Of a stretch of DNA of 64,000 bases, positions 1-64,000 are shown one piece after another. The notes below the pieces were generated by a model. That model did no database searches and had not been told where the DNA came from. It was given only the letters and a program-made list of their open reading frames with translations. Made by a program: the position numbers and the translations under genes. This DNA comes from Chloranthus sessilifolius (taxonomy: Eukaryota; Streptophyta; Magnoliopsida; Chloranthales; Chloranthaceae). Position 1 is the first letter of the stretch, and every line of letters starts with the position of its first letter. Where the stretch lies: positions 68,605,597-68,669,596 of the forward strand of contig CM037590.1 of NCBI GenBank assembly GCA_021018995.1, read 5' to 3'.

Positions 1-840
1 ACATTGAAGCACAACCCTTTGGGAAATTTTAACCTACTCGGATCAGACGGTCCATGATCATTTTTCTTCCAATTTTTTTACTAATGGATCTTACAAACAA
101 GATTAACTTATCAAACGATTAAATTTATTTTTTAAATGATATGAATCTAAAAAAAGTGATGTGTTTCGATAGCAGTCATCATTTTTTTCCCTAAAATATG
201 ATTTAAAATAGAAATTTGAAGAGTTGGATGAAGAGTTCGTAGGAGATGTATAATACAACCCAATTCTTCAACTCCCCTCACTCTTCAAACAAAGTCGCAT
301 GAGCATCTCCAACGATAACTTTTGAAGAGTGCCCTTGGAGATGCTCTAAGAGCATGGATGCTCTGAGAGTATCTCTAATAGTGTATCCCATTTTTTCTTT
401 TATGTGGCAAATTTGGAATGCCAAAAATTTGGGATATCATGCAACTCCATCCATGTATCCCAAATCTATTAGTTTGTCATATTTACAAATTTTGGGATAT
501 GGTACACTTCAGCCATGTATCCTAAAAAGTACTAATAAAATATATTATTTTCAAAATATAGGATACCAATTTGGTATCTTATATATAGGATACAAAGTTT
601 GTATCCTATATCCACGCGGGCTATAGAGTACCCGTTGGAGCACACAACACTTCTCATCCTTCCCAAATTAGAGTCGCTATTCAACCAGCACCAAACCTTC
701 AACAGTTTAATAGACTTATAAAACCTTTAAGGCATGGACTGAGCACCTAATATAATCTCTTTCTTTTCCTACATCACAATCCATCTATAAATTCTCAAAC
801 CTCTCTTTGCATCCAATTTATGATGGTTTTTACATTGAAA
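1..840. repeat. AT-rich noncoding repeat with MITE-like hairpin ends
   Basis: This stretch is repeated at 6817-7690. It contains a perfect short inverted pair, GAGCATCTCCAA at 301-312 and TTGGAGATGCTC at 335-346. The motif recurs in the second copy and once more near 7533. Sequences of this kind are typical ends of small non-autonomous DNA elements in plants, but I could not fix outer ends or a target duplication. From 354 to 650 there is a low-complexity run of GTATCC/ATATAGG words. The short reading frame there is not convincing as a gene. Confidence 0.5.
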
Positions 841-1044
841 TTAAGGATATTTAAGATAGATTTCTTCTTGTCATCATTTCCACTTTAATACCTATAAAAA
901 GATAATAGTGAGGCTATCATGCCCATAATCAATAAAGCAGTAATAAAATTACAAGCTTACAATACATCAGTCATAGAGTAATTAATAAGAGTAAAAGCAA
1001 TACATTATACATATCATGATCTAAAGACCTATGGTGTCAAAGAC

Positions 1045-1267
1045 ATGTGCCATATAATTGTAAGACCATAATCTAAAGATCTATGGGATCTAAGATTGGG
1101 ATGAAAAAATAAATATATGTACCATGTGATTCAAAGGAGTCAACGCCATTTAAAGATCTACAGTCTAAGATTTTCATCATAGCTGTTAATTTAAAAAGAA
1201 GTTGACCACTTTTAATCACACGAGCGGGACATTTAAGATCATGGTTTTTAAATCAAATGACACACAT
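1045..1267. mobile_element. Foldback MITE, ATGATCTAAAG family, copy 1
   Basis: The left arm reads roughly TGTGCCAT, then a CATGATCTAAAG-like core. The right arm near 1231-1264 carries the inverted counterpart AGATCATGGTTTTTAAATC. The same structure recurs at 8832-8980, 11015-11233, 28582-28799 (split by the giant element) and 61780-61925. No coding capacity. The long imperfect terminal inverted repeats suggest a Mutator- or foldback-type non-autonomous element. The superfamily is not settled because the target duplications are unclear. Confidence 0.55.
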
Positions 1268-1540
1268 GATGAAATCAGGTGCCACATACATTGAGCACTC
1301 ATGTGCATACATCAAGCACTCATGTGCACAAGATCGATGAGGTCCCTCCCCCAACACAAAATTGAAAAAACATGGTCAAAGTTGAAGAAATTTAATGCAC
1401 CAAGTATGTTGGGCGTCACAGCAACGTTGACCATGTTTTTGATAGCCAAAAAAGTTCTTAAATTTTTTCTTTTAGATGACATTCCATGTGGCATCTGATC
1501 CCTAACGGTATTTCTGGGGATCAAGTGGGAAACGATCTCG

Positions 1541-1589
1541 GCATTAGTGCAACATTCCAACGCTGCAACACTAGTGCACAAGCCCTTTA

Positions 1590-1645
<56 letters not shown>
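1541..1645. repeat. Short hairpin followed by (AT)n microsatellite
   Basis: The sequence around GCATTAGTGC (1541) and ACTAGTGC (1570-1577) forms an imperfect inverted pair. It is followed by an AT dinucleotide run from about 1592 to 1645. Copy B has the same hairpin at 11460-11496 and a longer AT run at 11511-11572. Apparent tyrosine/isoleucine proteins here are only the repeat read in frame. Confidence 0.8.
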
Positions 1646-1648
<3 letters not shown>

Positions 1649-1674
1649 CAGAGTAATTCCTCAATAAGGTTAGC

Positions 1675-2530
1675 TTGGGAAGATCTCAGATATTTCTCAA
1701 CAAGGTCACTTTGGACTCTCATTTGGAAGATTGGGGGCCTCGAATATTCCTTACAGAGATGAAAATACCCATGCCTTTCAGATGGCCTCTGTATTGCTGT
1801 TATGAAGAAACCATTTCCCGTCTTCTACTTCAGTGCCCTCTCGCAAAAGAAGTATGACGTTTCTTCCCAAACATAATGCAGATTCACATGGTTCAGCTTG
1901 AACGCTTCACTAGCTCGCTGGTTTTCATCAAAGTTCAATAGCTAGTTCAACTCGTGAAGATGGTAGATCCCATGACTAATAATGTGGGAAATACGAACTA
2001 CTGGGGACTCTATTCGGCATGGTGGCAAGAGAGCCGATTCGCGAGCGCGCGCGCGCGGGGGGGGGGGGGGGGGGGGGTGGTGGTGTTATTAATCGTGGCA
2101 AGAATTGGATACAAGTGATATCTAAGCATAGTTCGTTCTCAAAACACAATACTAAAGTGGAAGTAGAAACAATAGCATCGCTGGGCTGCCTTGCCCTCTC
2201 ATAAATGTTCGTGCTCCAAAATTTGCATGGTTAAATGGGTTGATCCTCCTGCTAGTTAGCTAAAAATAAAATATTGATGGTGCTTGCAGAGCTATATCGA
2301 GGCCATGCTTCAGAGGTAGTGTAATTCAAATATTGGGTGGGTCCTTGGTGTTGGCATTCTAAGCTTTCTGCGACACAGGTTCCAACACAATTTCAGAATT
2401 CCGAGCTCTGAAATCAGGGTTACAACAACTTCCTTCAGACTGTTTAAAAGTTGAAATTGAATGACTCACAGGTCATGGTTGATGCAGTGGGTGGCAGAGC
2501 GTTCCCTTGGAGAGTGGATGAATCCGTATT
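1675..2530 (+). pseudogene. LINE 3' remnant: zf-RVT and RNase H (copy A)
   Basis: The translated stretch around 1770-1860 reads like the zinc-binding zf-RVT tail of plant L1 reverse transcriptases, with EETISRLLLQCPLAKEV and paired cysteines. Further on, about 2260-2480 resembles the RNase H domain found after it, with an INIDGACR-like start and SEFRAL / VEIE-like blocks in shifted frames. Several frame changes and stops show it is dead. It is a different LINE copy from the one at 3027-5862, because that one starts at its 5' end downstream of this piece. Matching copy B pieces are 11600-12208 and 15602-15835. Confidence 0.6.
2041..2090. repeat. (GC)n followed by a run of 21 G
   Basis: An alternating GC stretch runs straight into 21 consecutive G (2057-2077) and then GT repeats. 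Copy B has only a short GCGCATCG here (about 11966), so the run expanded in copy A or is a sequencing or assembly artefact. Confidence 0.75.
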
Positions 2531-2915
2531 GACTCTCAAGAAAAGGCTAGCTGCTTTATAATGGAAAATGATTATGTATTCTGAGACTAAAGGGGAATAT
2601 AGTTACATATAGCTTGGCTGCCTTGGATAATCACGAGTTGCAAAACATCCTCTAAGGGTTCAACAGTCACTCTAAGGTTTAGAAAAATAAATCTTCTTAA
2701 ACTTTTTTGCCATTTCATTTCACAGGTCAAATATACGGGATTTCCATCTAAAAGTCACCCTTAAAAGTTTTATCTTTGACAAAAACTCTATGGTGTTACA
2801 CTTGCATTCGAATGCATATCCCCGACCGTCTTATATAAAAGTTGTTTCAAGTCTAAGTTTGTGAGATACCTAATGATATTTTTCATGAATCCAAAACTAA
2901 TATAAGTTATGGCTT
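2531..2915. other. Noncoding stretch shared with copies B and C
   Basis: No gene is visible. The sequence is paralogous to 15840-16172 and, more diverged, to 63140-63968. That places all three as copies of one ancestral locus. The third copy is important because it continues across the Harbinger-like insertion site without the element. Confidence 0.7.
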
Positions 2916-3026
2916 TTAGGTTATGTTTGGCATTGCTCTTTGGGAGAGTAGAAAAGAGCGGCAGCAGCTCTTTGTCATTCAAAGAAGTGTGGGGAGATAG
3001 AGAAGCATTGGAAGAAGATAAAGAGA
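2916..3026 (+). mobile_element. Left end of Harbinger-like MITE, copy A
   Basis: It starts GGTTATGTTTGGCATTGC at 2919, preceded by TTA (2916-2918). The inverted counterpart in copy B ends at 27620 and is followed by TTA. A TTA duplication and a TGTTTGG-type start fit PIF/Harbinger (Tourist-like) elements. Only the left 108 bases remain in copy A because the duplication ends inside the LINE nested in it. Confidence 0.75.
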
Positions 3027-3073
3027 GGCAAATCAAACCGGAAAGTGGAAAATGGCATTATTTGAGTAGAGAA

Positions 3074-4346
3074 ATGGACGTTCTAGTTCTGAGAGCTGGT
3101 GACTAGATATGCTCAGCCTGTCGTAGAGTTAACTTCAAACGCAAAAACATTTGTCATCGTTACGGCTGCTCTTCACTGCTAACCAAGGGCATCATGGTTA
3201 AAAGGAATGATGAAAGCTTTCCTAGGATGGGCTCTAAGAACTAGTTGATTTTTAATGGCACCCAAATGAAAGACCTATCACAGGGTTGGCCTATTGCGGG
3301 CAAGATATTCTGTAGGGCCTCAGAACTCCCTCCTCCTTGCGAGGGGCCTCTTTATAGACGTTGTCTTGGCATTTCTTCTGCCGATGCCTTCATGGTGGGC
3401 CCAAGAATTTTCAGATCCGGCGGTGGTGCTACCCCCGAGACGAATGACGTTGGGTTCCATGAGGAATCTGTGGACCCCCCGCCCTCGGTTACGGAGGGTG
3501 CCTTCTATCGCGACAGCCCTAACTCTATATCCTTGTTCTACAACCTAAGTGATTATTGGGTGGTTCTTTACATATTCAAAGACTCCATTAATCCTTTACA
3601 AATCTACAAGTGGTTACAAAAAAAGTGAACACTACTAGACAGATCGACCGTTTCAGCCATTACAAACTCAAAATTTCTTCTACAATGCCCCTCGCCGACT
3701 ATTGCGAAGGACATTTGCTCCTTTAAGTCCTTCTTCATCGATGAAATATCGGTCGAATATCGCTGCTTGTCACCCGAGGTGAACGAACTCCAGACGCATC
3801 TTTGGAACGGTGGGGTTTGTATTTTTGGGCTCCCCCTCCATATGCTTGGACTATGGAGGTTTTCAACTGATCGGTGGAAGATGTGGCAACTTTCTCCTTG
3901 TGGACAAAAGCACGGACGATCTGTGGGAGACCCGCTTCGCTAGAATCCTGGTTGCCGTCGACTGTTGGGAGACTATCCCTAGATTGTGCGAAATTTACCT
4001 CAATGACAAAAAACTCCGAATCTTCATATAAGTGGAGTTGTGGGAGAGGGTGGTCCTCCCTCATCAACCGCATGACATAGCTGAGAGGTTCGGGGTTGCC
4101 TACAAAAACATAATCGGTGGTCCCGTTGAAAAATGCCCTTCAGAGATCCACCCATTCCGGGACGGGATAGACCTGATTGTCGGGGTCTCCACCTACCTTG
4201 AAGTGGCGCTCGACTTGTATCTGTCTTACCATCAGGAGACCTCCTCGGCGGTGGGGGATCCTTCTCGACGAAGCGTGTTTGTCGGTGGCCATCCTTTGTT
4301 CAACTCTGCGGACAAGGGGCTTGAAGAAGAGGAGACTGATTTTTGA
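3074..4346 (+). pseudogene. LINE ORF1 with RanBP2-type zinc finger and DUF4283 (copy A)
   Basis: The ATG at 3074 lies 47 bases inside the LINE. Residues 9-30 read GD-stop-ICSACRRVNFKRKNICHRY. With the W present in copy B this fits the RanBP2-type finger, W-x-C-x2-C-x3-N-x6-C-x2-C, including the RNA-contacting NF pair. The fourth ligand is Tyr in both copies. From about 3560 to 4060, in a shifted frame, the text resembles DUF4283 of plant LINE ORF1 proteins (FLLVDKSTDDLWETRFARIL). The C-terminus near 4346 is acidic (EEEETDF). ORF1 proteins bind LINE RNA. I do not see the usual CCHC knuckle that follows DUF4283. At least one frameshift and several stops are present. Confidence 0.6.
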
Positions 4347-4364
4347 GGTGACAGATGGGAGATT

Positions 4365-5862
4365 TGTCTCTTCTGCTTGGCTCATTATCTTCCCTCATGC
4401 ATCCCTGACGGGTCTTGCTAGGGTTGTTTCGTATCATAGACCACTGCTAATGGACTACGGTCCTACAGGTAGAGGCCCTATGCCCTTCAGGTTCAAAAAT
4501 TAGTGGCTCCTCAATGACGAATTTAGAGCTCGGATCCCGGTCTGGTGGCAATAACATAATCCTCGCGACTCGACTAAGTTTCGATTGACATCCAAGCTGA
4601 GATATCTTAAGAACAGAATCAAATCCTAGAACAGTAATATGTTTGGTCTATCCCACGTTTGGAAGCTGAGTGTTTTGGAGAGGCTCAAGGTGTTGGACCA
4701 GTTGGAAGAAAGCAGGGATCTTTTTGGAACCAAAATGGATGAAAGATTTAACCTTAAGATTAGGCTGAGCGAGAGGAGTCTTCAGGAGGAGCTGAGTTGG
4801 AAACAAAAGTCCAAAGTCCACTAGTTGAATGTTGGGGATAACAACACCAAATGTTTCCACATGATGGCTAATGCAAGATCCAATAAAAAGTTACTGACCA
4901 AAATTGTGGCAAACGGGGTAGAGATTTCAGACCCCGGCCAGATCAAACTACAGATCGCTGATTTCTATCAAATGCTGTACCAAGATGAAGGGTGGCCCAA
5001 GCCACATCTTGATGACCTTTCTTTTCCTACCATCAGCCCATCGAACTGTACATCATTGGAGAAGTCATTCTCCAAAGCTGAAATCTGGATTGCCATCAAG
5101 TCTTGTGGCAAAAGCAAGTCCCCGGGCCTTGACGGCTTCAATATGGAATTTTTTGTTAGCTTCTGGGCCATCATTAAACCTGATATCCTTGAGTTCTTTA
5201 AAGAATTCCATTCTCGAGCGGCTATAAGCAAAAGTCTCAATTCAACTTTCCTTGCCCTTATCCCCGAGAAAGAAGGTGTGACTGATTTACGTGACTTCCG
5301 TCCCATCAACCTGATTAATTGTCTCTGCAAAATTCCGGCTAAGGTGCTTGTTAACCACCTTAAACTCATAATGAGATCTATCACTTCTGAAACCCAAGGA
5401 GCTATTATATAGGGTCCTCAACTCATGGATATGGTGGTCAATGCTCATGAGGTGGTCCATTTGGCTCACTCCAGCCATTTGTTTGCCTTTGTTTGGAAGG
5501 TCGATATGGAGAAGTCATACGACCGGGTCAATTGCGACTGCTTGGATTATATGTTGCTTCGTTTTGATTTTGGTGATATTTGGAGGAAATGGATGAAAGC
5601 CTGTGTCACCTCCCCCTAGTTCTCCATGATTGTCAATGGAACTCCTGCGGGGTATTTTAAAAGCTCACGTGGTCTAAAGACAGGGAGACCCTCTCTTTGT
5701 TGCTCTTCAATTTAGTTGGTGAGGCTTTGGGAGCCCTCATCTCTAAATCTCCAATACATTGATGATACCATTCTCTTTGGCAAAGTCACCCAGGGCGAGA
5801 TTTCAGCCTTTGCTGACATTCTCGCGATTTATGAAGTTATATCTGGTCAAAGGGTCAATTTG
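4365..5862 (+). pseudogene. LINE ORF2 fragment: endonuclease tail and reverse transcriptase (copy A)
   Basis: It encodes the RNA-templated DNA polymerase of an L1-type retroposon. Visible blocks in order: the end of the endonuclease (4380-4500), a linker, KSPGLDGFNMEFF (about 5115), FLALIPEKEG, DFRPINLINCLCKI (about 5290), FVWKVDMEKSYDRV (about 5485), and YIDDTILFG at 5755-5784. The order matches plant L1 RT. In-frame stops occur, for example near 4822, 5410 and 5617. The thumb and zf-RVT are absent because the copy ends at 5862. Confidence 0.85.
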
Positions 5863-5942
5863 CTGATGAGGCACATCCCAAGCATGCAATCTCTGATTTT
5901 TCACTGAATTTAATTTTTATCTTCCCATTCTGATTTGAATAG

Positions 5943-6009
5943 GTTCATCGAAACGTCAATCATGATGTTTGTCGTTATAGAGAAATTGTTTCGTTATAGT
6001 TTTGTTCAG
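5943..6009 (+). pseudogene. Exon-like 67-nt fragment, inverted copy of 9621-9687
   Basis: A 67-base block with AG before it and GT after it matches the 67-base exon-like block at 9621-9687 on the other strand, along with part of the intron-like T-rich sequence upstream. Here the frame is damaged (a stop in the shared frame). I do not recognise the gene. It is the first recognisable sequence beyond the LINE break at 5862, so it marks a rearrangement joint. Confidence 0.45.
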
Positions 6010-6055
6010 GTACTGTTAGTTAAAATACCAATATAGTTTTGGGTCCCATAATTTG

Positions 6056-6186
6056 TATGTCAAAGATTGACACAAAACAAGATCTTTATCATTTGATTCA
6101 ACTGACTTGAAGCCTATCATCCGATTTAATGGTTCAATGTGTAAAATAAAATGATAGAGATTGTGTTTTGTGCCAATCTTTGACAT
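6056..6186. mobile_element. Short foldback MITE
   Basis: The 131-base stretch begins TATGTCAAAGATTG and ends CAATCTTTGACATA, with arms that continue into CACAAAACA / TGTTTTGTG. It is noncoding and would fold into a long hairpin. The superfamily is unknown. No other full copy was seen in the window. Confidence 0.6.
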
Positions 6187-6816
6187 AAAAAAACTTTATA
6201 TCATGACCTTCAAATCAGACAGCTTTGATGGTGTTACACATGACACATGTCCAAAAATAGCTCCCCATGTAATACAAAGGGAATTAGGAATGAGCTCCTA
6301 GGGTAACACTTCGGTCAATCTCTTTCTTATCAAAAGGTCGAGCCTTGAGAGTTACATAATAATATACAAATTAGGGAAACTTTATCTGACCTTTCATTGA
6401 TTTGGCGCTCTATGAATTAGCGAAATGGGTAACATGGGTTGATACTTGTTTGGTCTATGAACCAAAGTTTGCGAATTGGGTAACATAGGTTGATACTTGT
6501 TTGGTCTAGGAACCAAAGTTGGTGTGCAAGTAAATCTCCATCCATCAAACTGATCCAACATTGGGAGTTGCACTCATATTAATGATGGTAAAATATGTGA
6601 AACAAAGTGCATCTCTAAGGGACGCTTCATATGCAATGTGACAAGTCAAACGATTACATTTGAAGAGTCCCTTACTCTTCAAACACTTTCATCTTTAATG
6701 TTGACTAGGCTTTGAAGAGTCTCCGTGACTTTTCAGCATTGCCAAGCCACTTTTGGCTCTTCAAAATATTAAGTAATATTTGTTTTTACTTTTTTTTTTA
6801 CAACCTACTTTTTACT
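6187..6816. other. Noncoding stretch with a 51-bp tandem duplication
   Basis: A unit beginning near 6422 (GGGTAACATGGGTTGATACT) is repeated near 6474 with a few changes, a period of about 51 bases. Around 6650-6790, ACTCTTCAAA-type words in both orientations resemble the MITE-like sequence at 210-350. No gene is seen. Confidence 0.55.
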
Positions 6817-7690
6817 TGAAACACAACCCTTTGTGAAATTTTAACCTGCTCGGATCAGACAGTCCATGATCATTTTTCTTCCAATTTTTTTACTAATGGA
6901 TCTTACGAACACGATTATCTTATCAAACAATTAAATTTATATTTTAAATGATATAAATCTAAAAAAAGTACGTGTTTTGATACTCATCATCATTTTTTCC
7001 CTAAAATATGATTTAAAAGAGAAATTTGAAGAGTTGGATGAAGAGTCCGTAAGAGATGCATAATACAACCCAATTCTTCAACTCTCCCTCACTCTTTAAA
7101 TAAAGTCATGGATCACATCTCCAATGATAACTTTTGAAGAGTACCCTTGGAGATGCTCTAAGAGCATGGATGCTCTTAGAGTATCTCTAATAGTGTATCC
7201 CATTTTTTTTTGTTTATGTGGCAAATTTGGAATACCAAAAATTTGGGATATCATGCAACTCCAACCATATATCCCAAATTTATTAATTTATTATATTTAT
7301 AAATTTATGGATATAGTGCACCTCAGCCATGTATCCCGACCATATATCCTAAAAAGTACCAATAAAATAAATTATTTTTAAAATATAGGATACCGACTTG
7401 GTATCCTATATATAAGATAAAAAGTTTGTATCCTATATCCAGGCAGGATATAGGGTACCCATTGGAGCACACAACACTTCTCATCCTTCCCAAATTAGAG
7501 TCGCTGTTCAACAAATTTAAGATGCACCATTGGAGATGCTCTAAGTATTTCACTTTTTCTCTTAACTCATGCACCAAACCTTCAACATTTTAATAGACTT
7601 ATAAAACCTTTTAAGGCATGGACTGAGCACCTAATATATTCTCTTTCTTTTCCTACATCACAATGCATCTAATTTATGATGGTTTTGACA
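6817..7690. repeat. Second copy of the 1-840 repeat (start of copy B)
   Basis: It aligns with 1-840 in the same orientation. The main difference is an extra segment of about 54 bases at 7512-7566 that includes another TTGGAGATGCTC word. This marks the left part of copy B. No gene. Confidence 0.8.
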
Positions 7691-7984
7691 AGATAATAGT
7701 GAGGCTATCATGCCCTAATCTGAAATGGCTAGTGCTACATCCATCCATCAACTATCAGATCCATTCATATGCATTGGTTGTAGACTGCAGATCAGAAATG
7801 ATACATTCTATGCTCATGTAAGCTCTTGATTAGGCAGTTGGATTCTTTGAAACGTTGTTTGAATCCATATAGATAACACATTAGTATATGAAAAGAGAAG
7901 TTGATTGATAATGCTACGGTCCTTAAGCTCATAACCCATTTAAATTTCAAGTTAGCCGTAAGATGACCACTTAACACTTAAGAT

Positions 7985-8152
7985 CATGGATCAAAAATTC
8001 GTCCGATACGGTACATTGAATGTACCGTATCGCCCTTTTGTATGAAAATAATTGGACGATACATTAAGTTACTGTTCCAATACGTATCGTCCGATACGTA
8101 CCGGTTTTGGGCTCGGACGATACATATTAGTTTTCCAGCATTTTGATCCATG
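7985..8152. mobile_element. hAT-like MITE, CATGGATCAAAA family, copy 1
   Basis: It begins CATGGATCAAAA and ends TTTTGATCCATG, and is flanked by an exact 8-bp duplication CTTAAGAT (7977-7984 and 8153-8160). An 8-bp target duplication is the hAT signature. The interior is rich in GATACG/CGTATC words that form nested palindromes. Noncoding. A second copy with its own 8-bp duplication is at 17508-17723. Confidence 0.85.
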
Positions 8153-8172
8153 CTTAAGATGGTCATCTTATT

Positions 8173-8560
8173 GATGGGAAACACACACACTCTTCTATGC
8201 GCAAATCACAGGATTCCACAACAAAAAATGGAACAATAAGCCAATAACCACAGAAGATCAAATAAGCAAATAGCAAGAGAGACCAAGATTTTTACATGAA
8301 AAACCCTTTGAAGCAAAGGTAAAAACCACAGGACCTAGTCCAGGAAAATTCACTAATAAAATAGATACAAAAAGTCACATCACCCAAAAGGATGGATAAA
8401 AACAAATCCTGGAAATCTCTCACTGAAATCACAGTTGAATTGATTGGAGAAGGCTTTTTATCTTCTTCTTACTGGTGCTTACTGCTATTAAAGGATTGCT
8501 TCTGCACCTCTTCAACACTAGCTGCTTACCTAGGATTTCACTTCTTAGGTAGACGCTACT
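8173..8560 (-). mobile_element. Possible copia-type LTR remnant
   Basis: On the minus strand the text resembles the R/U5 part of plant Ty1/copia LTRs (a CCTGGACTAGGTCC-like block, then CAAAGGGTTTTTCATG and a T/G-rich run) and ends in TTTCCCATCA at 8173. I could not find the matching left end or a target duplication. The call rests on style of sequence only. If real, it is a broken fragment. Confidence 0.3.
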
Positions 8561-8831
8561 GTTTAACCTGGAAATTCTGCAAATTAAGACGAAAGATCAT
8601 AACATATATAATTTTTATTACTAACTTCAAATGAAAAGAAAGCCAATATGAAACCAGAAAATATAATTTCAACTCTGCATTAGGAAACCAGAAGATAAAA
8701 AGGCATAAATTTAATTACAGAACAAGATCATCTTAAATAACATTACTAATTGACAAAGAATTAAAGGAGCAAAAATTTCAATACCGCAATCACAAATCCT
8801 TTGAAATCACAAGTGATTCAAAGGAGTCTCT
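8561..8831. repeat. AT-rich unit repeated at 10680-10920 and 28010-28300
   Basis: Words such as CCTGGAAATTCTG and AACTTCAAATG recur in the same order in three places, each followed by a copy of the ATGATCTAAAG MITE. Splice-like junctions suggest an old gene fragment, but no reading frame is conserved well enough to name it. Confidence 0.4.
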
Positions 8832-8980
8832 CTCGTGTGATTTTAAGACCATGATCTAAAGACCTATGGTGTCGGAGACTTTCATGATAGACGTTAGTTT
8901 AAAGGTGTTGACCACTTTGAATCACATGTAAGAGACGTTTTTAGATCATGGTTTTTAAATCACATGGCACACATGATATA
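8832..8980. mobile_element. Foldback MITE, ATGATCTAAAG family, copy 2
   Basis: The left arm TGTGATTTTAAGACCATGAT and the right arm ATCATGGTTTTTAAATCACA are close inverted repeats of each other. This is the clearest pair in the family. The sequence to its right (9000-9130) is also paralogous to 61020-61150. Confidence 0.65.
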
Positions 8981-9620
8981 ATTAGGTGCCACATTTCCCA
9001 AAAATTTACCCGTGAATCAAGTCACTTTGTAATCGGGGTTGGGTAAGTAATACTTATGGGTATTAGGTGCAGGAAAGTGTCATGGTTGACACTTGGGTCA
9101 ATCTCTTTCCAAATGGTCGTGTACCTAATACCAACTAAACAAGATATACATATCAAATCATGGCCTGGTCAATCACATCATTCCTAAATTGAGCTAATAT
9201 ACAACCATGGATTAAAAACTAATATATACCATTGGTCCGAAGTCGATACATATCAGATATACTGGATTTTATTTGCCAAACCAGCCAACAGTAAAGTATC
9301 TTTTTTATTTTAAATGTTAAAAACAAATAATTTCAAATAATAATAAAAATTGCCCAAAGGACAGTTTTGGTATTAAGCCTAGTTCATATCAGATATAAAT
9401 GAGCCTATATGACCTCATATGAGCCATAATAAGACTTGATATTTGACAGATTTCATCCTGTATCAAATCGGGGGGCAAATATCATATCGGGTGGGGGCTA
9501 CTAACCTGTTACATATTTGTCGTTATGCATTTGATTCGCTGGATATTTAAAAGCATGTATACAACAAGAAAAATACAAATTACAGGACCCAAACTTAAAT
9601 TACTATGTAATAAACATTAC

Positions 9621-9687
9621 CTGAATGAATCTGTAGCTGAACAATTTCTCTATAACGACGAGCATCATGATTGGCGTACTGATGAAC
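9621..9687 (-). pseudogene. Exon-like block, 67 nt, unrecognised gene
   Basis: On the minus strand TAG precedes and GTAATG follows a block that reads VHQYANHDARRYREIVQLQI in one open frame. The next block upstream (9789-9852) continues in the same frame across consistent AG/GT borders. I do not recognise the protein. A damaged inverted copy lies at 5943-6009. It could be a fragment of a host gene caught in the duplication. The evidence is splice-like borders plus a 67-nt copy of equal length. Confidence 0.4.
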
Positions 9688-9788
9688 CTATTTAAACGAA
9701 AACAGGAAAAATAAAAAAATTAAATTCAGATGAAAACTTGAGATATTGTGATTGAAATAGAGAACCAAGATAGGCGTAGAATTGAAAC

Positions 9789-9852
9789 CTGTGATAAGCC
9801 GTAATGCAAGCGAGTAGACATTGACAGTGGAGGCAGATGGTAGCACATCAAT
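9789..9852 (-). pseudogene. Exon-like block, 64 nt, unrecognised gene
   Basis: It is preceded on the minus strand by TTTACCTAG and followed by GTTTCA. One frame reads MCYHLPPLSMSTRLHYGLSQ and runs on in frame to the 9621-9687 block. The function is unknown. No further exons can be supported on either side. Confidence 0.35.
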
Positions 9853-9948
9853 CTAGGTAAAATATGTTTTTCTCGTTCTTCTTAAATAAGTGTAGAAAAC
9901 ACGAAGAAAAAAATTTCTCACAGAGAGAAAAAATCCATAAAGGAAGGG

Positions 9949-10140
9949 GGGTTGATCTTTTACAGCCGATCACCGTGTGGCATAAAAGGGCACAGAGATT
10001 TGTGTGCTTAAAATGACTTTTCGCATCCATGAAAGAAAAAGAAAGGGGTTGATCTTCTGCAGCCGGTCACCGTGTGGCCTAAAAGGGCATAGAGATTTAT
10101 GTGCTTAAAATTAGTTGTAGCATCCATGAAAAAGAAAGAA
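9949..10140. repeat. 97-bp tandem duplication
   Basis: The unit starting GTTGATCTT at 9951 is repeated at 10048 with about ten changes, giving a period of 97 bases. It includes CAGCC(A/G)(A/G)TCACCGTGTGG and GCATCCATGAAA words. No coding sense is seen. Confidence 0.75.
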
Positions 10141-10219
10141 GAAGAGGGACAGTGACACCAACACACAAAGGAGGCCCGGGCTAGACTACCCTACAAAACC
10201 TCCCCCAAAAACAAAAAAT

Positions 10220-10920
10220 TATAATTTTATTAAGCCATGTGGCCGACTTGCAAGCACACCTGCAGAGCCCAAGACCACAATTACAACTAGAGACTGCTTT
10301 GTATATTTGTTACATAAAAATTTCCCTCCAAGACGTCTTAAAGACTACTAAATATAATTGGTGTCCATCCCTTATTGAATATAAGGAAGTTTCCTCCACG
10401 TGTCTTCTATAATTTGGAAACCCGATATCTTCCAAGCCAGATCATTCATCATTGTAATTGAGAAGACAACAATATAAAAATATAATGTCGATCTAAATAG
10501 CAGGGAACACATTATTTTAATATTGATCGACATAGAAAAACTTAATGTTGATCTAAATAGAAAAAACTACTAATTTAACCTTAAAAAATAAGACAAAACA
10601 AGAAAACCAATTTTCTCACCCATCAAAATAACTAAACCTGACTCCCGAGAACATATGAGGTTGGTGCTGGCTTTGATCACAATGATCTTGTTGCAGATGC
10701 TATTGTCTCCTCTCCGGGTATGCTATACATTGAAAAGAATGATTATAGATACATGGTTTACATTACGAAATTCAAATGAAAAGAAGGCCAAGAAAACAAG
10801 ATGAGAGTAAAACCATATATTCTTAAAACCAGAAGACAAGAATGTATCATTCCAATAAAAAAAAGATCATATTACATTAGTCAAAGGAACCAAATTAATC
10901 AATAAAGAAGTAATAAAATT
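10220..10920. repeat. Noncoding block shared with 61310-61510 and 27800-28300
   Basis: The first part (AAGCCATGTGGCCGACTTGC at about 10234) matches 61320-61510. The later part (GATCTAAATAG words at 10480-10560) matches 27830-27890. This ties copies B and C together. No gene is visible. Confidence 0.6.
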
Positions 10921-11014
10921 ACAAGCTTACAATACAGCAGTCACAGAGGAATTAATAAGAGTAAAAGCAATACATTATACATATCATGATCTAAAGACCC
11001 ATGGTGTCAAAGAT

Positions 11015-11233
11015 ATGTGCCATGTAATTGTAAGACCATATTCTAAAGATCTATGGTGTCTAAGATTGGGATGAAAAAAATATTTGTACCATGTGATTCA
11101 AAGGAGTCAACGCCCTTTAAAGATCTACGGTATGAGATTTTCATCATAGATGTTAATTTAAAACGAAGTTGGCCACTTTTAATCACATGAGAGGGACATT
11201 TCAGATCATGGTTTTTAAATCAAATGGCACACA
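11015..11233. mobile_element. Foldback MITE, ATGATCTAAAG family, copy 3
   Basis: Paralogue of 1045-1267 within the segmental duplication, with the same arms (near 11016 and 11200-11232) and the same interior. Noncoding. Confidence 0.55.
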
Positions 11234-11508
11234 TGATGAAATCATGTGCCACATACATTGAGCACTCATGTGCATATATCAAGCACTCACGTGCACAAGA
11301 TCGATGAAGCACCAAGTATGTTGGGCGTCACACCAACATTGACCATGTTTTTGACAGCCAAAAAAGCTCTTAAAAATTTTCTTTTAGATGACATTCCATG
11401 TGGCACCTGATCCCTAACGGTATTTCTGGGGATCAGGCGCCATGTGGGAAACGATCTCGGCATTAGTGCAGCGTTCCAACGCTGCAACACTAGTGCACGG
11501 GCCCTTTA

Positions 11509-11510
<2 letters not shown>

Positions 11511-11581
<71 letters not shown>

Positions 11582-11590
11582 TATATAGTA
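11511..11590. repeat. (AT)n/(AC)n microsatellite
   Basis: An AT dinucleotide run to about 11572 passes into a short ACACACAC tract. It is the counterpart of the shorter run at 1592-1645. The 76-residue frames over it are repeat artefacts. Confidence 0.9.
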
Positions 11591-11599
11591 ATTTCTCAA

Positions 11600-12208
11600 T
11601 AAGGTCAACTTGGGAAGATCTAAGATATTTCTCAATAAGGTCACTTTGGACTCTCATTTGGAAGATTTGGGCCTCGAATATTCCAGCGGATAGGATCATC
11701 AAGACGAGGAAAATACCCATGCCTCTCAGATGGCCTCTGTGTTGCTGTTATGAAGAAACCATTTCCCGTCTTCTACTTCAGTGCCCTCTTGCAAAAGAAG
11801 TATGGCGTTCTTCCCAAACATAATGCAGATTCTCATGGATCAGCTTGGACGCTTCACTAGCTCTCTGGTTTTCATCAAAGTTCAATAGCCAGTTCAACTT
11901 GTGAAAATGTAGGAAATATGGACTACTGGGGACTCTATTCGACATGGTGGCAGGAGAGCCAATTTGCGCATCGTGGCAAGAATTGGATATAGGTGCTATC
12001 TAAGCTTAGTTCGTTCTCAAAACACAGTACTAAAGAGGAAGCAGAACAATAGCATCGCTGGGCTGCCCTGCCCTCTCATAAATGTTCGTGCTCCAAAATT
12101 TGCATGGTTAAATGGGCTGACCCTCATGCTGGTTAGCTAAAAATAAAATATTGATGGTGCTTGCAGAGCTATATCGAGGCCATGCTTCAGAGGTAGTGTA
12201 ATTCAAAT
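11600..12208 (+). pseudogene. LINE 3' remnant, copy B (zf-RVT part)
   Basis: It matches 1675-2335. The zf-RVT-like text is a little better kept here (ETISRLLLQCPLAKEVW near 11755-11810). The RNase H-like part is cut in two by the solo LTR at 12209-15601 and resumes at 15602. Confidence 0.6.
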
Positions 12209-12244
12209 TGTGACAGCCCGAATTTTCCCAACCAAAAATTTTGA

Positions 12245-12299
<55 letters not shown>

Positions 12300-15200
12300 C
12301 TTTACACCAAAACCAAATGGGAAAACTCAGACCGCTAGATCGTAGATCACAATCTGATACAGAATATTCTTGGTGCATTCACATACATGCATAAATCAAA
12401 GCAGATAATAAATATGACATGAATAAAATCTCCAGTTCTAATATCCAACATGAGCAGTAAATTAAAACAAACCGCCAGTGATGACCTACCATTACCAACA
12501 GTGGTGTACAATAGTACTAATGTACCAAACCTTAACTTACCAAATCCACAAAGTACTAATTCTACGATCTTAGAACAGAGTACAATACCTTATGCGGAAG
12601 CTCTTTTCTTCAAGTGCGTAGTCTGGCCCCTCCCCAAAGCTACACCTGTGACATATAGTCGGGGTGAGCTAACATCTAAGCTCAGTAGAGAAAACTCAAC
12701 AGCAATTACATCTTATCAGATAAATTCATAGATTCAATGACAATCTTCAAAGCATTTTCATATCAAAACGGTATTTGAAAAATCCTTTCAGTAATAAATT
12801 TTAAGACCAAATTTCAACCAACAATATGTGTTCACATATTTTCGTGTCAAACGGAAAGCAAAACAAATTTTTTATTTCTTATTTTCTAGGATTCGAACGA
12901 ATTTACGAATTAAGGTTCACATTCGAATCAAGGTTTAAGTTCACATTAAGGTTCACATTCAGATTTGCAAACAATGTCGAATTTGCAACAAATAATCAAT
13001 CTGAGACCAAAGCATCCCATGTCGCAGAAACAGAGAATCCCACATGGAAGGAACAAGGTTAAAACCCCGGGGACTCTACCCCTCTCTGGAGCCTCTACTC
13101 CTCTCTGTCTCAAGTTCAAGGTTCAAGTTCAAGTTCAGATTCAAGTAACAAGTTCAAGTATCGAGTTGGGATTCAAGAACAGATCGAGGTTTCAAATTCA
13201 AAGACGGATTCAGATTCAAGCTCAGAGGTCGAATTCAAGTTCGGACTTAGAGGTCGAATTCAAGTTCCAAATTCATGTTCAAGTTTATTTTACGGAGTTC
13301 CAAATACATAAACTGAAGTATTAGTCAATGATGCAAAACTATTCTATTTTCAAATACAATCAAATATCAATTTCTCAAATTCATAAAATTCTAGTTCTAG
13401 TTTCAAAGAATTCAAACACTAGTTCAAATAAGGTCAAACTTATAATTAGTTTTTATTCAGTTTTATCAAAATCATATCAAAGAACTATGAATCAAATTCA
13501 CAAAATATAACTATACACTGAGTTTTCCCTACCTTAACCTCGATGTTGCACGAAGCCAAGCGAAGCTCTATCTATGGCTTTCCGCCCTCAATCTACATCA
13601 CAAAATACAATATATCAAAGACTAACTCTAGTTACTAGAAACTTAGACATCTACAAATGTTTCTCAATACGAGACAGAAACGGACAAGTTCATGCTAATA
13701 TGAAATTTGATGTAAGTTCTCATAAACTTTTTACCTTTAAAAATTTGGATTCATGAGTTGGTCTAAACATAAACATTTTAGAGCTCGATGTTATCTTTCC
13801 GACGCAATAAGAATCATATCAATCGGAGTTCGGCATAAAAAGTTATGACCAAAATACCGAGACTGTATCGATACCTCAGTCAAAACGTGCCAACCTAGAA
13901 CTTGATGTAACTTCACTCTAAATTTTAGCTTTTAAAACATTTGATTCATTAACTTTTATGCTCATGAAAGTTGTAGGTCTCATTGTCCTCTTTCCAACTA
14001 CTCAAGAATCATACGATTTTGAGTTCGAGATAAAAAGTTATGGATAAAACACTGAAGCACTACCTGCACACACAGTCAAATTCGATCGATCGAAATAATT
14101 TCGATTGATCAAAATTTGAAACTCGATCGATCGAATCCATTTCGATCGATCGAATTCCAATAGAAATTCTTTAACCTCCGGTTCTATACTTTTCATTTGA
14201 TCAAGTTTTCAATTTGATCGATCGAAACACATTTCGATTGATTGAGTTTAATTTCGATCGATCGAAATCATTCAGAAATCAAATTTTAACATTCTCAAGT
14301 CAAATTCGATCGATCAAAATGGTTTCGAACGATCGAAAATAACAAATTTCGCCCAATCCTTGGTTTTCTCATTCCAAATTTAATTTTTCTTCCTCAAATC
14401 TAACCCAAATCTCACATACAATTATACAACCATAAAATAAAGTATCTAAAACTCATTATAACGTGGATTTCTCACCTTAAATTGACAGATTAACCCATAG
14501 ATCGGATCATCTTTCCCGTTTCACAAAAAGGTTTTCAAACCCAAATCAAGCATCTCCAAACCCCACGATCACAACCAAGCCTTCGCGATCGTCGGTAACC
14601 CTTCCACACACACCTCACACCAACCCACGCTACGATTAGCGGCTCAAATCAGACGATCTCTTCGCTCAAAGAATTGGGTTTCCAAAATCCCTCAAACAGC
14701 TCAAAACGCACAAAGCAACGCCCAATATTGAAACCAATGATGATCCTTCCCTTCCACGAGTTCACAAACCTTTTCCACACAAAACCTAAGCTTGGCGCAC
14801 ACGGATCCGGCACATTGTCCCTTCTTTTTCCTCTTTCTCTCTCTAGAAGCCCAAGAACTCCCAAACTTGCAAATGTTGAAGGCTTCTCAAAGAAGCATTA
14901 TTTTTTTTTTTTATAGGTTAAAGGGGCTAGTTTTCCTACTAAACACATACATCCATTTTGGGTGTTAGTCTTATCTAAGGAGCTAGACTCCACGTGAAGC
15001 AAATACTCCTAAGCGAGGTGTTAGCTACTATAGAATTAATCTTTTAGTTTGGTGTGGGGCCTGTACACCCAAACCACATATCAATCGGAGTCGATGTTAA
15101 GCCAATACACACAACCACAGTGTATGAACTTGGTCCAAAAAATCTCACACGAGCTCAAAAGAACCCAAAACGATCCCGCTTGAAAAATCCAAATGGTGAC

Positions 15201-15601
15201 GTGTTTCTTAACAGACATGCACCCAATCAGAACTTATAGTCGGCTCAATCAGTTGGCCCAACTAGTCAGCCAAATATAGTTGGCCCAATTAGTCAAATAA
15301 GTTGTTTAATCATTAATAAACTTTCATTCCCTCTCTAGAACCCAAAAATCATAGGAGATATAAATTCTCTTAGGCTTCATACACTTTTATTAAGTCTTTA
15401 GTTTCGGCGTTAAGCACATACACTGCAACTAAGTATATCGAAACTCATTCAAAGTTTCACGTATAACTTTAATCCTTCTGATTCTCACTTGACACAACCT
15501 AATATGACTTATCAATTATTTTCATAGGGTCAAGTATGTGACCAGTCGGGCATGCACACCGAGGCGCACTGTTCAAAGGTCAAAATTTTCGAGATGTTAC
15601 A
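12209..15601 (-). mobile_element. Solo LTR 1 (LTR retrotransposon, family related to 22076-24435)
   Basis: The element has TGTGACA...TGTTACA ends and is flanked by an exact 5-bp duplication CAAAT (12204-12208, 15602-15606). Copy A has the uninterrupted site at about 2326. It is 3393 bases long with no gag or pol text, so I read it as a solo LTR left by recombination between two LTRs. Judged by its similarity to 22076-24435 (TGTAACATC start, CGGGCTGTCACA end) it lies on the minus strand. It holds an AT microsatellite (12247-12297), a TTCAAG-rich stretch (13090-13290) and a dense TCGATCGA array. Lineage not determined; Ty3/gypsy-type is likely. Confidence 0.85.
14079..14345. repeat. TCGATCGA palindrome array inside solo LTR 1
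   Basis: About ten TCGATCGA or near copies occur in 270 bases, often followed by AAAT or AATT. Comparable ATCGAT-rich arrays lie in solo LTR 2 (22670-22980) and in the Athila-like LTRs. Confidence 0.8.
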
Positions 15602-15835
15602 CAAATATTGGGTGGGCCCTTGGTGTTGGCATTCTAAGCTTTCTACGGCACAGGTTTCAACACAATTTCAGAATTTCAAGCTCTGGAATCAGGGTTACAA
15701 CAACTTCCTTGATACTGTTTAAAAGTTGAAATTGAATGACTCACAGGTCGTGGTTGATGCAGTGGTGGGCAGAGCATTCCCTTGGACAGTGGATAAATCT
15801 GTATTGACTATCAAGAAAAGGCTAGCTGCTTTATA
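15602..15835 (+). pseudogene. LINE 3' remnant, copy B (RNase H part)
   Basis: This is the continuation of 11600-12208 after the solo LTR, matching 2327-2560 of copy A. Blocks resembling the end of a LINE RNase H domain are visible in shifted frames. Dead sequence. Confidence 0.5.
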
Positions 15836-16331
15836 ATGGAAAATGATTCTGTATTCCGAGATTAAAGGGGAATATAGTTACATATAGCTTGGCTGCCTTG
15901 GATAATCACAAGTTGCAAAACATCCTCTAAGGTTTAGAAAAATAAATCTTCTTAAACTTTTTTTCCATTCATTTCATAGGTCAAATATATGGGATTTCTA
16001 TCTAAAAATCTATCCCTAAAATTTTTTATCTTTGACAAAAAAATCTATGGTGTTACACTTGCATTCGAATGCATATCTCTGACTGTCTTATATAAAAGTT
16101 GTTTCAAGTCTTAGTTTGTGAAATACCTCATGATATTTTTCATGAATCCAAAACTAATATAAATTATGGCTTTTAGGCAATGTTTGACATTGCTCTTTAG
16201 GAGAGTAGAAAAGAGCAGCAGCTGCTCTTTGTCATTCAAAGAAGTCTGGGGAGAGAGAGAAGCATTGGAAGAAGATAAAAAGGGGCAAATCTATCCGGAA
16301 AAGTGAGAAATGGCATTTTTTGAGTAGAGAA

Positions 16332-17187
16332 ATGGGTGTTCAAGTTCTCAGAGCCGGCGACTGGATATGCTCAGTCTTTCGTAATGTTAATTTCAAACGC
16401 AGAAACATCTGACATCGTTACTGCTGCTCTTCGCTGAGAACCAAGGGCATCGTGGTTAAAAGGGACTATGAAAGCTTTCTTAGGATGGGCTCTAAGAACC
16501 AGTTGATTTTTAATGGTACCCAAATGAAAGACCTATCACAAGGTTGGTCTATTGCGGGCGGGAGATTCCGTAGGGCCTTAGAACTCCCTCCTCCTAAGGA
16601 GGGGTGTCTTTACAAACGTCATCTTGGAGTTTCTTTCGCCAACGCCGTCATGGTGGGCCCACAACTTTTCTGATCCGGAGGTGGTGCTACCCCCGAGACA
16701 ACTTTCGTTGGGCCCCATGAGGAATTTGTGTACCCCCTCCCTCGATTCTGGAGGATGCCTTCAATGTCTTCTATCTCGATAGCCCTAACTCTATGTTCTT
16801 GTTCCACAACCTAAGTGATTTGCCTCAACGGCAAAAACTCCAGATCTTCATAGAAGTGGAGTTTTTGGAGAGGGTGGTCCTCCCTCGTCAACCGCACGAC
16901 ATAGCCGAGAGGTCTGGGGTACCCTACAAAAACATAATCAGTGGTCCAACTAAAAAATGCCCTTAAGAGATCCACCCATTCCGGGATGGGATAGACCTGG
17001 TTGTCGGGGTCTCCACTTGCCTTGAAGTAGCGCTCGGGGTCGAATCCGTCTTACCAACGGGGGACGTCATCGACGGCGGGGGATCCTTCCCGAAGAAGCG
17101 TGTCCATCGGTGGCCATCCTCTGTTTGACTCTGCGGACAAGGGGCTTGAACAAGGGGAGATTGAAGAAGAGGAGACTGATTTTTGAG
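16332..17187 (+). pseudogene. LINE ORF1, N-terminal zinc finger part (copy B)
   Basis: The ATG at 16332 matches 3074 in copy A. Residues 9-30 read GDWICSVFRNVNFKRRNI-stop-HRY. This supplies the Trp missing in copy A but has Phe and a stop at two cysteine positions that copy A keeps. Read together, the two copies show independent decay of one RanBP2-type motif. Most of the DUF4283 part present in copy A is missing here (a joint near 16822). The acidic EEEETDF end is at about 17187. Near 17226-17940 an open, Ser/Pro-rich stretch without known motif may be the C-terminal part of ORF1; the hAT-like MITE splits it. Confidence 0.55.
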
Positions 17188-17507
17188 GTGACATACGAGA
17201 GCTTCGTCGGTTTCGATCGAAAAACATGAACCTCAGGGAGATTGTACCAGCTTCACCAGAGTTCCTCCACCCTTGGTCGCCAATCCGTACTCCGCTGCCT
17301 GCAACTGTGATGAGGGACGATCTCTCACCACCCACGGATCCAACGACTGAGATGAGACCCAACTCAAATATTAGCAGTTCAAATTTTGAAATCTCTACTG
17401 ATGATAAGCTGGCTCCATTGCGTCATTTTGAGGCGAGTGGTTCTTCTATCTGCTGGGACCCGATGATTATTAAGGCGACACGTAGCATTCAGAGGTTAGA
17501 TGGTGAC

Positions 17508-17723
17508 CATGGATCAAAATATCTTCCGATACCGATACGTATCGGTATCGGACCCTAACGATAAGGTACATTAAATGTATCGTATCGTCTTATATATATG
17601 TAAATGCTAGACAATACATTCATTATATTGTCCGGTACATTACTGGTCCAGTATGTATCGTCCGATACGTATCGATTTTTTGCTCAGACGATCCATACCA
17701 GTTTTTCGGCATTTTGATCCATG
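17508..17723. mobile_element. hAT-like MITE, CATGGATCAAAA family, copy 2
   Basis: It starts CATGGATCAAAATATC and ends GCATTTTGATCCATG, with an exact 8-bp duplication ATGGTGAC (17500-17507 and 17724-17731). It lies inside the LINE ORF1 region, so it is younger than the LINE. The interior has TCCGATACGTATCG palindromes. It is 216 bases long against 168 for copy 1. Confidence 0.88.
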
Positions 17724-18099
17724 ATGGTGACATCCAACTGAGGGGCAGTTTAGTCCTTTCAAAGCCATGGAAGCCTCTAGATCTTTTGGATATGCTGGTC
17801 ACGACTCCCAAGGTGGTTTATCTCAAGGCGCACGTGGAATTTTCAGCTGGTTCGATTTTCTTATTCCAGTACAATGATCACTTGGTGGCACGTGCTCGTC
17901 TTCCTTGGACCGTCAGGCCTAGTGGAGCTACTCTTAGTTGATTCCAGCCCGTGGACCTTTTTTATTTCCCAGATCAGTTAGATGGGTATCCTGCTGTGAT
18001 CCGGCCCATCTTCCAACCTTTCTCCTTTCACCGGGGAGCTTAGGATTTTGTTTCTCTCTGTAAAGACCAATCAGACTCAAGAAGCGCGCCTTGGTAAAG

Positions 18100-18944
18100 C
18101 AGATTTTATCCGCTTCAAATCTGATGATTATAACCCTTCAAGAAACTAAATGGGGATCGGGTGATCAGTCCAAAGTTAGTTCGATCTTGGGCGGTAACAA
18201 ATGGGATTGAATTGGTGTGGATTCAATGGGGGCGTTGGGTGGGATTCTTCTTGCTTGGAATTCGCTTATTTTTCAAAAGGAAGATGAAGTAATTGGGAGA
18301 TTTTCTGCCTCGGTTAAATTGGTGAAGAAAGATAATAGTGAGAGATGGATCTTTACTGGGGTTTATGGCCCTACCGATGTAGCCCCAAAAGAGGATTTCT
18401 GGTTCAAATTGGCTACAATTACGAACTAATGGGAAGTGTAGTGGTGTGTGGGAGGCGATTTCAATGCGGTCAAATTTCCTTATGGGACATCTGGGGTTAC
18501 TCCGGACAGATCTAGGGGTTACTCAGGATTGGGCCCTGGTCGACTTGTCGTTGCTGAGGGATCGTTTTACTGGGTCAAATGTTCAGAGTGTGGCCTATTT
18601 TAGTCGCCTAGATCGAGTGCTAGTCTCTTCTGCTAGGCTCAATATCTTCCCTCATGCATCCCTAGCGGGTCTTGCTAGGGCTACTTCGTATCATAGACCG
18701 CTGCTAACGGACTACAGTCCTATAGGTAGAGGCCCTACTCCCTTCAGGTTCAAAAATCAGTGGCTCCTCAATGACGACTTTAGAGCTTGAATCCCTGTCT
18801 GGTGGCAAGAATATAATCCTCGCGGCTTGACTGAGTTTCGGTTGACATCCAAGCTTAGATATCTTAAGAACAGAATCAAATCCTAGAACAGTAATATGTT
18901 TGGTCTAACCCACATTTGGAAGCTGAGTATTTAGAGAGGCTCAA
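18100..18944 (+). pseudogene. LINE ORF2 apurinic-type endonuclease (copy B)
   Basis: It encodes the nicking domain of L1 ORF2. Visible blocks: TLQETKWGSGDQ (about 18137), GALGGILLAWN (about 18230), WIFTGVYGPTD (about 18348) and GGDFNAVKFP (about 18451). These correspond to catalytic motifs of the exonuclease-endonuclease-phosphatase fold (Glu of QETK, Tyr of GVYGP, Asp/Asn of GGDFN). Stops interrupt it, for example at 18427. The region ends at solo LTR 3. Copy A has lost most of it. Confidence 0.85.
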
Positions 18945-21929
18945 TGTCACGACCCAGAATCCTTACCCGATATCGAGGGCCTAGAATTCCGTGTTATGAC
19001 CCCGCATGCTGGTTAAGGCAATAAGCGGACATACACATAATCTATAAATTGACTTAGCATATGGATTGAGGCATGTAAGATATCATTAAAAATAATTGAC
19101 TCATAAATTAATAACGAAAAATATAGACAATAATAATGAAATATTTAATCCTAACCATGCATCTAGGATATCAAATCAAAATTAGTTTCAGATAGGGTAA
19201 AACGGTCTCAAATGTAAACTCACACAATATATCAAGGCTAAAACAAGTCTCTCAAAAAATAATGAAAACTAGAGTAAAAGGGTTCTCAATGCTGGTAAAT
19301 ATCTGCTGGATCTACGCTCTCATCCAGGTGGTAGCCGACATCCTTGTTTATATGAGCCATCTCCGGATCAGCATCTTTCAAATCATCAAGGACGGAATAA
19401 GCAGAATCTTCACCTGAAACTGTTAGATTTTGGGAGGGGGGTGAGTTTACTCAATCGCGTAAACTCAGCGGGTTGCACAATCGATCTACCATAACTTACT
19501 CAGGTGGGCGTGTGTGCAATCGCTTGAATTGCGGTGCATTTTTAAAATATAACCAACATCTTAAATAAATGAAATAAACTTATCCATAATTCATAGACTA
19601 TCATAATCAAGACTGAAAAATATACTAATATAACATGAAGAGTGCATGATGCTTTTATTTTCTTATCTCTTTTCCTATTTGTCTCATCAACTTAGCATAC
19701 GTGACATATCGTAAGTCTTATTAATTACTCCATACGCCTACACAACGTACTTCGCATCTTATCTTATTTAAACGATCTGTGCCAGGATCGCTGCTCGAGC
19801 CTACCACGCGAGGTCCACGTGTAGATAACCACCTAACCTCCATATCATAACATAAACCACCATCCAGCCAGATGAGGTTGCCGGCATAGTAATCACGATG
19901 TCCCCTTAGTTCGAGACAAGGCTATAATGTCCTTAAGACCCGTCTTGGCTGCAGACGTTAAGCCCTTACGGTGGCTCGTAAGGTATGGCACGTGTAGAAA
20001 CTTAATTTATATTTAGCTGGCCTTCACAGCATATCTTAACATATCATAACATTATTTGGTTCTGGGCTTAGGTCCCCGCCCCGATTTTATATTTGCGTGG
20101 GCTTAAGTCCCCACTTTCTTAATATATATGTGTCTTAACATATTCTTTTCTCATTTTTTCTTAAAACTTAGTTAGAATAGGTCACGGTGCGATAGGCTTC
20201 ACTAAACCACGCTTTCCAATGGACGGGTTCCGTAGTATCCTAGATGTACTTCGTATGGTATCCCATACTACCATAGAGGGGTTGCATCCCTACATGGATG
20301 CCTACATTCCAAGTTCCACGTGACCATGAAAGAAACCCCACCGTGACGAAGGCTTAAGTCAGGTGTCATATTTTATTCTTAACTTATATGCGTATGCCCT
20401 ATCGTGATTTTCTATATGATGAATGTCATATGATAATGGTGAATATATATAAGAATGAATTATAACATAAATCTTAAACATTTCATATTTTTGAAGAAAA
20501 TTAATAAAGAGCATAACATACGAAATATTAAAGTAAAACAGAAAATAAGAAATATTTAACTATATTTATTTTACAATAGTATTGAAACTATACTTCATTA
20601 AGGTTAATTATATTCATAAAATTTGGTGATTGACTGGTATAACGATCCAACCTATTTTAAAATTCTAAAGGAGCGCATGTGTCAATTCAAGAATTGTATG
20701 AGGCTTAGAGGAGGTAATAGAATGGTAAGTATTGAAAAACGTCCATATTTGACCCCTTAAACTTATAAATTGTTATTCGATGCAAGCTATTTAATGTATT
20801 TTATTTAATCTTAGCGATTTATAAGTCTAGAGATAAGTTTAGCATAAAGTAGTCAAAGAGTTAAAAAAATAATGTCAAACCCGTGTAACCTTGGATCATC
20901 TAAAACGTATCCCGACTTGCAGCTCAATTTTGACCTTAAAAATATTAAATTCGTGAAATTGCTATTTCATACAAAGTTGTAGATCTCGTTGTCTTCTTTC
21001 CAATGCCGTAAGAATCACGTCAATCCGAGTTTGGAATAAAAAGTTATGACTAAAATATCGAGGTTATGTCTGTTGAAGAGTTTGGCCGAATTTCACGAAA
21101 ATCTGAGAAAAACGATCCTATCGATTTTGGGCATAATTTCTATATTTTTAAGACCCGAAATTTATCAAAATTTAAGAGGAAATTAGGGTTTTCTTTTTAA
21201 GAAATAACTAAATAATTTAAGATGGATTTAGAGGCACCCACCTGTTAAAGCGTGTTTCGAATCCTACGATGATTTGGGTTGATGGAGATCGGATTCGAGA
21301 GACGATATGCCCGTGTCTTTTCGCGAGAATTCCTTTCTTACGATAAATTGGTCGCGACGATGAGAAACTTTGATGGTGTAAGATTCTCTGATAAGATCGA
21401 AAATCGATGGAGATCCGACGAGGAATTATGAAAGATGGCACTGTCAGAGCTTTTACAGAGAAGAGAGAATAAAGAAAGACAACTGAGAGAAGAAGTAAAT
21501 ATATATCTAATTCCCTGTATAGGTTAACTCTAATTAAGACTTTTCGTATAAGATTTAATAAAATAGTAGTTTTTACACGCAAGTAGAATTCATACGTGAA
21601 TTGAAAAGCTTGAGAAGAGGTTTTGCTCCAGCGCTTTGTGTAAGCACCAAGGTAAATGGTGATTCTCTCCCGAATTTACAATTGTGCCCTTTAACCCGCT
21701 TCATTCTTCAAACGGGCATAACTTTTTATATTCTTATCGAAAATCGACAAATTATATATCGTTGGAATCGTATCGACAAGTACTTCGCAATGAGTCTAAT
21801 ATTGATATATATAAAAAAATTAGACTATTTCTAAAGTGGGTATATTCCGGTGTGGAGCGTTAGCACCACGCACTGTGTGGTACATCATCTAATACCATTA
21901 AATAAAATTCAAAAATCTGGGTTATTACA
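18945..21929 (-). mobile_element. Solo LTR 3
   Basis: Ends TGTCACGACC and GGTTATTACA, flanked by an exact 5-bp duplication CTCAA (18940-18944, 21930-21934). Copy A shows the uninterrupted GGCTCAAGG at about 4682. It is 2985 bases long with no gag or pol text, so it is a solo LTR. The start and end style suggests the minus strand (reading TGTAATAACCC...GGTCGTGACA). No clear similarity to solo LTRs 1 and 2 beyond the termini. The only long frames inside are not recognisable proteins. Confidence 0.83.
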
Positions 21930-22075
21930 CTCAAGGAGTTGGACCTGTTGGAAGAAGGCAGGGATCTTTCTGGAACCAAAAAGGACAAAAGATTTAACCT
22001 CAAGATTAGGCTGAGTGAGAGGAGTCTTCAGGAAGAGCTGAGTTGAAAACAAAAGTCCAAAGTCCACTAGTTGAA
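21930..22075 (+). pseudogene. LINE ORF2 linker between two solo LTRs
   Basis: It matches 4683-4828 of copy A. This short LINE piece between the endonuclease and RT regions has no motif of its own but shows that the insertions on both sides are independent. Confidence 0.8.
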
Positions 22076-24435
22076 TGTAACATCCATGAATTTTGGGCGT
22101 TGAACAGTGTCCTCAAGATGCGTGCCCGACTGGTCGTAGGTTTGACCAAGTGATAGTCAACACGATGACTAGGGTTAAAGTAATCTTGATGTGAATGAAC
22201 ATGTATGTGTGGTGCTAGAGCTAGTTTAGAGATCCCATACACCTGTCTGGGGTGTATGTGCTTAACACCAAAGCTGAAGAAGAGTTTAAAAGGTTAAATA
22301 ACTAAAAGAGAAGTTATTTCTCTTTGGATGGTTGGTTGGTAGAGAGTTAAGAAGAGAGAGAGAGTAGGAGTAAATGCTATAGGAGTTGAGTGGATTGTGA
22401 ATTGAAGAAGGGCTTGTGCAATTACTCCGGATTCGACGCATAAAAGTTCATTGGAGTCGGAGCTAGAAGCCCTAGCCTTTGAGCAAAACCATTGAATCAA
22501 CTAAGGGTTGATTTGAGGTAAGTTTTTGTGGGATTTTTAATGAATGTATTGTTATACATTAACTCTAGGATAGATTGGGAAAGTGTTGAATTAAAAATAT
22601 AGAAAATAAAGGGAAATAGAAAGGGAGGGAAGTAGGAAGAAATGCCCGCGAAGGGTTGCATTTCTGACCAAATCGATTGATCGATTTGGAAATCGATTAA
22701 TCGATTTTGGCCTAGAAGTTAGCTGGGTAAAAATGCCCGAAACCGATTGATTGATTTAAAATTGATCAATCAATTTTTGAAATTTGATTAATCGAATGAA
22801 AATCGATTAATCATCTGAGCGCTCCCTGTGGCTGGAAAATCAGAGCTTGGGAAAATTGATTGATCGATTTGAGAAATCGATCAATCGATTTTAGAATTTT
22901 GATTAATCGATATGGGATCGATTAATCGATTTTGGGAGTTCGATTGATCGATTTTGGAGATCGATCAATCGATTTGGACAGTTTCTGTTGGCTTTTGTTT
23001 TAGACTTTGAGGTTCTAGGAGGGTCTTGTACCTTCTTTTATGCATCTTTCTTGATACTTTGCTTATGCTATGATGTACCATAGGTTAAGAAAGTGAGTAC
23101 AAGCATGGGGAACCGCGTTGGGCCTTGATGCTTGGAAATTCAAACACGTGAGGTAGGGAACACCTTGAACATATACTTTAATTGCAAGAGCGTGTATGTA
23201 ATAATATAGAATTGAATAAATGTGAAACTTAAGTGTGCGTTTGTGACCACTAAGTAAGGAAATTGAGATACAGATGAGTAAGTGACGTCCCCAAGGGATG
23301 TGAATGTGATAATAAGCATCTATGTGATGCGTTGAGCCAGCACATCCCTGGGATGTATGTGAACATGTAAAGTAAAGTGAATAAGATTGATAAGGCCTAA
23401 TCTACTAAAATTAGCACAATCACACGGTGAATAACTATATGTAGTGCACTCTTGATATTTAAGGTTTGGAGAATACCCCACCGACGTGACGGGATACACA
23501 CGACTGACTCGACAGGATATCCGTGACTGGTACTGCAGCCAATCCGTACACCAGTTGCACATCTCAGGGATGTATGTATGTACTTATGAGACTTAAACCC
23601 TGTCGCCTATGAGAAAGGGACCTGGGTAGTATTAAACGAATGAAAAAGAATAGAAAATGGTTTGATTAGACGATGATGGAAGGTATTCCATTGGGCGCCC
23701 GACGCTATAGTAAGTCGGGGAATATTTAAGCTATGGTTTAAGTCTTTAGGCCGAATCATTATCTTTTATGAGCAAAAATGAGAATAAATGAAACATGTAA
23801 AGTAACAGTAACATGCAGTGCATCTTTTTAGTCATTTAAATTACTTTCCAGTAAATTTATTGATACATCATGCTGTTAATTATTATAGAATATATGTGAG
23901 GGATTAACTTATATGTTCATTCAGTTGTTTCCCTATTGAGCTAGGATGTAGCTCACCCTTTAGACTATACGTCATAGGTCCCATGCTTGCGGCTGCTACT
24001 GCTTCTAGAGGCATAGATCCGGAGGAGTTAGATTACGTACCTGGAGAGGAATTGGAGCCTCCTCCTGAGGACTTCTTCTAGAGACCCTTGTATCCTTTGA
24101 TTTAGTTTTGAGACTGTACGTCTTGGTATCTCAAGCCCTTTTTGAGAAAATGTAATTATACGCTGATATATTCTTTTGGCGAACCATCTGGGGTGACCTT
24201 ATTTTATCACCGATGGTTTGGGCTTGTTCTTCTGCTCATGTAGTGGCATAGGATTAGAACTATCTTTTGAGTTTTTACTATAATATATCATTAATGAATA
24301 GAGATTTAGTTCGATTCAGTTTTTATACTTTATTTTGCTTGGTTATACCAATGTTTCGTGAGTTATTATGGGGAACGACTTTGAGGGTCATGTTGATAGC
24401 ACGGGTTTTGGAGTGCCGAAATTCGGGCTGTCACA
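22076..24435 (+). mobile_element. Solo LTR 2
   Basis: It begins TGTAACATCC and ends GGGCTGTCACA, flanked by an exact 5-bp duplication TTGAA (22071-22075, 24436-24440). Copy A has the empty site at about 4824. It is 2360 bases with no internal coding region. The beginning (TTGAACAGTG, GTGCCCGACTGGTC) and end match solo LTR 1 read on the minus strand, so both belong to one group. An ATCGAT-rich array lies at 22670-22980. Confidence 0.86.
22670..22980. repeat. ATCGATTGATCGAT-rich array inside solo LTR 2
   Basis: Repeated AATCGATTGATCGATTT and ATTAATCGATTTT words, mixing perfect and imperfect palindromes around ATCGAT. Position within the LTR is comparable to the TCGATCGA array of solo LTR 1. 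Confidence 0.8.
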
Positions 24436-24440
24436 TTGAA

Positions 24441-26180
24441 GGGTGGTGATAACAACACCAATTTTTTCCACATAATGGCTAATGCAAGATCCAATAAAAA
24501 GTTGTTGACCAGAATTGCGACAAACGGGGTAGAGATTTCAGACCCTGACCAGATCAAATTGTAGACCGTTGATTTCTATCAAATGTTATACCAAGATGAA
24601 GGGTGGTCCAAGCCACATCTTTTTTTTTTTTTTTGATAACCTAGGTATCCGGGCCTCTTAGAGGCCCCTCCTAATCCCAGGGCCACATGCGCACCCCAAA
24701 TTCAATACATGCTGAGCTAGCACATGATATAAATCCCTAGGGTGGCCTCAAGGGGGGGAGGGGATTCGAACTCCGGTCTCCTGCTTTTGGAAGCATGTAC
24801 CTAGCCAGCTCACCTAATCCCTTGAGGTGGTCCAAGCCACATCTTGATGGCCTTTCTTTTCCTACCATCAGCCCAACAAACTATACATCCTTGGAGAAGT
24901 CATTCGCCAAAGCTGAAATCTGGATATTGCCATCAGGTCTTGTGGCAAAAACAAGTCCCCGGACCCCGATTGCTTCAATATGGAATTTTTTGTTAGCTTC
25001 TAGGCCATCATTAAACTCGATATCCTTGAGTTCTGTAAAGAATTCCATTCTCGGGCGGCTATAAGAAAAAGTTTCAATTCAACTTTCCTTGTCCTTATCC
25101 CCAAGAAAGAAGGTGCGACTAATTTATGTGACTTTCGTCCCATCAGCCTGATTAATTATCTCTATAAAATTCTGGCTAAGGTGCTCGTTAACCGCCTTAA
25201 ACTCATAGTGGGATCTATCACTTCTGAAACCCAAGGAGATTTTATCCGGGGTCATCAACTCATGGATATGGCGGTCATTGCTCATGAGGTTGTCCATTCG
25301 GCTCACTCAAGCCATTTTTCTGCCTTTGTTTGGAAGGTTGATATGGAGAAGGCATACTACCGGGTCAAATGCGACTACTTGGATTATCAGTTGCTTCATT
25401 TCGATTTTGGCGATATTTGGAGGAAATGGATGAAAGCCTGTGTCACCTCCCCCTGGTTCTTCGTGATTGTCAATGGAACTCTTGCAGGGTATTTCAAAAG
25501 CTCACGTGGTCTAAAGACAGGGAGACCCTCTCTCTTTGTTGCTCTTTAATTTAGTTGGTGAGGCTTTGGGAGCCCTCATCTCTAAATCTCGGGAATTGAA
25601 CCGGATCTCAGGTATATCGGTGGGCACCGATGGTTGCGCTGTCACGCATCTCTAATACATTGATGATACCATTCTCTTCGGCAAAGCCAACCAGGATAAG
25701 ATTTCAGCCCTTGCTAACATTCTCGTGATTTATGAAGTTGAATATGGTCAAAGGGTCAATTTGTTAAAATCCACAATTTTTGGTATTCACACTAATCTTT
25801 CAGAAGTTGAGATCTTGGAAAACACGATTTCCTGGATGTTTTCTCCCCTTCTTATTAATTATTTGGGACTTCCCTTGGGTGCGGGTAAGCCTAGAGCCAA
25901 CGATTGGGACAACCTCATTAAGAGATTTCAAAGGAAGCTTGCCACATTGAAGGGCAAATTCCTTAGTACAGGGGGTCGCCTACAACTGTTAAACTCAGTC
26001 CTTGCTAACCATCTTATTTTCTTTATGTCTGCCTTCAAATGCCCTATGTCGATTATTCGTATGCTTGAGAAAATTGAACGAGATTTTCTATGGGAATGCT
26101 TAGGTCTGGAGGAGAAATACCATTTGGTTACTTGGGATGTGTGCCAATTACCTAAATATGTTGGGGGACTTGGTATCTGA
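24441..26180 (+). pseudogene. LINE ORF2 reverse transcriptase (copy B)
   Basis: This part synthesises cDNA by target-primed reverse transcription. Blocks: DFRPISLINYLYKILAKV-like text near 25130, FVWKVDMEKAYYRV near 25330, YIDDTILFG at 25656-25685 (Ile in place of the usual Ala of YADD), then INYLGLPLG (about 25853), STGGRLQLLNSVLANHLIFF (about 25970) and IERDFLWE. Several stops and frame changes are present. A SINE sits inside at 24622-24826. The thumb region missing from copy A is present here. Confidence 0.88.
24622..24826 (-). mobile_element. tRNA-derived SINE
   Basis: On the minus strand it starts CTCAAGGGATTAGGTGAGCT, has a box A-like GCTGGCTAGGTAC and a box B GAGTTCGAATCCCC, and ends in poly-A (T15 at 24620-24634 on the plus strand). 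It is flanked by a 19-bp duplication GTGGTCCAAGCCACATCTT (24603-24621, 24827-24845), and copy A has the single uninterrupted site at about 4993. About 205 bases. A SINE relies on LINE enzymes in trans, and here it landed in a LINE. Confidence 0.92.
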
Positions 26181-26204
26181 AACCTCCATTGCACCAATTT
26201 AGCG

Positions 26205-27414
26205 TTGCTCGGTAAATGGCTGTGGCGAGCAGGGTGGTCCGATTCGGAACAAAACAGATTATGGGTCTCCATTCTTATCCAAAAATATGGGGGAATGCCG
26301 GGAGCTTGGCGGATCAACGTTTCTCATACTAGGCACATTTCGGCCTGGTGGAAAGATATTTGCTCTATTTGGTCGGTCTTTACATGGAAGGTTTGCTTCA
26401 ACTAGGGCGATGGATCTCAGATTTCCTTTTGGGAAGACCCTTGGCTTCTTCTTTATCCACTGAAATATGCATTTTTGATGATCTTAAATATCTCATCCAC
26501 CCCAGAGGAAGCTGATTTCCTCTCGATGAATGGGAATTTTGTGGTTTGGGATATCACCACAAGGAGGGCGTTGCGAGACGACGAGGTGGTGCCTTTCCTA
26601 AACCTATTGTCCTTGCTGTACGGTTGCCACATAAACCATCGAGGCCGCGACTTGAGAATGTGGTTGGCAAATACAAAAGGAGTTTTTTCGGTCAGATCCT
26701 TTTGCCAAGCCCTCACGAATAGACCACTGATTAGAGCCAGTTGGGCCTTCATCTGGAAGGCTTCGATCCCTCCAAAGGTTAAATTCTTCATATGGACGGT
26801 AGTAAGAGGGCGCATCTTGACGATGGACTAGTTAATCAAGCGCGGCAAAGACCTCCCAAATAGTTGTCCAATATGTCTCACCTCTGAAGAGTCCATCCCT
26901 CACCTTCTTATCCACTGCTGCGTCACCACGAAAGCTTGGGGTATCCTTTTGAAATCTTTCGACCTCAGCTGGGTTCCCCCGGATAGCTTGACAGAGTTTC
27001 TTTTCTCATGGAACTGATTGAAGTGGGAAGGCGCACAAGGTGCTTTCTGGAGGTTAGGAGCATTTGTGATTATGGGGAACCTTTGGCTTGAAAGGAATGC
27101 CCAGATCTTCCAACACAAAACATGTCCGATTGGATCCATAATGAACCTAGTTAAAGACACGATGTGCCATTGGATTCTGTTAGACAAATATGGGGGGGAG
27201 GGCAGTGGGTAGTTCTGTATGTGAGCTTTTGTTTCTCTATTTTTGCGGCCCTTTGGATCTCTAGGTGGCTTGGGGGTAGGTTGAATTAGCTTTCCCGCCC
27301 TTTGCCCCTTTTTAGTCTTTATCTTTTTTCTCTCTTTCTCCATGTTTCTTTCCAACTCCTCACTGCTTTCTTATTATACTTTGTTTTACCAATAAAAAAA
27401 GAAAGATAAAGAGA
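26205..27414 (+). pseudogene. LINE ORF2 C-terminus with zf-RVT, 3' UTR and A-rich tail
   Basis: Text such as FSVRSFCQALTN (about 26690), FIWKASIPPKVKFFIWT (26740-26800) and CPICLTSEESIPHLLIHCC (26865-26925) is the zf-RVT zinc-binding domain at the end of plant L1 ORF2. The frame ends near 27200, and a T/C-rich 3' UTR leads to AATAAAAAAAGAAAG. The 12-bp target duplication AAGATAAAGAGA closes the LINE at 27414. Stops are present, for example at 26829. Confidence 0.85.
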
Positions 27415-27623
27415 TGCTGCCCTTTGAATTAGGATAAACAACCCTCTTTAAAAGAGCATGATTTTTTATGCTCTATTAAAGATGGACGTTTTTCATGTTT
27501 CAAAGAGTAGCCTCCCCTTTTTTCATCTTCCAATCCTTCTGTCTCAACCATATTCATTTGCAACAACAAAGCAACAATTGCTCTTTCCTACTCTTCCAAA
27601 GAGCAATGCCAGTCATAACCTTA

Positions 27624-28581
27624 ATTTCTTTATTGACTCTTATATCGGACCATATGCAACATACATTTAATTTCTATGCAAACGTGACTATAAGAAAACA
27701 TCAAGATTAATTGATAGAGTTGCATACATTTAAGCTATGACAATGCCTAACTAGGATAGTCATATAAGTAAAAGTGCTAGATATGTTACATTTCCCACCT
27801 ACACCGACTCCAAGAACATAGTATTCTAATATTAATCTAAATAGAAAAACTTTAATATAGATCTAAATAGAAACAATTATTAATTCAACCTTAAAACCTA
27901 AAACAAGGAAACAATTTAAAAAAATTACCTCCAACATTCAGTTGATGAAGAAAGATGGGCTAACGAGTGGTAATATAGGTATGTTTATATGTATTATTTG
28001 ATGACGAGGTGTTGATCTGCTTCAGTTGGCTTATATGTTGTTGATGCTATCTTTTGCACCTGGAAATTCTGTAAATCAAGGCGAAGGATTATAACTTTAA
28101 GTGTACCTAATTTACATTGCAAACTTCAAATGTAAAGGAAACCAGGAAGAAAAGATTAGAACAACATATAAATTCAACCTGGATCATGAAACAAGAACAT
28201 ATAATTTCCATTTTTATAAATGATCATCCTATATAATTAAAATCTACTCATTACTAACCGACAAAGAATTAATAAGCATAAAAATTACAATACAACAGTC
28301 AAAACCTTTGAAAAGCATGCATATTACAAGAAAGTATACTGTGAAAACCGCCACCGCAATGGAAGAACACCCACTCATTAGTATACTACAAAGAGACACA
28401 ATGAAAAAGAGTGATAGGTTTGGAGTTTATCTAATTAATAATAGGCCTTCATCAAGTAACTGTTTATTACGAGGCTATCTTGTTCCCCGTTTAAGAGAGA
28501 AGTTGATACTAGGTGGACCCGAGAGTCAAGTGACTTGGTTAATGGTTTACGTTTTAGGGATGTGGAAATTGGTTTCCCCGC
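27624..28581. other. Copy C left part: AT-rich, no supported gene
   Basis: Parts match 10470-10920 and 8560-8800 (GATCTAAATAG words near 27830-27890; GGAAATTCTGTAAATCAAGG near 28062). A 101-residue open frame at 28308-28613 has no recognisable motif and runs into the MITE, so I do not call it a gene. Confidence 0.5.
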
Positions 28582-28799
28582 GTGTGGCATGGGATTTTAA
28601 GACCATGATCTAAAGATCTATAGTACCTAAGATCGGGATGAGAAAACATTTGTATCATGTGATTCAACAGGAGTCAACGCCCTTAAAAGATCAACAGTGT
28701 CGAAGATTTTCATGGTAGCCATTCACTTAAAAAAAGTGTTGACCACTTTGAATCATATGAGGGGAGATGTTTTTAGATAAGGCTTTCAAATCAAACGAC
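28582..28799. mobile_element. Foldback MITE, ATGATCTAAAG family, copy 4 (left part)
   Basis: It has the left arm GGGATTTTAAGACCATGATC and the usual interior. The right arm is interrupted by the giant LTR element and its last bases (ACACATAATGAAACC) lie at 61004-61018. The host MITE is therefore older than the giant element. Confidence 0.65.
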
Positions 28800-30312
28800 T
28801 GTAGACACCCAAGTTTGGCCCAAGGCCTGATCGAAACACCTTTCGAGAGAGGCGCATTTTTGAGCTTTTGATGGCATATATGGAACCCTTAGGAATCACC
28901 TCAAAGCCTTAGGAATCACCCTAGATCCCTTAGGAACCTATCCCAGACCTTTAGAAACCGGTCCTAACCATTAGAACTCATTCCAAACCCTAAACCTAAC
29001 CTTCTCGAGCAATGGATAAAGAATGGTGCACTGGGACTAGCTGAGGTCTTCTACTAATATCAAATCTCATACTATTGAAAACTAGAGATCGTCAGCTTTC
29101 CAACGGTCCAAGAATCGCCCCAATCGGAGGTATACATCAAAAGATATGGCAAATCGAGCTTGAAGGGCATGAATGTAAAGTCATGTGGGCCCCTTAGGGA
29201 CTTGGCGCAACAGGCCAATTCAAAAGTGGGCCCCATCCTCGCGAGCTGACTTCCAGGCACTGTACATACTATTTTACTATACATTTGCTGCGCCAAGCAT
29301 ATGAACAGTAACTGTTGGAATTTACCCCGAAAATCATGACTAGGGTTTGACTGGTTGACCTTCTCGACCTTTGGGGTGTGTTTTGCTAGTTCTGTTGCAT
29401 CCTTTTGAAGCCTATTTGTACCCCTTTAAGTGGCTTAAGGCCTCACCCCATCATCCACCATTGGAGGACCTTCTCACACATTTCAAGGCTCCAAAAACCC
29501 TAGGAAACCTTATATGTTAGATTACCTAATTTTTAACCATGTTTAGCATCTAAACACCCTCCTAAGCCACCCATTTCCTATAAATAGAGTCCCTCTCCCC
29601 TTGGTTTAAGGGTTGAGAATTTCTACCTAAGAGAGAAAGAGCTTAAAGTGAGAAGATCTTTTTCCCTTTGGTGCACTCCTCCCATACAAATTTCAAAATT
29701 TCAAAACCTCCTTCCAAGCTTTACACTTCATCCAAAATCTCTAGGTTAGGTGCGTGTGATCCCCTAGCCTCCCTTCCCTACCTCTTAGCTTAAAGCCTTA
29801 GGAGTTAGAAACCCATTTTCCACCATACAAGCCTTCAAGAGTTCATCAAAGCAAGCCATGCAAGGCTCCTCTACGGTGCTACAAGGGCCTGAGGGCTCTG
29901 GCTCTCCCCTTTCTTCTCCTATCTCTTTTTGGCATTTCCTACCCTTTCATTTGTGCCATTACGCCGCCAAATTTTCGGTAGAAACGGAGGGGCACAAATA
30001 GGATTGGAGGCCCATTTGGGCAAGAGGGAACCATTTCCTTTTCTTTTACATCATTTTATTTTGGGCCATAAGTAGAGACCGCGTTTAGCGAGTTGATCGG
30101 GTGCCTAACACCTCCCCGATCGATAACCGAAGCCTCTACCCAAGAGCTTTTGGTGTGGACCGGATTCAAAGTCATATTTTTAGTACTTCGGTGCTCATAA
30201 AAATGAACTAGGTATCCCGGGACACCGAAAGCTCCGGGTGGCGACTCTATAGTTTTTTTCGTTAGAGAGCGCATCGTCGCGACGGGATCGACCCGATTCC
30301 TACGGTTGCACA
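28800..30312 (+). repeat. 5' LTR of the giant Tat element
   Basis: It starts TGTAGACACCC and ends GGTTGCACA. A TATA box (TATAAATA, 29579-29586) sits roughly in the middle, so transcripts should start near 29610 and the R/U5 part covers the second half. It aligns with 59531-60999, with small indels and mostly transition differences. Confidence 0.93.
29579..29586 (+). promoter_or_regulatory. TATA box of 5' LTR
   Basis: TATAAATA in the context CCTATAAATAGAG. The same box is at 60266-60273 in the 3' LTR. This is the likely core promoter of the giant element. Confidence 0.7.
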
Positions 30313-30314
30313 GA

Positions 30315-30332
30315 TGGCAACTCTGCTGGGGA
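30315..30332 (+). other. Primer binding site candidate of the giant element
   Basis: TGGCAACTCTGCTGGGGA begins two bases after the LTR end. Similar TGGCGACTCTGCTGGGGA sites follow LTRs of many plant Tat-type elements. I did not determine the matching tRNA. Confidence 0.65.
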
Positions 30333-31708
30333 TTAGCTAGTAGACCTTCCCCTTGAACTAGGCCTTTTTTTTAAAATTTTTTTTCTAACATATTATTGCT
30401 GTTTTTTTAGTGTATTTTTGCTATTTTTTTACTCACCCCTCCGATTAAGTCGTTTTACTTACCCCTACTTTTACGTCATTTACGAGCATTAGCCGATTGG
30501 CGGGCCTACTTGCACATAACCTTTATTTTCCTTACTTTTCTGTCATTTTAGTGCCTTAGCTGATTGGCTGGCCTACTTGAGCTTTGTCTTTCAATTCATT
30601 TAAATTTCTGTCATTTAAAGTGCCTTAGCCGATTGGCGGGCCTACTTGAGCACTCATATTCCGCCAGTGGACGCTGACTCGTAGTGGCGGCACGGGATAA
30701 TCACCCCCAGTCTTTGAACTAAAGAAAACTCCCAAAAAAAAAGAAAAAAAAAACTTTGAAAAAAAAATTTAAAATTGAACCAAGTTAGAGAGCTTAATTA
30801 ATTTATTTTTGCGGGTTAGATTTTCAAAGGGGTTGGATTAGGCAAACACATAAACATCTGGGTCTTAGTATGGCGGCAACCCCTAGTGGTGATGATCTAG
30901 AAAAGTCCCAGCCCACCTAGTATCTGAGAAGGCGCTTGCGCCAGAGGTATATTGGGTGGGTTCCCATTCCAAAGCTTAAAACCCTTGGGGGAGTGCGCTA
31001 GCGAGTTATACCGGACTCAATCCTTTAGGCATCGGGGAGGAGAGAATCGATTACCAAAAAACAGATCAGTTCCCGGAAGCCTAGCTTCCACAAAACCAAA
31101 AAAGGAGACTCATTTCGGGTGTTGGTGGCTATTGTCAAAAACTCTGAAGTATCTGTTTTTGGCTGGCGCATGTATTAGTTGCGCCAACACAAAAAGCTAG
31201 AATTTATAACTGGCGCAACTAATAGTTGCGCCAGCTTTAAACTCCACTTTTTTACCTTGGCGCAACTAATAGTTGCGCCAGTGTAAAAGAGCTCCCCTGC
31301 AACCTGGGCACAAGTATTAGTTGCACCAGGTTTGTTTGCAGCACCTCAGCCTGAATCTGTGGCCTTCTTCACCTCTCGAGTCCCCCGATCAGTGTGCTTA
31401 GTGCCTTGTTTGGGCCCCGCCATACGCCCCCGCCGGTCAAAAGTGGGCAACTTCTTTTTGGCTCATTCCGGGGGTTGGGTTGTTTGCCTCAATTTTTGTG
31501 CCTTCAATAGATTGAAGGTTCTCCTTCGATTCTTTCGAAGTACCTCGGAATCGTAGCCGCGGGTCTTGAATTAAGGTACGAGAGCCACCCGAAAAGGGAA
31601 TTCCAAGGCCTCGGAACCTTTGTTTTTCAAAACTCTTTAAAAAAATTCATAAAAAATATAAATAATTAAAACCCAAAAAAAAATAGATAGTTTTGTGATG
31701 CCGACACA
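30333..31708 (+). other. Leader of the giant element (5' UTR)
   Basis: A noncoding stretch between the primer site and the first gag ATG (31709). It has three GCCGATTGGC(G/T)GGCCTACTTG repeats (about 30492, 30550, 30629), a purine-rich run and, at 31164-31328, the first palindrome array. The direct repeats and palindromes are the only structure I can support. Confidence 0.6.
31164..31328. repeat. Palindrome array 1 (four copies, 47-bp pitch)
   Basis: Copies start at 31164, 31211, 31258 and 31305, exactly 47 bases apart. The palindrome is arm TGGCGCAACTA, one centre base, arm TAGTTGCGCCA. Copies 2 and 3 are perfect, 1 and 4 imperfect. The three 24-base spacers are unlike each other. It lies 380-545 bases before the gag ATG. 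Confidence 0.9.
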
Positions 31709-33789
31709 ATGGCATCATCTTGCCCTCCGCCATCCCGTAGGGGAAGAAGGAGGAAGATTTTTGGGCCTTATCCAAGGCACCCTTCTCCGACCCGCTCCCG
31801 TAGAATGTCGTGGGTAGTGGACCCGGTTTACGCCGATCCCGACTCATCCCCACCACAGTCTCCAACCCACTCCCATTCGGGGGAAGTTTTTTCCACCATC
31901 CCCCTCACCCAACCCCTCATCACATCGCCCATTTAGGCCATTTTCCCAACCAATACCCCCCAAAATATCCAATATCCAACCCCCCATTCTCCATCTTTTG
32001 CCCAAACCATGCCCATGCCAAACCCATTTTCCCAATCCAAATTCATGCCCCAATTCCCATCATCCCCCTATAGACCCGATCCACCCACATTCACATACAC
32101 CACTTCCACCCTATCCAACTCCCCGCAAAATCCCCCATCCATCCGGGTCATGCCCATTTATACCAGGGCTATGCCCAACTTTCCTCATCCCTCCTCATCA
32201 TGCCCCCCATCATCCCAAAACATACCCAATACATCCCCTCATCCACCCCATACACCCCCACCCACCGTGGCCATGCCCAATTTTTCTGCCACCTCCATCC
32301 CATCTATACCCCATCACCCCTTAAATCCCCCATCTCCGTCCAACCCTTCCTCCATGACCATGATGGAGGAGATGTTCTAAGCCTATTCCGTGTGGAAGGC
32401 TTCTCAAAACACCCCCTCTCCTCCACACCGCATGCCCATGAACCCATCCCATAGCCTAGCTAATCTCCATGCCTCACTCTCCCATGACCCCCATCAACCC
32501 CCCATAATCCACACCACCCAAACCCCCATTACCCACTTACCCCAAGGCCCCATGGCCCAATCTCCAAACTCCCACATACCCCAAGGCCCATTGGCCCAAA
32601 CCCCCTTTTCCCACATATCCCAGGACCCCATGACCCAATACCCCACCACCCAAGCCTACCCAGGGCCCATGGCTCAGACCTACCCAGGGCCCATGGCCCA
32701 GACCCACCAAAGGCCCATGACCTAGACCCACCAAGGCCCATGACCCAGACCCACCAAGGGCCCATGGCCCAAACCCATCAAGGCTTATTAAGCCAGACCC
32801 ACCAAGGGCCCATGGCCCATGGCCTAGACACACCAAGGGCCCATGGCCCAGACCCATCAAGGCCCATTGGGCAAGATCCACCAAGGCCCAGACCCAGCAA
32901 GGCCCATTGGGCTAGACCCACCAAGGGGCTATGGCCCAGACCCAGCAAGGTCCATTGGGCCAGACCCATACCATCAAGGCCCATTGGGCCAAACCCCTCA
33001 AAGGCCCTTGGCCCATACCTACCTAGGCTCACTGGCCCACACCCACCAAGGGCCCGTAACCCAAACCTACCCAGGGTCCATGGCCCAAACCTATCAATGG
33101 CCCATGACCCAGAATGACCAAGGGTTCATGGTCCAAGCCCGAACCCCACACTCACACCTTCCACAGTACCCCCAACATTTAACCCAACCTTCACAGCTGG
33201 GTCAAACCCATGTCATCCCCCAAACCCAATTCTCCCATGGCCCCACACCCCAAGGCCATCTCCAAACCTTCCCCCATACCCAATGGCCCTATCAACCCCA
33301 CCTCAAAACCAAATTCCCATCACCCAACAAATCTTTCCTCACCCCCAATGGGCTCACCCAACCCCCACTCATGTCATTCCCATCCAACCCATGCCACAAC
33401 AACAAGAGAATCCCGCCCTCACTGTACATTATGCCGACTAGCAGTATGAAGAGAACGAGATTATGAATAGCGGGGCCTATGTTGGAGCTTTGACCAGCCT
33501 CAACCCTCCTCCCATAATTGCCCATCCCTTAGTGGCCCAGAGTGAAGTCCAACTGACTGCCGAGAAAGCGACCCCTGTATCAAAAGAGTCAGAGCAGCTG
33601 AAAGAACAGTTGGATAAAATATAAAAGCAGCTGATGAAAATGGGTGGTGCTGAAATCCATGCCACAGACTTCACAGACTTATGTCTGTTCGCTGAGGTCC
33701 CCCTGCCCCCCAAATTCAAAATGCCAGCCTTCGAAAAATATAATGGCACAAACAATCCTATTGCACACCTGAAGTCCTACTGCGGGGAC
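31709..33789 (+). pseudogene. gag, N-terminal part of the giant element
   Basis: It starts MASSCPPPSRRGRRRK with a basic N-terminus, passes through a Pro/His/Thr-rich low-complexity section (31850-32380) and a tandem-repeat section (32520-33130), then text typical of Tat gag (ATDFTDLCLFAEVPLPPKF and KMPAFEKYNGTNNPIAHLKS, about 33660-33780). Gag forms the virus-like particle. It continues at 41331 beyond the Athila-like guest. Fossil, broken. Confidence 0.75.
32520..33130 (+). repeat. Coding minisatellite in gag (QGPMAQTH units)
   Basis: About two dozen units of roughly 24 bases (some 15-21) encode variants of QGPMAQTH. The core word is CCAAGGGCCCATGGCCCAGA. The antisense glycine/tryptophan-rich frames across it are mirror artefacts. 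Confidence 0.9.
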
Positions 33790-35317
33790 TGATCAATTTT
33801 AAATAAACCCTTGCAAGTGTACAAGATCTGTTCTAGTAAGGCAAGAACAAGGGTGTCGAACCCACAGGGAAATCTGAAATTTTAATCAATTCTTCCTAGA
33901 GATTTAGAAAATATCCCCGAGGAAGTACCAAGGGGCAGATTTAATTTTTACCAAAAACTTAACACTTTTCTAATTGCAAGAAAGAAAATAAATTAATCTA
34001 AAAATTTTGTAATGAGAAATTTAAGAACAAATTTTAAAACGAGATCAAGGAATATGCTACCCCAGATTTGCATCCCTTTCTATTATTAAACCCACAGTTT
34101 TATTAATCATCAAACACACCATCATTCCAAAAGATCAAATGACTAGTAATTAAGCATGATCATTAACCCGGCATACCCTATCTAAAAACGATGACTCAGC
34201 CTAACATTGCGGTATGAATCATGCTAAAAGCATAGCGTATCTCATGATGTTTAGATCAAAACAACATAAACATAATCACAAACTTTGAGAAAAACGATTT
34301 GATGATGACAATATTATACTATGGCATTAAACATAAAATATGGGTACTTATCTGGGGATCGCATCTTCCCCGATCTACAGCTTTTAGCCACTCATCCTTG
34401 GTGCAAGATCTTCAATTTCATTCAAGTCCATTCCCAAGAGAAGAGAAAACTAAAAATAAAAATATGTTCTAAGCAAGTCTCTTTACAAAAAAATCTAAAC
34501 TAAAAACTAAACTAAAATTAAAAACTAAAAGCTCTCGGAAGATAACCCTACACTAAAAACTCTCCTCTATTCCAGAAGCCCCCCTTTACAATGCCGCAGC
34601 CTCTTATTTATAATAGCCGATTCAACCTAACCCTAATTGCCTCAATTGATTGAGGCTTAAATCTCAATCGATTGAACTTTTAATTTAATCACCTTTAGGA
34701 CACTTTTGCCTTTTTGTCTCAATCGATTGAATTTCATGTCTCAATCGATTGACACTAGTTGGCCTTTTTGTCTCAATCGATTGAATTTCATGTCTCAATC
34801 GATTGACACTAGTTGGAAGTAGATGCCCTAATTGGTGGAAATCTCCAATATGCCCTCAGCAGAAACAGTCGCCAGGTTGAAATGCACAGACTTTCGCTAG
34901 GTTAGATTTCTCCTTGCTGGGTTGGGTAGTGCTCTTCGCGTGGTTGAATTGGAGAAGGATACTTTCACTATTGCGTGGTTGCTTTTATTCATCAGTCATC
35001 ACTAGGTTGTGTGAACATGCAGCCATTTCTTCCAACTGCGCGAAGGCTTATTTACACTTTGTTCCTCGCGGCGACTTCAATATCTTCCCCTTCTTGATGG
35101 AGTTTGATTCCCTTCACGGATTTCAGCGTTTCTTTGGACCCTTTTTATCCATAGCTCTTTTGTAGCCTTTAATTTCTTTCTTTTATACACTTGGAAGATC
35201 CAAAGGTCAGAAACACCTGTTATCATCAAAACCTCACAACAACCATCAAATACTTTCATCGAACGGCTAAGTGTAGGATTTAAGGTATGAAATATAGCCA
35301 TATTTCAGCACCGATCA
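33790..35317 (-). repeat. 3' LTR of the Athila-like element
   Basis: 1528 bases. It contains the AAGGGTGTCGAACCCACAGG block common in Athila-type LTRs (33849-33868) and several TCAATCGATTGA palindromes (34646-34806). Confidence 0.88.
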
Positions 35318-36317
35318 CACCCCCAAACCTACACTTTGCTAGTCCTCGAGCAAAGAGAATGATAAATATAAAAATAAAACTAACATCCTAAAATTTAAAT
35401 GCCACTTTCGTAGGGAACACGATTGCACTTAGCATGTGCAACAAGCCTTTAAACCCCTAGGTGATCCCTAGTGGAGGAGTTGTCTCCTGAGGGTTTACAG
35501 TGAAGTTACCCACAAACTTCCAAAAAAAAAAAAAAAAAAAATTTCAAACCATCGGCAAAATTGAGTTTTCAAAACATAATTTTTTTATAACATATATACT
35601 ATTCAAAAACAAAAACATCATTAATTGGTTCAACATGTGAATCATCAATCTTAAATACCAATGTCATGTCAATCATGCTAGTATCCATTCAAATTAATCT
35701 AATGCTCAAATTGTTAGATAACTCATTCATTCATGCTTAAACGTGAAGTGTGTGCATACCAAAACCAAGATTCATCCATCTTGGAACTAGTCCAAACGGA
35801 AAATCATCGGATCTCATGTCTCAACTCAATCCTCACTTTAGGTATACTCTCGAAATAAAATCACTCCGATGATGGGTAAGTTTTCGCACACATGTGAGAG
35901 ATCAATACAAAATAAATAAAAAGGTCTCACATGATAAATGAAACACGATGTAATCAATGAACAAAAAAAACAGATCTCATAAGAACAGATACTTGAATAT
36001 CCTAAGCATGTCATATCAAGTGTCATAGGTATCACATATTTACTCTCCACAAGGCAGTTACCAATGCAAGATCAGATCATGAAGGTCTTTTGTAGGGTTG
36101 TAATGGGGCTCAGGAAAGGGTAAGAAAGAAAGGGAATTTAGATTCAAAATTTCTGAGAAATCAGAAAAGGTACTAACTTTTTCTTTCTATTGCTCTTCTT
36201 TTTCTTTTCTAATTTCTCACCATTTTTTTTTTCAATATTTTTCTTTTCTCACTCTTTCTTCTTCTTTTGAATTTCTTTTCTTAATGGTACCTCACATTTT
36301 TCATTCTTTGTCAAATT

Positions 36318-36354
<37 letters not shown>

Positions 36355-37493
36355 CTTTTATATTTTTGCCATACACTCTCAGTAAACACCACAACTCGGT
36401 ATCCCTCCACTTACTCTCTTTTCACTCATTTTCATCCCTCGTTCCCAACGCCTCGTAAATAAGAAGGGTAAAGCTGAATTTTCAGAAATGGTAAAGGGTT
36501 AAAGGTTAATGTGGCTTATCAAAGAATGTATAAAGGTAAATTTTTCAATAGGCTCAAAGGGGTACTAGAAGGATAAATTTATATGAGGTGGGACATTTTA
36601 AGCACAAACGAGCCAAAGATGGCCTTCAATCATATCCTTAAAAGATGGTAATCTTGCCTATTTGTCTTGAGTAGATATACAGTACATTCTAACACAATAA
36701 TATGAATTTGATTTCATGCAAAGTCACAAGCCAAAAATAAAATGTATGAGATTATGCAAAATAATTCGTATTCAAAGAAAACTCCGAGTTTATGTATTCA
36801 CTCATCAATGACGGGAAATTAGCTCTAAAGCTCACCCGGTTTAGTCTCCACTAAGAACCTACGGTCCAACGCTTTAAAATAATTCATCGATTTCTAAATC
36901 TTAGCTATAAGTGCACAAATTCTAAGCATGAATTTCAAAGTCATCCACAAATTATCACATTAAGCTTCATTATCCTAGATACAAGTAATCAAAATATGCC
37001 ATCAATATTCTCAAAATTAAATTCTCATGCATCATCAACTAAAGTTTGAAAACTACTGCAAAGTAAATCATGTATGATGGTTAAAATTGTTTATTTATTA
37101 TTATTATTATTATTTTTTAAATACATAACATAAGATAGATAACCATACCCCCAAACCTAAGAATGATAATGTCCTCATTGTTTGAAATAAGTAGGCACCC
37201 CCAAACCTGTTGAAAAGTACCTCACACAAAGATCAGGTGCAGAGAATATATGCATCAAATTAGAACATGACCAAAAATAGATTGAAGGTAATGTGGCTAT
37301 ATGTATTTGGAAAGTAAAAACAACCTAAACTAAACTAAAAACTAAATTCTAGAACTAACAAAAATAAAAAGGAAAACAAAAATAAGTAAAACACACTGGG
37401 TTGCCTCCCAGGAAGCGCTGAGTTTAAGTGTCGACAGCTCGACCTCTTCATTGCTCAAATACCGGGATCAAATACCTGGATCAACTGTTTCAA
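35318..37493 (-). other. 3' noncoding region of the Athila-like element
   Basis: No reading frame of note. It contains CCCCCAAACCT words (35319, 37148, 37199), a poly-T tract near 36319-36351, and GGGTTGCCTCCCAGGAAGCG (37400), a block that recurs near the end of gag-pro in many plant elements of this kind. Reverse transcriptase and integrase are absent. Confidence 0.7.
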
Positions 37494-38909
37494 TTACACA
37501 GTTGATGGCTGCTCGGTTGATGGGGTCAGCACAGCCTTTACTTTAACAGGTAGTGATTCTACCTCAGGCACACTTTTAGCATCTTGACATGGTGAACACC
37601 AAATTTTCTCTTCTAACTGCCTCCTTTTAGAGCCCTTTTTCTCAGAGAAGGCCAACAAAGCCGTTTCAACTTCTTCTTTGATGAGCATTGATGGTAATGC
37701 TTCATCCATTACTTCGTCCATGCGATCGATGTAAAAACAATCGACCTCATCCTCGTCAGGGAAATGGTTCATCGTATGGAAAATATTCAATCGAACCTTC
37801 ATGTTTCCAAAACAAACGTCCATGACACCTATTCGACAATTTATGCGAGCGTTGGCAGTAGCGAGAAACGGACGTCCAAGGATGATGGGGACTTGATTAA
37901 TTGATTTAACAGATGATTCCATGTCTAAAACAACAAAGTCCACTGGAAAGACAAACTTGTCTATTCCAACCAAGACATCCTCGACAACACCCCTCGGTCT
38001 TCTTTCTGATCTATCTGCCAATAGCAGTGTGACCGTTGTGGGTTTTAATTCACCCAATCCGAGTTTCTCGTACATGGCGTATGGAATTAAATTAACACTG
38101 GCTCCCAAATCCAATAACGCTTTCCCAACTGGTTGCCCACCAATGACACATGGAACAGTAGGAACTCCAGGGTCTTTTAGTTTTTGTGGGGTTTCCAATT
38201 GCAATATGGAACTGACTTGATTAGTCAAGAACACTTTCCTCGAAACATGATTACGTGCCTTTCTCTTCCGAGTGCATAAATCTTTGAAAAACTTTGCATA
38301 CTCAGGCACTTGCTTGATCGTTTCAAGCAATGGAAGGTTTATCTTTACTTGCTTAAATGTGTCGAAAATATCTTCCATTTTTGTTGGTCCCTTTCCCATT
38401 CTTGATGGAGGAGTTAGGCATTGAGGAAATGGTGCCTTTGGGACAAAAGGTACGGGTTCCCCTTCTGAATCTTCGTCTTGTCCTTGTTGGACAGTTGAGG
38501 GAGACTCATCCTCTATCACCTTTTCTTTTCCCTTCTCTCTTCTTTTCTCTTTCTCTTTCTCTTTTCTTTTCTCTTTTCTTTTCTCTTTCTCCGCTCTTCT
38601 CGCTGACTCTTTCTCTTTTTCCATTTCTCTTGCTTCTTCTTGCTCTGCTTCTCCTTCTTCCTCTTCCGCTGATTCTCTTGCTTCTGTAGGCATTTCCACT
38701 TGATTATCAACTTCACGCCCACTTCTCAGCACTGTAACAGCTTTTAATTCTTGATAGTTGGATGGTCCCTCACTAGATGATGTTTGACCCCGAGGATTGT
38801 TGACGGGTTGGCTGGGAAGCCTACCTTCCGCTCGTTGGCTCAGTTGATTAGTCAATTGACTAAATTGATCTAACATCATCTGTTGAAAAGCTTGCATGCT
38901 TCGCATCAT
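37494..38909 (-). pseudogene. Protease region of the Athila-like element
   Basis: A 471-codon frame. The N-terminal third is a charged Lys/Glu-rich coil (about residues 75-150). The C-terminal half is a retropepsin: ALLDLGASVNLIPYAMYEKL with the DLGAS form of the active site typical of Athila, then GVVEDVLVGIDKFVFPVDF and IILGRPFLATANARI. It would process Gag. It belongs to a non-autonomous fossil element. Confidence 0.85.
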
Positions 38910-39029
38910 CTTTTCTTCCAGATCAGAATCTTTTGAATTGTTGGCATGAGATTGATTTAGATTCTGATTGAAATTCTAGTTGTTACGGTATTCAGTATAT
39001 GGATGATCATACGGAGCATTCTACCGAAA

Positions 39030-40346
39030 TTAGAATTTGCTGGAAATAAGAATTACCGGAAATTGTGGTGGGCGGAAATTTGGCTGAAATTTTTGTGGAA
39101 AAACTTGTTGTCCACCCATTGGATTGGCTTTGTATGGTTTTACTCGACGGTTTGGTTCAATCCACCCCATCCTAAGTTGGGGTGATTTTTCCATTCGGAT
39201 TGTAGGTATTGGAGTACATGTTACTACCCTGCCGCTGATAAGATTGAGTCCCATTGACCTGCTCTTGCCGAGTAGGTCCATCAAGAAAGAATGACAAGGT
39301 AGTGGGGCACTCATTAGCCATATGACCTGGGTGGTCACAAATTGAGCACACAATGGGGTGACAGAACTTTAGCTTGCTTGGTCGCACTAACAACATGTTC
39401 ATCTGTTTGGACAACATATCAACCTTGGTTGATAGATCGAGGTATTGTTGTTGACCTCATACAATCCGCTTTTGGTCAACATATGAGATTTAGGCGCCAA
39501 GTCCAACGTGGTTCAAGTGTCTCACTTTGTATCGAAGTTTGATACAACTTCTCAAACAATGCCCACAATTCATCGCTTCTTTTGTGGCACAAGATCCACC
39601 ACAAGATGCATCAACCATGCCTTTCTTTAGGAATTAGTCCATTGTAAAAGCTTTGGACTTGTTGCCACCTTGGAATTTGATGATTAGGGCAACTTCGATT
39701 AATTAAAACGCTCCCAACATTCATGGAATGTTTCGAGGTTGTTGGGAAAAGAATTGAATCTTTGACGCAACTCAATGGCCTTCGCCATGGGAAAGTACTT
39801 TGAGGAATCGACGATGTAGCTCGCCCAACTCCGAATAGATTGTGGTTCTAAGGAATAGAACCACGTTTTTGCCTTATCTCGTAAAGAGAACGGAAGAGTC
39901 GAGCTTGCTATCTCGTCAAGAACGTTGCTAGAACTCGAACATTTTGCATACCCAGTGAATTCATTTAAATGAACGTGTGGATTTTCATTTGCCAAACCAT
40001 GGAAAATTGGTAGCATATGAATCATCGCAGATTTGAATTCATAGTGGTTCCCTGGGATGGGAGCATGCATGATGCATTCCTGATCCTCGTAAAAACCAGG
40101 ATCATTATAATATTCAAGTGTTCTAGGTCCCTCATAGTAATTATTGTTCCCATTATGTCCATTATTTGCATTGTTGCCATTCTGGTTGTTGTTTCCATTC
40201 ATTTCTTGCTCTTGATCAGCCATGGTATCAGTATGATGATACTGATTCCTTTGGATTCTACGATTGTCTCGCAAAGATCGTTCGATCTCCGGATTAAACG
40301 GTAGTAAGTGTGGGTGATGAGAACAAGTAAAGTTCATACACCACAC
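39030..40346 (-). pseudogene. gag region of the Athila-like element
   Basis: On the minus strand, an Asn-rich N-terminus (MNGNNNQNGNNANNGHNGNN) leads into a capsid-like part (HVHLNEFTGYAKC, KAKTWFYSLEPQSIRSWASY) around 39720-40000. Further on is a CCHC knuckle (CSICDHPGHMANEC, about 39300-39345) and a WMDRPQ-type linker. This is the usual Athila gag order. Broken. Confidence 0.82.
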
Positions 40347-40504
40347 TCACAATCAAGGGTTTGAAGAATCCAAAATAAATCCACACACAATCTCAATCGA
40401 TTGAGACAGTGGTCTCAATAGATTGACAGAAGCACACAAATTTGCATAAAAATGACTTTATCAGTCAATCGATTGAGGGGCTGCTCTCAATCGATTGAGG
40501 GGCT

Positions 40505-41330
40505 GCTCTCGGAAGATAACCCTACACTAAAAACTCTCCTATATTCCAAAAAAGCTCCCTTTTTCAATGCCGCAGCCTCTTATTTATAATAGCCGATTCA
40601 ACCTAACCCTAATTGCCTCAATCGATTGAGGCTTAAATCTCAATCGATTGATCTTTTAATTTAATCACCTTTAGGACACTTTTGCCTTTTTGTCTCAATC
40701 GATTGACACTAGTTTAATCACCTTTAGGACACTTTTGCCTTTTTGTCTCAATCGATTGAATTTCATGTCTCAATCGATTGACACTGGTTGGAAGTAGATG
40801 CCCTAATTGGTGGAAATCTCCAATATGCCCTCAGCAGAAACAGTCGCCAGGTTGAAATGCACAGACTTTCGCTAGGTTAGATTTCTCCTCGCTGGGTTGG
40901 ATAGTGCTCTTCGCGTGGTTGAATTGGAGAAGGATACTTTCACTATCGCGTGGTTGCTTTTATTCATCAGTCATCGCTAGGTTGAAATGCTGTAGTCGCT
41001 AGGTTGAAGTGTGTGGCGCGGGAACCGCGCGACGGCCATTTCTTCCAACTGCGCGAAGGCTTATTTACACTTTGTTCCTCGCGGCAACTTCAATATCTTC
41101 CCCTTCTTGATGGAGTTTGATTCCCTTCATGGATTTCAGCGCTTCTTTGGACCCTTTTTATCCATAGCTCTTTTGTAGCCTTTAATTTCTTTCTTTTATA
41201 CACTTGGAAGATCCAAAGGTCAGAAACACCTGTTATCATCAAAACCTCACAACAACCATCAAATACTTTCATCGAACGGCTAAGTGTAGGATTTAAGGTA
41301 TGAAATATAGCCATATTTCAGCACCGATCA
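40505..41330 (-). repeat. 5' LTR of the Athila-like element
   Basis: 826 bases of LTR matching 34531-35317 in large part, ending at the GGGAC duplication. TCAATCGATTGA palindromes also lie here and just outside (40381-40775). Confidence 0.85.
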
Positions 41331-43990
41331 GGGACCCGTGCCAATACGGGGAGGACGAAAGATTACTAATAAAAGTCTTTCAAAAGAGTTTGATCGGGTT
41401 GGCTTTAAGATGGTTCACATCATTAGAACCGTCTATGATGAAAATGTGGAGGGACTTGACGCATCTCTTTCAAGAATAGTATGTTTACAATATAAACATC
41501 GAGCCGCGTAAGTCTGACTTTGCCCGTTTGAAGCAGAACCAGAACGAGACCTTCAACGACTACTTAGGGCGATGGAGAGCACTGGCAGCTCAGGTCAAAA
41601 ACAGAATACCTGATGATGAACAGATAGAGATGATTTCAAAGAACACTCTGCCAATGATTTCAGACTTTTTGGTATATCAGAAGCAAACCAGCTTTGCTGA
41701 TCTAGTAAGAAATGCCAATCGATGCGAGGACGCCATCAGGGAGGGGCGTCTGAATAAGAATGTGCCAAGTGGACCCAGTGGGGTTAGAAGATTTTTAGAA
41801 CAGAGGAACGAGAAGAGAACATGGGGCGATGTCCAGAACATAGTCAATACCAGGACCAATAATACTACCCCGTTTCAATTTCAGGCAGCCCCACCAGCAC
41901 CTGTTAGGCCTGAGCAGACACAAAGAATGGGGAATGGACAAGGAATGCAAATGACCCCGAAACAGAGGAAAGCCCGCTACGACCGAGTCTTCACACATCT
42001 AGGGCAATCTTTGAGTGTACTTTTGCCCCTGTTAGTAGAAAAGGGATTAGTGGCTATCTGCCAACCGGACCCTCCTCCTCACCCGATCTCAAAGAACTAT
42101 GACCTAAATACCCACTGCAATTTTTATCAGGGTCCGGGTCACCCTACTGATCGCTGCTTCCCATTGAAGCATGCCATCCAGGATTTGATCGATGCTGGGA
42201 AAATCATTCCCCCTGCACCTTCTCAGCATGCTAATATTCACCAAGTGCCACCACCCCCATATCCTACCGGAGGAGCAGGTCCCAGACCCACCGTCGGAAT
42301 GATAGAAGATGAGGAGTTTGAATTTGACCCATCCGATTATATCAGTGATATGGAGAATTATGTGGCACCATGGTCAAAGAATGATGAAGAAAGGAATGTT
42401 AGGGTAATTGAACTCCTAAATTTGTCTGAATATTTCCCCAACCCAACCCCACAGTTTGAACCTTTGGATCTCCGGGCATACTTTCCGTCCACCATACCCA
42501 TCAATTATGTGAATATCAATGAATACCAACCATACACCACAACTCCCATCAATTACCCTATAAGCCCCCAGGCCCCCAATCTTACACCCGCCAGTTATCA
42601 ATGGTCTGTGCCCGCCCCATTTTAACTACCACCATGCACCACAACCCCCATCGATTACCCTTTAAACCACCAGGCCCCCAATCCAACACCCGCGCCCATC
42701 AGTTATCAATGGCCTGTGCCCACTCCATCACCCCTAGTTCAACCACCAGCGAATTCCACCACCCCGGTCAATCACCTAACGGCCCATCAGACCCCCCATC
42801 TGCCGCTAGCACCCACTAGCTATCAATGGCCTACTTTTACCTCCTTCCCTCTAATGCCGCCACCCTCAAGCTTCACCACCCCCATTTGGCCCAATCTTTC
42901 CACCCAACCCACTGCCACCGGGGTGAATCAAGTATTGCTCACACCTCCAGAGCCGACAGTACAAGTACCTCAAGAACCGGTAGCCATACCCTTCCAGCTC
43001 TCAGGACCCACATATGATCCTCATCAGGTCCCGCAAAGCTACGAACAAACAGATATCAATGCCGGAAGCAGCAACAGAGAAGGGGTAGTAGATTTTGTTA
43101 CCAGATCAGGGAGGATATCAAAGCAACCAGAAATACCAGCAGCAGCACAGGCCCAACCCGAAGGAAAGAAAGACAGCACGGTGAACCCCTTCAAGAAGAT
43201 GAGTCGAGAACATATACTGGAGACTCAGCTGAGAAGAATGCCTACCCATATCACTGTATGGGATCTGTTGATGACGTCCCCACTCTATTTTCAAGCATTA
43301 ATGGGGGCATTAAAAAATACGCATGTATCACTCCAAGTTAGCCCAGATGAAGTCGGGCAGATAATTGGTCAAGTGATGGCTCCAAATGCCATTTTATTTT
43401 CTGATGCCGATTTACCTAAGGAAGGAGGTAGCCACTCAAAATCTTTGAATATAACCGTTGAGTCCGAAAATATGATTATCCCCTTGGTACTAATTGATAA
43501 TGGGTCTACATTGAATATATGCCCGTTAAGAACCGCCACCAAGATCGAGGTTGATCCATGCATGTTAAGGCCCACCAGAACCAGCGCTAGAGGGTTTGAC
43601 AATACCAGGAGAGAAATAATGGGAGAAGTTGATCTTGAGTTGTTAATAGGGCCAATGACCTTTTCCATCTTGTTTCAAGTCATGGATATCAAATCCTCGT
43701 TTAATTTGTTATTGGGGCGCCCGTGGCTACATGAAATCGGAGCCATACCTTCCACATTGCACCAGAAACTCAAATTTACATCTGGGCATAAGATTATCAT
43801 AATCATTGGAGAGGGGCACAGTGAGAAAAAAAGGCCACCAATAACATTGAAAAACCCAATATGCTGGATGTACCACACACCGCTGAGGACGTCGACCTCC
43901 ACAGTTTTGAGTACGAGGTGTCAGCTATACTCCCAGAATTCATTGAGGGCATCATGTTGAAAATAGGAGGCGGTATGGTAGCGGCAGTGG
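41331..43990 (+). pseudogene. gag C-terminal part and protease of the giant element
   Basis: The capsid part resumes after the guest (KSDFARLKQNQNETFNDYL, about 41515-41570). A nucleocapsid-like motif HCNFYQGPGHPTDRCFPLKH follows (about 42112-42172), then a long Pro-rich spacer (42230-43000). The protease core LIDNGSTLNICPL (about 43492) and FNLLLGRPWLHEIGAIPSTL (about 43700) mark the aspartic protease of Tat/Ogre type. Broken fossil. Confidence 0.85.
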
Positions 43991-44599
43991 CAACGCTCCA
44001 AAAGTGGGGCTATTAGAAAGGAAGGAGTCTGGGACCCAAATTACAAGGCAGAAGAGAGCCAGTTGTGGCTAAGGGACAGAAAGTAAGATTCAGGCTAGGA
44101 TACAAACCCACAGAGCAAGAGGTCTGAGAGGCCAAAGAGAAAGCCAGGATCGTCGCGGCTGCAAGAGCTGAAGGAATCAACATAGAAGAGAAACCTCGCC
44201 CTAGGCTGCCCATCAGGGATTCTTTTGTCAGTGCAGGGGTCGTAAAGATCGATCGAAATGGGGCAACCCATTTGACCCTACACAAACCCATAGCCCCGGT
44301 CCATCCCACCAATCCCCAGATCTCCCTTCCTAGCTTGGAGATAGATTTGGCCGCGTTGCCCCTTTTCGAGGAACGATGATCGGTACCTGAACAAACCCCC
44401 CCTGTGGTGAATCACCACGAAACAGAGTTATTGTTGGAGGATATGATCTAAGATGAAATGGGGATCAATATGATGGAGGCTGACTCCAATGAGCCATATC
44501 AGTCATCACCCTCCATCCCAATAGGTAAAGAAGAGGCCCCTCAGGTACGCAATTGGGCGTCTTTGCCCCAAACTCTGGAAGCAGGAAGTGGCCTAAAGT

Positions 44600-46470
44600 T
44601 TGGCACCTGTTTCCAAAAAAAAACAACCTATAAAAAGTGAGATAAGCCCTTGGCAGGCAATTCCTTGTATATACACAGACTCGTGTTGCCAAGGGTCCGT
44701 CTCCGAAGAAAACAAAAATCTCAAAAACATGGAAAAAACAAAAAATCCCAAAAACATTGAAAAAATCCAAAGTCCAAAAATATTGTCATTTAAAATTTCA
44801 GAAAATGTTTCACAAAAGGATGCCTTAATCAAAATACCCGTCCCACGTGAAATCGACCCCTTCCCTGTAGAAATACAAGAAGAGGTAGGGATCACGAGTT
44901 TGGACGAAGATGTCCTCTTCGAGGAGCTCCCCAATGAGCTCCTTGACCAATTTACCAACTTTGAGTATGGCCCTACCCCCATCATTGAAGAGACCGAAGA
45001 CGTCAATCTAGGAACTGAGGAGGTTCCTAGAATAACCAAGATCGGAACGTCGTTGTCTCCTGAGGAAAGAAAAAGCATGATCGACTTCCTTCGGTCATAC
45101 CAACATGTTTTTGCCTGGTCGTACGAGGACATGCCTGGTCTTGATACCGATTTGGTAGAGCATGAGTTGCCCCTCTACCCTGATATGAAGCCAGTCAAAC
45201 AGAAGCTGAGACGTCTTCGACTAGAATGAATGCTGAAAGTCAAGGACGAGGTCATCAAGCAGTATGACGCGGGGTTTCTCATGGTATCCAAATACCCGTA
45301 ATGGCTAGCCAATATCGTACCTGTGCTAAAGAAGGATGGAAAGGTCCGCATGTGTATCGATTTCCACAATTTGAACAAAGAGAGCCCAAAGGACGATTTC
45401 CCACTACCACACATCGACATCTTGGTTGATAACACAACTAAGCACGGGATGCTTTCTTTTATGGATGGATTCTCAGGATACAATCATATCAAAATGGCAA
45501 AGGTTGATCACGAGAAGACAACATTCATTACCCCCTGGGGAACCTTTTGCTATCGAGCCATGCCATTCGGGCTGAAGAATGCCGGTGCAACATACCAGAG
45601 AGCTATGACTGCACTATTTCATGACATGATGCACCGAGAGATTAAAGTGTATGTCGACGGCATGATAGCCAAGTCACTAGAGCCAAGTGACCATCTGGTA
45701 AACCTTCAGAAGCTGTTTGAAAGGCTAAGGAAGTATCGACTACGTCTGAATCCATAGAAGTGCGCATTTGGTGCTATGTCCGGGAAACTATTGGGATTCA
45801 TCGCCAGCAGGAGGGGGATCGAGGTCGACCCAATCAAAGTCAAAGCCATCATTGAAATGCTACCACTGTCTATTGAGAAGGAGGTTAGAGGGTTTCTGGG
45901 CAGAATACAGTATATCAGTCGGTTCATTGCACATCTAACTCCAATATGCACGTCGATCTTCAAGTTACTAAGGAAGAATTCGCCCATTGAATGGAACGAC
46001 GATTGTCAAGCAGCATTCAAAAAAATCAAAAGCTACCTCCTTAATCCACCTGTTTTGGTACCACCTGAGCCAGGGAGACCACTCTTGATGTATCTCTCCA
46101 CGACGGAAGTTTCGATGGGATGTGTTTTGGGGCAACACGATAAAATGGGAAGAAGAGAGCAGGCCATTTAGTATTTGAGCAAGAAGTTTACTGATTATGA
46201 GACGCGCTACTCTCATCTGGAGAAAGCATGCCTAGCTCTTGTATGGGCTACTCAAAGGCTCCGCCACTACTTGCTATCTCATGCCGTTCTGCTCTTAGCC
46301 TGAATGGATCCGTTAAAATACCTATTCAAGAAGCCGGCTCTCACTGGGCGAACTGCACGATGGCAGCTTTTATTATCTGAATTCGACATCACATACGTCA
46401 CTTAGAAATTGATCAAGGGGCAAGCGCTTGCTGATCATCTTGCCAACAATCCTTTACCTGACTATGAGTC
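44600..46470 (+). pseudogene. Reverse transcriptase and RNase H of the giant element
   Basis: RT blocks in order: VRMCIDFHNLNKESPKDDFP (about 45345), FMDGFSGYNHIKMA (about 45460), YRAMPFGLKNAGATYQRAMT (about 45552) and the catalytic YVDGMIAKS (YVDD class, about 45651). The connection domain and RNase H follow (LGFIASRRGIEVDP, YETRYSHLEKACLALVWA). Ty3/gypsy order. Several interruptions. Confidence 0.9.
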
Positions 46471-46499
46471 GTTAAGAACCGAATTCCCAAATGAGGATA

Positions 46500-46960
46500 T
46501 CTTGTTCATGACGGAAGACGATGCCAAGGAAGAAGAAGAATCTTGGGTAATGCACTTTGACGGGGCAGCAAATGCCGAGGGTCAAGTAGTTGGCGCCATC
46601 TTAATTTCACCAAAAGGATCCCATGTACCGATCTCTATCAAACTCAACTTCCCTTGCACTAACAATATGGCTGAGTACGAAGCTTGCACCGCTGGTCTGC
46701 AGGCAGCTCTTGATCTAAATATAACTCACCTTCAAGTATTTGGCGATTCACAGTTAATCATATGTCAGACGAATGGTGACTGGAAGACGAAAGACGAGAA
46801 ATTGATCCCCTATCATGAACACCTCGAGGATCTGATAGCTTGCTTCAATGATGTGACTTTCTCATACGTCCCCCAAATAAGGAATCGCTTTACCGACGTA
46901 TTAACAACTTTGGCGTCAATGATTGAAATCCCCTATGGTGTTGAGATGAAGCCGATCATG
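46500..46960 (+). pseudogene. Second (archaeal-type) RNase H of the giant element
   Basis: WVMHFDGAANAEGQVVGAIL (about 46546), NNMAEYEACTAGLQAAL and VFGDSQLIICQTNG show a full RNase H fold with the Asp-Glu-Asp pattern. A second RNase H after the gypsy one is a hallmark of the Tat/Ogre lineage. Confidence 0.88.
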
Positions 46961-46999
46961 ATCAAACAGAGGAATGAGCCGGCCTTCTGCCTCCAGATT

Positions 47000-48230
47000 G
47001 AGGAACCTACAAAGCCTGATGATGATCCACCTTGGTTCTCAGATATCAAGAATTTCCTTGAAACCCTAACTTTCCCAAAGGGTACATGCAAGATAGACCG
47101 ACAAACCATTCAATGTTTAGCGACAGGTTACGTCATTTGTGGGGAATGCCTCTACAAGCGATCATACAATAACATCTTACTCAGGTGCCTCACTGAAAGT
47201 GAAGCGCTCAATATTATGAAAGAAATCTATGAGGGAGTATGCAGAGCCCACGTCAGCGGTCACATGCTCGCTAAGAAATCCTATGACAGGGATACTTTTG
47301 GACCACCATAGAATCATATTGCTATAAACATGTTCAAAAATGCTACAAGTGTTAGGAACACTCCAGTCTGATACACGCTCCTGCCATTGATCTTCACTGC
47401 ATGACCACTCCTTGGCCATTTGCTACCTGGGGCCTTGACGTTGTCGGAATGATTAATCTGAAAGCATCAAACGGACATCGATTCATCCTCGTCGCCATTG
47501 AATACTTCACCAAGTGGGTAGAAGCGGCATCATATGCCGATTTGGAGTACCCAAAGATATCATCACGGACAACGACACAAACTTTACGAATAAGCACATC
47601 TGAGACTTCTGCGAGCAATACAAGATCAAGCACCATCGCTCATCCCCTTATCGGCCTCAAACTAATAAAGCCGTGGAAGCCACGAACAAGACAATCGTCC
47701 GCATCCTTGAGAAAATGGTTGTCACTTATCGAGATTGGAGTGAAATGCTGCCATTTGCTTTGTGGGCCTACCGAATGTCGATCCGTACTGCTACAGGGGC
47801 AACACCATTCTCCCTTGTGTATGGAACCGAGGCCGTCCTCCCGGTAGAGGTTGAAGTACCCTCGCTTCGAATCCTCATGGAATCAAGCTTACCTGAAGCA
47901 GAGAAAGAGATCCCACTTTGAGCATTAAACTTATTGGACAAGAAGAGACTCCTAGCCTTATGTCACACTCAAGTTTACCAGGGACGAATCGCACGCCCTT
48001 ACAATAAATGTGTCCGCGGTCGAGATCTAAAGGTAGGAGACACTGTGCTGAAGAAGATCTTCCCATCCCTCCATGCCGATCCAAGAGGAAAGTTTAAGCT
48101 AAACTGGGAAGGACCATACGTCATTCGAGAAGTACTGCCGGGATACGCCATCCGCCTCGCCACCATGGACGGAGATCATCTTCCTGAGCCCATCAACGCT
48201 GGATACGTTCGACGATTCTACTCTTAGTCT
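47000..48230 (+). pseudogene. Integrase of the giant element
   Basis: The zinc-binding N-terminal part (ESEALNIMKEIYEGVCRAH) lies at about 47195-47250. Catalytic-core text follows: WGLDVVGMINLKASNGHRF and YFTKWVEAASYAD, about 47428-47545. The C-terminal part includes GATPFSLVYGTEAVLPVEV (about 47800) and GPYVIREVLPGYAIRLATMD. There is no chromodomain after it, as expected for Tat. Broken. Confidence 0.88.
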
Positions 48231-49600
48231 ATCACGATAAGGTAAGTATTGATAAAACAGATACGTGACTGCTTAAGAACCACCCAAAAGTGGCCATCAT
48301 TCCAAGCACAGTAGCCCAAAGACATCCCTAAAAATGATGATATCCTTTGCTACCCCATTTAGGCCTGGGCCTTTCTTTCAATTCCCCCCCAATATATATA
48401 TATATATATATACACATGTACGTATACCAAAAAAAAGGAGAGAGAAAAGATAAAGTAGAGTTACTATTAAAATCCAAAAAAAATCGAAAAGTAAAACCTC
48501 AAAAAGAGATTGCCTGAAATGAAGCAAAAAGAATAAAAAATGTGTAGAAGAATCAAGGGGCATGTACAGTAAAACCCTCCAGGAAGAAAGTACGTTGAGA
48601 TAACTTAAGCCATATCAAGGAAACCCTTTTAGCCCAGCATACCTTCAAATCCTAACCTAACCCATGGCCAAGCTACACCCTGAAGGAAGCCCTCTTTGTA
48701 GGTTCACAAGCAGTCATAATTCTGTTAAGTCAACATGAGCCGAGTCGTGAGATGACACCAGAACCCCATCCGACCGTCTATGACGGGATCAACGTCTATG
48801 TCGTGGCTCTTGGAAAAAATAAAATAAATAGTAATAAAATAAAAATATAACCTCAAAGCAAGATGGACATAGTGAAAACCCGAAAGGGCGCTACGGGTAA
48901 AAACAGCGAGCTTGTGCGGACCAGTGAAAACTCGAAAGGGCACTTGGGGTAAGAGAGCTAAACCCTTGAATGTGGTGAAAACCCGAAAGGGCGCCACAGG
49001 TAAAAAAAGGAGATAGAAAAAAAGATAATAAAAAGAAAAAGGAGAAGAAAGGAAAGGTTTGGACAGATTGAGAAGATTGATGAACCCGGTTGTTACTCTT
49101 CTTGTACCCTCTTGTCCGACTGGGCCGTTCATGCTAGTTCGAATCGGGTCCCGACCAGAATTGTCTTTGTGAGACCCGCGCCGTCAAACGTATGACCCGA
49201 GGCAAGGAGAAAGGTTCGACTCAATCCGAAGGGACCGATGTTCCAACCTTGGTAAAATCTGGAAACTCACTCAGGTCCGACTGCATGAAAGAGTTCGACT
49301 ATGCTCAAAATGGAACCCGTTACTCTGTCTCATTATCAAGGCATAAAAAAAAGAGATAATATATATAAACCAAAAATAGATCTGTATAGATGTATGTAAC
49401 TGCCTTTTACATTGCTTACACCACATCCCAAAAAATAGTTGGTGTGATGACTGACGTGTTTTCCTTTTTACATGTATAAAGCAAAAAAAAAACAAAAATA
49501 ACAACAAAAACATAAAGAAAATATGTATACCAAAAAAATGTGTGTATCTGTAAAGGGGTTTTCTATGCCCCTTTTCTGTGTATATGATCTGTGCAAAAAA
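48231..49600 (+). other. 3' noncoding region after integrase, with a 51-bp phased repeat
   Basis: No gene. An (AT)n run sits near 48391-48413. GTGAAAACCCGAAAGGGCG-type motifs start at 48872, 48924 and 48975, a period of 51-52 bases, with unlike spacers between them. I recall such a motif behind integrase in other plant Tat-type elements. Confidence 0.6.
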
Positions 49601-51215
49601 GTTCTGCGTGCAGGAAGGAGTTAACGGCCCAGCTCGCACTTCAAAGCTCTAATCTCAGTATAAAGGTCATCCTCTCGGGCATTCCTCTCAGTCAGCCAAC
49701 GACCATGCAGGCTCTTGAACCTCTTTCGAGAAGAGTCGGTGGCTCCAAAAGCAACGCTCAGTGATCCCTTCAAACGGAGAACCTCGCTCTTTGCTGTGTT
49801 TGCTCTAACCCTCTCGCATGTCAAAAGTTCTCGCAGGGCCCTCTTCTCATCCACCAATAGCTCGATACGGGCTCGAAGTGCCATCTCTTTCTTTGGCCAG
49901 GGGCCTCCAGTATCAATAATCTCTGACAAATCTAGGCCATCAGCGGCAGGCCGCTCAGTCAACAGCTAGGCCTCGTACTCAGGAGAAGTTCTAACTGAGT
50001 CTCCCTGCTCAAAATCGCACATCAGTGTCGACTGACTCGTCTCCCAAAGAGCAGCAATCCGATCCATGTCCTCAGAGGTTCCCCTAGAAAAGATCAAATC
50101 ACATAAAGGGGGTCTGGCTTCACAAGGCACCTACTGAGGGTAACCGAACTGACGCAACACTTAGAATGGGAAGTAAAAGGTGCTGCCCATCAATCCAAGG
50201 AGGGTGATGCCCTCATGATCTCTACTACGAATTATCGGGAAGGCCTGATCCAGCCATGGGAGCCTTCATGTCAGCTCGACATCAATCAACCAAAGTTTCA
50301 GAGATGACATATTGCCCTGGGGGAGCAGGTGGTATCGACCCAGAAAACATTGGACCACCTCGCCTTGGGCAATATAAAAGCAGGGCACGGGCCCCAAAAT
50401 AGCAAAATGCTTACCCAACTAGACCTGAAGCAACAAGGGGCATCCTCGAAGGCCCTCCACCTTACCCAAAGCAAAGGAATCAAGGCATCGATACAACTCG
50501 ACAAGCACTAAATGCATCATGGATCGGCCCGCCTCCAGCTCCGCCAGAACATCACAAACTACTAATGAGAAGCTCTCCCCCCGGTGAGGAAAAGGATTTC
50601 AGAGATGAGACCAAGTGCTAGGGTTTTCACGTTAAAAACATTCCTAACTGGCAATTTTCGAAGGCTTTCATCACCGAAAAGTTCTTTGAGGAATTTTAGC
50701 GAACACCTTGTGGGCCCCCAAATGAGACTTTTCTCGTACTCGGATTTCTTCAAACCGAGAGTAAGGTGAACGGATTTGGAATAACCTGGCCGCGGCATGA
50801 CTCTTGCAAGGCCCCTGTGAAGCTTCAGGCCAGACAAATTAGATAGCTCCTCAAGGGTTGGGGTTAGCTCCCGCCTCCCAAAACGAAATATGTGGAGATT
50901 CACATCCCAAAATGAAGCGGCGACATGAAGAAGTTCCCACCGAAGGGGGACCTCTAGGAAGGAAGGAAGGCGAGATAGCCCAAGGCGCTCCAAGTCGGCA
51001 AGCTCACTCTCATTCAAGCTCCCAAACCAGGCCATTAAAATTTTGGGCCCCAAACCCAACAAGGGGGGCAAATTGACTCCGGGCCCTCCGCGTAAGGAAA
51101 GACTGGAAAGCAGGTCCATGAACGTACAAGGCTCTTTTAGGGAGATACGAATCGATGTATGATGATGGACCCACCTTGAAAAAAGAGCAAAAAAAGGGCC
51201 GGTCAAAGGAGCCAA
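49600..51215 (-). pseudogene. Antisense gene 1 in the giant element (PMD/DUF7745-like with coiled coil)
   Basis: The minus-strand start MAPLTGPFFALFSRW is at 51215. Within it FGRRELTPTLEELSNLSGL (about 50830-50890) is a signature of plant mobile domain-like proteins (DUF7745 group). Further downstream on the same strand PLLLQVW-like text and, at 49621-49900, a strongly charged coiled coil (RARIELLVDEKRALRELLTC) follow in the order seen in such proteins. It is part of the fossil element and not intact. Antisense extra ORFs are known in Tat-lineage elements. The function is unknown. Confidence 0.6.
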
Positions 51216-51285
51216 GTCAAAACAAAAAGAAATGATTTTTGGGCCAACTCGGACATATAAGGCCCCACTGCCCCTAGGTTAAACC

Positions 51286-51403
51286 TGGCACAACTATTAG
51301 TTGCGCCAATGCATTTTGTCCTCATATTTGCCTGGCACAACTATTAGTTGTGCCAGTATAAATCCCCTGAGATTTTAGCTTGGTGCAACTAATAGTTGCG
51401 CCA
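51286..51403. repeat. Palindrome array 2 (three copies, 47-48-bp pitch)
   Basis: Copies start at 51286, 51333 and 51381. The arms are as in array 1 with one or two changes each. Spacers of 24-25 bases are unrelated. The array lies 71-188 bases upstream of the antisense gene 1 start codon on the minus strand. Confidence 0.88.
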
Positions 51404-51905
51404 AACTAAAATTCCCCCTCTACAGCCATCTCAGGACCTAATTGAGGAGGGGACTTCTGCCCTTTTTTGTTGGCTTTACATATATTTGCACTTCCGATCA
51501 TTGATGGTTTGAGAATTACTTTGCTATGTGCAGGATTGATCCTACGTGAAGGCATGCGACCCAAAAGGCCACTTTCTAAAAAGGCGTTGAGCAGACACAT
51601 CCTGCAGAGAAACAGATTTGATACTAAGCAATCGGGGCATAAAATCAAAGCAAGACCATCTCCCAAATGATAATAAAAATCAAATTTTTTTCCAAAGTAC
51701 CACACAAACCATTCTCCAAATTGTTTAAAACAGATCCAAAACAAATTCAAAAAAAAAATGCTGAAGGAAACTAATAGCCTATTCCTTGCTTGCGCCCTTT
51801 GATTTCTTGCGACAACGAGAGGAGCCCTGATAGGTCCGCATGTCCCCCACCCTAGACCATGCCTGCGAGATCCTACTGAGTAGGGTACGCGACTCCTTAA
51901 CACGG
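51404..51905 (-). other. 3' end of antisense gene 2 and intergenic stretch
   Basis: A basic C-terminal tail (RTYQGSSRCRKKSKGASKE) on the minus strand ends near 51781. It is the likely last exon of antisense gene 2, separated from the rest by the guest at 51906-54212. Between 51404 and 51780 I see no feature beyond A-rich tracts. Confidence 0.45.
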
Positions 51906-54212
51906 TGTGACGGGGCCAATACTCGAGCTTGTAGCATGGTGCGTGTGGCACGACATGTGGTGCCAGGAGGGCACGCGACATGGGGCCAAGTTGGCCTTGC
52001 GATGTGGTCGTGCTGCGAGGACACGACACGGTTGCATGAGGGTCGGACGCGGAGCGTCACGGTTGCGACACGGATGTGACATAGCCAAGGTGGGCTAGCG
52101 ACGCAGGAGGCGTTGTGGTATGTCAAACCAAGGGGTTTGAGGTTCTCCTGCCATTCTGGCTGAATGACTGTTTTACCCTTATATAGGGGAAGGGAGCATG
52201 AGAGCTATTCCCCCGCACACGGGGCCTTGCATTGCCAGAGGGGGCGCAAGTGTCTCCTAGGCCTGAAAGGGTGGGCCTAGGACATCGACACCGCGATGTC
52301 GTGTGGCACCCAAGAGAGGTTGAAGTATCGTGTGGAACCCGGGTGAGGTTGATGTATGGCCCCGGACTACGCGTCGCGGTGCATACGGCTGGGCAACCTC
52401 GCGTGAGAACACAAGGGCGCTGCGTGGGACTCAGTTGAGCACGACAACAAGTGGGCTAAGGATGAACATGTGCTAGTAATTTAGAACACGCATGAAGGCA
52501 GGCTGCGTGGGACTTAGTTGAGCACGCGAGCGTGAGATACAAGGCTGTGGGCTTGGTTCGGTAGGCGAGCGAGGTACTAGTGCAGTGCACAGGGTGAAGC
52601 TTGAGCAGGCCAAGTATAGCACAGTGGTGCAGATTGGCGTGTCATAAGGGGCACGATGAGCCGAATGGTAGGCCTTGAAATAGAGGTAACCATGTTGGGA
52701 GGAGTTCCCGTCCTCTAGGCGAGTGGTATCAGAGCTGATGTGCAGATGGGTTGGCTTCATTGCACGCGATAGCGAAGCACTGCACGGGTTGAAAGCGCGT
52801 TAAAGGACGCTCCCGCGACAGTTGGTATCAGAAGTAGGCTGACCTAGCAAAGCATGCGTTAGGTGCCGCATGAGACTGAGGTTGCGGAAGTGTGACCCCG
52901 TGACATTTTGGTACCAGAGCCAAGTTCGATCCAGAAGTGATGATGCTATTGAGCAAATTGGGGCGGTGGCACGCGATGTGGTGTCAAGAGGGCACGCGAC
53001 ATCCTTGAACAACTGGTGCGGAGGCACGCGATGTGGTGTCAAGAGGGCACATGACATCCCTGAGCTAGTTAACAGGTGAGGGCCTTGTGACAGTAGAACC
53101 AAGTTGACCCGACCGGGGTGACAGTGGAGAGCTAGTGGGAAGGTGCGGACCTAAGAACTAGAAATGAGATGCAAACAAGCTGGGAGGAGTTGGCGGGGTC
53201 AGTTCACTATGATCATGCGTCAACGAGGATGTTGACATTTATGGAGTGGTGGAGGATGTGACGGGGCCAATACTCGAGCTTGCAGCATGGTGCGTGTGGC
53301 ACGACATGTGGGCCAGGAGGGCATGCGACATGGGGCCAAGTTGGCCTTACGACGTGGTCACGCTGAGAGGATGCGACATGGTCGCGACATAGCCAAGGTG
53401 GGCTAGCGACGCAGGAGGCGTTGCGGTATGTCAAACCAAGGGGTTTGAGGTTCTCTTGCCATTCTGGCTGAATGACTGTTTTACCCCTATATAGGGGAAG
53501 AGAGCTTGAGAGCTATTCTCCCGCACACGGGGCCTTTCGTTGCCAAAGGGGGCGCAAGTGTCTCCTAGGCCTGAAAGGGCGGGCCTAGGACGTCGACGCC
53601 GTGATGTCGTGTGGCACCCAAGAGAGGTTAAAGTATCGTGTGGAACTCGGGTGAGGTTGATGTATGGCCCCGGACTACGCGTCGCATTGCCTATGGCTGG
53701 GCAACCTCGCGTGAGAACACAAGGGTGCTGTGTGGGACTCAGTTGAGCACGACAACATGTGGGCTAAGGATGAACGTGTGCTAGTAATTCAGAACGCACA
53801 TGAAGGCGGGCTGCGTGGGACTCAGTTGAGCACGCGAGCGTGAGGCATAGGCTGTGGGCTTGGTTCGGCAGGCGAGCGAGGTACTAGTGCAGTGCACAGG
53901 GTGAAGCTTGAGCAGGCCAAGTATAGCACAGTGGTGCAGATTGGCTTGTCGTAAGGGGCACGATGAGCCGAATGGTAGGCCGTGAAATAGAGGTAACCAT
54001 GTTGGGAGGAGTTCCTGTCCTTTAGGCGGGTAGTATCAGAGCTGATGTGTAAATGGGTTGGCTTCGTTGCACGCGATAGTGAAGCACCGCGCGGGTTGAA
54101 AGCGCGTAGAAGGACGCTCCCGCGATCGTTGGTATCAGAAGTAGGCTGACTTAGAGAAGCGTGTGTTAGGTGTCACACGAGACTGAGGTTACTGAAGTGC
54201 GACCCCGTGACA
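51906..54212. mobile_element. Small GC-rich LTR element without coding region (TRIM/LARD-like)
   Basis: Two LTRs, 51906-52905 and 53257-54212, begin TGTGACGGGGCC and end GACCCCGTGACA. The internal part is only about 350 bases. It starts with TGGTACCAGAGCC (52909-52921), close to the initiator tRNA-Met primer site. The target shows a short duplication (ACGG at 51902-51905 and 54213-54216). No gag or pol. Much more GC-rich than its surroundings. TGGTATCAGA-like words also occur inside the LTRs (about 52728, 52821). It is a non-autonomous fossil inserted in antisense gene 2. Confidence 0.82.
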
Positions 54213-56562
54213 ACGGGCACGCTGCAAAGCACGATTATGGTCAAGGTCAGTTGAGGGACCAGTAATAATAAGATGTGCGAGAGGAACAAGGCAGCAAGGC
54301 ACTCACCGTCTCCACCTCCCTAAGCTCCGCAAGATGATGGTGATACTCCGCGTATTCCATGGCCGAGTTGAAGTCCTATGATATAATATTCAGTTGTTGG
54401 GACAATCCTAATAGCGTGCAGGGAAACCAAAATAGAGGAAGACTGACTCATTAGAAGACTTACCCCAGGGACCACCTCAGGAGGAGGAATGTGGGCCGCT
54501 TCAGCGGAGAGCCGTGCCTGTTGATCTATGTCGGCACAGAGGTCTGAGAGGAAGCCATTGTCAAGACGTCGAAAGGTTTCATAGGCTACAGATGGACCCC
54601 CACCAGGGACACCCGCCTGAGAGGTACTCGACGGACCAGCACCCGAGGAACCCTCGCCCGAGGGACCCGCACCAGAAGGACCAGCACCAGAGGGATCTAC
54701 CCCTGACATGTTGGCAGTACTCGACCCACCATCGCTGTCCGAGTCATCTCTTGGAGCAAACTGTGCACCAAATAAGGATCCATTCAATGAGAATAAAAGC
54801 CGAGTCAAAAAAGAAAAGAAAAGAGAAGAATAAGGGAAACTAATCCAAGCTGAGAAGAAATTACCTGACCGACGGGGCCGCCAAATGCCAAAAAATTAGC
54901 GCTAGGGACAAAGCGCGGCAAGATGAACCGGTATGGCAGGCACTCATACCAAGCATGATAATCCCTAGGCACATGGAAAGCATGAATGGGGAACCTGTTG
55001 TTGAAGAAGGCCACCGTCAGCTCCTCGATACTACCAGCGGGACTCCAAACATCGGCCGGGGGGTCCACAGGTATGGTGTAGTAGCCCTGAAATTGGTGCA
55101 CCACTCGCTCCCCCAAAAAGTAGCATCTGGCCCATGCTCCATAGAAGAAGACGACGCGGCGATTGTTGAATAGGCGGGAGGCACCTATGGCTGCTCGATC
55201 TCAGAAGGGGGATGTCAGGTACGGATCAGGAAGGATCTGCTCAAAGTCAAAAAGCGAGAGAGACCAAGTAAGCGACACCTCAATCGAAAGAAATGTCCAA
55301 GCTGAAAGTAAACAAAGGTTGAAAAGTTATCACCTGCTCGGGGACCATCAAGTCAAGCTGGGACCTTAGGCCCATTTCTAGGTGCTTCAGGCCCACGTCA
55401 CGGCGTCGGGCCTGATGCCAGTTGCTGAGAAGGGGATAGGTGAGCACCTCCGAGAAAAGAAGCGGGCGCCCAGGTTGAAAGTGGTGATATTCCCATACCT
55501 GAAAGAGGGACATGGCACAAGAGCGGGTCAGTAGCATATATGGATCAGTCATAAAAAAAAATGATGATAGTATTGGCAAAAGTAAAGGAAAGAGGAATTA
55601 CCTCCAGGGCGGCCCAAAATCCCATGGCAGACTTCGAATCCCCGGTCGTAAAACCTGGGATAAGTTATACATCAACCAGGCATATCCTGCCCCTCCCCAG
55701 TCATACCTGGGGACGTCGCCCCAATTATCCATCACGCTCAACAAGGCCAAACTGACTCGTCCTCCGCTGGCATTTGTGAAAAGAGTCTTGCCTAGCAGGA
55801 GTAGGAGGGTAATGCGAGCTAAGATAATCGCCCACTCTGGCGTGATGTAAAGCACCCAGTTTGGCAGTCCCAGGTCCACCAACTTGTCGGCAGAGAAGAG
55901 GGAGGTCAGCCAAGACATCTTGACCTCTGTGCTGTGGGTCTGCCCACGAGGAGGATAGGCCCTAATTAGTCGAGTAATGTCCTCACGGCTCGGTACCGTC
56001 AAAGTGGATATCGGGACCCCCCTATCCTAATGCCAGTGATCATGGCCCAGTCAACAGGTGTCAATGTCATCTCGGCATACGACATGTGGAACGTCATGGT
56101 CTCAGGACGAAACCTCTCAATTAGGGCCTTCAGATAGGCGGCGTCCGCCCTCATGGCAGGGCAGGACAAGAACTCCCTGAAACCCACCTGCTCTAACAGG
56201 ACCTTCACTACGGGGGGACGTAGAGGTAGAACTCGTGAAAGTCGAGCCACCCCCCACGGAACACAATGTTGGGCAGCTCCTGCACCCAAAGAAATGCACA
56301 TCAGATTGCAGAAGTAAAAAAAAAGACTGCGCAAAAGAAAGAAATTGAACCTAATTTTTACCTTGCCCGCTATTTCAAAATTTGAGATATGGGTGTACTG
56401 CTGATGCAAGAAGCCAACGCGGGCAGCCTCGCCCTGCATTTCAAGCCACGGGCTTGCTCATTGCTCCACCCAGAGGAACTGCTCCCTGCGCGGGCCATAC
56501 ACTATCTCGGGCCCCTCCTCGTGGCCCTCCTCGGGAATATGCTCACCCTCACCTGACATTCT
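54213..56562 (-). pseudogene. Antisense gene 2 in the giant element: intron-bearing plant mobile domain gene
   Basis: The minus-strand start MSGEGEHIPEEGHEEG (56562) follows a good acceptor (TTGTCCCAG). The PMD core is visible as FRPETMTFHMSYAEMTLTPV and WAMITGIRIGG (about 56010-56110), then LLLLGKTLFTNASGGRVSL and DVPRYDWGGAGYAWLMYNLS (about 55640-55810). Later parts are FHVPRDYHAWYECLPYRFIL (about 54940) and a Gly/Ser/Pro-rich linker (54630-54720). Donor-like sites on the minus strand (at about 56360, 55600, 54865, 54467, 54308) separate these blocks, so it looks like a spliced gene. PMD proteins act in gene silencing in plants and are often carried by transposons. Fossil; not intact. Confidence 0.68.
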
Positions 56563-57557
56563 GGGACAACAGAAAGCAATCACGTCAGAGCAGATCTCTG
56601 ATAAAGAGCCATGATATTCTATGCCACAAACAGGAGGTAAGCATGCTCACCCTTCCCCTTTCTTTTCATATATTTTCATAAATAAGAGATACACATGCCT
56701 AAACGAAAAGAGAGATCCCTTTTAAGTTGAAAATGCAAAAAAAATCTTTCCTTCAAAAAAAAATGACAAAAATAAATAAAATTTCCCCTTCCTGTATTCT
56801 AAAATAAAGTAAGTTAAAATCATTTATGTTTTTAAAGAAATAATAAAAAAGGGGGCCCTTTTCTCTTACAAAAGCAAAAAAAAAATCTTTACTTTGCTTA
56901 CAAAAATCGTAAAAAAATAAAATCCTTGCTTTATTAAAAACAAAAACAAGAAAAACCCTTTACTTTGCAAAAAAAATAATCATCATAATTTTTTTTTCTT
57001 TGCTTTATTCTAATAAAAATAAAACAAAAAAAGAGAGAAGTCTTGTTTTAGGTCTTTCTTTCAAAAACAAAAAAAACAGAGAAAAAGTCCTTATGTTTAA
57101 AAAAAAAAAAAAAAAGAGAGAGAGAGCCTTTTCCTTAGTCGGTTCTTAAAAATATATATGCAAAAAAAAATCATCATCACTCTCCTTAACTTTCAAAGAA
57201 TAAAAAGCAAAAATCATTTCTTTTTCAAAAAAAAATCTTTTTCCCCTAAATTAGTATTCACAAAAAAATAAAATAAAATAATAATAACCCTAAGTCCATT
57301 GCTTTAAATGCAAAATAAAAACAAAAAAAAACAAAAAACACAAACAAAAAGCAACAAAAAAAAATCATTCCATATATACATTAGGCACCAATAAATCCAT
57401 GAAATAACAAAATAGGGCATTATTCATACAGAATCATCCACACAGCATCAATAAATATACATACCATAAAAAATAAACCATTACTCATCAAAGAATACAA
57501 GATCATGATCATATCTACAAGAAAAAAGAAAAATCAAAGAAAATGAGTTTTAATGGT
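56563..57557 (-). other. A- and T-rich stretch, probable first intron of antisense gene 2
   Basis: Nearly 1 kb of short poly-A and poly-T blocks with no open frame. On the minus strand a donor (CTAAAGGTAACC, about 57558) and an acceptor (TTGTCCCAG, about 56564) bracket it, which fits a T-rich plant intron. Low-complexity expansion is an alternative. Confidence 0.45.
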
Positions 57558-57769
57558 TACCTTTAGAGAGAAAAGGGATCTTTGGTCTAGCGTGAGCTCG
57601 CGATTGATCCACAAGTGAAAGCAATGGCAATGGGGCATGCGTAGAGGCAATGTAAAGGAACCCTAGGAGGAGGGCGGTTTTCGGTTTTAAAGAAGAAGAG
57701 AGGGGGGAAAGAATTTGAAATGATGCCCCACAGCCCGAGTTCGGGCTGTTTGAACTGCCCAGCCAAACC

Positions 57770-57884
57770 TGGAGCAACTAATAGTTGCGCCAGGCAAAAA
57801 TTTGCCTTCCTTCTGCTTGGCGCAACTATTAGTTGCGCCAGGCTATCTTCGAACTGTAGTGGCTCAAGCAACTAATAGGCGCCA
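57770..57884. repeat. Palindrome array 3 (two good copies and one decayed, 48-bp pitch)
   Basis: Copies start at 57770, 57818 (perfect) and about 57860-57866 (decayed). The 25-base spacer differs from those of arrays 1 and 2. The array lies 210-330 bases upstream of the probable first donor of antisense gene 2 on the minus strand. Confidence 0.85.
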
Positions 57885-59530
57885 GCACTTGTTGGGTTCA
57901 ATGCAGGCGAGGATGGGAAAACTGGTTATCCCACCTTTTATTGTTTGATCTGTCACTCCCGGCAAATGCATGCGCTCCCGGGGCGGCATTTCGGTCATCC
58001 TTCGACTTGCCAAGAAAGCCATGCTAAAATAAAGACAGACTGAGGTCGATAAGCACCACGGTCCTACACAAAAATGAAAAATCCCCATAGAGAAGGCAGA
58101 AGTATTCACAAAAAAAAATTCACATAATAGCTTGAAAATTCCAAAAAATTCACATAGAATAATAGCTTCAAAATTCCAAAAAAATCACATGAAATGATAG
58201 TTGAAAAATTTAAAAAAAATCGCATAAACTGATAAAAAAATTAAAAACAGATTTGCAATCCCCACTGTGACGCACATGCGTGTTCGATGCGGTAAAATGT
58301 CAATATTTTATAGACAATGCAGCTGTGCAAAATTAATGTCCTAGGTCAAAGATTCGCCTTGGATCCATGGATCCTACTTCAAAGTAGGAGCAACGGTGTC
58401 AGTCCCGGTCAAACAGTCAATGTTTCGATCGAGTCGACTCCACCGCTAAATCTTTGCGATGAGCGCTTTGTTTTATATTCGTGTGAACTTAAGTGTCTTA
58501 AGCTTCAGATTCTCCATTGGAAAAGGTCAATCGTCGATGGAGACCAACCTGCTGAGGACGAGATTACATATCAATCAAACCATGTGCAACCATGCATTCA
58601 GAAGGGTTCATTTCCCTTTTATTTGTTGCAGGCTTAAAACCTGTATGGATAGCGGTATCCCTATAAAGTGTATGCCATGCGTCTGGGTATCCCTATAAAC
58701 CATGGGCGAACCCATCGGGGCTTCCATCTCCTTTGTTGCTTATTGCCCCTGATGGGTGCCTGATTATGCATAGTTAATTGATGATTATGATCATTGTCAA
58801 CAGAGACCAGGATTGGATGCCCCCTTTTGGGAGGTGCCCAATGTTTGGCTGGATTTGTTCATGGAAGTCGAAACTGGATACTCTAGGTCATGTGGATATG
58901 AGGCATGCTTTCAGAAAAATGGCACGTACTCCCAAAAAGCGTTGTGACATATTCACTTCACTTGGGTGGTCATGCTAAATAAACTTTGGGATCGATGGGT
59001 TCGCCCAAAGATCTCGAACCCTGCTTTCAGCAGGGGCACCCGCGAGTATTCCAATAAGGGCATCAAATGCCTTGTAGGAATGGATGCAAACTACGGAGCC
59101 TTGCGTATGTTTACTTCGCGCCTATCTTTGAATGTGGGTCGATCACCCCTCTTACTTACGAAGCTGTTGCATTCAGAATGAATCTCGAACATCAATCACC
59201 TTCAAATCATCTCGAGAAGCGGACGTTTTTCCTTACTAATGGGCTTTTACAACTCGAGAGGTGAACATTTTTCCCAGCTAGTGGGCTTTCGCAACTCATT
59301 CCACCTCGGTTATGCCCAGTAATGTTGTTAAGCACTTGGGAACCTATTACCTCGAGGAATGAATGATTCGCCTGGCACCCCAGGATTTTCATTTTCTCAC
59401 TGTATTACTCACTTGATGTTTAAAGTTTATTCTGAATACAGTAAACTCGTCAGTAATGCCTTGGGTCTCTTCGAATGTCTCTTTTCTTTGGCATACGATC
59501 ACTATTGATTGGATACCAAAGAGGGGCATC
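57885..59530. other. 3' noncoding region of the giant element with purine tract
   Basis: No convincing gene; short frames at 58317-58637 and 58778-59181 lack any motif. Three AAAATTC-CACAT(A/G) words recur at 58110-58230. The last bases before the 3' LTR, CAAAGAGGGGCATC (59517-59530), are a plausible polypurine tract. Confidence 0.55.
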
Positions 59531-60999
59531 TGTAGACACCCAAGTTTGGCCCAAGGCCGGATCGAAATACCTTTCGAGAGAGGCGTATTTTCGAGCTTTT
59601 GATGGCATGTTTGGAACCCTTAGGAATCACCCTAGATCCCTTAGGAACCTATCCCAGACCTTTATAAACTGGTCCCAACCCTTAGAACCCATTCCAAACC
59701 CTAAACCTAACCTTCCCAAGCAATGGATAAAGAATGGTGCACCGAGACTAGTTGAGATCTTCTACTAATATCAAATCTCATACCATTGAAAAGTAGAGAT
59801 CGTCAGCTTTCCAACGGTCTAAGAATTGCCCCAATCGGAGGTATACGTCAAAAGATATGGCAAACCGATCCTGAAGGGCATGAATGTAAAGTCATGTGGG
59901 CCCCATCCTCGCGAGCTGACTTCCAAGAATTGTACATACTATTTTACTGTACATTTGCCTGGCGCAACTAATAGTTGTGCCAAGCATATGAACAGTAACC
60001 GTTGGAATTTACCCAAAAAATCGTGACTGGGGTTTGACTGGTTGACCTTCTCGACCTTTGGGATGTGTTTTGCTAGTTATGTTGCATCCTTTTGAAGCCT
60101 ATTTGCACCCCTTTAAGTGGCTTAAGGCCTCACCCCATCATCCACCATTGGAGGACCTTCTCATACATTTCAAGGCTCCAAAAACCCTAGGAAACCTTAG
60201 ATGTTAGATTACCTAATTCTTAACCATGTTTAGCATCTAAACACCCTCCTAAGCTACTCATTTCCTATAAATAGAGCCCCCCTCCCCTTGGTTTAAGGGT
60301 TGAGAATTTCTACCTAAGAGAGAAAGAGCTTAAAGTGAGAAGATCTTTCTCCCTTTGGTGCACACCTCCCATACAAATTCTAGAAATTCAAAACCTCCTT
60401 CCAAGCTTTACACTTCATCCAAAATCTCTAGGTTAGGTGTGTGTGATCCCCTAGCCTCCCTTCCCTACCTCTTAGCTTCAAGCCTTAGGAGTTAGAAACC
60501 CATTTTCCACCATACAAAGCCTTCAAGAGCTCATCAAAGCAAGCCATGCAAGGCTCCTCTACGGTGCTATAAGGCCTGAGGGCTCCGGCTCTCCCCTTTC
60601 TTCTCCTATCTCTTTTTGGCATTCCCTACCCTTTCATTTGGGCCGTTACGCCGTCGAATTTTCGGTAGGAACGGAGGGGCACAAATAGGATTGGAGGCCC
60701 ATTTGGGTAAGAGGGAACCATTTCCTTTTCTTTTACATCATTTTATTTTGGGCCATAAGTAGAGACCGCGTTAAACGGGTTGATCGAGTGCCTAACACCT
60801 TCCCGATCGATAACCGAAGCCCCTACCCAAGAGCCTTTGGTGTGGACCAGATTCAGAGTCATATTTTTAGCACTTCGGTGCTCATAAAAATGAACTAGGT
60901 ATCCCGGGACACCGAAAGCTCTGGTTGGCGACTCTATATTTTTTTTCATTAGAGAGCGCATCGTCGTGACGGGATCGACCCGATTCCCACGGTTGCACA
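59531..60999 (+). repeat. 3' LTR of the giant Tat element
   Basis: 1469 bases, TGTAGACACCC to GGTTGCACA, followed by ACGAC. It contains one palindrome copy at 59960-59982 (one base off perfect), about 280 bases before the TATA box at 60266-60273. The 5' LTR keeps only a remnant of the palindrome near 29289. Confidence 0.93.
60266..60273 (+). promoter_or_regulatory. TATA box of 3' LTR
   Basis: TATAAATA in CCTATAAATAGAG, the counterpart of 29579-29586. Confidence 0.65.
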
Positions 61000-61004
61000 A
61001 CGAC

Positions 61005-61780
61005 ACACATAATGAAACCAGGGGCCACATTTCCCAAAAATTAACTTGTGAATCACACATAATGATATCACTTGGCAGTCGGGGTCGGGTAATTTATACT
61101 TAAGGGTATTAGGTGTGGCCAAGTGCCATGATCGGTATTTAGGTCAATTTCATTTCTACCAAATGGTCAAGATAAAGTGACAAATTATTTATAATAGCTC
61201 ACTAATTAGTGAAAATACATTTGATCACTCACTGATTTGGCCATAGATATTAACTTTGTTCCTCCTAGGCACTTGGGTCGAGTACCTAAAACTAGTTAGA
61301 TAAAAAATGGTAATTTTATTAAGCCACGTAGCCGACTTGCAAGCGCACCTACAAAGCCCAAGACCACAATTACAACCAGAGACTGCTTTGTATATTTGTG
61401 TCCATCCCTTTTTAAAATAAGGAACTCCCCTCCATGTGTCTTTCATCAAATGGTTAACAGATGTATTCTAAGCCAGGTCATTCATCACTGCAATTGACCA
61501 GACAAAAATAGAAAAATATAAACGGCAACGGTTAGATATCATACTTGAATTCCACTACTAGAGATAAAAATAAATTGAATGCATCAAAATATAATGCAAC
61601 ATGATTGAAAATGAATTTAAATCTCTATATCTAGTGGAAGCTTTTTAAAGAAAAATTATTCACTAATTACCTATTATTTTTTTTTCAACTTGAAGAATGA
61701 CATACGGGCCCAATATTAAGGGCCCATTTGGACTACAAATTTTAATGTGGATTAAGACATTTTCTAATAGGGCTCATGGA
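61005..61780. repeat. Copy C, right of the giant element
   Basis: 61018-61150 matches 8985-9130, and 61310-61510 matches 10220-10470 (AAGCCACGTAGCCGACTTGC). This shows that the locus into which the giant element jumped is a third paralogue of the B region. No gene. Confidence 0.7.
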
Positions 61781-61925
61781 ACCTTACGTTAGTTTTAGCA
61801 TTTATTTTTAATGTGTTGACTACTTCGAAATGCATGATAGAAATGTTTTTTTCGTCCCAATCTTCAACATGATAGATCTTTAGATCATGGTCTTTAAAAT
61901 TACATGACACAGTTAATGAAACCAC
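61780..61925. mobile_element. Foldback MITE, ATGATCTAAAG family, copy 5 (inverted, partial)
   Basis: It contains ATCTTTAGATCATGGTCTTT and AAAATTACATGACACA, the right-arm words of the family. The left arm is weak. A further trace is at about 63545-63575. Confidence 0.45.
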
Positions 61926-63139
61926 ATAACACGCGCCCAAAAATTGACATGTCAACCATATTTGGAAATCTTTGGAAACAAACTACTTGATTATAGTTTT
62001 TCTTTTAATTTTTTTTCCTTTTTATTTATCAATAGTTTTTCTTAATAAATTACTGCACATAATAACATGCATGATAGTGTTTGTATTTGGCTACATTGTT
62101 TACTATGAGGAAGGCATTTTTTCTATAGATAATGAGGTGTCATCCACATAATAGATGGGACGCTCACTCATGCACTTCCTAGCCACTATTATACGTTCTT
62201 GGCCAATTCATGACAAGTGGATAGACAACATGTGAACCTCACTTGTCCCATACAATAGTACCATCCAGTCGAAGCACTTCAATATGGACTATATAATTAG
62301 ATCCGACGATGGTTTATACGAAAGATTCCGGATTGAATGGTTAGAATATTTTGATGGACACCAATTTTATTAACAACATGATTTCATTTTCAATATGTAT
62401 ATGAATATCTTACCTTATTAAAGGGCGCATTGGTTGAAACAAAAGTAGTTTTAGTTTTATAGAGTGAAAAGGTTGTGTTAGATCTGAGTGGCTAGCTATT
62501 TCCTAGGAATTTTAAGTAGAAGAAACTAAAAATAAAGAGGATAATCAGTTTATTTGGGTCTTTGTAAATAAACTACACCAAAATTCAAGTATGCAAAAGC
62601 TCAATAAAAGCAGCTTTCAAATTCGTGAGTTATAAGAAGAATACATCCGCATAGTTGATGCCATCGAGAGGAAATATGATCCACATTGGCCAAGTGGTCT
62701 CTCCAACAAAATTGTTGATTGGTCAATATCTTAAATATGAAGACAGAACAATTTTATCAACAATGCATTAGTCAAGTGAATGTTTCCCATTGAGGATTGA
62801 AGAATCTAACGCCCTGCCAAGGTCTAGGAGATTTATTCTTGAAGATGAATTTGAAGACTATCATTGAAGTGAGTTTTCTTTTTCTTTTCTTCCCTTTTTT
62901 CAAATAATTTTTAGTGATGCCAATTCTTTTTTCCTTTTATTTAATGATAACAAGAAAGGATGTAGTTAGAAAAGGGTACACAAGACGAAGTTTACTCGTA
63001 GGCCTGATAGAAAATATCTTGAATAATTAGGAGATGTTGATTTTCGAAGTTATAGTTACCTCTTTGTTATGTTGCTGGGCTTTGCATATTATATCCACAC
63101 AATTTTTTATATTACATATTATAAATATATAGAAATGGG
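61926..63139. other. AT-rich stretch, nothing supported
   Basis: I see no coding frame, RNA gene or clear repeat with ends in this stretch on either strand. It has no evident counterpart in copies A or B. Confidence 0.5.
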
Positions 63140-64000
63140 AAAATGGAATTGAGGGTAGGGCGCCAGCGTTGCACGTAATCACGAGTTGCATCACATTCTC
63201 TGAGGGTTCACCAATCCCTAGGTTTTAGCAAAATAAAAGAATTACTTTCTTCCTTTTATTTCACAAGGCAAAGATTTGAGATTTTCTCATTTCCATCCCA
63301 AAACTTCACCATCAAGAAGTTTCACCATTGACAAAAAAATCAAGGGTGTTTGCACTTGCGTTCGGATATATAGCCCCAAATCTTGGGGTAAAAGGTTGGG
63401 AAGAAAAAAGACCATCACCTAGTTTAGAGCAGTCAAACGTCATCTAAGAGTATCTTTATGCTGGATTTACATGGTAGCCGTTAATTTTATATCATGTTTG
63501 AAATGCTTTGAATTTGATGGTGGAGATCATTTTTTGTCTCAATCTTTTACATTAAAGATCTTTAGATCATGGATAACAAACCTATAAAAAAGCGACCCGT
63601 TTAACAAGTCACTATGCGTACCTTATACTAACACTTGTAGTGCTTCTAAGTATTTTGAACTCCTTTTTCAGCCAATTCAACCTCTCAAATTCTGAATTCA
63701 CTGATTTTATAGTCCCTAAAAATGTAATTATCAGGTTCAATAGGATTGATAGGGTAAAAGGCTCTTCCACCACAGGGTAATATCATCATGCCAGTGATGA
63801 CCTTCATTAATAGATTAAAAAACAACTAAATAAAGGATTATATTATTAGTAGCTCTATTTGCACCCACCAAAACTCTAAATTATATAAAACTTGTTTCAA
63901 GCCTTTAAGTTTGTAAAATATGTCATGATATTTTTCACAAATCCAAAACTACTACAATTTTAGGGCTTTTAATTTCTCTATGGAATCTAATATCTCAACA
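63140..64000. repeat. Copy C counterpart of 2610-2918, with the empty MITE site
   Basis: Words such as AATCACGAGTTGCA, TTTCACAAGGCAAAGAT, GTTTGCACTTGCGTTCG and CATGATATTTTTCA follow the order of 2617-2910 and 15890-16170, with extra sequence between. At 63967-63978 the text TTTTAATTTCTC joins what lies left of 16173 and right of 27623, with a single TTA. The Harbinger-like MITE never inserted here. Confidence 0.72.

Follow-up and report, generated by a model that had tools for sequence, protein, structure and literature searches.

The 64,000-nucleotide stretch of DNA analysed here (the window) contains an Ogre-like LTR retroelement with two antisense genes for plant mobile domain (PMD) proteins and three arrays of a palindromic dyad (Table 1). 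The element spans 32.2 kb, including a nested element (34531-41330) and extra DNA (~51905-54280), so that the bare element would measure ~23 kb. Its reverse transcriptase was recognised through matches to RVT_1 (1e-20) and RT_RNaseH_2 (9.5e-11), and an RVT_3 match (5.7e-17) lies downstream of the RT RNase H at 46406-47311. The gag match was weak (E 0.0018, below cut-off), no protease was found in the scanned ORFs of the element, and the integrase, for which the scanned ORF gave no Pfam match, was recognised by eye only. We take RVT_1, an RT_RNaseH_2-type RT, RVT_3 and PMD genes to be marks of gypsy rather than copia elements, and the primer binding site is a presumed assignment. The PMD genes, the RVT_3 RNase H and the size, compared with the sections of PMC6317226 consulted, point to an Ogre-like lineage: a further RNase H that lies between RH and integrase is given there as an Ogre trait, and a plant mobile domain in the extra ORF is given for 57% of Ogre. 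The latter trait is found here, above cut-off in a homologue at another locus (L027) and below it in the window pieces.

Table 1. Features of the element and its dyad arrays, in window coordinates.
Feature	Position	Strand	Basis and remarks
Ogre-like LTR retroelement	28800..60999	+	TG...CA ends; 5-bp flanking duplication ACGAC
5' LTR	28800..30312	+	LTR alignment (90% identical, 5% gaps)
Primer binding site TGGCAACTCTGCTGGGGA	30315..30332	+	sequence read directly; presumed assignment
Array 1	31164..31328	+	four dyads (31164, 31211, 31258, 31306); leader; pitch 47, 47, 48
Second antisense gene, plant mobile domain / DUF7745 protein	50562..51119	-	broken in window copy
Array 2	51286..51403	-	three dyads (51286, 51333, 51381); pitch 47, 48; 20 relatives aligned
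First antisense gene, plant mobile domain protein	55598..56457	-	broken in window copy; PF10536 E 5.2e-8, 2.3e-4
Promoter-like stretch and leader exon, first antisense gene	57561..57700	-	conserved; limits and signals by eye
Array 3	57770..57884	-	dyads 57770, 57818, degenerate third ~57863; pitch 48; 29 relatives aligned
3' LTR	59531..60999	+	LTR alignment
Proximal dyad of 3' LTR	59960..59982	+	282 bases upstream of TATA box

Nine dyads with at most three mismatches were detected in the window, against a mean of 0 in 100 shuffles, and a tenth, at 31306, is added at four mismatches. An eleventh stands third in array 3, at about 57863-57884, where the window copy is degenerate, and a recognisable dyad occupies its place in 29 aligned relatives; with this copy recognised through relatives, the count in the first-pass annotation, ten dyads in three arrays plus one at 59960, is borne out. 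Spacers within arrays measure 24-25 bases, as had been reported, and the pitches first given for arrays 2 and 3 also agree with ours, that of array 1 being 47, 47, 48 and not 47, 47, 47. Array 1 lies about 0.85 kb inward from the 5' LTR end, and its position ahead of gag or of a promoter, given at first pass, is putative. The site core covers ~29 bases (GCCTGGCGCAACTANTAGTTGCGCCAGGC), with A/T-rich DNA on both flanks. Across 149 dyads, the base preceding TGGCGC is C in 106 and T in 40, and the palindrome extends further as GCC...GGC; on these grounds we reject an earlier likening to an E2F half-site, and CAACTA departs from the MYB core to which it had been compared. A proposed kinship of the arm with the primer site comes down to a short, chance-like resemblance. 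No exact match to the 21-base dyad form was found in viral contigs, and four 10-base motif words searched in literature text returned, among the matches listed, other subjects by title. The dyad is undescribed in the passages returned from the open literature on palindromes or regulators of Ogre or PMD elements, subscription literature lying outside this scope.

Genome-wide, 58,286 dyad copies were counted at up to three mismatches and 0 with the reversed control, although these copies are related and do not represent independent events. Pitch is strongly concentrated: among 8,025 neighbouring dyad pairs 29-59 bases apart, 6,448 are spaced by 47-48 bases and 1,297 by 37-38, that is, by one helical turn less. 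Placement is likewise restricted. In a small sample confined to one contig (C1, 30 loci), all 16 distinct clusters were homologous to the Ogre-like element once dyads had been masked (11 LTR, 2 array 1, 1 array 2, and 2 array 3), and occupied only four homologous places, namely the LTR, the leader, and the DNA upstream of each antisense gene. The random placement or pitch that the first-pass annotation had named as evidence against function was not seen among the relatives sampled. Within LTRs, subfamilies vary by whole units, from 1 to 4 distal dyads, and the last dyad lies 275-284 bases ahead of the TATA box in 9 of 11 LTR loci (280-284 in eight of these); the distance does not fit in the other two (L010 and L030). 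The LTR arrays of the window copy are decayed, with a 17-base gap removing the left arm of the proximal dyad in the 5' LTR and a distal half-dyad (TTGGCGCAAC) surviving there at about 29202. The 3' LTR alone keeps an intact dyad, which precedes the TATA box as originally described.

Promoter-like DNA starts directly after arrays 2 and 3. A TATATG follows array 2 at a distance of ~30 bases, and the second antisense gene has its first ATG (51119) 167 bases downstream of the array. Past array 3, the promoter-like stretch presents, in order, a pyrimidine patch, TTTAAAACCG, and an AAAG/GTAACC donor followed by a T-rich intron; divergence is 0.06-0.08 over array 3 and ~200 bases beyond, and 0.1-0.27 in the intron-like DNA after. 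The location of these arrays immediately upstream of the antisense genes, already noted at first pass, is conserved in aligned relatives, and both genes are PMD genes. For the first gene, both PF10536 matches fall below the curated cut-off (the stronger, 5.2e-8, just below), and pN/pS is 0.21 over 56457-56325 (30 copies); a second stretch gave 0.44 with reading frames mixed across a likely intron, and only the former value was used. For the second gene, the window ORF matches DUF7745 at E 2.6e-4, below cut-off, whereas the homologous ORF at L027 scores 50.9 bits for PMD (cut-off 34.9) and 33.4 bits for DUF7745 (cut-off 26), with a pN/pS of 0.19 between the window and L027. The reading frames of both genes are thus constrained. 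BLASTP between the two products (PMD-1 and PMD-2) gave no significant match, indicating that they are not close paralogues, and neither piece nor the L027 frame had a credible relative among solved structures; Pfam scans credibly named PMD and DUF7745 only. Gypsy-only PMD clades A1 and A2 are known.

It is very improbable, in our assessment, that the arrays are neutral minisatellites or remnants of a single ancestral repeat of 47 bp that was copied into all four places. Some arrays do contain duplicated 47-bp units (L069 and L076), and spacers from different arrays, compared through 13 representative types picked by hand, are slightly more alike than shuffles (mean identity 0.41, maximum 0.58, vs. 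0.325), which makes a common descent of all arrays possible. With CG counted, moreover, dyad divergence nearly equals that of flanks (0.049 vs. 0.062 in array 3, 0.067 vs. 0.071 in array 2). Outside CG, however, divergence in arrays 2 and 3, the two tested, is about threefold lower for dyads than for spacers, and also lower than for flanks: dyad, spacer, and flank values are 0.031, 0.088, and 0.052 in array 3 (30 copies), and 0.045, 0.137, and 0.071 in array 2 (21 copies), where the dyad mask takes rank 4 among 280 slides. The faster change of spacers in both arrays runs opposite to the outcome that had been set as fatal to a functional role. Gap frequency is also lower within array 2 (0.002-0.003) than on either side of it (0.012), the pitch is retained despite nearly unrecognisable spacers, and the four places are conserved, three of them beside promoter-like DNA. 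The earlier picture of free, mutually unlike spacers needs qualifying: the near absence of recognisable identity between arrays stands, but spacers have in common their edges (G/A-G-C), A/T-rich DNA over positions 4-9, and G/C at the centre. Likewise, the dyads are kept while spacers change, unlike an ordinary minisatellite, yet unit duplications are present. Also very improbable is a role of the dyads as RNA hairpins in transcripts, whether in leader structure, in export or packaging, or as a small RNA source. Predicted stems are strong (-90.5, -62.8, and -67.2 kcal/mol for arrays 1-3, as absolute energies), full-length genomic RNA would include all three arrays as well as the dyads of the 3' LTR, and small RNAs are drawn to palindrome clusters in maize Sirevirus LTRs (Bousios 2016, as summarised in a citing passage). 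Nonetheless, double changes between arms number 8 against 7.9 expected across 149 dyads, so that the hairpins suggested at first pass show no covariation, in a test made weak by most changes being post-insertion decay. The promoter-like signals are located downstream of arrays 2 and 3 and of the LTR dyads, which would hence be absent from transcripts starting there, and a pitch that changes by one helical turn suggests sites acting on DNA.

Building on the observed sites, their places and pitch, the lower divergence of dyads, and two PMD genes with constrained frames, we place at roughly 45% the probability that the arrays are DNA sites of a dimeric regulator linking LTR and antisense promoters, likeliest the element's own PMD proteins. 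Each array would provide double-stranded DNA sites for a regulator of two-fold symmetry, presumably a dimer, and, since the spacing from site to site is 47-48 or 37-38 bases, neighbours stand in a set helical relation and are probably bound cooperatively. With arrays ahead of the TATA box in the LTR and immediately in front of both antisense genes, a single regulator could set sense and antisense transcription together if the adjoining DNA acts as promoters; such joint control, proposed from the outset, is the most economical reading of this placement. The regulator would most likely be the pair of PMD proteins that the antisense genes encode, and the resulting loop would be self-regulating or anti-silencing. 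This pair is the foremost candidate, with a host factor as the main rival. A quite conceivable alternative, somewhat against the odds, is that the dyads are bound by a host protein, either a transcription factor or a chromatin protein, which controls the PMD genes merely among others. The DNA-level evidence for bound sites fits this alternative equally, and palindromic repeated motifs also precede the TATA box and the ENV gene in Sirevirus (PMC2829016, in the text seen). In the nested element, too, the TATA box of the LTR is preceded by a palindrome array, a different one, and two scanned ORFs of that element gave no PMD gene, suggesting that a PMD protein may be unnecessary for arrays of this kind. 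The portions of the literature examined do not establish that PMD proteins bind DNA. Against a host factor, all 16 sampled clusters belong to this element group and none lies outside it, in a small sample from one contig. Should a host factor bind instead, its sites would have been dispersed through the genome over 50,000 times.

Returning to regulation by the element's own PMD proteins, a more specific two-gene circuit can be proposed tentatively, with the odds clearly against its every detail holding: each antisense promoter would carry an operator array, and the two PMD proteins, acting as a dimer, would occupy the shared 29-base operators in the LTR and at their own promoters, keeping the element transcribable and balancing sense and antisense output. 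If this were true, retroelement PMD proteins would be sequence-specific promoter regulators, and host MAIN and MAIL1 would be domesticated members of such a circuit. A candidate target is in any case defined: one 29-base palindrome in tens of thousands of copies, with fixed pitch, at promoter-like places of PMD genes.

Among the closest parallels to this arrangement are Sirevirus elements (Ty1/copia), in which many-copy palindromic, dyad-symmetric motifs of 10-20 bases, with a CGG-CCG core in all but Tnd-1, lie in the upper LTR before the TATA box and before ENV, and for which the text seen of PMC2829016 proposes a regulatory role with no named binder. Clustering before the LTR TATA box and before an extra gene is common to both systems. 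Here, however, the palindrome has 23-29 bases and the form GGCGC...GCGCC with no CGG, the host is not Ty1/copia (RVT_1, RT_RNaseH_2, RVT_3, and PMD genes), arrays also precede two antisense PMD genes, and pitch is fixed at 37 or 47-48, none being reported for Sirevirus in the same text. Antisense extra genes proposed as regulators are likewise known between pol and the 3' LTR from Retand (TRP28) and Grande (gene23, which has its own promoter), according to the excerpts of PMC11963269 and PMC7264820; these genes belong to other protein families, and the excerpts call the tandem repeats family-specific, assign them no function, and describe no palindrome common to several promoters. VANC anti-silencing proteins offer a further close analogue, for an element-encoded protein paired with short non-coding repeats, a pairing that is putative here: they bind repeated motifs (YAGTATTAY and AGTTGTCC) in non-coding VANDAL regions, and arrays grow and shrink by units in both cases (PMC5735166, PMC10398659). 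VANDALs, however, are DNA transposons, their motifs are short and not palindromic, and binding is proven there and putative here. Finally, the PMD proteins MAIN, MAIL1, and PP7L jointly act on genes whose promoters carry the DOWN motif (PMC7156037, PMC9899485), and a relationship links the PMDs of the host to those encoded by Gypsy elements (PMC5418596). Joint action of PMD proteins on genes with a common promoter motif resembles the regulation proposed here, although host genes and another motif are involved and direct recognition of the DOWN motif is only putative. The role of retrotransposon-encoded PMD proteins is relevant to how the host silencing factors MAIN and MAIL1 arose.

The 23-bp palindromic word (the dyad) is a real, non-random feature of the window. 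Nine copies were found at ≤3 mismatches, against none in 100 shuffles, and a tenth has 4 mismatches; the third copy of array 3, degenerate here, is a recognisable dyad at the same place in 29 aligned relatives, which bears out the ten array copies of the first-pass annotation. The dyad of the 3' LTR is whole, and its 5' LTR counterpart lacks the left arm, with a half-dyad left upstream.

Across the host genome (2.17 Gb), 58,286 dyad copies were detected at ≤3 mismatches and none of the reversed pattern. A non-random sample of 30 loci, taken from the first contig (C1), comprised 16 distinct clusters, all of which still aligned to the element once the dyads were masked (11 to the LTR, 2 to array 1, 1 to array 2, and 2 to array 3). 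Judging from these alignments, the dyad appears to be restricted to one element group and to four homologous places. The fixed pitch (start-to-start distance) recurs genome-wide: among 8,025 genome pairs with a pitch of 29-59, related copies whose events are not independent, 6,448 were at 47-48 and 1,297 at 37-38, with 280 (by subtraction) spread over the remaining 27 values. Similarly, 141 distinct pairs ≤200 bp apart in the fetched loci, a set biased to arrays 2 and 3 by fetching on similarity, included 120 at 47-48 and 7 at 37-38. Roughly one helical turn separates these two pitches.

The LTRs of relatives carry between 1 and 4 distal dyads, then a gap of ~75 bases and a single proximal dyad; whole units distinguish one subfamily from another. 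From the last dyad to the TATA box downstream, the distance is 275-284 bases in 9 of 11 LTR loci (280-284 in eight; 275 at locus L009, where the dyad has five mismatches) and 282 bases in the window 3' LTR. The closest TATA word detected stands 885 bases away at locus L010 and 361 bases away at locus L030, and a search of the L030 LTR found no proximal dyad.

Spacers had been described as unlike one another, which holds for overall identity between different arrays (mean 41%, maximum 58%, 58 comparisons; shuffles 32.5%) but not for their pattern, since they have G/A-G-C edges, A/T at positions 4-9, and a G/C centre in common. Because of these shared edges and the A/T zone, the palindrome reaches a length of 29 bases and is flanked on both sides by A/T-rich DNA. 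Neighbouring spacers inside arrays 1 to 3 are 36-42% identical (5 comparisons), identity is higher (48-79%) among the LTR spacers of related subfamilies, and length is 24 or 25 bases throughout despite the low identity between arrays. Across 149 dyads, A/T positions are almost invariant and many changes fall on CG positions. At loci L069 and L076, variants of array 2 have either a 47-bp unit in duplicate or a neighbour-like spacer, which shows turnover by units.

Rates were measured on array 3 (30 copies) and array 2 (21 copies), and the contrast between conserved dyads and more variable spacers was recovered in both. Outside CG, mean divergence of dyad, spacer, and flank was 0.031, 0.088, and 0.052 for array 3 and 0.045, 0.137, and 0.071 for array 2; with CG included, the values were 0.049, 0.088, and 0.062, and 0.067, 0.137, and 0.071. 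Dyad divergence is thus well below that of spacers with or without CG, and clearly below that of flanks only outside CG, where the array 2 dyad mask ranked 4th lowest among 280 slid positions. CG decay was alike in dyads and flanks of array 3 (0.134 vs. 0.128) and higher in dyads of array 2 (0.171 vs. 0.076, the latter from just 10 flank sites).

Features of the element and of other palindrome arrays in the window
Feature	Position	Strand	Remarks
LTR retroelement, 32.2 kb	28800-60999	+	TG...CA ends, 5-bp duplication ACGAC
Array 1	31164-31328		in leader
Array 2	51286-51403		before second antisense gene
Array 3	57770-57884		before first antisense gene
Second antisense gene	50562-51119	-	
First antisense gene	55598-56457	-	
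3' LTR	59531-60999		dyad at 59960
Nested second element, reversed	34531-41330	-	repeats; gag and protease on minus strand
Nested element's palindrome array	34531-35317, 40390-41330		before the TATA box of its LTR, and in leader (by eye)
Probable insertion	51905-54280		
Direct duplication	52061-54148		spacing 1.3 kb, 93-94%
24-base tandem repeat	32635-33151		
ATCGAT-based palindrome clusters	14079-14268, 22669-22974		

The element has recognisable reverse transcriptase and RNase H domains, with two antisense genes downstream of pol. An LTR identity of 90%, with 5% gaps, shows that it is not a recent copy. The probable insertion is read as such because the stretch, which contains the direct duplication, is absent from relative L027. 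The 24-base repeat falls within proline-rich open frames, which lie between 31818 and 33466, at the position expected of Ogre ORF1. Loci L013 to L015 (C1:48046561-48056911) form an apparently non-autonomous derivative, in which the LTR runs straight into DNA that matches the window at ~51.9 and 54.2 kb. It carries array 3 and the LTR arrays, and neither gag-pol nor array 1 was seen in the fetched parts.

The gene after array 3 is predicted to code for a plant mobile domain (PMD) protein, with a match in two pieces (E 5e-8 and 2e-4, both below Pfam's cut-off). The window copy of the gene after array 2 gave a weak DUF7745 match, and its open homologue in L027 scored 50.9 bits for PMD (cut-off 34.9) and 33.4 bits for DUF7745 (cut-off 26). 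Both frames show signs of purifying selection, with pN/pS of 0.21 for the array 3 gene (30 copies, first stretch) and 0.19 for the array 2 gene (window vs. L027). Divergence of array 3 and ~200 bases beyond (0.06-0.08) is about like that of the exon end (0.06-0.09), with intron-like DNA between them reaching 0.1-0.27. Promoter signs were read by eye: past array 3, a pyrimidine patch together with a probable splice donor; past array 2, a TATATG after ~30 bases and an ATG after 167 bases.

Fixed phase, two-fold symmetry, divergence below that of spacers, and promoter-proximal placement favour reading the arrays as DNA sites for a dimeric protein, to which we assign a probability of about 0.85. 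The element's own PMD proteins would be the best-fitting candidate regulator, because the arrays precede those genes, because two PMD clades are described as peculiar to Gypsy elements (PMC5418596), and because the host PMD proteins MAIN and MAIL1 are described as working jointly on genes with a common promoter motif (PMC7156037, PMC9899485). The main rival is a host factor binding the dyads, since the PMD literature consulted does not establish that these proteins bind DNA, and since the nested element has a different palindrome array while a PMD gene is absent from the two of its ORFs scanned. The palindrome of that array is CTCAATCGATTGAG; the window contains 15 sites at ≤2 mismatches, where 0.3 are expected, and the genome 242 forward pairs and 232 reverse ones. 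Its core CAATCGATTG also occurs within the Tnd-1 motif ACAATCGATTGT (PMC2829016). Elsewhere in the window, AATCGATNNATCGATT has 11 matches (0.4 expected), nine in the second ATCGAT-based cluster, one near the first, and one in the nested element.

Among the literature matches listed, we found no description of a single palindrome that recurs at fixed pitch in an LTR and at the promoters of two antisense PMD genes. VANDAL elements have arrays of short motifs, to which VANC proteins bind (PMC5735166, PMC10398659). Of Ogre elements, 57% are reported to carry PMD genes (PMC6317226). In its antisense extra genes the element resembles Retand, for whose antisense genes a regulatory role is presumed (PMC11963269), and in its palindromic motifs upstream of the LTR TATA box and of an extra gene it resembles Sirevirus, in which palindromic repeats are described ahead of the TATA box in the LTRs and also ahead of ENV (PMC2829016).
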